Source of the DNA: Asterochloris sp. CNOR1
Taxonomy: Eukaryota > Chlorophyta > Trebouxiophyceae > Trebouxiales > Trebouxiaceae
Reading direction: 5' to 3'
Assembly: GCA_963969365.1 (NCBI GenBank)
Contig: OZ017761.1
Span: 682,001-746,000 of the forward strand
DNA: 64,000 bases
Positions 1 to 64,000 of this stretch are shown here, in pieces. Made by a program: the position numbers and the translations under genes. The notes below the pieces were generated by a model that worked only from the letters and a program-made list of their open reading frames with translations, made no database searches and was not told where the DNA came from. How positions within the stretch are numbered: the first letter of the stretch is position 1; each line of letters opens with the position of its first letter.

Positions 1-3000
1 TGCGGAGTGCGGAATCTGGAAGCGCTCTTTGGAGTCCTGGTCGGGATCATGGCAATCTCCTTTGGCATCATGTTTGTGGATGCTGGCGTGCCTGCTGGTC
101 AGGTTGTTGAAGGTGCGCCTCACCGTCAGTATGGCGGCAGCCTGCATGCTGCCCTAGGTAAAGCATGCAGCACTGGAGTCGGGCCGAGGGTCGTCTCAGA
201 AATTGGCTGTCCATCTCTACCCCTGTTTGAGCAGTCTACATGTGCTGGCAGGCCTACATGGGCTGGCATCAACACCAGCATGTCCATCGCAGGGCCTAGA
301 CACACACATGCCTGCTTGCCAACTGCCAGCCCAACACTTAGTATGGGCTCACAAGCTTTATGAGAAACTTGAGTGATTGCCTCCTGTGGCTCCCTACCTG
401 TTTGGACACGCTCCAATGCAGAACAGGGCAGGCAAAGAATTGTGCTGCATTGCTGAATCAATACTGTTTGGCTGCAGGGCTTGTGTTGCCGCGTCTGCCG
501 GCCTCCTCTGTGCACTTTGCGGTCGCCATAGTGGGCGCCATCATCATGCCACACAACATCTACCTGCACTCTGCCCTGGTCCAGTCCAGGTCAGCCTGCC
601 TTGCTTGAAGTGAGCTGGAGGCATGCCACATAACCTTTCAATTTGGCCTTACTTGTCCTGCCATGCAGGTCGGCCTGCCCTTGCCCCAGTTTCCTGCATG
701 ACTTGCATGTAGACTCAACTGCTGGACCCTGCCCTGCACACTGCCCTGTTGCAATCTGAGGCAGTCTGACCAGATCCAGCATGACACAGGCCTCTGTTAT
801 ATCCTATAGTTTTGCTGTCCTGTCATGCTTGAGTCCAGCCTGCCACACGGCTGCTGCACTCTGACCTGCCCTCTGCACCCCACTCTGCCTTCCTGCACCC
901 CAGACAAACACTTAGAAGCTGCAGAAGGGGCTTGGCCTGTGTGAATCTCTGCACACAGCACCAGTGCAGTCCATGGTGGCCTGCCATCCTCACACGCAAC
1001 TCCAACAGGGCTTTCTTTGCACCCTGTGCAGCATTTCACTACTGACCCAGTCCAAGCTACACTGCAATGACAAGACTGGTCCCCGTCGTGTCACTGCTTG
1101 ATTTGTCGTCACTTCCAGGCAGCATCAGCCAGCCTTTGAAAACTTGACTGCTCTCCATCTTCTGTCATGACTATCTGGTCTGCTCGCATTCAGCTGCCAT
1201 GCTGCCAGTACTGGCTGCAGGAGCGCACTGCTGCTGGCAAAGCTCCCATTTGTGTTGGCCAGGCCACACTCTGCCCTGACCAGAGCAGAAAGGGGTGGTG
1301 CATCCAATTCCATTCTCACCCTCAGCTGACATACCTTGTCAGACACCTTGACGTCTTGAAGCTGCACCTGGAGCCAGGACTGAAGATTCTGCATTAACTG
1401 AAGATGTCTCCACTGCTTGTATCACCCCCCAAACCGCCCCCTTGCCATGTGCTGTAGGAAGATCAACACAGCCCAGCCAGCCCGCAAGAAGGAGGCCGTC
1501 GCCTACTTCAGCATTGAGTCGGCCATTGCCCTGGTCATCAGCCTGTTCATCAACATCTGCGTGGTGGCAGTGTTCGCCCGCGGCTTCTTTGGCAAGGGCA
1601 TCGAGGACATAGGGCTGCAGAACGCTGGGGAGTATCTAGGCACTGCCTTTGGCAAGCACATGGTGAGAACTGCATGTTTTTAATGTGGCAGATTGGCAGC
1701 AGCACAGAATGTGTTGAGTACACACAGAAAGCAGCTGAGGACAGACTTCAATTCCGGAATACTAGGAGGCCCTGCTGGGGCAGAGCTGCTGCAGCATGCC
1801 CTTGTAGTGACTGCAGGACCTGCCAACATAGAGATGGCCAGCACAGCTTCAGCGCAGGCATCTGCACAGCCTGTGAAGTACGTGCATGGTGCCTGCTTGA
1901 CATGCAACAGGCAGGTGCGGGTGCTGTCCGTGCAGCATGGAAGCCAATGCTGCCAAATCTCTTTGAGGCAATACGTAAGCAGTAGCAAAGCGCCCACATG
2001 CCCACACCCAAGCAGGAGGGCAACGGCCTCCTGTCGTCTGTCCAGAGCTGCTTGTACCCTGTGCACTCTCCAGTGCATGGCTCAGCGCTCGTCACCCCTG
2101 CAGGAGCTGGTGTGGGCAATTGGCCTGCTGGCCGCAGGCCAGAGCAGCACCATGACGGGCACCTACTCTGGCCAGTTCGTGATGTCAGGGTTTTTGGATC
2201 TAGGGGTGACTCAGTGGCAACGCGTGGCCGTCACGCGGTCTGTGGCCATTGCCCCCACGCTGGTGGTGGCCCTGCTGTTCCGCGGCGGCGGCAACCAGCT
2301 GGATGTGCTCAACGAGTGGATCAACGTGCTGCAGTGCATCCAGCTGCCATTTGCCCTCATCCCGGTGAGGTTTGGTGGCATATGGGAGGGCTGTTTGTCA
2401 TGAGGACTGACAAGGTTCATCTTTGAAATGGTTGTCTCTGCGCCAGCTCAGCGTGCCTGGGGTGCACTCCTGCCAGTGGGTCTGACTGCACTCCGAGCTG
2501 GTCAGTGTGTCTCTGGCGCCCCTTTCGGCCTCTTGTCTCGTGAGCCAGCCCAGGCCGTAGCTTGTGGATGGTGGACCAGAATGTATCTGCATCGTGCAAT
2601 CATGGCAGTGAGCCCACTGACTGAGGCTGATCTGGTGAGACTGCAAACAAGCATCTGGCTTGCTCATTCTGGCCTTGTTCTACATGTTCTCAGAGCAGCC
2701 CGGTAGCACTTGGGCAACCTCTGTGCTCATCATGAGCAAGCTTTGCGGGAGGGCCTCAGCGACCTTGCGCTGGTGCAGTGCCATGTCCTCTGACTGCACT
2801 CTCTTGGGCAATGCTTGCAGCTGCTGACCATGGCCTTTTAGCACATCATGGGCACTTTCTTTATGTTTATCCTCCTGACCTGATCTCATTGTGCTTCAGC
2901 AGCTGACCTGAGCTGGTGACCTTCCACACCTGCTGACTGCGGCTGACTGCACCCTGTCTGCAGCTGCTGACCATGACATCCTCTGAGCGCATCATGGGCA

Positions 3001-3952
3001 AGCCCTTTGTCAACACCACAGCCAGCCAGGTGGTCGGCTGGTGCATCGCAGCCGGTGTCATGGCAGTGAACGCTTCCGACATCTGGGACTTCGCTTCCGG
3101 TGCTCTGGGGCGGCGCCCTTCCCTCATTGCACCGTTCTCGCTTGGAGTCATCCTGTACCTGGCCTTTGTCGCCTACCTTGTGATTGGCCCTGAGAGGTGA
3201 GTGCTGCATCAATTTTAAGACTGGGAGCCTAGCTTTATCGTCATTGATGCTGAGCAGCAAGCCGCTGTACCTCATCCGTCATCCTGTGCCTGGCCTGTGT
3301 CGTCTAAGTTGTGGTGGGCCATCACCCTGCGTTGTCCTCGTTGCCTGCCTTGTGATGGGCCACAAAAGGCGACCGCTCGCAGGAAGCACCTGCTGCGAAA
3401 GCTTTGATCATGTTGTGGACTGCCTATGAGAGGCGAGCTCCTTGCAAAATCAAGTTCAGGGTGAATTTAAGTTTTGCGCCGCGCTCAACATTTACCTCAG
3501 GGCTGGACAGGAACCCTGGTACATGCAGCGGTGCATCTCTTCTGTGCGTGGGGCAGCATTCTTGCTCTGCGTGTGCTCTGTAGCGGATCCTCTGCTGGCT
3601 GCCGGGCTTGGGACTGCAAGCCTCTGGACTGAAGTTGCCTCTGCGAGTGGCAGGCCAATGCCATGAGCAAGTGGCATTGGTCATTGCTGGTCCTGGCTGC
3701 AGGTGGTCCTGGCTGTGGGCCACCATGCAGCTGTCAAGCTGGCCTAACAGAGCTACAGAGAGAGATCTCTATGTGTATCTGAAGACAAGCCCTTTGACCT
3801 GCAGGATGCAGAGCTGGCAGCAGCGGTGGCGCCCTCAACGCGAATCTGTGAAGGCCGAGCAGGACCTAGACCCCCTCTTGGAGAGTGCTGTGCCCCATGG
3901 CGACAGCAGGCTCAGCACTGCCAGTAGTCAGAGCAGCTTGCATGCCAGTTGA
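1..3952 (+). CDS. NRAMP-family divalent metal transporter, 3' part
   Basis: Proton-coupled uptake or export of Mn2+/Fe2+ across a membrane is the known role of this family. The 5' end lies outside the window. Exons that join in phase: 1-112, 478-589, 1458-1662, 2104-2364, 2964-3196, 3805-3952, giving 356 residues. The hallmark metal-site segment IIMPHNIYLHSALVQSR is in the second exon, and GLLAAGQSSTMTGTYSGQF (the conserved transport signature region) opens the fourth. LDVLNEWINVLQ and the hydrophobic stretches near 3000-3190 match later helices of the family. The DPGN motif of helix 1 must lie upstream of the window. The last exon encodes a hydrophilic Ser-rich cytosolic tail. Two introns carry decayed copies of neighbouring exon borders. 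Family assignment is secure; substrate and membrane are not visible. Confidence 0.93.
2814..2854 (+). repeat. Echo of the NRAMP exon 5 acceptor junction
   Basis: Intronic copy of 2957-3000: the acceptor CAG, then CTGCTGACCATG and later CATCATGGGCA are shared. The copy has an in-frame stop and is not a usable exon. Confidence 0.8.
3278..3361 (+). repeat. Two echoes of the NRAMP exon 5 end
   Basis: 3278-3320 and 3331-3361 resemble the last coding bases 3147-3190 (GTCATCCTGTACCTGGCC and CTTGTGATTGGCC). They lie just beyond the donor, in the following intron. Confidence 0.75.
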
Positions 3953-4083
3953 GTAGTCAGTAGGAAGTCCCCCTCCCCTGTCACAGCACTCTTCTTCCCT
4001 ATATCTCTGAGCCAGTTCAGTTCATTGTATGTCCACCAGTTGAAATGTATGCAATCCTGAGGTTGCACCCCTAAGGGGTCATG

Positions 4084-4088
4084 TGTAA
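4084..4088 (+). terminator. TGTAA polyadenylation motif of the NRAMP gene
   Basis: TGTAA, the usual green-algal polyadenylation motif, lies about 130 bp after the stop at 3952 and before the next gene. Position and strand fit; the cleavage site was not determined. Confidence 0.55.
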
Positions 4089-4425
4089 AATCCAGCTTGC
4101 ATTGCTTTGGCTTTGCTGCTGAACAATATCTGGGCCCGTCAGACAGGGGGAGCACTGGTCATTCTAAGGATGCTGTTTCGTGGTAGACAGTGTGAGAACA
4201 TAATTCTCTGAATAACCGCTGAAACACTAATCTCTGAGAATGCGTTAGGTCTCAGATGATCAATTGGAGGCCATGCCGCTAGGAGATAGGACGGACTGTG
4301 GAGATGCCCGTTATGTTGGATCCGAGACTGGTTTCTCTGCAGATGCCGCAAACATCTTGCCGGTCAGCCATCTGCAATAATGAAGTGCTGCTGCTGGCTA
4401 TGTATGGCTTCGTCTCGATTGCTTG

Positions 4426-7400
4426 ATGACCCACGGACTGACAAGAGCTGCTGATCTGCAGCGCATGCTGGTCTGTGGATTTGACTTTGTTGTCACACCA
4501 CTGGTGGACCCTCAGCACAGACCTGATCTGACTGATGCCAGCACCCAAGCGTTGCACAGGCGCAATGTGATGCTGATGGCAAGCCAGTGGAGCGGTCAGG
4601 TGGCTACCTGCACTTGATCTGGCCCTGCATATCTGCTATCATCACCCTCGCAATGCTCCTGGCTCATGCTGTTCCATTGGGTACTTGCTTCTGTTGAACT
4701 GCCAATCACTCTTGATGCGCTTGATGCTGAGCTGTTCAACATCTGCTTCAAGCCTAGAGGAGTTATCACCGCAGCCCTGAATGCGCAGCCTCCAGCTTTG
4801 AGCTGCACATAGGCTCCCAGTCACCAGCATCAGTTGCGATGCACAAGTCCAGCTGGGCTCCACACTTCTGCTGGCCTGGAGCTGCTGGGCAAAGGCAGCA
4901 GCTTGTTTGGCCTGGACTATTTCACCAGCAGCTCACAGCTTCAGCCTGCCTCACACTTGCTCTGTTCTGAGCACAGCCCTTCTTTGGTGGGCACAGGCAG
5001 CACCTGTGAAAATGGGCAGACCTGACCAGGAACCAGCCACACAAAGGACTTGATCAGTGTTTATAGCGCCTAATCTGCAGGTGGCGGGCAACATGAGCAG
5101 CTGGACTGCACCTCTCAGCCTCGCACAACTTCAGCTTGCTGCATTGGCAGCACAGCATTGCTAGCACTTGGCTCTGCTGCAACCAGGCCCCAGCATCATG
5201 TCAGTGCTGCACCTGCTGCAAGTGGTGGGTCAAGACCAGCGGCTGGAACACTGTGGACATATAGGCCACGAGACTGCGTAGTGTGACCACCCTTACGGGC
5301 CTGTTTCAGATGCTGCAGCGGTCTTCTGCAGGTGGTGGGCAGGACCAGCAGCTGGATTGATGTGGACTCCCCAGACGTTGACCTGGCTCGTCAGAGCGAG
5401 GTGGCACTGCAGCAGCAGCTGGAGTGGGCAGCCTTCCTCTCCCTGCATGCCTGCGTGCTGCCGCTGCCGCCGAGGGTGCGCAACAACAACTTTGCGTGCA
5501 TTGTCAACCAGGTGAGACATTCACTTCAGCTTGCTTGTTGCATCAAGTTGCCAGCAGGCCGCGCGGGCAGCAATCTGACCCGTTGCACGCTGAAAAGGTG
5601 AGGCAATGGCTTGCGAGGCTACATGGGGCTGCATGCCTGCCTTGCCGGCGCCATCAGGTGGCGGCTGATTGCACCACCGCTCAACTCTCGATCCTGAACC
5701 ACTCAGCTGCACAGGTGTGCATCAGCCGGCCTTGGCCTGCTGTCGCATCTTGCAAGCGCAGCAGTGTCTCAGACCAGCACCAGTGCCAAGACAGCCTGCT
5801 GAGCTGCTTGCAGGTGGCGGCTGGGCTCAGCAGCATGACCATGTGGATTCAAGTTCCGATGGCGGCGTCCAAGCAGCACCTATCTCAGCAGCAGCCTCGG
5901 CAGCCTCCCGTTTCCAGTGATGCTGCCCAACATTCTGGGGCTCCCCCTCCCACAGGTGAGCCCTGTTCTCCACCACCTTTGCCGCACCTGTCCAGGCGCC
6001 TGGGAGCTGTCCACCATTGGTGCGCCTTGGCCATTACTCTGCTTGTTGCACCTGTGCATCAGCTGTTGTCTATCGTCCCCAGGGTTGGGTCACCCTCATC
6101 ACTGGCATCAGCAGCGCCCTGCAGCTGAGATCCGTGCTCGCTAAGCTGGGCCTGCCCTTGCTATCGCAAACATGAGGAATTGGCCATTCATTTGGCGTGT
6201 TGCACCTACCCATCAGTACGCACAGCGTCCCGTGGTGCTTGCTGCTGCCTGCCAGAGTCTCTGGGTCTGCCAGCACGCTGCCTTACAGATACTGGCGCAG
6301 CTTGAACTTGAAGTTCATTTGTTCCCTGCTGTGGAGAGGTCCTTCTGCTGAGTCAAAGTCAGCCACCCGCTGTCACCTGGCACCTGCCAGACTGTGCAGG
6401 GATGGGGGACCCATGCTGCAGAGGTCAGCATCCAGAAATGTGTGCGGCAGGATCCAAGGGAATTGGTAAACGATGCTGCTGCAGAAGGCAGCTGCCACCG
6501 CGGTGTGGAGCAGGATCCCTGGGAGTGGTGGAACCGGGTACGCAGCCTGTGCGAGCACAGCACCAAGCTGGGTCTCATCCTGGAGGTGCCTGCTGTTCTG
6601 CCAAGCCAGCAGGAGGTGAGGCAATTGCAGAGCTGGGCACGCCTGTGGCGTTCTGCGCCTGTGTGAGCACAGCACCAAGCTTGCCAGTGCTCTGGGGGTG
6701 CCTGCTGCCATCCTGCCCAGCTAACAGCAGGTGAGTCGGGGCAGAGTCCGTCTGCTCAAGCGAAGGCATGACTGCTCATTGGTGTTGCCAGGGATCAACA
6801 CGCCATCACAGACTCCTTGAGACTGCTTGACACATCCTGCTGGCCACCAGATGGCCTCTCAATGCTTGTGCATTGCTGGCCTGCATGTGTGTACAGCATG
6901 AGGTGTTGTACCCCTAGTGCATCTGCAGAGTGACTGTCGACATTGTCTCTTGATAGGCCAGCAGCTGCGCAGATTGCTGGTGGTGCCGGTCAGAGCCAGT
7001 TTGATGTGATGTCTCATGTCTAGCCCTGTGTGCACTATGTGTGGTACTGCTGCCTGCAGGTACAGCAGTGGCTAGGGAGCAAGCCGTTCTGAGATAGTGC
7101 TTCGTAATGTGCAGCACTGCATTTCTCGAGTGGCTGTGATAGAGCAATTGCTGCGCCTGCAGGTCCAGCGGTGGCTGGGGGAGCCTGTCAAGGCTGTGCT
7201 GCTACACACCAGCTGCTACACACGGAACAAAAAGGGATTCCCTGTGCTGAGCAAAGCCCACCAGGAGTTGATGACAAGCATGTTTCAGCACAATGTGCAG
7301 GTGGGTCCTGCAGTGCCATGCGCCTAAGCACAGAATTCTGTGTCACCTCAGGTTTGCAGCATGATGTCAAGGTGAGAACTGCATGACAGTGTGAGTGCAA

Positions 7401-10400
7401 GTATAGATACTCTCAAGCCAGGCCATGTCCCAGCGGATTGTAAAGGCGGGTGCTGCCGTGCAGTGTGGGTGCAGCACACATACAGACCCACGTCAGACAA
7501 TGTTGATTTTAGTGTTGGAAATTTCATTCTGAGAATATATGGAAGCAAGACACGGGTGCTTTGCATTGCAAGTACTGATAACAACATGCCCGTCCCGTGG
7601 GGCCAACCCTGTTAAAGGTACAACGTGAAGATGGGGTGTCGATGCCAGCTGAGTGCCAGGGTGTGGAATGCTGTGTGCAGGGTGTGCTGCAGGTTGCAGG
7701 TCTTTGCCTGAGCTGTCATGGCTTGGGCTGCTATGCTCATCGCTTGAGCTGGCCATGCGCATGACTGTCCCCGATGCCTGGACTGCGTTGCTGAGGACAG
7801 TCCGTCAGTGAGGTGCTGCATGTGAGCATGATGCAGTGCAGCAGGGCTCAGCATCCAACTGCGTGATGCCATGAGTCTTCACTTGGTGCTTTGCATGCTT
7901 CCCTTGCATCAGTAGCTTGATCTGTGCAGGTTGTGGTGTCTGGCACGCCAGAGCAGATGCACGGGACCCCAGCTGCAGGTGCTGCCCAGGACCCTACACC
8001 AGGGGAGGCAGCATCCATGCAAATGCCAGCGGGCGGCGCTGGTGAGCTTCTTGCCGCTGCTGTGGCAGCATCTCTTTCTGATGGCATGACTGCGGTTCCA
8101 GCATGACAATCCCAAGGCCTGCCATCACAGCTTCCTGGTGCTGCCGCTGGGGCAGCCTGCATCATGCTGCAGTCACAGCCTGGCTGAAGCAAGTTGGGCA
8201 GAGCAGTTGACACTAAGCAGTTGACACTAAGCAGTTGACACTCAGCAGTTGACACTAGGCTACTTTGGTGCGCAGCTCAGGCAGAAGTGCTGCCCACCTG
8301 CACCCATGTTGGCAATGGCATGGCTCTCTGAGATGTGCCTCCTGCCCAGGGCCCAAGCTGGGCCCACGCAGTTAGCACTCTGGCTGACAGGCTTGCTGCC
8401 CGGCACCACCCCAGTGGTTGTTGTCATTGAGTGCCTGCTGTAGCCAAAGCCGGAGTAACTGTTGGGCATGCTGCTGGCACACATGTGCCGTCTGCCCAGT
8501 CTGTGCTTGCCGTACAGGCAGCAATCTCACCTGCTGGGCAGGACGCCCACCACCCTGAGGGACTACCAGGAACATCTGGCCTCTGCTTGAGCCTGGAGGC
8601 AGCAAGCTGCTTGTCAGGCGGGCTGGGCCCTGCCCTGCACTTGGGCTGACTGTCTGGCCCCTGCCTGCAGGTCCGCTTACATCGTACGGGAGCCTGCTGG
8701 CCCAAGGCGGCCATGTGCAGGCCACCCATTCTCCTCTGTGATGTGCTCGGCAGTTCCCTGTCTGCAGGCAACAACTTGATTGCTGGCCAGGCTGCCCAGC
8801 ATCCCCTGAGGGACTACTGGGAGTACCTGGCCCACTTGTTCAGGCGGCAGCCCCTGCCGACTGACGATGAGCGCATGAGCCTGGGCTACAGGGACTTCCT
8901 GCAGGTGGGGTCAGACACTGAATGCTGAGCGGTGCTGCTGTGCTGAGCAAACAGCTTGGACAGCCTGGCAAGCTGAGACGTCATAAGCTGTAGGGGCTGC
9001 AGGAGCCGCTGCGAATGATTACTAGGTCCTGTGATGGCTGACGCCGATCAGTGCAGAGCCTGGGCTACAAGCAGTAGTGAAGATGCACCAGCTGCTGCAT
9101 TGTGTTGCACCAGGTACACTTGGCAACCAATTTTCAGGAACCTGGGCTACAAGTTACTCTCTGCCAAGTCACTGACTGCTGCCATGGGCTGGCTTGTTGT
9201 GTTGGCACCCATGAGCAGCCCTCTCACACTGTGTAGCCTTGCCCCGCAGGCGCCCCTGCAGCCCCTGCAGGACAACCTCGAGAACTCCACCTACGAAACC
9301 TTTGAGCGGGACACCATCAAGTACACGAAGTACGAGGAGGCCATTCGCCAGGCCCTGTGTGACATGGCGCCCACCGCTGAGGTGGTGGTCATCATGGTTG
9401 TTGGGGCTGGGCGGGGGCCGCTGGTCAGGGCATCGCTGCAGGTGGGCAGGGCTTGAGCATGCAAGGTTGGGCAGGAGTAGAGCATAGGAGTCTCAACCTG
9501 GTTGTTGCTGCTCTCAGGGCCGAGGTGGCTTTCGCAGCCCCGTGGCAGCCTTGCATGACATTGCTCGCACCCTTACGACGGTGCTTGTCGCTATGATCAG
9601 AGCAGGCCTGGGGTCCAGTGGTCAGAGTGTCGCTGAAGCAATGGCTAGACACGACTACACCTGCAGTGTCATTGCTCGCTTGTAAATGCGTCTCTGCATG
9701 ACAAGACGGCTGGGGAGGAGCAGGGACAAGGGCCCTGATCAGGGCTTGACTGCAGGTCTGACTGTGGGCATCAGAGAGTTGTGGGGGTGCCCTCATTGCA
9801 TGTGCTATCATGCTGCAGATAGCCGCCAGCGCAAGCAGGGTATGTATGCTCAGTAACCGAATGCAGATACCTGTCCTGTGATAGGGCATCCTGACTGCTG
9901 CTGCAGGCTGCTGCCAGCGCAGGCAGGGCAGTGAAGGTGTGGGCTTTGGAGAAGAACGCAAATGCGGTCATGTCCATCCAGCACCTCATTGCTGTGGAAA
10001 GGTGACTGCCACTGCAGGCTGCGTGGCATGCCATGGCCTGCTGCTCTGCCTGCATTGCAGCTGAAGTGCTGGCGCTGTGGACAAGTGACTTGGCACTGCC
10101 AGCCTTGTCGCAGTCCCAGGGCTGTGACAGCTGCAGACTGTTAGTGTACAGCCTTGTGCCCAGAGCTGGGAATGCTTCAGATTGTCAGTGTACAGCGCTC
10201 TCCTCATGCTGCAGCAAGTCAGGAGACTTTATGGTTGCCCGATGTACCTCATGCTTGTCGCAACTCCCTGTGTAGTCGGGCACAGCAAGCCAAGGTCTGA
10301 TCCCTCATTGGGGGCCCAGGAGCGCCAGCATTTGAGCAAGTCAAGTTTGACAAACTTAAGTTGTGCAGGTATGGACAGCAGGTCACTCTTGAGGCAGCTG

Positions 10401-11975
10401 GCATCAGTGCCCTCATGGAGCTAGTGTGCAGTGTTGATTGTGATGCTGTGCAGGTTGGAGCTGGTCACTCTGGTGGCAGCCCTTGTGCGAGGCATCGGTG
10501 GCTGGCTGCCACCACTCAGCACAACTCACAGGCCCCTCAGATCTGCACAGGACAGACGCCAGGTCACTGGTGTGTCAGTGCGACATGCGTGGCGCTGAGG
10601 CCCCATGCGCTGGACAGACGCTCCCCCACAAGGGACCCTGAAAGGCCTGTGATGCCTGTGCAGGTGAGAGGAGCAGGTTCTGCTGCAGTCAGCCAGCATG
10701 CATATCTTGGCGTCACGCATCAGAATGCAATCTGCTGCCTGTGCAGGTGGGAGGAGCAGGTCACACTGGTGTCAGCCGACATGCGCACCTGGCAGGCTCC
10801 ACAGGCTGCCGACATCCTCGTCAGCGAGCTGCTGGGCTCCTTTGGCGACAACGAGCTGTCCCCCGAGTGTCTAGATGGGGCCCAGAGGTTTCTGCATCCT
10901 CGGGGCGTCAGCATCCCTTGCGCCTACACCAACCATTTGCAGCCGGTCACCTCCAGCAAGCTGTGGGCTGATGTCAAGGTGAGAGGGCTTCGCTGAAGTG
11001 AAGCTGGCTTGGCAGTTGGCTTCATATGCATCGACGTCGGTGGGTTTGGCTGAGGCTTTGGTGTGCTGGCCCTCTGCCTCAGATAATGGCCTTCTGCAGC
11101 AAGCTGCATTGCTATCTTGGGGCAAACATGCTGTCGTCTCAGGAACAGAAGAATGTGCCCTGTGCCAATGGGCGTCCTGGCATACACGGCTCCTGCATTA
11201 CTGGGCCCCTGCAGAACATTGACGACCTGGAGCACCTGGGAAACCCCTCTGTATCCCACCTGAACCTATTCATCTGTCTCCAGCATGTCCCGTTCAATCT
11301 GCGTTGCGTGCAGGCCCACAGCCATCTGGGCACCTGAAGGGCCCTTTTGTGTCCTACCTGCACTGCTTATGTCCCTGAAACATCCATGCAAGAAGCAACT
11401 GTTGTTGCCTGCAGGCTTTCGCAAGCTTTGTGTTCAGAGCACTTGTGTAACCGCTCGTGCCTTACTCGCACTATGTGAACATTATGTTCACAGTTATCAG
11501 TACTGAGATGAGGTTGCTGCAGGCCTACAACGACCTGGAGCACCTGGAGACCCCCTTTGTGTCTTACTTGCACCGCTTCACGCCCCTGGCACCTGCCCAG
11601 CCAGCCTTCACCTTCACCCACCCCAACCCGCTGCAGCCTGCAGACAACAGCCGCCGCTGCAGCCTGACCTTCCAGCCCTACCTGCAAACTGGGGCTGCAT
11701 GCCATGGCTTGGCAGGCTACTTCACAGCCCAGCTGTATGGGGACGTGTACTTGAGCATCCACCCTGAGAGTCACACCCCGGGCATGTACAGCTGGTTCCC
11801 CATGTACATCCCAGTCAAGGAGCCTGTTTATGTGCCACCTGGGTCTGACATTGAGGTCATGATGTGGCGCTGCATTGCAAACCACAAGGTGTGGTACGAG
11901 TGGGCTCTGGCGCTGCCTGGCTCCCTGACACACATTCACAACCCTGCGGGCCGCTCATATTTTGTCGGCCTCTGA
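4426..11975 (+). CDS. PRMT5: Protein arginine N-methyltransferase 5 (PRMT5/Skb1)
   Basis: Type II methyltransferase making symmetric dimethylarginine on histones and splicing proteins. Exons in phase: 4426-4599, 5332-5511, 5814-5955, 6485-6615, 7163-7300, 7930-8041, 8768-8904, 9250-9441, 9907-10001, 10747-10978, 11523-11975 (661 residues; plant and animal enzymes are about 640). The N-terminal TIM barrel shows [20 protein letters not shown] and [10 protein letters not shown]. The catalytic part has [14 protein letters not shown] with the Phe typical of PRMT5, the SAM loop [10 protein letters not shown], and the double-E loop [15 protein letters not shown]. The C-terminus ends in GRSYFVGL as in plant PRMT5. 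The ATG at 4426 is the first in frame; about 30 further N-terminal residues could lie in an unseen upstream exon. Introns hold many junction echoes. The MED7 gene converges on its 3' end. Confidence 0.95.
8202..8257 (+). repeat. Tandem repeat, four 14-bp units
   Basis: AGCAGTTGACACTA repeated four times with one substitution, in a PRMT5 intron. Confidence 0.95.
8513..8581 (+). repeat. Echo of PRMT5 exon 7 start
   Basis: About 69 bp resembling 8763-8832, including the acceptor CAG and the shared blocks CCCTGAGGGACTAC and CATCTGGCC/TACCTGGCC. It lies some 250 bp upstream in the same intron. Confidence 0.8.
9059..9165 (+). repeat. Echoes of the PRMT5 exon 7 end
   Basis: CCTGGGCTACAAG occurs at 9059 and 9141, copying CCTGGGCTACAGGG at 8880 near the end of the preceding exon. 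Confidence 0.55.
9812..9843 (+). repeat. Echo of the PRMT5 exon 9 acceptor junction
   Basis: CTGCAG followed by GCCAGCGCAAGCAGGG mirrors 9900-9932 (CTGCAG, GCCAGCGCAGGCAGGG), 88 bp upstream of the real acceptor. Confidence 0.8.
10652..10706 (+). repeat. Echo of the PRMT5 exon 10 acceptor junction
   Basis: Copies 10736-10790: GCCTGTGCAGGTG then GGAGGAGCAGGT and GTCAGCC are shared, 84 bp upstream of the real junction. Confidence 0.85.
11211..11376 (+). repeat. Two echoes of PRMT5 exon 11 start
   Basis: 11211-11281 and 11329-11376 both resemble 11515-11595. Shared blocks include CTGCAG, GACGACCTGGAGCACCTGG versus CGACCTGGAGCACCTGG, and TTTTGTGTCCTACCTGCAC. Confidence 0.9.
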
Positions 11976-12362
11976 TTGGGGCCCCCAGGTTGAGCAAAGA
12001 CACTACTCCCAGCCTGGAATGCCTCCTTGCCTTAAATGCATTGACACTGAGAATAATTTATCGAACTCAGTGTTGGTCAAAGATCCCGGTGTCAGGCTCA
12101 AAGCACTGACCAGTCATCGAGCAGAGCAACGCCATACGTCGGGGCATCGGGGACAAACAGCACAATTCGATTTTGGCAGCTGAGACACTCTCGACTTTGG
12201 GCCCAAAGTACACCTGCAGAGGGGATGGGCGCTGATTGCAGCAGTGATCTGCCTGAGCAACTCTCATGCAACCTCTCCTGGGCTGAAGTCACCTGTCTGC
12301 CTGCTTTTGACCTGATGTAGGCAACCTTCGGATATTCCTACGTCCACTGGGCTATCACACTC

Positions 12363-12424
12363 TGTAAGAGCCCATGCTCCTCCAAGGCCCCTAATCACTC
12401 CTGCAGTGGCATCAATGGCTGTAA
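12363..12424 (+). terminator. Two TGTAA motifs downstream of PRMT5
   Basis: TGTAA occurs at 12363-12367 and 12420-12424, 390-450 bp past the PRMT5 stop and just before the convergent MED7 stop at 12435. Either could serve PRMT5; the long 3' UTR this implies is an inference. Confidence 0.35.
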
Positions 12425-12434
12425 GATGAACAAG

Positions 12435-14413
12435 TCATGCCCCAGGCAGGGGCGCAACGAAGACGACAAAAGTGTTGTAGCGAACGTGCTGGCCTGAGCT
12501 GTGATGGAGCAAGCAAGATGACCTCACTCGAGGCTGACAGAGGCTCACCGAAGGGGTGATCTGCTCTGCCAGCTTCTTCAGCGTAGCATCGGCTCTGCTG
12601 ATGGCTGCCTGCATGGCTGCAGTTGCTGCCCTTGTCTCCTCAATCTCAGTGCGCATGTTGTGCTCCAATGTAGCCGCTGCCTGCAGCCCTCATCAGTGTC
12701 ATGGTTGGCTGAGCAAGGCTCTGCTAATGGGTCAGCAACAAGCACTTATGCCATTCAAACAAGGGGCAACAGGTTTCTCATGGACATATCGATAAGCCAA
12801 CAGTTGGAAGCTATGCGGGTGAGTGTGCCCTGGACAGACAGAGCAGAAGAACAAGCCCAGCCTCAACGCTCACAGCAGCCGCACAAGGGGTAGCAAGCAC
12901 CTTGACCAGGAATTGCATGAAGACTTGGAAGAGCAGCAACATACATGACGTTTCCGGAAATTTCTGCCAAGGATGACAACAGGCTTGCAGCACAGCGGCC
13001 AGCTGATGAGCAGGCCAAGGTGCCCAGAGTGCTGCCAACCTGCAGCAGCATAGCCTCCTGCCAAGCTGCCCAAAGTTTTGCTAACCTGCAGCAGCAAAGC
13101 CTCCTGCCAAGCTGCCCCTGCAACCAGGCCCCTCCTGCAGGTGGTGCACATGCTGCATAGGCGCCCCATAGCCTCTGCCTGTGCTGCATCTTTGCAACAA
13201 TCACACTGTGCTGGCCCAGCAATACAAGAGCCACCTGGTGCCATGCCATGACATTCAGCAGGTGGTGTGTTCATGTGAGCCGCCTTGGTGCCTCTGTCGG
13301 CGCCGGCAACTGCGAGAAGTATCGCCTTGTGCTGCATTCAGGCAGCTTGTGGACGTGCTGATATGAAAGACCCACCTGGTGCCGCCTCATCACATTGAGC
13401 ACGTAGTGCATCTGGCGCATAAGCCGCCCCACAGCCTCTGCCTGAGCTGGCCACTGCGAGGGGCGATAGCTCAGCATGTCCAGCAGCTCCATCAGGTTGA
13501 ACAGCAGCTCTGTATTCATCTTGAGCAGACTTTCCTTGATGTCTGTAGCAAACAGGCCAAATGTGTTGCAACATTATGCATTGGCATCAAAAGCAGCTCT
13601 GATTTCAGCTTGAGCACGTCGCCGTCTGCAGTAAGGAGGCACATCATGCTCACATCTGAGTGTGAGCATGAAACAACAGCTCTGTTGTTGGCATGAGGAG
13701 GCTGCCCTTGAAGCTTGCAGCAGTACGTTGCAGAATTGGTGCTGCTTGTTGCTGTGGAAGATAGCTGTCTGCTTAGTGTCAGATTGAAAGCAGCGCTATG
13801 TAAAGCCTGGCTAGGCAGCACTTTGCGTATGGCAGCAGTGAGGGGCAGAGCTTCGCTTTACAGTGGGGTCCCATGTGCTGAACAGCAGCCCATGAACTGC
13901 ACATTAATGACCTCAGCTTCAGGCAGCTTGCCTGTGCAATCTGCAGCAAGTTGATGGGCAGGTTCTGAAGGGCCGGCTGGGGCTACTGGTCGTTCTGCAG
14001 GGACAGGGTCTGCAGCACACTGCAACCGCTCACCAATGGTTCCATCTGCCTTTTTGAAAAAGAGAGGCTCTGTCTGCAATGCGGGCACGCCGACCTCTGT
14101 CTGCAGCACAGGAGCAGTGATGCAGCCAAGCACAGGGAACGTGTGTGGGTCAGCCAAGCTCAGGAAGCAGTGTATCAGCCCAGCTCATGAAGTCAGCCAA
14201 GCTGTTGAGGCAGGATGCATCCGACAAGGGATGCAGATAGCGCTGTTGCTGAGGCAGAATGCTCACAGTGTGCAGCTCCCCCAGCATGGCATATTCGCCA
14301 GTGATAGGTGGCGGTGCCTCAGGCGGCAGGGGCCTCTCCGCACTGCCATCCCTGTCTTCCGTATAAAGCTGGTAGAAGGGAGGAGGGGGAGGGTACAAGC
14401 CCTGTAGCTCCAT
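12435..14413 (-). CDS. MED7: Mediator complex subunit 7
   Basis: MED7 sits in the middle module of Mediator with MED21/MED31 and links activators to RNA polymerase II in the nucleus. Exons on the minus strand in phase: 14413-14267, 14100-14034, 13542-13376, 12680-12435, giving 208 residues (yeast 222, human 233, Arabidopsis about 170). The start is the ATG at 14413. The Pro-rich N-terminus LYPPPPPFYQLY followed by PPPITGEYAMLGE is the MED7 signature. The third exon holds the helix LLFNLMELLDMLSYRPSQW and MHYVLNVMRRHQ, matching the conserved core that pairs with MED21. The last exon is a helical, coiled-coil-like segment (EIEETRAATAAMQAAI). The C-terminal 30 residues after it are not conserved, so the true stop is less certain. 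Its 5' end faces UPL7. Confidence 0.88.
13141..13272 (-). repeat. Echo of the MED7 exon 3 end
   Basis: 13226-13272 copies the junction at 13367-13410 (CCACCTGGTGCC and ACATT..GCA..TAGTG), and 13141-13185 copies 13404-13445 (GGCGCCCCATAGCCTCTGCC). Both lie in the following intron. Confidence 0.85.
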
Positions 14414-15241
14414 GGCAATCTGCCCTGCCGCTATGTCCCGCGGCTGACCCCCTTTTGCAGCAACAGCAGGCCGCCTGGCTGATCAGTGGCTGTACAGTGT
14501 GCAGCTGGGCAGACTAGCTGGTCTTGCTGGGGATGACGTGAGGGCAGCAAAGCCAAACAAGCCTGTGCCTGGGGAGTCCCTCCTATGGAGCAGAAAAGCA
14601 AGCCTGGTCACCAGCTGTCTAGTCTGGCCGCCAGGCTGATCTCTGCGATGCCTGTTTGGGCAGCAACAGCCATATATTATAACATCAGTCAAACTCGACT
14701 GCCTGCAGCAGGTATCCACAGGTCAAAATCATCAGCTTAGCTCATGGTCAGGCTGATATGCAGCTTGATCGGATGCTTCACATGGCACCAGTGCCCTGTG
14801 TAAAGAAAAGAGTATCAATCATATACAGTAGATGAACTTTGACAAACCCAAGCATAGGAGCCTTGCTGGGAACACCAAGAAGGCAGCTTCCAGGCATGCA
14901 CCTTCAGTGTGTTTGCTCTGCACATCTCATAGCTGATGGGCCATATCAAAGTGCAGGCAGGAGCTCTTGGAAAATGCCAGAAGGGAGCGGGCAGCCAGGG
15001 GTGCTGCCAGGCAGCATGTAAAGGCAGCTGTGACTGTCCAGGCGGCATACAGGCCAGTACATGTTGCTGTCAAGTTTGGTACACTGCCCTGTGATGGCTT
15101 TGACAGGCAAAATCATGCATGAGCTCCATTGCCTTTCTCAACGACAGATGCCCTGGTCTAAGCTGTCATGGCATAGCCTACCCTGCTCACCTGCCCACCC
15201 TTTCAAAGGATGTATGCCTCACCTGGTCCCAGGCTTAAAGG
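14414..15241. promoter_or_regulatory. Intergenic region between divergent MED7 and UPL7-like genes
   Basis: About 0.8 kb between the MED7 start and the first plausible start of the HECT ligase. I see no convincing ORF, TATA box or RNA gene. It probably holds both promoters and perhaps an unrecognised first exon of the ligase. Confidence 0.35.
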
Positions 15242-18200
15242 ATGCTGGACGTTGACTGCAGGGCATTACAATCGCGGAGAGGGTTGCAGCAGGCTCTGCT
15301 GCAGAACTGGCTGCAGAAGTTTGGGCAGGCCGTAGTGCAGGCATCGATCACGCTGCCGTCAAGCAAGATTGCAGGTGCGCATGGGAGGACCTTGCCATGC
15401 CCTCATGCATCTGTGAGAAAGTCATCACAGCTGTGCAGCAGAGATTGTCTTCAGCGTTGCAAGTCGCTGCACCCGATTTGCCCCTGTCAAGGCCGTGCCC
15501 TGTCATGATGGACGCATCTGCAGAGTGCTTGTGAGTCATGCCCTGCAGCGGAACCTAGACACAAGCTTGACACAGCCAGTTTGCAGCATCTCCAATGCTT
15601 GGCACCCTCCAAGCAGCCTTCTGACATCATGTTTGCCATTTGCGCAGATGAAGTACTCCCTTCCCTGCTCTTGGTCTACCTGCCCCCAGTCCAACAGCAC
15701 GACAGACCCAGTGAGCCACGAGCTCCATCTGCACTCTTGACTGCCTGCCATGCTAGCCTGCTCAATGTGCCCCTCTGCTACGCAGCATGGCGCACTCAGA
15801 CTCAAGTGTCCCTGCAGTGGTCAGCCTGCATGCCTCTATGCACTTTGCATAGGAAATGCAACCCTTGCGGGCATGGGCACAAAAGCCCTGTCTGAAAGCC
15901 CGCAGATAGCAGCCATTCCTGCTTGAATGCCCTGCAGGGTATGCTGCCATCGCAGGCAAAGACACAGCCCCATTGCGTGGGGCGCTCAGCCTTCTACTGC
16001 GGAGCATTGCCAGCCCTGAGGCAGGCAGCAACTACTGCAGCCTGGCTCTGGATGCCTCCACCAAGTATGACTGACAGTGTGGCTTCCTGTTTGGCATTGT
16101 GCTATTGTTTGAGCACATTGAGCTTGGTGACGCTGGGTTATGCTGCATGCCTCCTCAAGTGCTTCTCTGGGCGCAGGCAGGTACTGCAGGCAGAGAGCAG
16201 TGCTGTGTTGACACTTGCAAGCTTTGCTGCAGGGCAGCTTGGCTACGCCAGGCAGTGCGCCTCACCCTGCTGTGCTCAGCGCTGATTGGGACCCAGATGC
16301 CCGGCCCTGATGCTGCTGCTGCACTCCTGGAGGCTGCTGCTGGACGCCTGCTCACTGTGCTGCTTCAGCCGGAAAACTGGAAGTGTGTCGAGCCAGGAGG
16401 TGCGCTGACCAGGGAGGACAGACACATGGGCTGCTTGCAAGTTATAGAACTTGACCGCCACCTATTGAGAGGTCAGGCAATCTGTCAGGTGTGATGAGCA
16501 CAGACTTGAGGTGAGCTGCCATCTTGAAGCCAATGCGGCGTGGCACTCTTGTCATCTCCTCCTCAATTGGCTCGTGCATGCGCGCACAATTGCACAACAC
16601 TAAATGAAGGGACAATCTGGTGTGCAGGTCGTGAAGGTGCCCAGGCTGCTGCAAGGGATCTGCAAGCAGCTGTGGCCGGGTCTGCAGCACTCCCTGCGGC
16701 CGTCCGCAGGGTGGCATGCCGGCAGGCATCTGTACGGGAAAGTGGCGCCACACCAGCCGCTCAGAGCAGACAGCAGCAGCAGCAGGCAGATGGCGCGATG
16801 AAGACCATCCTGTCTGCCACGCTGCTGCCATTCAGATCTCTGAGCGCAGCCAATGTGAGCACACAGCCGGAACTGAGCGCCAGCGCTGCCTTACAAGGCC
16901 AGCAAGTGGCCTGGTACGTCCTGACAGCACCGCGCCTGGTAGAAGCCTCTCCTGCAGCTGCCGTCCTGCTGCAAGAGCCAGCTGTGCTGCAGCTGCTGCT
17001 TCAACAGCTGGCCTGGCTGGCTGCTGAGAGCCATGCTGGCAGCCCAGCCCCAAGTGGTGCTGGCCAGAGGCAGCAGATGGCACATGAGGAGCTGGCTGCT
17101 GCGACCCTGAGCCATGCTGCAACTGCCACCCCAGCAAGTGCTGCAGCTGCTGCAGTTTGGTGGCAGCAGGCAGCGCCCCCACTGCGGCAGGCTGACTGGC
17201 TGTGGGCCGTCGCAAATGTGGCGCAGCTGTTTGCAGGCAGGCGTGTCAGCAGGGCAGTCCAGGTCTGCAGGCTGCCTTGTGCGGCCTACTGAGGTGCAGG
17301 TGCTGCCTCATCTCGCTTGCCATCATGCATGGGGGGTCAAGCCTCTGCACAGGCTGTCCAGCCAGGGGTTACTGGTCTTACTTTGCCTGGCTGGTAGATG
17401 CCTAGGTGGCTAGCTGGTAGCTGCTGATGACGTTGCCTTTCCTTGACCGGACGCTGACATCCCCTACACCAGCGCAGCATGGCAAGCATCTTCAAAATTC
17501 ACGTCAAAGCTGTGAGGATGAGTCGACTGCCTGCCTGAATGCAGGGGGGCAAGCATCTTGAATTTCTGGAACAGTCTGCCCTGCTGGCAGATGCTGACCT
17601 GGCTGCCCAGCTGATTCACACCCTGTGTGCCCTCCTGACCGCCTGTCTGGCAGCTCGGAAAGGTGCAGACCTGCGAGGTGAGCTCTTGGCGGCACTGCTC
17701 CTGGAGCACCCTCATCTGCTGGTGAATGTGCACACACCACCCACGGTCCATCTGGCGTGCCTGGCAACTCAGAAGACTGCAAACCTGCAAGGGTGGCAGT
17801 TTCCGTCACCTGGAGCCTGTGCGCTCTGCCTATCTTGAAAAGGCTGCTTTTGCTGGGCAGTCAAGCCCGCCTTGATGTGTGCAATAGCCTGAGTGCTGCA
17901 GCGCGTTCGCTGAGCCCTCCACACCTGACGCTGCAGAGCCGCTCCACGGGCTGTGGCCTCTCCTGGAGGGCACCTTCATCAGCCAGCAGCTGCACACTTG
18001 CGTGGTGCCCAAAGCGGCCACCCGCAGCGCAGTCGCTGCCAACATGAGCATTGCTGCAGTGGCAGCCTTTTGGCACCTGCTGCTGGAGTCGCTTGGGCAG
18101 CTGGAGGCAGGTGCGAGGGAGAAGGTGGGCAGCACTGCAGCCAGGCTTGTCAGCGCGCTGGCCTTTGGGTGCAACATGCTCCCTCAGCTGTGGAGGTGAG

Positions 18201-21200
18201 GCAGCAGCGATGTGAGACACAAGCTTCCTAGGCGCTTGTGACATGACGTGACATAGGGATGCTGCATAGCTGATTTCAGCAATTTGGGCGCACCTCTAGA
18301 GCCTTGGGCAGCCTGGCTTTCTCAGTGCCTTCCATGGGCCAACATTGAACCTGTGTCTGAGCACTGGCTGGGCTACTGCCTTGCTGCCTTGCAGCACCTG
18401 GGAAGCATGAGGATGTTGCAACTCAACCTGGGACCTGCAGGTGGCTGGCAATGGACCTGGGGCTGCCAGTGGAAGCCCCAAAGGAGGCCACTCGCGGGTG
18501 GGATATTAGCTCCCTCCAGAAGGGTATCCATGGCCTTCACGCACAGCACGCAGCCCTGCTGGGTTTGTTCTCCAGGTGACTGGTTGACTGCAGGACACCA
18601 CTGCTGCCCGTGCTTGAGCAGCATGCAGCCCTGCTCTGGCTGTGTTTTCTAAGGAACAGGGTTTGGTTCAAGGGCTCAGGTGCTGCCCCTGCTTTAGGCC
18701 TGGGGCCTTCTCCTGCAGCACCCTGTCTGGTGTGCAAGGAGGCTTTGACCCAAGTGATCAGCTTTCCTGCGCAGTAGTCTTCTTTGGCGATGCCCTCCTC
18801 ATGACCAACATGGACTGTGTGACCTAGTCATCACGTTTGAAGGGCACAACCCCCACCTGCTGTGGTGCCAGAGAGCAACTCTGTGTGCAAGTGTGCTGCA
18901 GACTCTAGGGCCCTGCCAACCAAACTCTGACAAACATCGCCATCAAAGCAGCTTCCGCCCTGCGCATTGTGGACATGTACAGAACATTGCTAACATGCAG
19001 GGCCTATTGCCATCTGCTGATGGTGCTGGATGATGAGGACTTCTACGCTCTGCAGAGCACGTTCACTGTATCAAATCAGAGGGGCATTGCCACGGCGCTC
19101 AACACGCTGGTCTTCAGAACGCACTGCCCTGCCACACCAGGTGAAGTGCAGGCTACGCCCATTATGCTGCAGCAGAGACCTGTCAGCGCCCTGCTATGGA
19201 GGTCAGAAGCAGACTGCGTGGCGCCTGGGAGGTCCTTTGCTTTGGGACCTTTCCTGCTTGCCCTCAGGTAGCCTCAAGGGCACATCAGGCTGGCCCTGAA
19301 GGCAGATGCAATCAGCATTGTACCACCGCAGCAGCAGGATGTCTCCAGCATAGACATTTGCGGCCATCAGGCAGCCTGCATGCCAACAGCAGTCCCTGTG
19401 CATGCAGCAGCCCCCCATGGGATCTCACGCACCGCCCGCAGACCGGCACTCGGGAGCACCTCCCTTTCTTTGTCCTGCCAGAACCGGAGACTCCCTGAGA
19501 CTGCCCAAGACTGACCCCAGGCATCTGTCCACCCTGCAGGGCTCCCACCACGTTCCGCCCGCAGCACCGGCAGCGGCAGCCTGACCAGTCTCCACAGCCC
19601 CCAGGCAGCCTTACAGCCCCCTCCCACTCCCCTCCCATCCCTGCAGCTGCCACCAGGCGTGCGCCCCAGCGCCCTGTTGGCCAAGTGGGCCCCCCTGCTA
19701 CTCAGAACACTGTACGAGCGCGAGGTGCGGCGCAGCTTCTGCCCCCGGGCTCTGTGGCTGGCGCCGTATGGTGCCACCTTTGGTCCGGAGGCAGGAGGAC
19801 CCTCCGGGGGAGAGGCCTTCTCTGCTGCCGCTGTGGTGCGGGCATTGACCGCCAGCGCAGTGACAGAGCAGCGGGGGTGGCCTGAAGCCCGCCTGTGAGT
19901 GCTGGCTGATGCAGCCATGATGGAGCATATGTGTTGTGGTGGGAGGTGGTTTGTGGGGCGTAGCCTCTGTCCCCAGAGTCGGTGGCTGGGCCCCTAAGCT
20001 GCTATGCTGGGTCTGGGACAGCAGCAGGGCTTAGCGTGCAAGGCTTCTCTGCTGTGGGGTCAATGCGGACGCTTGACAGCTGGCGCCTCGGCAGCAGCAA
20101 GGGCGGCCTGAGGGCCAGCCGCAAGTGTTGGCTGACGCCCCCCAGGTCTGCCTCTGCTGCGCAGGTGCTGGTTTTCCAGGCAGTAGCGTCTGCTGATCAG
20201 GAGCAGGGCCTTGAGCAGGATTTTAGGGATTTATCAGGCCCAGACATGTGTCACACGTCCTGCAGGGAACTGACAGGCGGGCGTCCAGCCGCCCTGGCCG
20301 CTCTGCTGGCTGAGGCTCCCCAGTGCGTGCCCTTTGAGGAGCGGGTGCTGGTCTTCCGGGCGCTGGTCTCTGCTGATCAGGAGCAAGGACGCTGGAAGGT
20401 CCCGCCCGCGGAGGGGGGCCCCGTTCTCATGCAGCTCACCATCAGGCGCACCCACATTCTGGAGGTCAGCTGTTCTACATGCTGCTGGGGCTCAAGCTTC
20501 CCTGACAGCTGGCAATCGGTCCCTGCTGGCCAGCTGCAGCAGGGCATCTGAGCTGATGCTTGCAGCTGGCCACTGGTCTCTGCTGATCAGAGCAAAGGTC
20601 AATGAGGGTGCTGCCAGTGCAGCTGCAAGTGCCTATGCAGCTCACCACTAGACGGCCCCACACGCTGGCGGTTGGTGAATGCAATGGGTGCCTCAGAGCT
20701 GCTGGAGGAGGGGCACTGGGAGCCCCTCAGGACTGACTCCAGCATCAGAGCCTGTGCAGGAGGCCCAAGCACATTGTGAACATCATGTGCGATGGCCGCT
20801 GCTGTGCAGGACGGCTGCTAGGCACCGTTTGAGGCAGGCTCCAGCGACATGGTGCTGCTAAACAGCTGCAGCAGAGAGCATCGTGCAGGTCGGCTGCTGC
20901 TGTGCAGGATGGGTACCAGGCGCTCCTTCGTGCGGGCTCCAACGTCAAGGGACGGCTGATGGTCACCTTTGTCAACCAGCAGGTCCGCTCTGACTTCCCA
21001 CAACGCCTTCAAAAAGTTGCATTCATACAACCAGCAGGATTGAATGCCTAGGCTGCCACGTTGCTCTGACTTGTCGGCCTCTGCTTGTCAGTTGGTGCAA
21101 CTGTTGTGCCAGAGTTCTCTGCGCTTATTGTTTCACAGTGGCCAGATGCTGCTTCCTAACGCTGAGCACGGCTATGGTTGGGGCTGCAGGGCATGACAGA

Positions 21201-24200
21201 GGCCGGGCTCGACTATGGTGGCCTCGTTCTGGAGTTCATTGAGCAGGCAGGCAGTTACATGTTCTTGCCTGCATCTTGAGGGCAACTGTCACGCATCAGT
21301 CTGCTTCTCAGTGGCCCCACTGCTGCACCTCATCTGCACAACATGCAACCCACACTGGTAAGCCTGTTCGCAGTTGCGGCCTGTCCAAGGCATCACAGCT
21401 GTGCCTCCTGAGCACATCAAAAAGCCTTGTGGTGAGAGCCCAGGCTGCAGGCCTTGCTTCAGGGTCCCATGTACAGGAGTTGGCACTGTACACAGCTGCG
21501 ACAACCAAACCCCCAACCTGGAACAGGGGCACATTTGTAGCTCCGCTGGTGCAGGGGCGCTCAACCGTATCTGCCTGCAGGTGGTGCAGCTAGGGCTTGA
21601 CCAGAACTACGGCCTGTTCACCTCTACGGGTGACGGGCTGGCCTACCCCCACCCAGCTGCCCGCAGCCTCCCAGGGGGCCTGGCTCTGCTGGAGCTGGTG
21701 GGCCTCATTGTGGGCAAGGTGAGGGGCGGTTGCGCTGCAGCATCTTTTGGGGCGCTGGACTGCTTGCAGGAGAGATGAGGGGTTGACTAGGGCCCCCCTG
21801 GTGCCGGCATCCATGTGCTGGGGCAGGATGGGAGGCCGTCTGCATCATGGCACCTCTGCTGCGCACAGCCTGCTGGTATCTATGTTGTTACAGTGCCTTT
21901 TCCCCCCTCTGCATAGTGCCTGTCCCCCGCCGCCCCCCCCCCCCCCCCCCCCTCTGCAGGGGCTGCATGGGCTCATCCTGCAGAAGTGCCGCTCGTGTCG
22001 CATGAAACCATGCTGCAATTTTGGCAGGACCTGTTCCTGACTCGTGCAGGAAGTGTCTGAAGGCATTCTTTGCATGACCCTCGCCCTGTGCCGCTGCCTG
22101 TGCAGACTGTCAGCCTTTGGAATCTGCCAACCCATGCAGCCAACCTGTCCCATGGCCCTGCAGGTGCTGCATCAAGGCATGCTACTTTTGCACTCATGCA
22201 GCTGGCCACGAGCACAGCGTTGGTTGCCAGCCTGCAGCCCACCTGCCCTCAAATGGTGGCGGGCCCCCTGTGCAGGCACTGTATGAGGGCCTGCTGCTGG
22301 ATGTACCCCTGGCTCCCTTTTTTGTGGCCCACCTGCAAGGGCGGCGACCCCTGTTTGACGACCTGGCCACCCTCGACCGAGAGGTGCACCACAGCCTGCT
22401 GCAGCTCAAGCGGTAAGATCTGCTCTGCAGCGCTGCTGTCGAGTTCAGCCAGAGCTAAGCACTGCTCCCTGCAACCCTGTCTGAGATGGTGCACTGCAAC
22501 CTGTTGCAGCTCAGGCGACGAGCAGTCACTCCATGCTGAGACTCTACGCAATGGGCACCTGTTAGTGCTGGCACCCATTGCAGTGTGCCTGACCTGTCAG
22601 CCAGCATGCTGTGACAGGGCACCACCCCAGCAAGCTGCCTTGCGCTCTGTGGCCGAGCGCATGTCAGCCTGTTGCAGGTCAATGCGCCTGCAGCTGCATG
22701 AACAGTGCTGCAGGCCAGTGCCTGCACTCCTACACAGATTTTTGCTGAGCAAGTCTGTCACTCATGTGTCTGCAGATATGAGGGCAGCGCAGCAGACCTG
22801 TGCCTGGACTTCACTGTTGAGGATGACACCTTTGGCAGCAAAACGCTGCAGGAGCTGCGCCCTGGGGGGGAGGACATGGCAGTCACGGACGACAACAAGC
22901 TGCAGTACATCCATCTCGTGGCGGACTGGCACCTCAATGGGCGGCTGGGGGCTTGTTCAGCTGCCTTTGCCAGGGGTCTGCATGCAGTGAGCGCTTTCAG
23001 GGGCAGGGGTCTGCTGTGGCTCTAGAGGCTGCAGCTGGCAGCAGTACGCTTCTCTGCTGATGCAGAGGCTGCAGTGCATCCCCGCGGGGACAGCTAGGGG
23101 CTCCTGCACCGCCCTGCCAGAGGCACTGACGGTATCTGAGGTGGGGTTGTCAACACCATGGTTTCTGCTGGGGACGCTGGCCCAGCAGGTCAACCTGGCA
23201 CCTTGAAGGTATCAGTATCGGACGAGCTCCCTCCATGCAATACCTGTGGCTTGCAGTGGGCATAGAGTACCCTTGCCCCTCAGCTCAATAGTGATGCCTT
23301 ATTACACCCCAAGTGAGGAAACTCTCTCACTCAGATTTTGACCCTGGCCAGGCCAGGCCCCTCTTGGGAAGCCCAGGACTCAATCTGGTTTGGTGGGTGG
23401 TCCTAGCCACTCAGCAATGGGTTCAGCCACAGCAGCTGCAGTGGCACAGCACCTGCTGGCATGCTTGACAGAGCGGCCCTGACAGGCTGTGACCTGTCTG
23501 CGCTGTTGTGCATGATGGTGTGTGACAGTCAAACCATGCTCCTAAGACCGGGGCTGTTCATGTGATGTGTTTGGTGGGGTGTGCCTCTGTGCAAGCGGTC
23601 AATGGAGTCCTTTGTGTGAGCACCCTCTGCATGGTGCAGGTCATCCCAGCCAGCTGGCTGAGGCTGTTTGACCCGCGTGAGGTCAACCAGCTCGTGGGGG
23701 GTGGGGCCAGTGGGGACATAGATGTGAACGATCTCCAGCAGCACAGTGCCTACAGCAACGGCTACAGCAGCAGCGACCACACCATCCGCCTGTTTTGGAA
23801 GGTGATTCCAATCACCCATGGCAAACAGTCTCACAGTACTGTCGGGAGGCTGGACTCCAGCTCAGCCGCACGGCAGGAAGCCAGCACATCATGTCCTTCA
23901 AGAGCACCCAACAGAGTGCTGATGTCCCTGGCTGTCATAGACACACTCAAGAGGGACGCCATTGATGCCAGCCCCTCGCCATGCCTGTTCCTTCAAACCC
24001 TCCATTGCTGTTGAGACGGTTGCGAGTCATGTTGCCCGGCACCCACAGCAATGGGCATAGCAGCAGCAACCACATGCCCTATTGCCTGTTTGCCAAGGCG
24101 GGCAAATGTTTGCTCAACTGCAGGACAGTGTGTCCAGGCAGGCAATACATATGTGCTGGCTGCCCACCTGCAGGTGTTGACCAGCTTTAGCCACCCAGCT

Positions 24201-25364
24201 GCGGCTACCCACCAGCAGATGCCTTCCTGAGACTGACTCTCTAGATCCATAGCTCTTTGTGCGGTCTGCTGACACACTTGCTCACCTGCAGGTGCTGTCT
24301 GAGTTTGGCCGCCCAGAGCTGCAGGCCCTCATGCGCTTCACCACCAGCTGCAGCCGAGCGCCGCTGGGTGGGTTCAAGTGAGTTTTAACATGTGTACACT
24401 CGCAGCTGTGCGCAGGACTGCTTTGCTGGAGGCCATGAAGAGAGCCCCAGCTCTATGCATGGGAGCTGATGAACAGAATGTGCTACACTTGTGCTCTTGA
24501 CATCACACTCAAAGATGCAGTGTCATCCCCTTGCGGACTCACTGGTCTGCAGTCAGCTCAGCTGTGTAGTTACACACAGCAAGCAACGGCATACATGCAT
24601 CCCGTCAGTGTCCAGAGTCTGTCCCTGTTCTGTAGGCACCTCAATCCCCCCTTCACAATCCACAAGGTACAATGAACCAGGGAAGCGCCCTCTGCTCTTC
24701 GTGGCCGGCTGCATGCTGTTGTGCTGCCTCGGAGCCTCGAGCCTGTGGGTAAATCGTGCTGAGCTCAACATAGCTTGTCCTGTGGCTGGGGGTGCCCACA
24801 GCCTGTGTGCGCCAGGTCGCTATGACATTGTGGCCACTGCGGTCCCCTCTGTAGGACATGTTATAGCTGACCAGAGCTGCTGTGTGCACAGGTGCCCTGT
24901 GACAGCGCGGCCACTGCGCTCCTGTTTGGCAACGATGTCGACCGCTTGCCATCAGCCTCCACCTGCTTCAACATGCTGAAGGTCTGATTAATGTCAGCTC
25001 AGTGCTAATCTGGCTTCCTGTTGTGGCAGAGCGGGCTGCAAGGCTTGCCTGATCCTGTTGACTGGGGTGGCTGCAACCAGCTCCGGTGGAGTTGTGCAAA
25101 TTGTGTGTGGCTTGGTGGTTGGGTAGTATTGCATGTTTTGCTGAGAAGCCTACATCCTCTTTCACCGAAGCCTGTGTCCTCTATGGAGCCAGCAACACGG
25201 TGGTGGTGAACAAAGCGGTGGTGAACTCTATGGGCATGCGAAAGGCTTGCATTGTTGAAGCCTGTTGCTGTTGCCTGCAGCTGCCAAACTATCGGCGGGC
25301 GTCTACCATGCGGCAGAAGCTGCTGCAGTCCATTTCCAGTGGTGCTGGCTTTGAGCTCAGCTGA
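15242..25364 (+). CDS. UPL7: HECT E3 ubiquitin ligase, UPL7/UBE3C type
   Basis: Transfers ubiquitin from E2 to substrates through a thioester on the HECT cysteine. The 3' half is firm: exons 17937-18195, a segment ending at 19140, 19540-19894, 20266-20464, 20908-20982, 21190-21246, 21581-21718, 22276-22412, 22776-22986, 23640-23801, 24292-24377, 24636-24666, 24892-24981, 25281-25364. Matches to plant UPL7 run through VPFEERVLVFRALV, GMTEAGLDYGGL, ALYEGLLLDVPLAPFF, LQYIHLVADW, HLNPPFTIHK and RLPSASTCFNMLK, whose Cys is the catalytic residue, then the family C-terminus ISSGAGFELS. The N-terminal part is less certain: an ATG at 15242 opens a helical exon to about 15374, a probable exon ends at 16399, and 16628 to about 17260 carries the conserved WYVLTAPRL. 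One or more 5' exons may be missed. One intron starts with GC. Confidence 0.9.
20161..20215 (+). repeat. Echo of a HECT-ligase exon, upstream copy
   Basis: Resembles 20340-20395: GTGCTGGT and TCTGCTGATCAGGAGCA are shared. A second copy follows the exon at 20568-20600 (CTGGTCTCTGCTGATCAG), so the exon is flanked on both sides. Confidence 0.85.
20811..20860 (+). repeat. Echo of a HECT-ligase acceptor junction
   Basis: GTGCAGGACGGCTGCTAGGC and GGCTCCAGCGACATGG mirror 20903-20960 (GTGCAGGATGGGTACCAGGC, GGCTCCAACGTCAAGG). The copy has a stop. Confidence 0.85.
21247..21248 (+). other. GC splice donor, HECT ligase
   Basis: Exon end CAG then GCAGGC. Keeping the spacing of UPL7 between DYGGL and NYGLF requires this border; no GT fits. 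Confidence 0.65.
21933..21952 (+). repeat. Poly-C tract of 20 bases
   Basis: Homopolymer in a HECT-ligase intron, directly followed by CTCTGCAGG-like splice sequence that is not the real acceptor. On the opposite strand it could form a G-quadruplex. Confidence 0.95.
22483..22520 (+). repeat. Echo of a HECT-ligase exon end
   Basis: GGTGCACTGCAACCTG and TTGCAGCTCAGGCG copy 22382-22412 (GGTGCACCACAGCCTG, CTGCAGCTCAAGCG), about 100 bp into the intron. Confidence 0.8.
24040..24098 (+). repeat. Echo of a HECT-ligase exon end
   Basis: About 59 bp resembling 23746-23802 (ACAGCAACGGCTACAGCAGC and CGCCTGTTTTGGAAGG); the copy reads ACAGCAATGGGCATAGCAGC and TGCCTGTTTGCCAAGG. Confidence 0.85.
24171..24224 (+). 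repeat. Echo of the next HECT-ligase acceptor junction
   Basis: Acceptor-like CACCTGCAGGTG plus GCCACCCAGCTGCGG mirror 24283-24330 (CACCTGCAGGTG, GCCGCCCAGAGCTGC). Same intron as the preceding copy, so both intron ends are echoed. Confidence 0.85.
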
Positions 25365-25619
25365 CAGCAGCCAAAGCAGCAAGGGCGTTATGATGCATGA
25401 CTTTCAAGCGCACAGCACCCACATGTACACACACCACACCTGAGGCCCCCCTTTCCCAACACAAAGGCCCAAACTTCACTTTTCTGTTTGACTGTATGTT
25501 CATCAATGAACTTGTTCACTGAATGGCATGATGAAGAGTGAGGCCATATTGCATGCTTCATATGTATCTGGCAATTCACTGGGACTGAATGCATTCACAC
25601 CAGAGAGTAAGAACATGCG
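25365..25619. other. Convergent intergenic spacer
   Basis: 255 bp between the stop of the HECT ligase and the stop of the GDPD-like gene. No TGTAA on either strand is evident and no gene is supported. Confidence 0.4.
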
Positions 25620-28600
25620 TCATGTTCTCATCACACCATGAGTCAGATCCAGTGCATGGAAGATACAACACCGTGTGCGGATGCCAGCTGCCTTTAAGTC
25701 TTTGCCCCAGCGCCGCCAGGACGGGCTCCCAAACTCGCCAAAGCTTGCTGCCCAGAAAAAGGGGAAGCTAATGGCGGCGCAGAAACCAAAGGGCTCATAC
25801 TTACGCTGAGGATATCGCTGCTCCAGCTCCTTGCAGTGGCCTTCTCTGTACTCTCTGCACAAAGATGGACAGGCTCTCAGAAGACAGGCCCTCCTAAGCT
25901 GGCCGGCCTGAGTCCCTCATCTGTAAGTGAGTTTCTCAGAGGAAGCCAGGCTCCGGACTTACTCACGCCAAGCGTGAGGTGGGTACCCTGAGGTGCATGG
26001 CATTGCCCAAATGCCCACCTGAGCAGGTCGACAAAGTGTTGGCGTCCAGCATCTGAGAAGAGGCTCTTCACCTCCACAGCAATGCTTCTCTGCAGCTTTA
26101 CGTTTTGGCAGCACCTGCAGCAGACACGCAGGGCTCAGGCAAGGTTGCAGACTGCACCAGACCGTCAAGAAGCTAACGCCTTGCTCGACCGCCTTGCCGA
26201 GCCGAAGACTTGTCTTACTGGATTAATGGAGCCGTTACAGCACAAGACGTGCTCTCGTATTGCAGTGCACAGGCCACAACCTTGACAGGGCTCCAAGTGA
26301 GGAAGCAGAATTGCATAAGGGACATTTTTCAGCCCAATGCCTGCGAAAACACATGAACACACAAGCGAGGCCTGCCTGAGAAACTGCTCGAGAGTGGGCA
26401 CATGCACGCCTGCCCGCCCCGATATCTCCAGGCTGCAGAGCTGCCTGCTGGTTATGCTCTGCATGCCGGCGACATCACCATACAGCTTGCGCCCGGCTGC
26501 GCGCAGTTGTGCCATCCAGCTCTTCTGCAGCAACACGCAATAGATGCTGCTGTGTGTTGGGTGTGCCTGTCAGACAGATGAGCTGGCTGTCTCTAGTTGC
26601 TGCATCTGCTGTCAGGGATCTGCTGCACCTGGCACCCCAAGCTGCGCCCTCCAGCTCCAATGCAGTAGCACAGTGATGGCTGCTGATGTGTGCCCTGAGT
26701 GCCTGGCACTGTCTTTGGTTTTTTTTGTGAGAAGGGAGGGCCGATGCCAGTATATCTGCAACACTCTGTCGATGGAGGGCCCCAGCTCCAGTGATGGCAA
26801 AGCAGCTGCAACCCAGATTCACCCCTGGTGCACCTGTTGTCTGTTGTCACAGAGTTAGGATGCAGGCCTGCTCTGATGCTGTCAGCATATAGAGTGAAGA
26901 TGATGCAGCAGATTTGACGCCACAAACATGCACAACATCACTTATCATGTGCCCCATAAGATTTTTCAACCTGCTGCCTGTAGTCTGCAGCTCTGGATTG
27001 CATACCAATGCCCGTAGTGGACTCAAAGATGGCAGGGCAGCAGCAGCACAACACACTGTGCACAGTGATGTGCTGAGACATGGCATGTGAACAGCAGCGC
27101 AGTGCTGGTCTGCGTCACCCGCACCTTTGACCCGCCACCCAGAGGGTCATCAAACTGGAGGCCTGCAGCACGCAGGTCCTGCAGAACCTCCTCATTGGCT
27201 GCATGCCCTGCAGCGGCTGCAAGGACTGAGGCCAGGTCATGCAGAACCACAAGCTCTCCATCTTTCGTCTCCTGCAAGTTCAAGGACAGGCTCAGCCACA
27301 TCGAAAGTCGTTTGAAGGGAATGCTCACCCCGACCTCTACAGTGTTGTCCCCTGCCTGTAGACCAGGCACATCACGACAGTGGCACAACAACGGACTATG
27401 CAATGGCCACAAGCGGCAGGCTGGGTTGGCCAGCAAGTCACATGGCAAGCTGTGAGTGGCTCAGACTGTGCACAGCCACAGGGTGACTGTCCGTTGAGGT
27501 AAGCGACGTCTGTGTAAAGGGGTGCACTGTAAACGCTGCTGAAGGCCATGAGTGTGCAGCCAGCACCGTCACAAGGCATGCACATGCAGTACAGTCGCAG
27601 CTTGCCTCACGTGCAAAATCAAATGCAGGGGCTGGCTCAGGCAGGGCAGGCGCAGCACAATGCAGCTTTTAGCCTGCCTCTCACTGTCACATGCACACTG
27701 CATTTTGCAGGCATCAAACGGTGCAGGAGCCAGCTTGCATGTCACGAGCACATGTACGTCCATCTCAGTCAAACATGCTATTCAGACAAGCAGGCATGAA
27801 ACAGTGCAGTCAGCAGCTGGCCGCTCTGCCTGACTTGCTTGATGGAGTCAGCCACCAGCCACTTCAGCCAGGCACAAGCAGCACGCTGCAGCTCGCCTTA
27901 CTGGCTCACATGCACATCGAACTCCACATATGCAAGATCAGCGAGCCCGCCAGGGACATCATTGTCCTGCTGGACAAGGGCAGTCAGCGCCTGCAAGGTA
28001 TTCTCGATGTGCTTCCCTGCACGTAGCACAGGAAGACACATCACTCTCTGCATCAACTGTGAAGTAGTGTCCTCGGATTGCCCAGCCTGCTTGGTGGACA
28101 GGTCAAGCACTGCCTGCCCACAGCACAGGAGGACATGTGACGCTCTGCAACAGGTGGGCCGGACTGCTTCACAGCTGACATGCCCCTCCCTGCCTGATTG
28201 TAGTCTGGATGTACAGATCAACCTTGCAGCTTGGGCAAGTTTGCCTGGTCAAGCAGTGCGGCACTGTGGCTATGCGACCTTGGCACAGGCAGCACTCCCT
28301 GCCCTGACAGTCATGTCCAGGATTCCAGCCAGCCATAGCTGAGCATCGGCACGCCTTCCGCTGGCTCACCCCTGAAGCCTTTGCCGCCAGCCCTGTGCCC
28401 CAGGTTCCTCTCAGGTACTCGAGCCAAATTGAAGGCCAGCATGCTCAGCAGCGCCAGCACAACCAGCCACGTGAATGTCCAGAGCCCCAGCTGGTGGGCC
28501 AGACCTGCATAACTGCCCGCTGCGATGGCTACCCAGACGGGGGACCTGCAGCACAAGGGGGGAACTTGAGGAATGCTGGCAGTGGGTCGAGAGCCTCAAC

Positions 28601-29114
28601 ATCTGCCACACAGGGCTCTGCAGCCCCCCTCTCCCCTGTGTTGCAGGAAGCTTACGCAGTATGTTGCTGGTCCTGTGCCAGGGCTGCACACATGCCTGCT
28701 GCCAAATGCAGCTAGAGTCTAGTCTAGGGGCCCTGCATTGTTTTCAGGGGTCTGCGCCATCATTGTAGAGTGGTCGCAGTGCCTGTGCATGGCATGTTGC
28801 CAGAGCACGGGCAGGCAAGTGCTATTGCGCTGCCTGACCAGCCTGAAGGTTGTGCACGGGTGCTTGAGGATGTCCTCAGAGCACTTTGGAAGCGCCAGCA
28901 TCTACCTGACAAACAGCCGGTAAGACCTGGCCAGCAGGATCAGTGCGATCAAGACCATGGCAGCAAGGCGGGCAGCAGTGTAGGGAGCAGCGGACCACTG
29001 ACGCCATGGCTGTCTGCCCCTGAAGAGGAAGTTGCCAGCCCGCTGCAGTAAGTTTCCTGCAAATGTGCAGCTGGCTGCTTTGCGTCGCTTTGGGCGTTCA
29101 TCAGATCGATGCAT
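25620..29114 (-). CDS. Membrane-anchored glycerophosphodiester phosphodiesterase-like protein
   Basis: GDPDs hydrolyse glycerophosphodiesters to glycerol-3-phosphate and an alcohol. Resolved minus exons in phase: 29114-28927, 28545-28370, 28016-27910, 27271-27125; later 26089-26019 and 25854-25620. The first two encode hydrophobic segments (ARLAAMVLIALILLA; WVAIAAGSYAGLAH and WTFTWLVVLALLSMLAF), so the protein is membrane-bound. Joining exons 2-4 gives the GDPD active-site order GHRAG...HIENTLQAL...YVEFDVH-ETKDGELVVLHD, with the catalytic His-Arg, Glu and Asp all present. Weaker later matches are ESTTGIGM (about 27000), HVPTLEQFL (about 26400) and AVEVKSLFSDAG. The middle exons between 27125 and 26089 are not fully resolved. 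The last exon, about 78 residues, does not look like the usual second half of the barrel. Family is likely, exact structure is not. Confidence 0.72.
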
Positions 29115-29354
29115 AGTTGTTAGTTGACCCTGAGAACGACGTCTCAACTGGCACGTCGACATATTGAGATACGCACGACCACCATTCAAGCGCTGGAGAT
29201 ACCAACAGGGCATGTACGAGACTCAATTAGGTCAAGCATCGAGTGGCATGCATGGTCAGAAAACTCTCAGTTTAGTGGTGCAGACGGTGTTGGTCAAGGA
29301 TCTGGTCAGACGCATGGTGTGCAGCAAAGTCATCTGTGTGGTCACAATGTCTGC

Positions 29355-30732
29355 TCAGGATTCAGCAAGGACGGCGGACTTGTCCTTGTGGCCTTCGAAT
29401 TTTGGGGCACCATCGTGGATGTCAAGTATGCGCTGCCCATAAAAAATGTGGCAGGTGGGCTTGAATGCATCTGGGAGGTGGGGGCGTTTGAAGGCGAACA
29501 AGGAAGGGAACATCTGCATGTCAGCCAGCAGCCTTGTTACTGAGCAATTGGGCAGCTTGCCTGACATGATGATGCAGGGGTCCCGTCCACCAAGCGTGAA
29601 GTCTAGCCTGTGAGAGTGCTAGCAGTGACCCCACAAGCAGCCACAGCCATGACATGCTGCTGCAATAATCCATGGGGATTGGTGACATTGCAAGCAGTGC
29701 ACGTGTGTAGGGTAAGCCATGAGCATGTCCCTGCTTCAACCAAGCTGCAGCTTTGAGAATGCAGCCTTCACCGCAGTATGGCAAGCAGTGAAGAGCTCAC
29801 CATCAGCATGTTCCTGCCCTCATCAGCTATTGGAGAGCCGCAGTGCCGGCAGTACAACTTGCACGGCAGGATGCGCTCCTGTTTGCGGTCCTCCGCAGCA
29901 TAGAACCTCAGGTTGTCCAGCGCCTCCTCTTTGAAGAGGATATCTCCCTTCTTGAAGATGGCTGCCGATTGCATGGGGGCACCTGCAGCAAGCACAGGGC
30001 TTCTGGCAATGTCCTCCGCTGTCTCATGAACTGCATGACTGTAGACAACAATTTCCTGCACTCCTGTGGCTGGCTGTCATCACATCTGTTGCCATCTCTG
30101 TGCATGTTGCGTACTTTGCTCCCACTGCTTCAGCGTGATTGGCAAAGCCTGACCCTCCACCCCTTTGTTCCTGGGCGGCCTGCAAGTACTCCAGTAAAAT
30201 CTGTGTCTGCCTTGGCGCATGCTGGCAGCTCAACCAGACGTGCCCATGATGCAGCTGCTGCATCATGCTTACTGCCACTCTTAGGGTGCTGGCAAGCAAA
30301 GGGCTTCAAGCTTCAAGCCTGCAGCCCCAGAGCCTCCTTGAGTGCCAGGCAGCAATGAATATTACAGATGTGCCATTGCTGTTGTGCTTGCAGTGAAGGC
30401 CCCAGCTTGCATGCAGCAGTCTGTCACAAGCTGTCATGGAGCCTCTGGCCTGCCATCATCTAAAGTGCCTGACATGAAGCTGATGGCACTGCATGCAGCC
30501 TCAGTGAGATCAGGTGCTCGGGCCCTAGCTTCTGGGGCTTGCAAAGGTGCTCACCATGCATTCTCTGGCACTGCACACAGTGGCACACTTTGTTGTCCTT
30601 TGGGTCGTCAAAAGCCTCAAACTTGACGCCGCCGCAAAAGCAGGACCCCTGCCACTTTGCAGGCCGGTGTGAGGCACCCTGCTCAAGGGCATATGGAGGT
30701 TGCTGTCGCCAGTCCTCTGAAGAATTGCTCAT
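29355..30732 (-). CDS. CENP-V/GFA (Mss4-like) zinc-binding domain protein
   Basis: Small zinc-fold protein of the family once named glutathione-dependent formaldehyde-activating; the biochemical role of most members is unknown. Three exons join perfectly: 30732-30555, 29982-29801, 29513-29355, for 172 residues. The start is the ATG at 30732 (MSNSSEDW); an upstream in-frame alternative exists. Zinc ligands are clear: the CFCGGVKFEA strand with C-x-C, then VCHCVQCQRMHG, and later KLYCRHCGSPIADEG. The segment AAIFKKGDI and the C-terminal HIFYGQRILDIHDGAPKF complete the domain, so the whole protein is one GFA domain. The 5' end faces PIG-K across 339 bp. No targeting signal is obvious. Family call is strong, function open. 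Confidence 0.88.
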
Positions 30733-31071
30733 GATACTGTGTGTGTGTTGCTGCCGTCTGTTCCCTGTTGCAATGCGATTGGCTCTCCAGCAATTTCTCC
30801 TCTGCATTTCCAAGGGGCTTAGTGGGTGCTCGTTTGTTGATCCAGGACCAGCAGCAGAGCTATTGACATGCATGCTCACCAGCAAGGCCCCCTGCCGTGC
30901 CTGCTGACCAGTATGGAGTGACAAACAAAGTGCCAGCGTGGTGATGCTCTGTACACACCACTTTCGGACAGCTAGAACATAGAAGGCTAAATACTTTGAC
31001 CAGCCAAGCTGTAATGAAAGCCGAACATGAACGTTGGAGAGTTGACCTCTGGCCTGCAACGACAGGCTGTA
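30733..31071. promoter_or_regulatory. Shared upstream region of the GFA-domain and PIGK genes
   Basis: 339 bp between two head-to-head start codons, presumably containing both promoters. No TATA-like element could be assigned with confidence. Confidence 0.45.
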
Positions 31072-34000
31072 ATGACCAAATGGACATGGGTGCCCAGATG
31101 GGCCACTGCCGCGCTCTGCATGGTTCTGTCCTGCCCTGCAGTTGCCAAGCACACCAACAACTGGGCAGTCCTGGTCTGTGCGTCACGCTACTGGTTCAAC
31201 TACCGCCACATTGCCAACACGCTGTCCCTTTACCGCACTGTCAAGCGGTGAGCCAGTATGCATGCTGACTGCTGCCGAGCCAGTATGCATGCTGACTGCT
31301 GCCAATCTCAGCGGCTGGTGTTCCGTTGCCGTCAGGGTCCAGCTGTGCACTGCATGGGACCTCTCAACAGCATGCCTGGATGCCAGAGGATCCGGGACTC
31401 AACCCCTGCGCTGCCTGCAGACGCCCACTACCTGTCCCCAAAGTGTGTCTACCAAGCCCTCTTGCAGTCCCCTAGCTGCAAGCCACCAAGAACTTCCTAT
31501 GTGCTGCTGCATATTTGACAACTCAGGAACCCAGATGTCAGCCGCTGCACACACTGCAGCCTCCCTGCATGCAGGGCCGCCCCCCACAGCAACACGCCTC
31601 AGGCCTCTGGGGGCTGCTCCAGTCTGGAGCAGCAGACATCTTCTCACAGCTGGGCCTCAGCTCCCTGCATGCATGACAGCTACAGGCAGCGATGAGTGAT
31701 CCAGTTATGTAGTCTTATGCAGGCTGGACACTCCTGGCAGCCAGATCATCTTGTACTGGCCGATTTTTACAAGCTGCATGCTGAACTGCCAACACCTCTG
31801 TGACTTCCATGCAGGCTGGGCATCCCCGACAGCCAGATCATTCTGATGCTGGCTGACGACATGGCCTGCAACCCGCGCAACCCTCACCCCAGCCGCATCT
31901 TCAACAACATGGACCAGAAGCTGAACCTTTATGATGCTGGAGCAGAGGTGGACTACAGGGGGTATGAGGTCACAGTGGACAGCTTTCTGGATGTGCTGAA
32001 AGGTGAGGTCAGCAGGTCTGCCCCTTGCATGCACCCTGTCTAGCCTCTTGAACAACAGCAGGTATGCACCAGGAAGCACAGCAGCAGAGGAGCGAATTTG
32101 TGTGCCCCAGATCAGCAGAGGTCCCATATTTTGCAGCCCTGACACAAAGCCGGATGAGGCTGTTGTTTCTCTGCCCACAACCCTGTGCTGGTTGTGCACG
32201 TTCCCAGGGAACTGTGCTCAAGGCCCGCCCTTTGCTGCCCTGCAGGTCAGCACCACCCTGCTGTGCCAGCCAGCAAGCGCCTGCTCACAGACAACGCCTC
32301 CAACATCCTGGTGGGCCACTGCAGTGCTTCCAGCGGTCTTGTTGCCGGCTGACCTGCCAGTTGTGCCACGCTCAGAAGGGTGTGCTCGTGAGCCAGTGCT
32401 GCATTGCAAGCAGGCGCCTTGCTGACACTGTAAAGCTTGTGGCAAACTCCATGAGGTGCTTCCAGCCTGCACAGCATTCAGTTGTGAGGCTGCTCTGGGC
32501 AGCCTCAGCCATTGCAACGTTGCACCTTGCACCCCACTGTAGTGCAGCTGAACCAAGTGCAGCCCCTGATTCCGTGCTGTGCTGCTCAGAGGTGTACATC
32601 ACTGGGCACTCGGCAGCCTCAGCCAGTCGCAGCCCTGCCCCTCACACTGCTGCAGGTTGTCCAGTCTTTGTGTGAGCCTCTCCTGTGCATGCCCAGGTGA
32701 ATGTCGTGGGGCAAGGCGGCAGCGTCTGCCAGTCACAGCCCTATTCACTCTGTCCTGCAGCTTGCGCAGTCATGGCCTCTGATGTGTCTGTGCCTCGCTC
32801 CCCAGGTGTACGTGACAGGGCATGGGGGTGAGGACTTCCTCAAGTTTCAGGACAAGGGAGAGATGCAGTCCAGCGACCTGGCTGATGCCATCCACCGGGT
32901 AAGGTGCAGCTTCCATGTCTCTTGCTCATCGTGCAGGCAGGGCAACGTGAAAGCAGGGATCCTGATGAGGAGGGAAGCTCCAAAATATCAAGGTGTGCAT
33001 GCATGCTGTGCCAGTCACAGACAGCCTGATATGTAACAGGTCTGCATCTGCAGCGCCTGCACAGCCCTGGCCTGCACAAACCGCATGTGGGCAGGGAAAT
33101 ATGTATGCATGCTTCCCAGCCAGGCTAAGGCAACAGTGTGGTTCAAGCTCTTGCCAGGTGCAAGCCGAGGCAGGCGGCCTTCTCGGCCGCAAGCTGTGCA
33201 GGCGTGGTGCAGCATTTGCAAAGCAACTGCTGGGGACGTCCCACCCCTGTACATGAGTAGAGCAGGATGCCACCTGCTGTGGGGCCGCACAGCATAGATG
33301 TTGTTTCTCTAAGTTGTTGGCTTGTTGCTGCAGATGTGGGAGCAGGGGCGCTACCACGAGCTGCTGTTCCTGGCAGAGACCTGCCAGGCTGCCTCTCTGT
33401 ACTCAAAATTCCGGTCACCCAACGTGCTGGCAGCTGCTAGCAGCAGCACAGGCGAGTTGCATGTATCATGGAGCCAGCTTGCTCTGGTGTGCAGCACATC
33501 TGCACTCCTGCAGTCAGTGCTCTTTGGCCACCGCTGGTTTCAGCAGCTGTCTTCAGATTTCATCAAAGGGAATTCCATCAAAAGGAACTGCCAATAAGCT
33601 AGCAGTCGTTGAAAGCACCACAAGGTAACTGTGCACAGAGCAGAGATCCCTTGCTGCATGGTGCAGCGCAGAATGGCCTACCTTCATCTGAACCAGTCGG
33701 ATCAATGGATGCTGCCTGGCCATCACTCGATGGGGTGGCCAGCCTTGCACACATGCCCTGTGGGTCTGTGCACACTCCTTCATGCATAGACCCCCAGACT
33801 TGCTGAACGTTATTAAGTTTAAGCTGCAGCTGGGGACAACAGTACCATGCCAGCCTGCAGGTGAGGACTCATACTCACATCATGTGGACATGGACGTGGG
33901 GCTGGCTGTCATCGACAGGTTCACCTACCACCTTCTGAATTTTTTCGAGGGCATTCGAGTGGGCAGCCGCGCCACTATGGCGCAGCTCTTTGACTCCATC

Positions 34001-34887
34001 AGGTCAGTCACTGCCCTGTGCATTTGCCCCTATTGCACGCTGCTGTCTACCTGTGTAAAGATGTGTGTGTTAGAGTGGGGCCAGTATGCTGCCGCTCTGC
34101 ATGAATCTGGCGGGTGTTTGTTGCTTTGCCTGCTTTGCCAATGGCAAGGGCCCATCAGCGGTGCCTGTTGCCTACATGATTGGCCTCTCAATGTCGGGCC
34201 CAGCAAAGTGACACAGTGCAAAAGGGCTGTCAAGCTAATCCCAGGTTCAGCATCTGATTCGTGTCCGCCGGTGTTTGCAGTGTTTGCATGCAGCAGAGCT
34301 CTAATGAATGTGCAAGCCGCAGGCCACAGCCCTGTTGGCTATTCGCCAGATCCATTGCCCTGCCCAGAGGGCAGCGCTGTAAACATGAGCTGGATGGGTG
34401 GTCCTCCTGTAGGCTGCAGCATTTTTTATGTAAACATGAGCTGGATGTGTGGCCCTCCTGCAGGCCGCAGCGTCTCTTTTCGACGATGTGCACCCGAGAG
34501 GACCTGTTTCCCAGGGCTCTCAGCAGCGTCCCGGTCACAGACTTCTTTGGAGGCGCAGCAGGGAGCAGCCAAATTGCTGCAGCCTTTGGTGCTGGGGCCC
34601 CACCTGCCGCAGAGTCAGCCGCACAGCAGCCAGATGCAGCACAGGACTGCAGGGAGTGGGGTCCACCCTCACCAGCGGAAGTTGGGTGCTGCATGGGCTC
34701 CGGCGGGGCCAGCTGCAGCAGCCAGGATGCAGAGCAGCTGTTTGCGCAGCTCTGGCAGCATGCCCAGAACCAGACAAGGGATGTGATACAAACACCCCTG
34801 GCAAGTTGTGGCGACTGCCTGATCGTGCTTCTAGTACTTGTGATGCTGGGTGCAGCTGCTGCTCTGCAACACCTCCTTGCCATGTAG
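31072..34887 (+). CDS. PIGK: GPI transamidase catalytic subunit PIG-K/GPI8
   Basis: ER-membrane cysteine protease (family C13) that cleaves the GPI-attachment signal and joins the GPI anchor. Exons in phase: 31072-31247, 31815-32002, 32246-32310, 32806-32898, 33334-33451, 33861-34002, 34464-34887, giving 401 residues (human 395). The ATG at 31072 gives a good signal peptide ending near CPAVA; the in-frame ATG at 31027 would lengthen it. Conserved blocks: [55 protein letters not shown] with the catalytic His, [13 protein letters not shown] with the catalytic Cys, and DFFGG near the end. A C-terminal membrane segment ([17 protein letters not shown]) matches the type I topology. The residue before the TC of the catalytic motif is Glu where human has Asp. 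Intron 5 begins with GC. Confidence 0.95.
31718..31762 (+). repeat. Echo of the PIGK exon 2 acceptor junction
   Basis: TGCAGGCTGG then GGCAGCCAGATCAT copies 31811-31853 (TGCAGGCTGG, GACAGCCAGATCAT), about 95 bp upstream. Confidence 0.88.
32588..32722 (+). repeat. Two echoes of the PIGK exon 4 acceptor junction
   Basis: 32588-32618 (GGTGTACATCACTGGGCACT) and 32694-32722 (CAGGTGAATGTCGTGGGGCA) both resemble 32803-32832 (CAGGTGTACGTGACAGGGCA), which encodes the catalytic-His segment. Confidence 0.8.
33452..33453 (+). other. GC splice donor, PIGK intron 5
   Basis: ACAG then GCGAGT. Joining to 33861 restores [15 protein letters not shown], matching human ALASSQVGEDSLSH in length. Confidence 0.8.
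34378..34471 (+). repeat. 51-bp tandem duplication across the last PIGK acceptor
   Basis: 34378-34420 and 34429-34471 share TGTAAACATGAGCTGGATG and then CCTCCTG and the splice AG. The downstream copy is the acceptor used for the last exon. This is one of the least diverged copies in the window. Confidence 0.92.
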
Positions 34888-35431
34888 CATGTGTCTCCTG
34901 CTCCTTGAAGCCATTATTGCTGGTCAGCATGCCCATTGCATGTCTGCCAGAGCCTTGTATAGGCAAATTTTTTGCATCAAGAAGTGAAGACACATCATCA
35001 ACTGATGGACCTCATTTAAGTACAATAAAGGGAGTTTGAAAACATGTCTGGGCTACACCCAGCTTCCATTTACACTTTAGCACCATACCAGCTAACAAGC
35101 AGCCCTCTGCAGCACTGATGCCCTGCCAGCCTGTAGCCACCTGACCTCAGCCCCTGCAGCGCTTGATGGGTTCTTCATGGGCGGCAGTAACGCCCTGAAT
35201 TGAGTGCCTTTCATGTCCAATCACTGCAAATGTACTCCAATGCAGCCATCTACGAGAGGAGTGTGGCTCTTCTCTGGCCCCAGTGCCATCACTTTGCCTC
35301 TTTCTTTGCAACTTACATTATCATGATGTTGATCACACCTTCACACAACACTGATCAGACGTACCCAAAGCACCAGGATCCTCCCAACAAACACTCCAGT
35401 ATGCACTCATTGGCCTGATTTGCATATCATT
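34888..35431. other. Convergent spacer between PIGK and the Sep15-like gene
   Basis: About 540 bp with lower GC than the genes. An AATAAA-like string lies near 35025 and TTACA (TGTAA on the minus strand) at 35313. A 72-codon plus-strand ORF at 35200 shows no recognisable feature and is not called. Confidence 0.4.
35313..35317 (-). terminator. TGTAA motif of the Sep15-like gene
   Basis: TTACA on the plus strand reads TGTAA on the gene strand, 115 bp beyond the stop at 35432, a typical distance for a green-algal polyadenylation motif. Confidence 0.55.
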
Positions 35432-36436
35432 TCATTGCTGTTCCAGCCTGTCCAGCAAGAACTCCTTGATGTGCTCTGTCTTCCACCTGTCCACTCTGAT
35501 GGACTCTTTCTGACCGCTGCTGTCCTTCAGTATCAGCTTGGGCATGGCAGCATACTTATAAGACACCTTCACATTTCTCAGCTCCTTGCTCTCCTTCTCA
35601 ATGAAACCAGCGACCATGGGGAAGTCCCTGCAAGGAGATGTTGTGCCTTTTATTTGGCGCTCGAGCAGCTCAATTGTTCTTTGGGGGTTGCAGCTATCTT
35701 GGGAACGAGGATGGGCGTGTTGTGAAGGGCTGGCCAACCAAAGATGCCAGTGTGTTGCAGGGTGCGGCACAGTAGAGGTCTGTTCACACTGAGGGAGACA
35801 TGCTCTGAGAGGCTGGGCAGCTCGACAGGCCCCCCCTTGGCAAAGTGCAACAACAAAAGGAACAGAAAGTCCAGATGCCAAGCAGAGAGCACTCAGGAGG
35901 GTCTTTGTGCATTCGTTGGACCAGCACTCCGCAGGTAAATGTTTCCAAAGGAGTACTGCGCCGCAGCAAATGAGGAGCCTGTCCCAGTGTGCCGTCATGC
36001 ATCAGGCCTACCTGAGCCTGTACTCGCAGACCTCCAAGACAGCCGACTTGAATTTTCTGCCCTGCACTGCACCTGCAGCACTGCCGGTGCAGCACTGCCG
36101 GCACTCCTCCACCAAGCCTGCACATAGATGAGATGTCAACACGTTGTTGCTTGGCCAGCAGTGATGGGAAGATGTCACAGGCATGCTCCAAAAGGAGCGA
36201 GGCCCACCTGCATCGCTGATGAACTGCCCCAAGGTGTCACAATCTGAACATGCCAGCTCTGAGGACGAGAACCTACATGCAACAGATGCCCATCACAGCA
36301 GCTTATGTAGGGGAATTTGTGGAGGGCTGGTGAATTTTGATCTCGAATTTTGATCTCACCCCAGATCTGCACAGTTCGGCTTGTCACCTTCCCCAGAGAC
36401 ACCAAGCAGAGCCAGTAAGCAGAAAAGAGTCCACAT
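35432..36436 (-). CDS. SELENOF: Sep15/SELENOF-like ER thioredoxin-fold protein, no selenocysteine
   Basis: SELENOF family proteins are ER-luminal and take part in glycoprotein folding control. Minus exons in phase: 36436-36360, 36272-36208, 36117-36012, 35627-35432, giving 147 residues. The first exon encodes a short signal peptide (MWTLFCLLALLGVSG) and the conserved CADLGFSSS border, followed by LACSDCDTLGQFI and LVEECRQCC, the Cys-rich UGGT-binding part. The thioredoxin-like part has SAVLEVCEYRLRDFPMV and ends ESIRVDRWKTEHIKEFLLDR. Animal SELENOF has a Cys-Gly-Sec redox motif after LEVC; here the codons read Cys-Glu-Tyr with no in-frame TGA, as in plant homologues that also lack it. No KDEL-type signal is present. 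Found only by joining four short exons. Confidence 0.88.
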
Positions 36437-37348
36437 GGCTGATTCAAATCCGTGCCATGATTTTGGCCATGGTTTTCGCCTATGTCTGACCAACCCCGGC
36501 TTGAGCGCAGATCTGTGTTGTCAGTTCACCACAGCTGATCTTTACTCGATGTGCACGTCAGTTGCGCTGCATAATGTAGTATGGCCAGATGCCTCAACTG
36601 CAGCCATATTCATGACTCAGGCCAGCCTGGCAGCAGCAGTGTCTCATTTCTGTCACTCACACCATTGCAACGCTGAGAGCATTTGCATCTTCCTGTTTGC
36701 TTTGCAGAGGGATCTGAAGTGACCACCAGAGAACCCCCCCAGCAGCCATCTGCATCAAGCGTGCTGCCACCGACAATGGTGGCAGAGCTAAGTGTGTCTC
36801 TCATGTTGTCCACTTGACCCTCCTGGCCATGAGCTCTGCATGCACAGCTGACTTTGTCCTCCTCCTCCTTGAATTTATGGATTTTTGCATTTTGAAAGGT
36901 TTCAGTGACTCTCTTGTGAAGCAGCATGCCCCTTATCAAGCTGCTGTTTACTGGCCTTGTCCAGCATTTGACCAGGTCATTCAACAGGGACGCCTTGAAG
37001 GCAGTTCAAATGGCGACGAAGGGCAGGGAGGATCAGACAGTCCAATAATGAAAATCAGAAGACGCGCTCAGGGGGTGCCTCATTGCACTATTACATTGCT
37101 CTGACATCCCGCATGCTGTAAGGGAGCACCCTCAAGCCTTGAGGGCTGAGTGATACAGCCTGCAACCAAGCATGCACCAAGGTTGCAGTGTGCAGGAGGA
37201 CAAGCTGTTTGCATGCACTCCAAGCATCCATCACATAGTAAGCCTTTGACCTGCAGGCTCTGTCACAGCCCCTGACAGCAGAACCTTGACAATGCCTTCT
37301 TAGCTCCACACTCACTCACGACAAGTGACATCCTGCTGGGCTTGCCCT
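36437..37348. other. Spacer between the Sep15-like start and the 3' end of starch synthase III
   Basis: About 0.9 kb. It should hold the promoter of the Sep15-like gene and the 3' UTR of SS3. No coding exon was recognised on either strand. Confidence 0.4.
37091..37095 (-). terminator. TGTAA motif of starch synthase III
   Basis: TTACA on the plus strand, about 255 bp past the proposed SS3 stop at 37349, on the correct strand for the gene. Confidence 0.5.
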
Positions 37349-40300
37349 CTAAGGCTTATGCACATTGCCCTCAAGCTGTGCTGTCACAGTTGGCTCAGCC
37401 ACGTCCATGATACTGTGCATCTCTGCCTCTGCACTGCAGGCCCACATCCACAGATTACTCACTCGATGTAGTCCAGTGCAGGTCCATTCCAGCTCCAGTC
37501 CTGCTGCATGACACGGCTCTGCAGGCTTTGGAACCAGGGCTTGTCGTTGTACCAAGCATCCAGAGCCCGGTTGAGGGCATAGTCCATTGCCCCTGCATCT
37601 GTGCCCTGCATAGTCACAGCAACGCGCTCTTCAGGTTCGCTCCATGCCAGTGCTCATTGCTGCTGTGTAGGGCCAAGTGATCAAAATCATGGGCTACTGC
37701 CTTTCTCTGGTCACTCCCTGCAGAAAAGATTCTGCATGCTGCGTTGGCCTGCATCAGCATCATCAACCCTGCACTCGTGAGGCTGGCACCAACAACACTT
37801 GTGAAGAACAACAACATCAAGCAGCAGCAGGCAGCCCCAGGAAAGTCTTCAGGCAACCGAGGAGCAATGGGTGCTCATCTCAAGGCAACGCAAGGATGGG
37901 CAGCCCATCTAGAAGGGAGCCACTGCTCTCAGGCAGGGTTGGGGTGCTCACCTCAAAGGCAAAGCCATTGGTGACGTCACAGCTGTCCTTCTGCCAGTCG
38001 ACAGAGCCTGCCAGTTCCCAGGCAGCCCGGGCCTTGTCAGTGTCCACATCAAAAACGGTGTCCTTCAGGCCACCCGTGGCCCTCACGACGGGGACTGCAC
38101 CGTAGCGCATGGCAATCATCTGCAGCAGGCAGCACGGGCATGTGAGTGGCTGCCTGCGCTCTTTCAGCCCTGTCTAGTGTGGGGCACTGACATCAAGCAG
38201 TGGCTGGCACCGCAGGGACTGCAACACACCCCATGGCAATTATCTGAAGCAGGGCGGAGGGCATGCAAGTGGCTTCAGGAATTTCTTGACTGTGGGGCAC
38301 TGTCTGCAGGTACAGAGCCAGGCAGAACGGCGAGCAGCAGGTTTTGCAGCCTGGACTGCCACATGCAGTGTGATGCCTGCTGGAGACAGCAGTTGTGGTG
38401 GCCAGCGGCACCAACTTGCCAGGTTGGCGTGCTTGACTCAATTGGTAGAGAGACTGTCCGGCAGCAGCAGCTTGCTGTGGTCAGCTCTCACATGGAGACT
38501 GGACTAGGGCTTCAGCGGCAGCTTGCCTTGGTCAGGGCTGGCACACACGCAGTAGAGCCTCAGTTACAGCTTGCCTGGGTCAGCCCACACGGCTCAAACA
38601 TAGAGGGCACCAGAATGAAATCGCAGCCAGCATAGATGAGGTGGCTCAGGGGCTCATCATAACTGAAGCAGAAGCCTGCATTCTCGCCGCCGGTCTGGGC
38701 GGCCAGGTTGTTGAAGTCGGCCTGCAGCAGCGTGTGGGCTTTGTGGATCCTGTTTTACCATGTGTAAGAGAGCAGACAGTGCGATGCTCTGGCACTGAGG
38801 TGCAGTGATGTGCACAGTGCAGCGCCAGCAGAGGCTATCTGTAATTTGCTATGCACAGCTACACACCAAGATGCATCAGCAGCAGCACAAGGCCCTTACT
38901 CAAGTAGTGCCTGAAGGTGGGGTGCACACCGTGTGCCGACACAGGCCCCACCAAGCCCTGGCGGTGTCATCAGCACATGTGCTCTAGGCTTGCAGCTTGC
39001 AGGAGGTTTAATGCAGAAGGCTCAGTGCATAGCCAAACAGCTATTGACGGCAGCAGGACAGCAGATCACCTGGATACGAGGGTCTGGGGCAGACCCCAGC
39101 AGCACGAACTGCCCCCCACGGTCCAGCGTGCGCCACAAAGAGTGTTTGATAAGTTGGATGCCTGCAGCAAAGCAGTGAAGGGAGCTGGACAGTGGACAGC
39201 CTGCAGCGCAAGTGCTGAGGAAAAGATGCACATCAGTCATAGGTTCGCAGGGCAGCGTTTCACAGAGGTCAGGGGATAGGCATCGCCCTGGACGGGAATA
39301 AGCTGGATACACATGGCTGCCAGCCAGCAGCAACTGAGCCAGATGCAGCTGGAGTGCCAATGCCAGGTGACACACAAAGTGCAGCAGTCTTGGCACCCCA
39401 ATCTCAATGCTTGATCCTGCAGCATTGGCCAGGCACGGCAGTGTGTTCCTCAAATCTGAGGATCTGCCAGCTGTTTTGTAAAAATGCACGGCTTGGCAGC
39501 GTGACCAAGAGCAAACCTCTGTTTGCCAACACCACAATGCTGCTCCCCTGTTCTAAATGCCAGCAGCGTGACCGTGCCAATCACGGTCAATGCCTGCAGC
39601 CCCTCAGCAAGCTCCATGCGCAAGGCTGCCCCACCTTTGTGGGCTGTCAGCGACGCTACCCTACCTACAACAATGCCCCCCCTGGCCAGCTTCCCTTTGA
39701 CAGTGCACGTGCACTTGCAAGCCAAAGGTCGGCCTGCACCACAGGCACATCTGTGCTGCAGTGCTGCCCTACCTTTCTGGGCCGTCAGTCGTGTCACCAC
39801 CCCAATGATGGGCTTGTCCCCCCAGCCTGTGAGGCCCAGACGCTCCCGCAGCGCCTGGCGAGCTGCCTGCTTCCCCTCCACCACATTGGTGTGGTCGTAG
39901 GCCAGGGGCAGGAAGGCGTCGTTCTCGGGATCCCAGATGTCAGAGTCTGCACAAGTCCACAGGAAATTCATCTGCAACAGAGGCAGTGTCTGGGACAGTG
40001 ATGTGACAGCAGGGCAGCGCAGGTAGTCCCTGGGTCCATCTGCAATGGGTCGGCTCCCCCAAGCTCCCTGGAACCCACATGCAGCCAAGCTTTGATGAGG
40101 CGGCCCTGTAGCTGCACTCAGATGACATGGGCGCAACCTCTGATGCTTGTTGTTATCGGAAGGCTGAGTGTGCTGCATGCTTGCTTTGCAGGGCAGACCA
40201 GCCGAAGGAATGCAATCCTGGGCCAGGCCTGCCACAGTCGTGATGGGGCTCAGCGGTGCCGCCACTCCCGACACAAGGGCAGCCAGCCACCATGCAGGGT

Positions 40301-43300
40301 GCTCACCAATGCCATTCCGAATGCCTGAGAACTTGGCTGTCTCGGATGCGATGGCCGGCATGCCCCCAATCTGCAGACAGTGCATCGTGATTTGAGGCAG
40401 ACACACTGGGGCGGTGGCAGCTGGGCATGCATGAAGCACACATCAGTTGCCTGACTTGTTGAGGTGCTGCAGGCCGCTGGTATTTCGTACGAGTGTGCTT
40501 CAGCAAGACCAGGCGTCAAGACGCCCTTTGCTCGATCTAGAGTACATACATCATGTTCCGGCATGCAGAGGGTACAGCTCCTGGCATCACAGCAGCCTAA
40601 TAATGTGAAAAACGCCTGTGGGCCCAGCCAGGCGTGCAGCAACAGACATTCAGATGCAAAGCTTGACGCGTGTCAATGGCTGGGAGCCCGTTGGAAAGCA
40701 CTGGCTGCAGCAGGCAGCCAGAGCCAGCTGCAGACCGCATGTGCAACATGGTATGCAGGGGAAACATGCACATGACAAAGGGCCCACGTCAAAGGCAGAG
40801 GTGGGGAACACGGTGACGAAGCGCCAATGGAGCAGTGGGCAAGCATCAGTGGAACAGGCTCATCATCAACGCCCCACCCATTGCCGACACAGAAAACACT
40901 TACCTCAAAGGCATAGGTTGGGGAAACTGTGGTGAAGCGCTGGCTGTAGTAGGCAGCCTCTCCCAGCTTGGCCAGCCCAAAGTCAGCATTGTGGATGGTA
41001 AACACAACGCGTGGCTTCCACAGGCCATAGTTGTGATAGTCACACCAGAGGGATCTGCATGCAGGAAGTCAGGAAGGTCGACACCGATCAAAAGAAGGGG
41101 CCCGTGAGCATGCTGCATGGCTTCTGCCCCGCTGTAGTGGCAGTCAGGCCCACATGACAGGGTGATGAGTTTGAGAGCTTCATGCTAAGCCCTGAGGCAT
41201 GAGCAGGGGTACCTGGGCATGAGCTGTAGGGGCACGTGTGCTCATACGGACAGCCCATCTTGGGTGGAGGGCACGTACCAGAGAATGCACAGGGAAGCCC
41301 CACAGCTGACCTGGCCACTGTGGCTGTGCTCCAGTCATGGCAGTGCAGGATGTCAGGCTGGCGCCCGCTCTGTAGGATGAACTCCAGGGCAGCCTGCACA
41401 AGGCAGTATATGAGCTTGCCACGCTGCCGTTTGAAAGGTGGGCCCAGCCACTGGTCAGCAGAGGGCAGGCACTTTCAGCTGCTGTGCAGCATGCAACAGA
41501 ACATATACCTGTGCAGACAAAGGGCAGCAGAGACATGTGCAAGGGAGCCTGCCACATGGGCAGAGAGCCAGCGTGCTCCTGGGCAGCCTGCAGAGAGGGG
41601 CCATTGATGACAAGACGGTGCAGCCGAGGCCAGCAGCCTGGGCACAATGGCACATAAGCCCCTTGATCTGCTGCAGGAGCAGCCTGCCTGCACTGAGACA
41701 AAGATGGTATCGACAGAAGGTGAAGCACACCCATCAGCAAGGTGCCCCTGCCGCCCTGCCGCACAGATCCTGATAGTCGTGAAAGGCAGTCGCCGAAGTT
41801 ACTGGCACAAGCTGCGCGCAGGACAGCTGTGCACAAGAAGTGGCAACGCCCAGACTTTACAGAGAAGGTGTCTTGCTCAACGTAATAGAGCATGCCAGAC
41901 ATTAACCCACATGCTGCAGCTAGATTGAAGTGACCTTGCAGACATACATACAGCTCACCATCTTATCATTACCGTCATGCAATGCGATCATGTGGGGCCA
42001 TCAGAGATGCATTGTACCAGGTGTCGGAGTCTTACGTAAAGCGCGCATCGTCGCATTCCAGTTGCAAACTGTGACGCACCCAAACATGCAGAGCGTTAAC
42101 CCTCTGAAGGACAGCAGGTACCAAATTGCCTCACCTTGCTGAAGAACTCAAAGCGTGCGGCATCATCATTCCAGCCGTAGACTGCGTCACGCCCAAACAT
42201 GCGGTTCCCAGGCTCGATGAAGTAGCACTGCAGCCCCTCCACCACACACTTGCTGACAAAGACCTTGCAGCCGCCCCAGTCAAACTCGGTTTCCTGGGTG
42301 GTGCCGCCCAGCAATGGGGAAGACAGGAAGAAGTCATACCTGCACGGCACAGTCACCTGAACATATAGGCTTTTGCTCCTCCGCAGTCTTGCGTGTCTGC
42401 CTGTGTGTGGCACGTCTAGCACAGGGGAGGTCTTCCCCTCTGCTAGACAGGAAGCATGCATACTTGCAGGGTACCTTTGTAGGAGCTCATGCCATGACTT
42501 CAGATGGAAGACATTGTTGACATGGAGCTGTCTTCTGCAAACCCTCTTTGATCTGATCTGTAGCTGAGGAAAAGGGAGCTGGCTGCACTGCCGGCAGGCA
42601 AGCGGGCAGCGGGACAGCGCTTGTGCTCATGAACATTGGACCTGTTCAATGAGCAGCATGACGGCACCAGAGGCGCTTGCTCAAACAGATGCATGCCTTG
42701 CCCAGCCTTGAGCATGGCCAGCTGCCAGCAGATGCCTTGCTGGGACAGGACAACCTCAAACCTGTGTACCTGTACCACGACAGCCCTGCCTGGTCCTTTC
42801 CCAGCAGGCACTATTGAAACTACCGGCCAACCTTTGTTGCAACATGCTTCCACCCGTCTGTTGAGACCTCTCACCTTGGCAGAATCACCTCAACATCGTG
42901 ACCCTGCTCCTTTACAGCCCTGCCCAGAGCCGTGACCACATCTCCTAGGCCGCCCACTTTGCAGATGGGCGCCATCTCCACCGCGATGTGCATCACGTGC
43001 AGCGGCTGCTCAGCCAACTGCAGGCGATCAGCGCTGGTGAGGTGGCATGCACTGGAGTTCCACAGCTCATGTGACAGCTTGTTGCAATGTGCATGACATG
43101 CAGACTCTGCATGTAGTAGCACATGAGGACATGAGGTGATGCAGACAAAGTGAAGCAGCAATTGTTGGGGAAAGAACACAGTGATATACATCACGCGCAG
43201 CAGGTGCTCAGCCTTTAGCAGACCAGCAAGAGAGACATACTTAGGCCCGAAGACAGATGGTGTGGCAGCTGTGTTGCACAATGTGCACTTCGAGGGGTCG

Positions 43301-46300
43301 CTCAGCAACTGCAGGGCCAGGACCATGCAGGGGGCTGCACAGAACAGTCCAGGCACTTTGCTAGATGCAGCATGCAGGTGCCTGAAGCAGCCCATGAGAT
43401 TGCAGACAGGAAAAACAACTAGCAGCAATGAATATGTTTACAACAATTCTGCAGGCTGACGCCCTAGACAGTTTGGCTGGCAGCAGCGCTGAGCATTCAC
43501 TATGAGTGCTTGCCTTTGACCCCTCCACAGGCAGGTGGTAGTCCTTGCCTCCCTGATTGTCATAGGTGCCATCCCCAGACTCCACATCGCTGAACACAAA
43601 GTCCAGCATGAAGGCATTCTGGGGAATCTGCAAATGGCAAGAGTCATCCAGCTCAAGGAGCATGGGTGCTAGCGGCAGGAGCAGGTAGCAGTGCATTGTT
43701 TCGTTCAGCATGTGCTAGTGCAGGCAGCATGCAGGACTCTAGCAAAATGGCCTGCCCTCCTTGCTTTATCTAGCACCAAGTTCAAGGAAGCCCCTGCTGT
43801 CCCCAGTCATCAGGCAGCTAGCGGCATGAACACAACCCATTGGGGTGCCAAGGCCAGCGACATTACAGACGCTGTTCCTCCTGCAGCTTTGCGAGGGACA
43901 CACACCGGTAGGGTGGCAGAAAAGTGTTGCCCTCCAGCTGCCGGCGGCTCCATCTTGATGGGCCCCCACTGCCGTGGATACTGCCACCTGCACAGTCAGG
44001 GATCCTGCACTGCTGCATAGTGCGCTCAAGACCCTGGTGGAGCATGTGCAATACACAGCGACGCAATGTGGTCATGACACAGAGGCAGCACCTCATGCGA
44101 GCCATAGTATCAATGCGAAAAGCAGCACAGCCCATAGGATGCTGCTATGGTGTCAACAACCACAGGCAGACTGAGCAACAATACCAGCAGCGATTCATAC
44201 CTGCAGCCTGACCAACAACAACATCAGTGGTCTAAGCTCCTGCTGGCCGCCTGTACTCGACTGTACTGCCCACAGCCACTTTGGAGTCAATGTGCCAGCT
44301 TTCAGGAGAGCTCCCTACAAGTTTGCACTCACCTGTTGTAGCCTCCCCGCACGTAGACCTCTGAACGCCCGTTTAACACCGTGCTGGCAGGGTTGTAAAA
44401 AATCTTGGCCTCCTGCCCAGCCCGCAGAGTGTCTGGCTCTGTGAACAGGATGTGGCGGATTTGCCGCCGGCGCAACGCCTTGGCTTGCTCCTGCAGGCAA
44501 ACAGCTGTGATGGGTGTCTCGGTTCCTTCAGGTCCTCATGTTGATGCCTGCTGCTGACCTGCTGACCATACAGGCGCATTGACTCCTGCAGGTACGCAGC
44601 CGTATAAATAAGCAAGAGGTTGAAGGGCTTGCATGAAGCTCAAGGATGCTGCACATGGGCTATGAGGGATGGTGCAGGCAGGCACCCTGCTACTGTTGCC
44701 CTTGCCCTCATCTTCTCAGGGTCCTCAAATCACAGCATGCAAGCATAGCATGGCAAGCTCATTGCAGCCCTTTCAAGGCACACCATACCGGCCATAGGCT
44801 GCAGCTTCTGGCGCTGGCAGTACAGGCCTGTTTGGAGCTTTGCCACTGAAGTAAGCAGCCACCGTAAAGGGACTTGCACAGCACCACCTTTGCGCTCACC
44901 ACTCTGGCGTGACCCTTGAGCAGCAGACATGCATGTACAAGCGCACCGCAGCCTTGGCGCGAATCTTGGCCCTCCTCTCAAGCTTCTGGTGCTGCGCCTC
45001 CTCGCCTGCCAGCCGCCGCTCCAGCTCCACAGCATGCGCCTTGCCCACCAGGGACTCAAACCAGGCCTCCTTGTCCCTGCAAATGCGCTCAGGGTATGTC
45101 ATGCAGGTGTGCATCACTGAAGTGCTGTGTGCACCTTGGCACTCAAGTCTCCTGGTCCCCATTCTGGGGAGGTACTGTGACCTGTCTGATATCCCGTACA
45201 CAAGTGACGGTCAAGCCACCTCAGCACACATTACGCACTGGCTCACAAGCAGCTCCAACCCAGCCCCATGTGTGTGTGCTGCATGCCTCCCAGGTCTGCC
45301 TGTCCAGTTGACAGCTGCAATGCATGCTGTGCTAAATGCTCAAGAGGCAGCCGGGCAGCATAGTCCTGATACGTAAGGCGGCTGCTGGCCCCACCTTTGC
45401 CCCACGCTGGCCGCTGCCTCAACACCTGCCTCTCGCCATGTGCCAGGACTGCAACCCAACTTCACTGCAATCCCCTGCACTCACTGGCCATCAGGCAGCT
45501 CAACTATGATCCTGTGGTCCTGCCCATCATTGTTGTCATACGCCTCCCAGTACTGCAGGACCCAGGGCAGCGCGACATCTGTGTCCCGCACTGTGAAGTT
45601 AGCCTCCCACCACTCCTCCCCTGCCTGGGAGGGGCGCTGGGAACGCTGCATGGTGATGTGCTGCAGGGCAGGGAGGGGACCACGTCATGGCCATGGCTCT
45701 GCTAGGCGCTGCAAGCGCTGCATGTTAGTAGCAGGAGAGTATTGCAGGTGAGGAGGTTCTTGGGGGGGGGGGAGAGGTGAGCAGCTGTTTTGACCTAGGC
45801 ACCAAGCATTGGCAGCGAACCAGCAGACGACTCACAGCTTGTGTGCTTTGCTGCCATTCCTTGAGCAGACTGGATCACTTGGCTGCGTCTCTCGGCTGGA
45901 AAGCAAGGCAGACCTGGATGTCCTGCCAGCTGTTGTGGCCCAGCTTCAGGGCTGGTGCGCCACCCTCCACAGGTTCAATGTGGCTAAGGGGCCCAGCCTT
46001 GTTGTTGTACAGCAGCTTGGCCTTGCAGCCTGGCTGCAGCACCTGCGCACATGCAACTCAGCTGAGTTGGAAAAGACTTCGAAGACATGTTGTGGTACAG
46101 CAGGTCTGCCTGACAGCCTGGCCCAGCACCTGAAACACAGCTTCAAATGCGGGTTTCTGAGCAGCAGGGCCTGGTGGATGGCCTCTCTGTACCGGCAGTG
46201 TAGATGGTGAGTGTTGCTATCTTCTGATGTCACAAGTCTGGTTGCTCTGGCCTGCACTTTCAACACAGGAGTGGAGGCATGGATGCAATACTCTGTCTCG

Positions 46301-49300
46301 GCTTCAGTCTGATGCCAGCACCATTGTTTGGTGCTCTCCCTTGTACCCTTGGAGCCATACATGCCAGACTGATGCAGCCCCTCACCTCTGGCTCTGTCAG
46401 CCATGCCTTGCCGCGCTGTGTGGCTCCGCGGCGCCAGGCCTCATACTCTCTCCGCAGCTCATCAACTGAGGCCCTGGCACGCACCCAGTCCTGCTCCTCC
46501 AGCCACCTGTGCAGAGCAGAAGGATGCTAATATTCAGCTGTACACAGGAGCATCCACTCTGCAGCGCAGTGAGACAGCAGCAGCTCAGCAGCAAACTGCC
46601 AGCATCCCTGTGTCGAGTCCTGCTGCTCCCGCCAGAGAGTGTGGGAGACAGCACCACCTCAGCATGACAACATCCTTTTGCCAGGCAGGCAACCTGCCGA
46701 GCAGATGAAAGAAGCAACTCAGTGGGATGGTGAGGCTATCCAGCAGAAAGATGGACCAGCTCGCCATCTTAGCAGAGCAACAGATTTGCCCAAAAATGGC
46801 ACAACGGCTGCTGCAGGGCCCACCAGCAGGCATGAGCTTAAGACATCTTTGCAAAGCGGCCATAGGCCAAGCAGCCAGCTTTTTGTATCCTTTGAAGACA
46901 TATTGCCTGCACAGCAAGCTATCTCACTTGCGGTGCTCTGCCTCCTGCTGCGCCTGCTCCTCAGCACGCTGCTGCTTCATAGCAGCCTGCCGCTCTGCCT
47001 GCACCAGACAACACAGGCGTTTTCTCAGGCAGGACAGCTAAGCTGTGCTTGAGTTCCAGCACCTACCCTTCATCAAGGCACAGGAAAGCCTTGCCTCTCG
47101 CTCAGGGGGACTGGCTGCTCCAGCCACAGACCACATGAGATGCCAGCCCAAACCCACAACATCATGACGCAGCCACCTTGCAGTTGGCAAAGCACAGCAG
47201 AGCCTCAAGCCTCCCTCTGGAACCACTTGCAGCTACTCACTTGCACCATGGTGCCGCAAACCTCACAGAAGCACCCCAACGCCTTACCTCTCGCTCTGGA
47301 GCCAGCTCCAGCCACTGGTCTTGCGACATGTCGCCCATGACCTCGGTGAGGTAGTCCTGCTGCCCATTGTTGTCCACCGTGCCCTCGCCATCGCCGAAAA
47401 TGTAGTTCATCTCAAAGGCCTCCATGGGCACCTGTGGGCAGGCGGCAGTGCTCCCACCCATCTCAGTGGCAGCAGACGGGCACAGGGTAGTGCTGACAGA
47501 GTGGCTTGATGTCAGAGACCCCCTTGGGTGCTGCAGGCAGCTGACTCTGGTTTCTGAAGCACTACAGCATGCGCATACCGCACCAAGGAGAGAAGACAAA
47601 CAGAGCATACCAGCAGCGAGCTGCTCAATCGCTGGAGCATCCATCCCCAGCATGAGACACCCCAGCTGGCCTGAGGTCATGCGCTTGCATGCTATTGCAA
47701 CATAGGGAATATTGCAAGCAACCTGCCTGGATTGAGGCAGACCACCAGTCAGCCCCCCCCTCACTGGATGCCCCTGCTGGCTTGAGCTCAAACCAGCTGC
47801 CCTCAGAGCTCTCCAGCTCCCACCTGTTGAATTTGGCATGCATCTGGATGCATGGGCGATGCCTGCAGGCAGCTGGGTCACCTCAAACAAGTGCTGGTCC
47901 TGCAGAAGATGTTGGGTCACACCGCTTGGCATGCCTTAGGTGCCCAAGGGGCTCTGCATGCAGCAGCTATGCCTTGAGCTGGTTCTGCCCTTGCAGTAAA
48001 ACTTGCCTCATGGTGTTGCCGCCCACACATCAACAACATGCATGTGAGGAGTGCTGCTCAATGGCAGTTTTGTTGTTGCCAGAATGGGGAAGGTGTGAGT
48101 GAAAGGTGGCCGGGGGGGCGCACTTTTTGCAGCGGCCGTTGCAGGTGTTGCTCCCCACCTGAGCACCTCGCTGACACTTCTATTAAACAGGACGGTGGCT
48201 GCCTGCCCTGCCTGCGGCACCTCTGGGTGCACCAGGTACAGCCAGTGGGCCTTGCCCTGTGTGATTGCAGCCACATCCAGCGGTGCCTGAGCACTACTGC
48301 GAACATTTCCTAAGCTGGCAGCTGCTGACTGTACAGCAGACTCATGCTCCTGCTGCTGCGACTGCTGGGGCATGCCATTGCTGCTGGCTGCAGCCGCTGC
48401 GCTGTCAGCCTCTGCTGACAGCACAGCCTCCACTGCAGCCCCTGCAGCAGCAGAGCAGCATGAAGTGGCGTCTGCGTAGCATGAGGCGCAGGTGCGCTTT
48501 GGAAGTGCAAGGGAAGTGTTGGTCGGCAGTGTCATGGAGCAGCCTTGGCAAATGCTCCTGCATATCAGCACACCTGCCAGGCAGGGATGGCAGAAGTGCA
48601 TGCAGTCTCAGGCAGCATCAGGTCACAAACACGGCATGCAACCATTGGGGCCAGCAGTGGTCTAGCCTGCAAAAGAATGATCTGGGGGTCTGTATGCAAT
48701 GTGGCTACACAGGTGAAGTTGTGCAAGCTTCCAGTCCATTGAGCTGACCAGGCAGGTCCTCATCGACAGCCTGCGTTTCCTGGACTGCCCTCTCTGCCAC
48801 AGATGCAGCGTGCTGGCTGCCAGGCTTGTGCTCATGCCACAGGTCCACTGTGCCAAAGACAGCACTTTCGGGAACCACTGCAGGCTCTTGCTGCTCGTGT
48901 ACCGGCGCAGAGTGGCCGTGCTTGCCGTTTGTCGGCTGGCAGCCTGCAGGCACCTCCTGCTGGAAAGGGTTGCTGCTTGAAGCGGCCTGCAATCAGTCAC
49001 GAACCTCAGCGTCATACAGGGCAGGAACTATGCGTGTGCAGTGTGCCGGCCCAGGCCTCGGGTGCACACAGAGTGCTGCAGCAAGCCAAGCTGGTTCGGT
49101 GACATGGAGCAGGCTGATGAGAGCCAGCTGGGCTGACAAGAGCCTCAAATGCATGGGTCATCAGGGGGTGGCTGGACGCCTAATGACAGAGTGCCTTGAT
49201 GTCAGCCTGGAACCCCTTCTGCCTGAACCAGGGCAGGCACCAAGAACAATTTCAAAGCTGCTGAGAGCCTGGGCTCAGTCTCCAGACATGGTCTAGCTCA

Positions 49301-51357
49301 GACAACACTAAAAGGGTGCCTAGAGGCTGACACCTTGACAATGCCCATCTGCAGACCTGATCCTAGCAGGGACTGCCGCGCTTTCATCCGAAGCCCTGGC
49401 AGTGCTACTTCACTGACCTGGTCTTGTGCAGGTACCAGCACGCCCAGCAAGGTTCCTGACCATTCAGTGCTTGCATTAGGGAGGCTTCGTGTGATCGTCA
49501 CCTGACCCTAGACGCAGGGGTGCTGCAACATTTGTCTGGCAGGTCCAGCCTGCTGACTTGCACTTGCACTGGCACTGCTATGCACAAAGCTTCAACGCTG
49601 ACGTCCTGACAGTGCTACCTTACACTTGGGACCCTAGCAGGCACTGCCACCCTCACAGCTGGCAGCCTAGCAGTGGGGGCCCGCCGACCTTATTTATTGC
49701 AGGCACCACCACGCCCAGCGAGGTTGCCACCTGCTGCAGCTCCTGGTTCTGAGCGAGCAGTGCAGCCCTCTCGGCCTCATCCATGCTCTGCAGCTTTCTG
49801 GCAGCCATCTGCACGGCAGAAAGGGGCACCATCACTCAGGATAAGCTGACGGGGGCAGGGTGCCTCTGCAGATACAGCCTTTCCAACTAAAGCAGGCCTT
49901 CAGCATCTTGCAGCTTGTTGGCAGCTATCTGCACAGCAGGAATGGCGTTACAAGCCAGCGTCTGCTGGGAGAGGCAATGCACAATTGCGGGAGGACTTGC
50001 CCCAACATGTGACTGCAAGCTTGATACATGGATGCAGAGTGTGCGTCCACAAATGGGCCAGGTCATCAGGTCCTGTGCTGTACCTTCCCTGTGATGGAAG
50101 GTGCGGCTATGCCTGCAGGTGGCCATAAAGCAGCTCATTCCCCTCAGGACCCAGCCAAGCAGATCCAGCGAGAGCTGCCCTAAGTGCTGCAAGCTGGCAC
50201 CTACAATGTACCTCAAGCCTCAGTCACACAGAATCAAGCTGGAGCTGCCTACGGTGCTGCAAGCTGAGACCTGCATGAGGTCACCTCACAGAGCTGCGCA
50301 ATGATCTGCTAGAGGCGCTCACTTCAGCTGCTGGCAGCAGCCATCCACCAAGCTCCTCTGGTGTGGCAGCACAGCGGCAGGGCTGTACTTTGGGGGACCT
50401 GCCCCCAGTATGAATGTCAGCCAAAAGCTCTCTGCTGTTGACCCTTTTCAGCTGCCCTGCAGCTCAAGTGGTGCTCACCTTGCGCAGCCGCTCATTCTCC
50501 TGCCTGATGAGCTCCACGTCATCCACATCTTGTTCCTCTGCTTCGCCGTGCCTCTGGGGAGGCTGCAGTGTTCCCTGCACATCGACCATGCCTTTATCAA
50601 ACTCCACGCACGAGCTTTCAACGATGGCCTTGGCCTGGGCGGCCTTCTGAACACCATTTATGGCATACGCTCAACAAATTTGCAAGCCCAGGTACATGCA
50701 GGAAATGCCTGCACGCTGGGTTTCGACTGCCTTGATGTGATAGAGCTGTGATGTTGATGTCATTTGATTACAATGCAAGACAGCTCTCCTGAATTGTGCT
50801 TACTGTCAGCATGGCAGCAGGCAGCGTAAGACGAGACACTTGCCACCGCTGGCTTGGCACTGCAGCAGGGGACGCCTGCAGCTGTTGCTTGCTTCCAATG
50901 GCTCTCAATGCAAGACAGCACCTCTGCCTCAGCTGGAATGCACCGTGACAATGTATCACTGCCTCACCACGCTGCTCTTGCCCTTCCTGGCGCTGCCGCC
51001 CTGGTTTGAGCGCTTGACTGCACATGTCACACTGGATGCGCGCCTGGCGGGCGAGCAGTCCCCTGTGGGGAGGTTCAGCAAGCTCGAGCATGGCCCTGCA
51101 TGCATGAAAGGGAAGAGGCAACTTCAGGAGATGAGACAAAGCAAGATGCTGGATGCTGCAGAGTGCCCAGGCACTTCGAAAGACCAGTCTCTGCATTGCC
51201 AAGCCTCTTGTGAAAAAGGAGTGCGAAGCAATGGCCAGCCATGATAATTACCTGGCACGAGTCTTTTGTCGATGCTTGGCAGCCTCTGAGAGGCACTGAG
51301 CGGGTTGTACTGCATGAGAGCATGGGTGCCAGGATTGGTGCGCATAGTCGACATCAT
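37349..51357 (-). CDS. SS3: Starch synthase III, plastidial (three CBM53 modules + GT5)
   Basis: Extends alpha-1,4-glucan chains of starch from ADP-glucose in the plastid. 27 exons join in phase (1238 residues), in gene order: 51357-51252, 51095-50968, 50646-50479, 49808-49731, 48986-48749, 48441-48159, 47862-47727, 47431-47288, 46998-46928, 46506-46386, 46042-45914, 45660-45485, 45076-44947, 44490-44333, 43987-43906, 43627-43514, 43017-42875, 42339-42135, 41393-41311, 41054-40904, 40370-40307, 39946-39773, 39161-39070, 38721-38575, 38119-37952, 37605-37463, 37433-37349. Exons 1-2 give a transit peptide with a likely cleavage region [10 protein letters not shown]; a coiled coil follows. Three CBM53 modules show [28 protein letters not shown] and [14 protein letters not shown]. 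The GT5 domain has [47 protein letters not shown] and [11 protein letters not shown]. The last exon is the least certain. Confidence 0.94.
38208..38275 (-). repeat. Echo of the SS3 exon 25 acceptor junction
   Basis: About 65 bp similar to 38093-38156: GGGACTGCA, CCATGGCAATTATCTG versus GCATGGCAATCATCTG, and GGGCATGCAAGTGGC versus GGGCATGTGAGTGGC. Confidence 0.88.
38467..38550 (-). repeat. Two echoes of the SS3 exon 24 end (GC donor)
   Basis: CAGCTTGCTGTGGTCAG (38469) and CAGCTTGCCTTGGTCAG (38517) copy CAGCTTGCCTGGGTCAG at the real exon end near 38567. The first breaks the donor-like sequence; the second keeps it. Confidence 0.85.
38573..38574 (-). other. GC splice donor, SS3 intron 24
   Basis: CAG then GCAAGC on the minus strand; the join gives the invariant [17 protein letters not shown]. 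Confidence 0.85.
39541..39690 (-). repeat. Two in-frame echoes of the SS3 exon 22 end
   Basis: Read on the minus strand in one continuous frame, the exon end gives [15 protein letters not shown], then [15 protein letters not shown] (39624-39690), then [15 protein letters not shown] (39541-39600). The order and frame show serial duplication of the exon end plus donor. Confidence 0.9.
40786..40850 (-). repeat. Echo of the SS3 exon 20 end
   Basis: TCAAAGGCAGAGGTGGGGAA and GTGACGAAGCGC resemble 40908-40972 (TCAAAGGCATAGGTTGGGGA, GTGGTGAAGCGC). Confidence 0.85.
42015..42110 (-). repeat. Long echo of the SS3 exon 18 end
   Basis: About 95 bp corresponding to 42122-42220, including AAGCGCGCATCGTCGCATTC versus AAGCGTGCGGCATCATCATT and GTGACGCACCCAAACATGC versus GCGTCACGCCCAAACATGC. 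Confidence 0.88.
43185..43310 (-). repeat. Echoes of the SS3 exon 17 acceptor junction
   Basis: Minus-strand translation gives [15 protein letters not shown] near 43200 against the real [16 protein letters not shown] at 42980-43015; a weaker copy lies at 43270-43310. Same frame as the exon. Confidence 0.82.
43512..43513 (-). other. GC splice donor, SS3 intron 16
   Basis: AAG then GCAAGC; the join keeps the family spacing between the third CBM53 and [11 protein letters not shown] eleven bases earlier in the exon is an in-phase alternative. Confidence 0.6.
45762..45772 (+). repeat. Poly-G run of 11 bases
   Basis: Homopolymer in the SS3 intron between exons 11 and 12. Confidence 0.9.
47725..47726 (-). 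other. GC splice donor, SS3 intron 7
   Basis: CAG then GCAGGT; required for phase with the next exon ([12 protein letters not shown]). The GT four bases later would break the frame. Confidence 0.7.
49905..49935 (-). repeat. Echo of the SS3 exon 4 acceptor junction
   Basis: Minus-strand [13 protein letters not shown] mirrors [13 protein letters not shown] at 49788-49818, about 115 bp upstream in gene direction. Confidence 0.85.
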
Positions 51358-51587
51358 TGTGCCAAAACGGCCCTTAAAAGGCACTGCCGTGATGCATTGC
51401 CGATGAAACGTCTGAGTTCGGAACTCTTGGTGGATCCTGAATCTAAATGATAGTTCCTGTTTGCGTTCTTCTGCCCAGGACGGCTGCAGCATTTGACAGG
51501 CTCACTGAGCCAACATCTCGCCTGCTAAGCAATTAAAGTCAAAGCACACTGCAATTGATAGATCTCCCAAACCAATCCCGTGACACA
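51358..51587. promoter_or_regulatory. Shared upstream region of SS3 and ASADH
   Basis: 230 bp separate two divergent start codons, so the promoters must be compact or shared. On the SS3 side the frame is open upstream of 51357, so the true SS3 start could be slightly further up. Confidence 0.5.
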
Positions 51588-54500
51588 ATGCCAGCCTTGC
51601 TACAGCGACAGCTGCAGCAGAGAGCGGTGGGCAGGCAGCTTGTAAGGTCTGCGCGGCAGCAGCTTCCCATCTGGCGATGCAGATCTTGCCACAGATTGGC
51701 AGTGCGTGCTGCCAAGACTGCAGATGGCCCCACTGTGGCCATCGTTGGGGTCAGTGGTGCTGTGGGACAGGAGTTCCTGAGAGTGAGACCACTACTGCCG
51801 CCTCTGCTGCCTTCACATGCCATTTGATGGCACCTGCTGCGCTGCACAGCATGTGTGCAGGGGCCAGCCTGACCTTTTTACCTGCTGGCTCACAGAAGCA
51901 AGCAGCTCAAAACACCCACAGGGTGTAGCCAGCAGATGCCCAACATGCATGCTGTGCATGCACAGGTACTAAAAGAGCGGGATTTTCCCTACGGTAACAT
52001 GAAGATGCTGGCGTCAGCCAGGTGACAGTCAGGCAGTTTAGGACTCTAACGCCTTACTGACAAAGTAGCTGCTATGGTGCACTGGCTAAGGCTGCTGGCT
52101 CCAAGCGGAGCATGATCATCTGATGCGAGCGCCAGACGCAGTACATTGGTTTCCACAGCTGCCCTACAATGCATGCAGGTCTGCTGGCAAGCAGGTGCAT
52201 TTTGATGGGTCCAATTACACAATAGAGGAGCTGACTGAACAGAGGTAATAGCTGCCGCCTTTTCAGTCCTAAATGATGCATGCTGGGATGGCTGTGAAGT
52301 TGTGTGGCCCTCAATGTGCGCACATACAGAAGCTTTGTCCAGACAGGCAGAAAGCAGCACATCCATGGCCTGGCTGAGCTGCAATCCATATGGAGGACTG
52401 CATTGGACTTCTGAGTCTGCACCTGAGCCAGATTGCTGAAAGGTGTGCTGCATGTGCAGCTTCAAGGGCGTCGACATCGCTCTTTTCAGCGCTGGAGGGT
52501 CCATTAGCAAGAGATTTGGGCCGCTTGCATCTGACCTTGGCTGCACGGTGAGGCAGGCAGATGCTTGCCAACAGATGTTTATGGCAGCATCCTTTTGAAC
52601 CTCCTGTCATCTGCTGCACATTGCCGCTGCGGTCTCCTCCTGGTCGTCAGGTAGGGCTGTCAAAGTTGCTTGGTGGTCAACTGACTCATAGTCAGCAGCC
52701 TTCCACAACGTGTCAGCCCCTCAAGTGGTGGCTGGTGTAAGTGGTTCACAGCAGACAGCAGCTGTGCAGGCTGGGGTACCACAATCAAGCTTTGTAGCAC
52801 AGATGCTCTGAATGAGGAGAGAACAGCTGCATGCCACGGCTGCCTGGTGCAGGTGTCCTGCCCGGCTGGTTGCTTCACTTGTCTCAATGCTGCGCAAACC
52901 CAAGGTAGCAACATCGAAACGGCTGTCAGCTGCAGGTGGGCTGCTAGCGTGTCAGTGCCACCGTCTCAAACAGCTGCGTGGGCCCAGAGCAGTGGCACCT
53001 GCAAGAGCTGCCTGCTGCAGGTATGCGGCCAGCATGCCAGTGCCACCACTGTCAGATGCTGCGTGTTCCCACATCAATGACACTTGTAATGGATCCCTGC
53101 TGCAGGTGGTGGACAACAGCAGTGCATTCAGGATGACAGAGGGGGTGCCCCTTATCATTCCAGAGGTCAATGCAGATGCCATGAAAGGCATGAGGTGGGT
53201 GCCACATTACATGCACAGCTCATGTACATGAGGCTCATGCCTTTGCACAGGGAGTGTTGGATGCAAGTCTATGCTGAGCAGCTGGAGCAGTCACGCCACG
53301 CTGTGGCCTCAGAAGGCCAGACTGAGTCGTGCAGTGATGCGTTTGTGGTCATCCCCATGATGGCCCTGCGCTGATATGCACTGCAAAGCGTCCCGCTGAG
53401 GGCCGCTCCCATTGCATTCTTGCAGCTCGTAGGTACCTGTGTAGAGCATATGCCCTGCAGCATTGGCGATGTGCTTCACAGGATTACAGACAGCGTGAGA
53501 GTCCTGTCATACATTGCAGTGCAGAGACGCCTCACCTGTGCTGCAGGTATGGCAAGGGTGGCATCATTGCCAACCCCAACTGCTCCACCATCATTGCGCT
53601 GATGGCTGTGACGCCGCTGCACCGGGCTGCAAAGGTCAACCGCATGGTGGTTAGCACCTACCAGGCAAGCGCCTGTGCATGGTGCAGCGTTGGCAGTGCA
53701 CCAGGCTTGCTCTGAACACTCTATGCAGAAGCAAGGCTTGGGGGCTCAGTGTTTTTGCTGCTCCAGACTCCTGAACATCAGTAAAACCCCCGTACTTGCT
53801 GTAGGCGGCCAGTGGGGCTGGCCAGGCTGCAATGGACGAGCTAGAGCTGCAGACACGGGAGTCTCTGGAGGGCAAGCCCATCACAACAAACATCTTTCCC
53901 TTCCAGGTGGGCCATAGCTGTTGTCTTGTGAAGTGTGGTCGCTAAAGGGCAGGCCTCAGACTTATGCATGCAGATGCTGCACAAGACTGGAGCTGTCGCC
54001 GAGTGCCCGTGACAGACTCGCTGTGGCAGCTGTTGGGCTCGTTTGCTGCTTCCAGCTGCAGACCCTTAGTACGCAGATGCGGCTCATGCATCACGTGTGA
54101 CCTGTACCCTGCGGACTCTCTCACTAGCTGTCTGCTCTTGAGTACATCTGCAAGCTGTTGAGGCAGCAGCTCCAGGGTCTGCACCTGCAGCTGGACCTCT
54201 GCTGGCAGCACAGCCCCTGTGGCTCCCCCTGGTGCCCACTGACAGGCTGCGTGCTGCTGCAGTACGCCTTCAATCTCTTCAGCCACAACAGCCCCATGAC
54301 AGAAAACGGCTACAACGAGGAGGAGATGAAAATGGTCAAGGAGACCAAGAAGATATGGGGCCAGCAGGATGTCAGCATCACAGCCACCTGCATACGCGTG
54401 CCCATCATGCGGGCGCATGCTGAGAGCATCAACCTGGAGTTTGATCGTGACATCAGTGAACAAGAGGTGGGGTGCTGTGTAGAAGGATGATGCAGGGCTT

Positions 54501-55006
54501 GGGAGAGGATGTCATGCAATGCAAGCTCTCAGGTTCAGCCCACATCCCTCCATGTAAAACAAGTGATTGCATTAGGCCCCTACATTGCTTTCGTTGCTTC
54601 AGCACATCAAGCTGTGCTGCAGGTTACTGAACTCAGCTTTGGGCACCCCTCTGAGGTGCTGCACGCTGCTGCAATGCGATGCCAGGCCGCTGTGAGCACC
54701 TTCTGGGCATGCTCCTCTGGACTGCCTGGTGCTTTGCAGGCTGAGGTCTCACTGCTGGCTGTGTCTGCACTGCAGGCACTGGACGTGCTGTCAAAGGCCG
54801 ACGGCGTGTCCATCATCAATGACAGGCAGCAGAACAGGTTTCCCACCCCCCTAGACGCCAGCAACCAGGACGATGTCTATGTGGGCCGGGTGCGGCGAGA
54901 CATTAGCAGGGGCGACCACAGGGGCCTGGATCTTTTTGTGTGCGGTGACCAGATCAAAAAGGGCGCCGCATTGAACGCTGTGCAGATAGCTGAGCTGCTT
55001 TTGTAG
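51588..55006 (+). CDS. ASD: Aspartate-semialdehyde dehydrogenase, probably plastidial
   Basis: Makes L-aspartate-4-semialdehyde from aspartyl phosphate with NADPH, the branch point to Lys, Met, Thr and Ile. Nine exons in phase: 51588-51782, 51966-52021, 52179-52244, 52460-52547, 53106-53194, 53547-53664, 53805-53906, 54263-54466, 54776-55006, giving 382 residues. About 45 N-terminal residues rich in Arg, Gln and Ser look like a transit peptide before [17 protein letters not shown], the nucleotide-binding loop. Further motifs: [21 protein letters not shown], the catalytic Cys in [25 protein letters not shown], and the active-site His region in [12 protein letters not shown]. The C-terminus is [14 protein letters not shown]. 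Intron 6 starts with GC (donor after 53664). Complete gene; divergent from SS3. Confidence 0.96.
52937..53075 (+). repeat. Internal duplicate in ASADH intron 4
   Basis: 52939-52985 and 53026-53072 share TCAGTGCCACC/CCAGTGCCACC, GTCTCAAACAGCTGCGTG versus GTCAGATGCTGCGTG, and a preceding CTGCAGG. Confidence 0.7.
53665..53666 (+). other. GC splice donor, ASADH intron 6
   Basis: CAG then GCAAGC; the join to 53805 gives VSTYQ-AASGAG, invariant in ASADH. Confidence 0.88.
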
Positions 55007-55145
55007 GTTTTGAATAGATCAGAAGTGCTGTTGAGGCCCCCTTGGTGGCAGATCACCTGCCCTGCTGCTGCTCATGAGCTTGCGTCCAGTCGTCATCTGG
55101 ACAGCATTTAGGCAGCCCTTAGTCAAACAAGTAGTGACAATCACA

Positions 55146-55150
55146 TGTAA
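55146..55150 (+). terminator. TGTAA motif of the ASADH gene
   Basis: TGTAA lies 140 bp after the stop at 55006 on the gene strand. Confidence 0.55.
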
Positions 55151-55710
55151 CCCATACTCCTTGAAAGACGCCTTGGAAGCTGGGATTCATATGTGTTGGC
55201 TCAAGGTGGCCACCTGAAGGTACGTACCATTTGGTTGACTCTCTTTACATTTGAACACCTGCTCGCTGGGTCCAGGCCAGGGCAGGCCAGGTTCGAGGAA
55301 GGCTGCAGTTTTTGCCTGCCACACTATGCCCAGCCAAGGAGTGCCATGTGCTTTCAGCATGTTGCAGCGTGCTGTGCCTGGCTGCCTCATTGACTGCGGC
55401 AGACCGGCCAGACCCTGATGGATGCCAAGCAGACATCGACATGCATTGGAAGAGCAGGCAAGGCAACAGCTGCACATGTGTGCACAAGGCGCTGTACAGC
55501 ACATGTGAGGCTTCACTGTTGGATTTTATCAGCTTCATCATCATTGCTGATGAGGCACGCCCTGCACCTGGCAGTTGATGCCTGCAGCATCCTGCGGCAC
55601 AGCTTATGCCAATGACATGTCTGAAGATGAACACCGATACACAGCACAACACTGATGGATAAGCGACATCAGTAGTTGGGATGTCACAACTGTCAGTTTT
55701 GGAAGGTCAA

Positions 55711-56852
55711 CTAGAACTGCAGCAGGGGTGCACAGCCCCCCACAGGATGCAAAGCAAGCAGGTGCGTCACGGTGTTGTTGACTCCCTGCATGGGAGGTCC
55801 CAGGCCAGCTGAATCACGCAGCAGTGTTCTCAGGACGCGGGCCTTTGGCAGGAAAACCTCTTGGATGGCTGCGCATCGCTGTGTGCCCAAGCTGAGGGTC
55901 AGGTAGTTCTCGCAAACAATTTTAAAATTGATCAAGCTGGTGGGCAATGGGGCTCCAGTTGAGGCATCTGGCCATGCTAGAGGCAGTGCTGCAGGGTACA
56001 ATACATGGGGTTGGGGCAGCCACTGTGGCGCATGACGCCTGGGAGCCGACAGCCACGCGCATGTGTGGTTGGCTGGGCAGGGCCGCTCACTCCAGCAGTC
56101 CTCACCAAGGCTGTTGAAGGCCAGGACCGCTGAACGCGACGCTGATGTCTCCACACAGATGACTTGGTCTGTGGCTACTCCTGCCGGCGGCTGAGCACTG
56201 CCAGCCACTTTGGAGTGCTGGCCCCCAGAGTGGCAGGCACCAGAGCTGTCAGTGACTTGCAGGTCTGGCAGGATAAAGGTGAGGTCTTGTTGCTGCAGCT
56301 GATCACCCATGTGGACAACTTGGGCGTTGTGGAGGAGCAAAGATGCGGGCTGAATAACCAGGTGGGGCTGGGCTGACGTGTTGTACAGGAATTGGGCCGG
56401 TCTTGATGCCAGCCGATAGAAGCCTCGCAAAAATTGTTGTGGTAGTGAGCCACAGGCCTCAGGGTTTTGAAGGGAGACCAGGAAGTCTTCCTGTGCCGGG
56501 GCAAGCCAGCTGGTTGGCTGTATGTCAACCGTGTACTGCCCGCTGCTGTCTGAGATGGCCTCTGCCAGCGCAACATCTGGGGCCATGTCTGAGCTGACAC
56601 TGAGCTGCGCTCCTGCACAGAAAAGACAAAGCTATCTCCTGGCTGAGTGGCACTTTGGAGCTGGAGCTAGAGCAGCAGGCAGTTCACAAGAAGGCCTTCA
56701 GGCACACCTGTAAAGCCGCTGTCTTGGCAGAATATCTGACCATGTAAACGGATCACCAGGCCTGCCATTGCTTGATGCTCTGCACTTCTGGTCAAGGGGA
56801 GCCACGCAGCCATCACCAACAAGCTGCCAACGAGGGAGAGGACTTGCATCAT
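55711..56852 (-). CDS. Secreted protein with an Ole e 1-like N-terminal domain
   Basis: Two exons join in phase: 56852-56708 and 56612-55711, for 348 residues; the second exon is one of the longest uninterrupted coding stretches here. The start is the ATG at 56852, giving a clear signal peptide (MMQVLSLVGSLLVMAAWLPL) with cleavage near TRSAEH. The mature N-terminus VIRLHGQIFCQDSGFTGAQL followed by ISDSSGQYTVDI resembles the beta-sandwich pattern of Ole e 1/prealbumin-like domains: a Cys after a G-x-I/V strand, then a D-x-x-G-x-F/Y strand. Possible N-glycosylation sites are in YNTS, ANHTC and NNTV. The C-terminal 200 residues contain several Cys but no motif I recognise. The role is unknown; a cell-wall or extracellular function would be a guess. 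Confidence 0.6.
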
Positions 56853-57097
56853 TGTTGCTGTGTTCAGCAGTCCTGCAGATAGAGATCTTGTGAGTTTGAA
56901 GACTGCACTTATGAGTACAGGCGGCAAAGGCACTGCTGATGACATGGCTTACCAGTGAAACAGCTGCAGAGTTGCCCAGGCTGCAACAATAGAAGTTCTG
57001 CCACCTCAAGAGCTTTCGGGGATTTTGTTGACCAACACTTGACCAAGAGGTTGCGGATGTAAATTTCGCAGTCAGCTGCTTACAGGCAACGCCCGAC
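56853..57097. promoter_or_regulatory. Shared upstream region of the secreted-protein and PCD genes
   Basis: 245 bp between divergent start codons. No regulatory element was identified by eye. Confidence 0.4.
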
Positions 57098-58481
57098 ATG
57101 GCGCTGGCTCAAGCTGCACATCTGCCACTTAGAATCAGTATTGGACAGCTGTGCTGGCGCCAAGCCTGCCCCAGCAGGGCTGCCCTGCCAGTGTGCAGCA
57201 TGAGGAGGAGTCACGGCCTGGCAGCAATGGCCTCTGCTGGCACTGGACTGGCAGAGAAGCGCTGCATCCCCTGTGAGCAGGATGGGGGAGGTCTGGGCTT
57301 CATGGGGCTGTGCGAGAACCTCAGCAAGGCTCAAGCTGAAGAGATGCTCCCTCAGGTCGGGACCTGGTTGACTCTGGCGCAGATTTTGGTAGCCAGCACT
57401 GCTTGTGATTCCATTTTGCAGCCTCCTTTGGCCTGAATTGGCCGCCAGCAAGCTGTTGAACAAGGGAAACGCAGGGCAAGCCACCATGCATGCATAGAAT
57501 GGCCTGCAGCACTACTAAAATGCAGCGCCTGATCTTGAAGTGGCGTGGTGCGCAAGCTGCTGCACCAGCCTTAAGCTGGGGCTAAAGCTGGGTACATTGC
57601 AGCAGGCCTAGAGTGTCTCCTCAGCATGATTCAATGCTACTTTACTGGGCTCGACAATCGCCTGACATGTAAGCTGCAACCACTCTTGAGGTAGCAATAT
57701 GTCATTGGCGTCAAAGAAGCCTCACAGCATTGCCTGGTGGCTGGGGGTCTGTCCCCCATGACCGGCAACTCAAAGGGAACAATGCTGCAGGTGGAGGGCT
57801 GGGAAGTCACCGAGGATGCCAGCAAATGCCTGAGGATAAGGCGTCGCTTCACCACCAAGAACTTCCTGCGAGGCCTGGACCTCTGTGATAGGATCGCTGA
57901 AGTTGCTGAGGCAGAGGGGCATCACCCTGACCTGCACCTGACGGTCAGTGGCTGAGCCTGACTGACAGACCAGAGGACCTTGATGCTGCTCAGAAAGCAG
58001 CACATGGTAGGCTTATCTGATAGAGCATGTGCCGCGACTGTGCTTTGCTGCTTGCTGGCTGTCTGTGGCAGTATGCTTTGTGTCACTGCTGACTTGCCAA
58101 GACAGGCGGAGGGGCGTTCAGGCAGGGTGTCACCCTGAGTGCAGACATTGTCATGCTGCACTGCCTAAATAATTGGTACAGCCATCTGATTGCTAAGAAA
58201 AACAATGAGAGGGGCTTCTTGAGGCTTCTTCCTGCAACTGTCAGGCAAGCTGAATCACACTCTAGTCGTGGCCAGTGCAGAGCTGGAACAAGCTTGCCTG
58301 TGCCCGACTGCTGAGTCACTCTGCTTCGCTCCTGCAGGGCTGGAACAAGCTTTCTGTGGAGCTTTGCACGCATGCGCGGCAGGGCTTGACGAGCAACGAC
58401 TTTGTCATGGCGGCAAAAATAAACCAGCTGCCAATGGAGGACTTGCTGCGCAAAAAGAAGAAAAAGCTCGCAGATGCCTAG
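57098..58481 (+). CDS. PCD: Pterin-4a-carbinolamine dehydratase (PCD/DCoH family)
   Basis: Dehydrates 4a-hydroxytetrahydropterins, recycling pterin cofactor. Three exons in phase: 57098-57355, 57791-57943, 58338-58481, for 184 residues. The first 50 or so residues, with many Ala, Arg and Ser and few acids, look like an organelle targeting peptide before RCIPCEQDGGGL, the opening of plant-type PCD proteins. The core shows EGWEVTEDASKCLRI, FTTKNFLRGLDLC, and the catalytic EGHHPDLHL with the two His, then GWNKLSVELCTHARQGLTS and NDFVMAAKINQL. The C-terminus is very basic (LLRKKKKKLADA). The ATG at 57098 is the first in frame. Intron 2 holds a clear copy of the exon 3 acceptor region. Complete and well supported. 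Confidence 0.94.
58270..58312 (+). repeat. Echo of the PCD exon 3 acceptor junction
   Basis: TGCAGAGCTGGAACAAGCTT copies TGCAGGGCTGGAACAAGCTT at 58333, 63 bp upstream of the real junction; similarity fades afterwards. Confidence 0.92.
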
Positions 58482-58654
58482 CTCTCTTTGTCTGAGCACT
58501 GCAAAGTGCCTGGCAGTCAAGGGCTACCTGTACCTGATGGCAGGGCCAGGCTCTCAGGCCCTGGCATCACTTCTAGACGTGCCAACCTTTCATCTTGACT
58601 GTTGCGCCTCTGCCTAGAGCTTGCTGGTGAACCGCATGTTAATATTTCAAGGTG

Positions 58655-58719
58655 CAAACTGACTTGCCAAACTGACTTGCCAAACTGACTTGCCTGACTG
58701 ACTTGCCAACTGCCCTTGC
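58655..58719 (+). repeat. Tandem repeat, five 13-bp units
   Basis: CAAACTGACTTGC three times exactly, then two diverged units ending in CTTGCAG. Lies between PCD and XCT. Confidence 0.95.
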
Positions 58720-58838
58720 AGCAGGCTGCAGAGTGCCAGCGTAAAGAGACATAGCCTGCTACAAACACTGGCATGGGGCGCCAGCCAGCCAGATAGCAAA
58801 TGGTGGCCACTCAAAGACATAATTGTTGCTGAGGAGTG

Positions 58839-58843
58839 TGTAA
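58839..58843 (+). terminator. TGTAA motif downstream of PCD
   Basis: TGTAA about 360 bp after the PCD stop and 310 bp before the XCT start. Plausible as the PCD polyadenylation motif. Confidence 0.4.
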
Positions 58844-59152
58844 CAGCACATGTCTTGCACTGACTGTCGCGCTGCTTATAAGGGATACTCATCATGTGTC
58901 GTGGGGTCTCAATGCACGTTTCGACAGAAAGCGAGTTCATGCAGCATGGTCCCCAGCAATTGATGATGGGCATGGGCTGTTCTCCCAAAAATTCCAAGAC
59001 ATGAACAACTGTAGGTCAACACGTCCCACCTCCCAATTATGTCCACCTCCCAGCTCACAGCAGCGTCGCAACAATGCGGGGCCCTTTGACAGCAACATCG
59101 TGAGGAGTCTAGAAGCAGACAGCGGCCCTGAGGCAATAACAAAGCTCTCACA

Positions 59153-62100
59153 ATGTCTGGATACGGCATGGGAGGGTACGTTGGCTCAGGGGAAGACAGC
59201 AGGCGGATCAGGCAAGTTGCAGGCCAGCTCCAGACAAGTGCCTGCAGTGAGCTGGTCCGTGGTGCTCAAGTGACTCCTTGGCGTCAAACAGGAAACAGCA
59301 AGAAGATCGTGAGAGGGAGAAGGAGAAATTTGAGAAGTTAAGGAAGGAGCGCGAGGAGGATGCAGCAAGAAATGGCTTCAAGCAGTTTGCCAAGAGCACC
59401 ACTGATGTGAGCAACCATGTTGGGGCATGCTAGGTGGCTACGCTGTTGCAGCGCAAGCCTGTCAACCTCCAGCTGGCCCCCTGGCATGCCTGAGCTGCAC
59501 CCTGCTAGAGAGGCTGGACCCTGGTGGTGTCTGCCCAGACGCCTGAGCATAGCTCCGTAGCTAAGCGTCTTGTTGCAGCTAGGCATCAGCCAGGCAGATG
59601 CCTCCGAGTGTCCCTGCAGGCTGCCGCAAGCCCACCGTTTGGGTTCCACGAGCGTTTGCACAAACAGCAGGAAGAGCTGACAGATCATACATCATTGCTG
59701 CAGGTGCTGGATGCTGCCCTGTCGGCCCAGACAGTGGGGCTGGTCACTCAGGAGCAGTACAAGCGCAAACTTGCACAGCTGCAGCAGGAGGGAGTGCCCA
59801 CTGAAGCCCCCAAGGTCAGCGCCTGTTGCTTGGGTGCCACCTTTCTCAGGCACATGCGTGTGTCCGGCACAGCCGTTGATGGCCCGCTGAGGCACAAAGA
59901 GCTTCTCCTTCAAGTGTTTGTTGGGCGATAATGCAGTTGCAGCATGGTGGAGCGCTGGCTGAGGTCGCCACAGGTCACCACATCAAGAAGTTGTCAAAAG
60001 CACATCTGGTTGCCTGCCATGTCATGTTCAGCTGCAGGATGTCTGCACATCAGACGAAGCTCTGAGGGCGAGCATGTTCTGCTGCGCAGCACATGTTGCC
60101 TGTTGTGCCTATAGAGGCCTGACCAAGGGGCCAGCTGCAGGAGGGCAGGCTGTCGTCAGTGGCTTGGCACCGGTAGCACAGCAGTGTGTAAATGCCAACG
60201 TGTTCTTTACCGCCACAGGCGACATGGGCACAGTCTTCTGGGCATGCAGCAGTCCCCTGTCTGCTGAGCTGCAAAGTGCAGCATGTGTGAACTCACCTGC
60301 CACCCCTTCAGTGCACCCCTCCCCTCAGGGACTGACGTGTCCCTGTGTGCGCAGTGCAGAGCAAGGCAGCGCCAGCAGCCAAGAAACCTAAGAAGGAGAA
60401 GGTGAAGGCAAGGATGTCGTTCATGGACGATGAGGAGGAGGATGAGGAGGTCAGTCCTTGAACAAGACCCAGCCAGGCCTTGAACAGGGATGGCCGCATG
60501 TTTCCCAACTCAATTCAGGCAGGGCACTCATGATTGGTGCGTGCCAGGTAGCCATGAGGCAGTGTTGTGCCATCCCCTCAGGGTGCCAGTTGGCCTGGCC
60601 TCAGAGACGTCAGGCAGCATGCCTGAGATGCAATGCAAGGCGCATCAATGCAGGGCGCTGTCATCAAATTCTCTCGTGGCCTGTTGTTTCACTCAGTCTG
60701 TTGATGTGTCCCCCGCCTTGCTTTGGGCACCTGAAAGGGTGCCTTACTCCTGCAGGAGGCAGCTTCCGAGTTGTGCAGGCATGGCAGAGCAGCACTGACC
60801 TCTGTACGCCGCCAATGGTTGCACATCAGAGGCTGCCCTATCTCTGCAGAAAACAGTAGCAGAGTTGCCCTGACCTCTATGCACTGCCAAGACATCCCAC
60901 AGGAGAGACCGCCCTTGTTGCTTGCCGGAGGCAGCAACAAGCAAGGTGCATCTTGCAGCAGAGGGGCCCTGGCCTTCTGCGCTGCCCTCCCTTCCCCCTG
61001 AAGGTGCTCTCTATGTACAGCCAGCTGCAGCAGGCAAGGGACAGCCACCAGCAGAGTAGCCCTGACCTCAGTGTGCTATCCCTGGCTTCTATCTGAGAGG
61101 CCGCCTTGCCCTTGCAGGAGGCAGCAGCAGGCCGCGTACAGAAGCAGTCGGGTGCTGAGCCTGGGCAGCCGCGCAGCCTGCTTGGAAAGGACCCCACCAC
61201 TGCCACGGATTTTCTGCCAGACAGGGAGCGCCAAAAGAAAGAAGAGGAGCTGCGTAGGCAACTGGAAGAGGAGTTCAAGCTGCGCCAGCAGGTCTGTGTT
61301 GGGGTTGGGCATTTTGTGCCTGCCGGGGTGTCTGCATCAGTGGTACCTTAGCCCTGCAGGTGGTGCATCCCATCACATCACATACAAAGAGTGTTGTACG
61401 GTGCTGTGTGGCGGAACTGGACCTGGTCCTGCCACAGGCTCACCACCTTCACCGTGCCTGTCTGCAGCTGATAAGGACTGAGCCCCTTGAGGTTGGTTAA
61501 CCAGCAGCTCAAGCCCTCGCCTAGCTCCAGCTACCACAGCTCACCGCCTGCACTCTGCCTGCCCTGCAGCTGATCAGAAATGAGCCTCTCCAGATAACGT
61601 ACAGCTACTGGGATGGAACGGGGCACCGCAAGAAGATCGTTGTGCGCAAGGGGGACACTGTGGGCGAGTTCCTCAAAGCCGTCAAGATGCAGCTGGCAGA
61701 GGAGTTCAGGGACATCAGGTGGGCTGCATCTCCTGGGTCGTTGCTGCGCACCAGCAACAAGCATCTGAGATAGTTGCTCCCAGGTGAAGCAGCCGCTTCG
61801 AGCTGCCTGCAGTACGGCTTCGGGTCTCAACAAGAGACTGCCCACCTTCATGCGCAGGGTGTTGACAGCCAGCAACGTACCAACGCTACCTGTTGACAAA
61901 GCAACTATTCCTGAAGGACGACTGCAGTCAGCAACATGCTGCAGTCAGCAACACGCTGTCAGCGAGGCAGTCCTGTTCTCCTGCAGGGCATCCTCAGTCA
62001 GCATTTTGGTGCTGGTCGCTGGAGGCAGTCACAGCCCATCAGTACGTTCATCTCCTGCAGGGCGACCTTCTGCAGCAGGGTGCGCCTGTCGCAGCATGCA

Positions 62101-62937
62101 TCAACAGGGCTGCACTGCCCCTGCTGGACCCTTCATGGCTGCAGGGTGGCTTTGTGAGCAGGAGTTGTATGGGCAACCCACAAATGAGCGCTCCCCTACT
62201 CCATCCTGCAGGGCCGTGCCTGTGCGCAGCTGGACGTCAGGCAGATGCAATACAGCGTGCTTGCCCTGTGCAGACTGAGCCCTATCAGCAACATGATCTG
62301 GCCATGCACTCACTCCCTTGCCTTTCTGCTGCAGGGTGACCTCCGTCAGCAATATGATGTATGTCAAGGAGGACCTGGTGCTACCCCACAACATCAGCTT
62401 TTATGACCTCATTCTGACAAAGGCGAGGGGAAAGACGGGGCCCCTTTTCAACTTTGATGTGCACGAGGAGCTGCGGGCCAATGCTGATACCAGGGTTGAG
62501 TCAGATGATTCACACGCTGGTGCGTTGCGTGCACAGGACCCCTGCCGATGCTGGTATGCAGCAGTCCCGTGAGCTGACGTCTATAGCATGTTGTCAACAG
62601 TGTTAAAGAGTTACATGCTGGATTCTGCGCAGCTCTCTCAGGACCAGTGCAGCAGTCAAGACAAGCCTGACCAAGCCTCTGACAGCTTGCACCTGAGGCC
62701 TGCTAATGCTGTTTGTATGAGGGCAGTTGCCTGAGGCCAGCCAGGCTCTGTGCTATGAGGTTCACCTGCGTGTTTTGGGTTTGCATTCCAACGAACTGTC
62801 CGCTTGTGCCTGCCCCAAATGAGTATTCCGCACATGTATTCCCCTCTGCAGGCAAGGTTGTGGACCGGCACTGGTATGACCGCAACAAGCACATCTTCCC
62901 TGCTAATCGCTGGGAGGTTTATGATGCTGATGCATGA
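59153..62937 (+). CDS. XCT: XAP5/FAM50 family protein, XCT orthologue
   Basis: Nuclear protein; the plant orthologue XAP5 CIRCADIAN TIMEKEEPER affects clock, splicing and small-RNA pathways. Eight exons in phase: 59153-59211, 59292-59406, 59704-59814, 60360-60449, 61118-61291, 61570-61718, 62335-62519, 62852-62937, giving 322 residues (Arabidopsis 337). The start [20 protein letters not shown] matches the family N-terminus. A charged coiled coil ([17 protein letters not shown]) leads to [16 protein letters not shown] and a Lys-rich likely nuclear signal [11 protein letters not shown] with an acidic MDDEEEDEE stretch. The XAP5 domain shows [68 protein letters not shown] and [19 protein letters not shown]. 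Intron 1 is GC-AG. Its introns contain repeated junction copies. Confidence 0.96.
59212..59213 (+). other. GC splice donor, XCT intron 1
   Basis: CAG then GCAAGT, the ideal GC donor; the join gives [12 protein letters not shown] in frame, as in XAP5 proteins. Confidence 0.85.
60741..61075 (+). repeat. Repeated echoes of the XCT exon 5 acceptor region
   Basis: CCTTGCAGGAGGCAGCA at the real border (61110-61130) is echoed at 60745 (CTCCTGCAGGAGGCAGC) and 60908 (TTGCCGGAGGCAGCA). A linked block, GCAGAG..GCCCTGACCTC, occurs at 60785, 60857 and 61052, so a longer unit was copied three times. Confidence 0.85.
61985..62090 (+). repeat. Echoes of the XCT exon 7 acceptor junction
   Basis: CAGGGCATCCTCAGTCAGCA (61985) and CTGCAGGGCGACCTTCTGCA (62056) resemble CTGCAGGGTGACCTCCGTCA at 62331. 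Confidence 0.75.
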
Positions 62938-63403
62938 CAGCGCGCTCGAGCTCTTGATCAGTACGCATGTGTCAGTCATACATGCTGAACTCTTGAACAG
63001 CCGTTGGTCCCACACTTGTGCTGTCTGCCGTGAGTCATGCTTCATTCATGTTTGTCAATCATCATCAAAGAGCAAAGTCAAAAGTGGTGGGGCCCAGCTC
63101 TAGCCTAGAACGGTGGGCTGCAATGCTTTGGGCTTTGGCTGGCACCTGGTGCTTGTGGCCAGGCAAGTGTTTGCTTGCCATGCTGATGGGCTGTTTCAGC
63201 AAGTCATGCCACAATGCTTTGCCACCAGCAACTTCTGTGGGGCTGGCTGCTGAGCGGGATGGTCTCCTGTACATGCTCATGACGGCCTGCAGGGACCTGC
63301 CCACACTGTGCTCCTTCTTGACCTGCAAACACCATGTGTGAGGCATGGACTGAAAGAGACATGCATCAGTGCAAGAGAGGCTGATGCTTGCAGATGATCA
63401 CGT

Positions 63404-63408
63404 TGTAA
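63404..63408 (+). terminator. TGTAA motif downstream of XCT
   Basis: TGTAA about 465 bp past the XCT stop. The long distance leaves some doubt. Confidence 0.4.
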
Positions 63409-63537
63409 ATTGGTGAAGCACACACTCTTTGGCACCAGTAGGGCTGCTGCTGCCTGCCTTAAATGCAGTCTTTACAGCAAGGGGTGCAACGCCTCATCAC
63501 ACAGCAAAGCTGTTGTGATTTGTGAGAGCTGTACAAC

Positions 63538-63580
63538 TTCTGCTGCCCACCTGAGAGGCGGTTTGAGCAGCGCACAGAGG
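63538..63580 (-). repeat. Echo of the right-edge exon end
   Basis: CTGCTGCCCACCTGAG followed by GGTTTGAGCA matches 63623-63665 (CTGCTGCCCACCTGAG, GGTCTGAGCA). Confidence 0.82.
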
Positions 63581-63633
63581 CATTTGCATGCAATCCAACA
63601 GGGTTCCAGAGCTTAAAGGCTGCTGCTGCCCAC

Positions 63634-64000
63634 CTGAGCAGGGGTCTGAGCAACACTGCGCTGGCAGCCGTTGTGCTGGTGCCGGCGCTCCTCATGCAGG
63701 CTGCGGCTGCTGGCCTGCCGCTGCAGTGCTGCCGCAATGCTGTGGGCCGCAGGCCCCTGCTCCCTAGCGCCTCCCATGGCACTCCTGGCGCTGTGCACCT
63801 GCTGGCTGTTCTGCTGCGCTGCGCCAGCCCTGCTGCCAGCAGCAGAGCAGGCGCGGCTGAGTGTGCGTGATCCGGTCCCAGCCTGCGCTGAGTTGCCCCC
63901 AGAGGCTGCAGAGCGGCTGCGGATCAGGCTGCGCAGCCCTGGACCGAGGCGTAGCTGCTGCACCAGGTCGTCGCCCTGCAGCTGCTGAGGGGCCTGAAGC
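63634..64000 (-). CDS. Unrecognised protein, internal exon cut by the window edge
   Basis: A minus-strand frame is open from the window edge down to a good splice donor (CAG then GTGGGC) at 63634. It encodes about 122 residues rich in Ser, Arg, Ala and Gln, with LVQQLRLGPGLRSLIRSRSA at one end and basic, low-complexity sequence after it. I recognise no domain. Coding status rests on the open frame, the donor, and the fact that the downstream intron carries a decayed copy of this same exon end at 63538-63580, the pattern seen beside firmly supported exons in this window. It could also be chance in GC-rich DNA. Confidence 0.4.

What the first reader, a model, noticed from the sequence alone, without database searches (positions are those of the whole stretch)
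2814..63665. Introns throughout the window carry decayed copies of their own exon-intron junctions
In at least ten genes on both strands I find 30-95 bp intronic segments that copy the adjacent exon end or exon start together with the splice border, one to three times per intron, at spacings of about 50-300 bp. Copies of an exon start lie upstream of the true acceptor; copies of an exon end lie downstream of the true donor, so each intron end is echoed by its own neighbour. They differ from the parent by roughly 10-35% by eye and often contain stops, which argues against assembly error and against ordinary alternative exons. Inference: introns in this lineage lengthen by serial local tandem duplication across splice junctions. 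Tandem duplication of AGGT-containing sequence is an established model for intron birth, but such pervasive traces would be notable.
Basis: partly seen in the sequence, partly recalled or inferred. Interest (0 to 1): 0.9.

Follow-up and report, generated by a model that had tools for sequence, protein, structure and literature searches.

The report
Old tandem duplications echo splice junctions
The introns of this green alga carry worn-out copies of the neighbouring exon ends because short stretches of DNA were once often duplicated in tandem in and around its genes, and the traces suggest that this process largely stopped long ago.

Summary
In 314 kb (window plus 250 kb from three other contigs of the same 56 Mb genome), 246 near direct similarity segments score >=17, against 1 at offsets of 6-7.5 kb and 10 inverted near ones. 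Exon-start copies lie in the intron upstream (28 of 760 introns; wrong side 0 of 706), exon-end copies in the intron downstream (38 of 760; wrong side 3 of 706). Composition does not explain this. The interpretation needs correcting. Within genes, event classes roughly match random placement on the gene structure (exon|intron 118 observed, 103 expected). Junction-spanning ones stay visible because the real exon is conserved, so only one copy decays. The geometry is intron growth by tandem duplication, not AGGT intron birth. The least expected result is age: for spacing >=60 bp, 1 of 188 events is young over half its unit or more, whereas 18 constant-rate simulations predict 12-26%. Best fit: about one duplication per 100 substitutions, ending 0.15-0.3 substitutions per neutral site ago. 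That dating rests on my simulations and one genome, with no relative and no other eukaryote for comparison.

The parts
3147..3377 (+). Exon end of the NRAMP-family gene (3147-3189) with two downstream intronic copies (3278-3320, 84% identical; 3340-3377)
   Evidence: donor side, adjacent intron 3197-3702
2715..3003 (+). Copies of the following NRAMP exon start upstream of its acceptor (spacings 143 and 262)
   Evidence: intron 2365-2963
6545..6707 (+). PRMT5 exon end (6545-6595) and copy (6657-6707), spacing 112, 78%
10362..10784 (+). Three related segments in PRMT5 near acceptors (10362-10404, 10650-10701, 10733-10784)
11209..11588 (+). PRMT5 exon start (about 11517-11588) with two upstream copies (11209-11272; 11303-11377). 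My gene finder called part of the copy region as coding; the 34-residue insert is absent from homologues
   Evidence: at most 3 of 34 residues aligned in each of the 120 homologues listed, of 4173 found
13159..13449 (-). MED7 exon end and intronic copies (spacings 141 and 263)
13500..13722 (-). MED7 exon start (13500-13550) and two intronic copies (13589-13616, 13672-13722)
20151..20672 (+). HECT ubiquitin-ligase gene: copies at spacings 180 and 206
31717..31841 (+). Peptidase C13 (GPI8-like) exon start (31809-31841) and upstream copy (31717-31749), including the acceptor
34378..34478 (+). Peptidase C13 (GPI8-like) gene: plain tandem duplication across an acceptor, unit 51 bp, 86%, core fills the unit
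38076..38253 (-). Starch synthase exon start and upstream intronic copy, spacing 124
40682..40968 (-). Starch synthase exon end and downstream intronic copies, spacings 116 and 239
45995..46122 (-). Starch synthase exon start and upstream intronic copy, spacing 88
49326..49725 (-). Starch synthase exon end and copy, spacing 271, core 129 bp at 66%
49789..49945 (-). Starch synthase exon start and copy, spacing 120, 84%
52922..53107 (+). Aspartate-semialdehyde dehydrogenase intron: tandem array, unit 85 bp, core (101 bp) longer than the unit

Best explanation
Short tandem duplications, mostly 60-300 bp, struck genes of this lineage at near-random places. A duplication that crossed an acceptor or donor left two splice borders. 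Splicing from the outer border kept the protein unchanged and lengthened the intron, so these were tolerated; the inner copy then decayed without constraint. Duplications inside introns decayed on both sides and fade sooner; those inside one exon survived mainly when a multiple of three. The junction echo is thus largely a visibility effect: the conserved exon is a fixed ruler against which only one copy drifts. For units >=60 bp the process was frequent (0.5-1.2 per 100 bp per substitution per site in the better-fitting simulations) and largely ceased 0.15-0.3 substitutions per neutral site ago. Shown: local, direct, side-specific, non-coding copies, near-random placement within genes, lack of young copies. 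Inferred: tolerance through outer-site splicing, rate and stop time.
For: Near direct 246 segments, far 1; inverted near 10, counting the best segment per centre. Side specificity at score >=14: exon start in its upstream intron 28 of 760 (one random pair per intron: 2), in the following intron 0 of 706; exon end in its downstream intron 38 of 760 (random 0), in the preceding intron 3 of 706. Same-exon repeats have spacing divisible by 3 in 7 of 8. Exon-copy mismatches by codon position 268/1330, 303/1328, 365/1325, as expected if the exon branch is constrained. Stops 16 seen, 16.4 expected. Decoy sites decay about like their surroundings: AG kept in 7 of 18, GT in 7 of 26 usable cases. Residual homology continues beyond the core within one unit (AUC 0.70-0.83 for the all-event and spacing >=150 sets of the three classes). 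Simulation with rate 0.010 and stop 0.2 gives density 0.60/kb (observed 0.60), exon|intron to intron|intron 2.33 (2.38), and close identity spectra. 18 constant-rate variants give 12-26% young-long events, observed 1 of 188; all 22 constant-rate variants give ratios 0.69-1.31.
Against: Acceptor-side cores span the border in 80% of 49 events; the best simulation gives 46% and the constant-rate one 58%. Exon|exon events are 19 of 188, the best simulation gives 14 of 481; some are probably decayed copies called as exons. Intergenic events are half of random expectation (11 vs 23.5). The unit is not seen to fill the spacing in most events: flank homology beats the control's 95th percentile in 29% of 98 exon|intron, 37% of 38 intron|intron and 32% of 19 exon|exon events, and for exon|intron cores with identity >=0.82 the AUC is only 0.59 (n 36). 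Core length stays near 42 bp whatever the spacing. Density varies twofold between loci. Gene models are my own, without RNA. No relative's DNA was available, so ages are in model units.
Confidence: 0.72

Rival explanations
1. Junction-targeted duplication: something about splice borders (transcription-coupled breaks, R-loops, the CTGCAG acceptor motif) makes duplication start or end there.
For: Acceptor-side cores span the border more than the simulations predict, 80% of 49 against 46-58%. In the window exon|intron outnumber intron|intron events 43 to 8 for spacing >=60.
Against: Over the whole sample the genic classes match random placement (118 vs 103, 74 vs 81, 25 vs 21), and donor-side cores fit (45% of 65 vs 47%). 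Copies inside introns and inside exons occur too.
Confidence: 0.12
2. Repair-mediated capture: nearby DNA is copied into a break some distance away (not in tandem), as described for vertebrates.
For: Several high-identity cores at spacings above 130 bp have dissimilar flanks, and flank homology is weak in most events. PMC2671141 (abstract and passages seen) describes closely linked copies of up to 619 bp, including intron splice sites.
Against: Copies keep orientation (246 direct, 10 inverted segments) and side (0 and 3 of 706 on the wrong side against 28 and 38 of 760), and cores abut the border (17 of 23 start-copies and 22 of 37 end-copies within 10 bp, out of the first or last 100 exon bases searched). 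Insertion of captured DNA need not respect side.
Confidence: 0.08
3. The tandem-duplication rate was constant, and the lack of young copies is a technical or mutational artefact (collapse in assembly, rapid early divergence).
For: Only one genome; sequencing method unknown; CpG sites mismatch more (0.43 against 0.18 for other G/C sites).
Against: Young repeats with spacing 20-59 bp are present (10 of 34 young-long) while only 1 of 194 with spacing >=60 bp is. CpG hypermutability, gamma rate variation, indel rate and unit length do not rescue a constant rate (12-26% expected). Collapse would remove only nearly identical units, not those several percent apart (inference).
Confidence: 0.2
4. The copies are functional alternative exons or decoy splice sites.
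For: Some copies keep AG or GT (7 of 18, 7 of 26); among single-difference codons synonymous changes are in excess (178 seen, 136 expected).
Against: Stops at the unconstrained level (16 vs 16.4); splice dinucleotides decay about like neighbours; the one copy checked against homologues, in PRMT5, has no counterpart in the 120 examined. The synonymous excess is explained by the exon branch.
Confidence: 0.04
5. Introns born by tandem duplication of AGGT-containing exon sequence.
For: An established model (PMC3443670, section on tandem genomic duplication read). 3 of 60 copies lie near the far end of a short intron.
Against: Birth register shows no excess: intron start vs downstream exon start, 0 of 760 at score >=12 (0.2 expected); intron end vs upstream exon end 0 of 760 (0.0 expected). 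Copies echo the same border, not the opposite one.
Confidence: 0.03

Closest known systems
Tandem duplication across an intron-exon boundary in a potato RdRp gene (Ma et al. 2016, PMC4974935; abstract and Results and Discussion section read)
   Same: A tandem duplication covering the intron end and exon start; another 83 bp duplication inside the first intron of the same gene.
   Different: One recent case that made a new intron and exon; here over a hundred old cases in 314 kb whose inner copy became intron.
[quoted passage not shown] the name Rogers 1989 and the Hellsten 2011 experiment as given in PMC4974935)
   Same: Short tandem genomic duplication is the mutation; splicing decides what becomes intron.
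   Different: Predicts the opposite geometry, for which there is no excess. Here existing introns grow.
Short local duplications ('doublets', Thomas et al., as described in PMC2671141) and repair-mediated duplications in vertebrates (PMC2671141; abstract and passages seen)
   Same: Short, close duplications including splice sites; the primate rate also fell over time.
   Different: [quoted passage not shown] here copies are direct and side-specific, and most are strongly diverged. Densities cannot be compared, the methods differ.
Local sequence duplication in Drosophila regulatory modules (PMC3188502; abstract and passages seen)
   Same: Decayed local duplications shape non-coding DNA.
   Different: Similarity there reaches about 50-70 bp with motifs near 7 bp; here spacing is mostly 60-300 bp, in genes.
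Introner elements (PMC9860276; search listing with start of abstract seen)
   Same: Large-scale intron change in some eukaryotes.
   Different: Dispersed copies across genes; here only 12 weak cross-gene intron pairs of 22-50 bp among 760 introns.

Membership tests
Short local tandem duplication | Copies in direct orientation and close together | tested here: met
   246 direct near segments, 1 far, 10 inverted near
Short local tandem duplication | Homology fills the spacing (unit = spacing) | tested here: inconclusive
   Seen in several short-spaced cases (e.g. 34378-34478); partial in the rest: flank homology above the control 95th percentile in 29% of 98, 37% of 38 and 32% of 19 events
Short local tandem duplication | Frame-preserving lengths inside exons | tested here: met
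   7 of 8 same-exon spacings divisible by 3
Intron gain by AGGT tandem duplication | Intron start matches downstream exon start; intron end matches upstream exon end | tested here: not met
   0 of 760 at score >=12 in both registers; 3 of 60 copies have birth-like distance
Repair-mediated capture of nearby DNA | Non-tandem insertion, no fixed side or orientation relative to source (my reading of the mechanism) | tested here: not met
   Strong side and orientation bias
Introner elements | Similar sequences in introns of unrelated genes | tested here: not met
   12 weak cross-gene hits among 760 introns, 22-50 bp
Alternative (duplicated) exons | Open frame kept and splice sites kept | tested here: not met
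   Stops 16 of 1227 codons, 16.4 expected; AG 7 of 18, GT 7 of 26
Alternative (duplicated) exons | Present in mRNA | not testable with these tools
   No RNA data

The most novel reading that the evidence does not exclude
This genome records an extinct pulse of tandem duplication: units of 60-300 bp arose at roughly one per 100 neutral substitutions, enough to replace much of the intron sequence, and then the rate fell at least about twenty-fold some 0.15-0.3 substitutions per site ago, while shorter repeats (20-59 bp) kept forming. Such a size-specific shut-off would point to gain or loss of a DNA-repair or replication activity in the lineage, and exon-anchored copies would be a clock to date it.
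Probability: 0.5. Interest if true: 0.75.

Novelty: new variant of a known kind. Interest (0 to 1): 0.52.

Why it matters
It shows how introns can gain length by a plain mutational route and gives a way to read that history: a duplicated exon end is tethered to a conserved reference, so it stays recognisable after ordinary intron duplications have faded. If the shut-off is real, one genome holds a datable record of a change in mutational process. A practical point: an ab initio gene finder (mine) called such a decayed copy as coding (34 extra residues in PRMT5), so gene models in such genomes need checking.

Tried and rejected
Composition (CAG/CTG-rich introns): rejected, since far direct and near inverted comparisons of the same DNA give little. 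AGGT intron birth: rejected as the general cause. Introner-like families: rejected. Mutation-driven early divergence (RIP-like or CpG): transition/transversion 1.14 and 0.97, CpG fast but insufficient in simulation. Gapped BLAST with permissive scores gave long alignments near 60% identity but lacked some pairs seen, and was not used for counts. A loose extension measure (homologous length over spacing) separated poorly from its control (median 0.88 vs 0.60) and was replaced. 17 'different exon' pairs probably include decayed copies called as exons; they were left in the exon|exon class. Introns under 40 bp (27 of 787) were dropped before the own-flank counts. For splice-site retention only 18 of 23 and 26 of 37 hits were usable. 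The first simulations lacked splice-signal constraint and the young-long measure; one search gave too few border-spanning cores (0.30 against 0.60 observed for the scenario nearest to the data), which splice-signal constraint repaired on the donor side only. Literature: nine searches answered; I saw no report of this pattern in green algae in the lists shown (8 to 20 entries asked for in each), and most subscription papers are not held.

Full report
WHERE IT IS. The window is G000:C16:682001-746000 of an unnamed assembly of 56.4 Mb in 21 contigs. In a PRMT5 search the top hit by E-value is a protein labelled Cocos nucifera at 40% identity; the next named ones are Trebouxia sp. (51%) and Coccomyxa sp. 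(52%), with Parachlorella, Elliptochloris and Chlorella following at 49-51%. A trebouxiophyte-like green alga is my inference. I fetched 250 kb more from three contigs. With the window this is the 314 kb sample used below.

GENE MODELS. I had no annotation, so I wrote a self-training gene finder. It converged on donor CAG|GTGAGC and acceptor CTGCAG|G, 841 exons, median exon 98 bp and intron 203.5 bp. Eight translated pieces from 7 of the 11 window models were scanned against Pfam; all eight matched: HECT, starch synthase with CBM53, semialdehyde dehydrogenase plus pterin-4a-carbinolamine dehydratase, XAP5, MED7, peptidase C13, Nramp, PRMT5. One model fuses Nramp and PRMT5. There is no RNA evidence.

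Ungapped near-diagonal scanning of the sample (offsets 20-1519) finds 198 segments scoring >=18, and the same number of offsets at 6000-7499 finds 0. At >=17 the figures are 246 and 1; inverted near segments number 10, counting the best per centre. Spacing peaks at 80-120 bp with few beyond 400 bp. Geometry is as described: exon starts recur in the intron upstream (28 of 760 at score >=14; random pairs 2) and not in the intron downstream (0 of 706); exon ends recur downstream (38 of 760; random pairs 0) and rarely upstream (3 of 706). 89 introns hold such intronic copies: 73 one, 13 two, 3 three. In the window 37 of 146 introns do, in the rest 53 of 614 (from, which counts 90 in all).

IT IS NOT JUNCTION-SPECIFIC IN THE MAIN. 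Merging gives 228 events. Classes: exon|intron 118, intron|intron 74, exon|exon 25, intergenic 11; random placement of the same events on the same annotation gives 102.8, 80.6, 21.1, 23.5. Only the intergenic class departs clearly, downwards. With exons near 98 bp and introns near 200 bp, a random 60-300 bp duplication usually crosses a border (inference).

WHY THE JUNCTION ECHO IS WHAT ONE SEES. Similarity is high in the exon part and falls at the border or within about ten bases beyond it. Decay predicts this: the real exon is conserved, so exon copies diverge on one side only, whereas intron flanks diverge on both. Codon positions agree: mismatch 0.202, 0.228 and 0.275 at positions 1, 2, 3. 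The copies themselves are not coding: 16 in-frame stops in 1227 codons, 16.4 expected. Their splice dinucleotides decay about like neighbours: AG kept in 7 of 18, GT in 7 of 26 usable cases. The PRMT5 copy region that my gene finder took for coding (34 residues) aligns to at most 3 residues in each of the 120 homologues listed, of 4173 found.

WHY TANDEM DUPLICATION. Orientation and side bias, border-abutting cores (17 of 23 start-copies and 22 of 37 end-copies within 10 bp), frame-preserving spacing inside exons (7 of 8), and residual homology beyond the core fit tandem duplication better than capture of nearby DNA at breaks. Against it: in most events the unit is not seen to fill the spacing. 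Flank homology beats the control's 95th percentile in 29% of 98 exon|intron, 37% of 38 intron|intron and 32% of 19 exon|exon events; for exon|intron cores with identity >=0.82 the AUC is only 0.59; several high-identity cores have unrelated flanks. Age explains part of this; I cannot exclude that a minority arose otherwise.

NOT INTRON BIRTH. The AGGT model predicts that the intron start resembles the downstream exon start and the intron end the upstream exon end. In that register there is no clear excess (0 of 760 at score >=12 in both; at >=9, 7 against 3.2 and 4 against 3.8 expected). Three of 60 copies have a birth-like distance. Cross-gene intron similarity is slight (12 weak hits), so introners are not involved.

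AGE. For spacing >=60 bp only 1 of 188 events is at least 88% identical in a core covering half its unit or more. I simulated duplication, substitution, small indels, length balance and exon constraint, and scanned the output with the same procedure. 18 constant-rate variants (one, eleven, six: unit length, indel rate, CpG hypermutability, gamma rate variation) give 12-26% such events. All 22 constant-rate variants (adding two each) give exon|intron to intron|intron ratios of 0.69-1.31, observed 2.38. A rate of 0.010 per bp per substitution per site that stops at 0.2 gives density 0.60/kb (observed 0.60), ratio 2.33, close identity classes, codon-position mismatches 0.203/0.208/0.255 (observed 0.204/0.231/0.281), and cores somewhat longer than observed (median 47 against 43). 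Stop times of 0.15-0.25 without, or about 0.2-0.3 with, rate variation are acceptable; a late rate of 5% of the early one already predicts 5.2%, one of 2% predicts 2.3%. In any steady birth-and-loss process the number of copies cannot rise with age, so reversion of young duplications does not rescue a constant rate (inference). Spacings of 20-59 bp behave otherwise: 10 of 34 are young-long, against 1 of 194 at >=60 bp.

WHAT DOES NOT FIT. Acceptor-side cores span the border in 80% of 49 events against 46% in the best simulation; the donor side fits, 45% of 65 against 47%. Exon|exon events are 19 of 188 against 14 of 481 simulated. Density differs between loci: 0.88 and 0.78 per kb in the window and C8, 0.36 in C1 and C4. 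The simulations' exon rules (share of in-exon and whole-exon duplications accepted, relative exon rates) are my assumptions.

KNOWN PRECEDENTS. A potato RdRp gene has a tandem duplication across an intron-exon border plus an 83 bp one in its first intron (PMC4974935, abstract and Results read). Tandem duplication is reviewed as a route of intron gain (PMC3443670, section read). Short local duplications are known in vertebrates and flies (PMC2671141, PMC3188502; abstracts and passages seen). In the nine searches named under Tried and rejected I saw no report of such density in introns of a green alga or of a datable end to it; I looked at the listed entries only, and the library is partial.

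VERDICT. The finding is real, and its best reading is ordinary mutation seen through an unusually good ruler. The part that would surprise a specialist is the missing young class.

Noticed in passing
314 kb sample (window, L002-L026): Repeats with spacing 20-59 bp are often young (10 of 34) whereas those >=60 bp are not (1 of 194), suggesting two separate processes.
   Followed up: partly
G000:C1 about 568720-569190 (L008, fetched): A complex minisatellite-like array with 71-75 and 150 bp units, 92-94% identical in places, partly called as coding.
   Followed up: no
314 kb sample: CpG observed/expected is 0.31 in introns and 0.47 in exons, and CpG sites mismatch at 0.43 between copies, suggesting cytosine methylation.
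   Followed up: partly
window 8202-8257 and 58655-58709: Short tandem arrays of 14 bp (4 copies) and 13 bp (4 copies).
   Followed up: no
window versus L002-L026: Density of local duplications varies about twofold between loci (0.88, 0.78, 0.36, 0.36 per kb).
   Followed up: no
window 11209-11370: A decayed exon copy passes as coding in ab initio gene finding (34 extra residues in PRMT5); an annotation hazard in this genome.
   Followed up: yes
P0001: The best PRMT5 hit by E-value is a record labelled Cocos nucifera (40% identity) ahead of green algae; odd, possibly a mislabelled or chimeric record.
   Followed up: no
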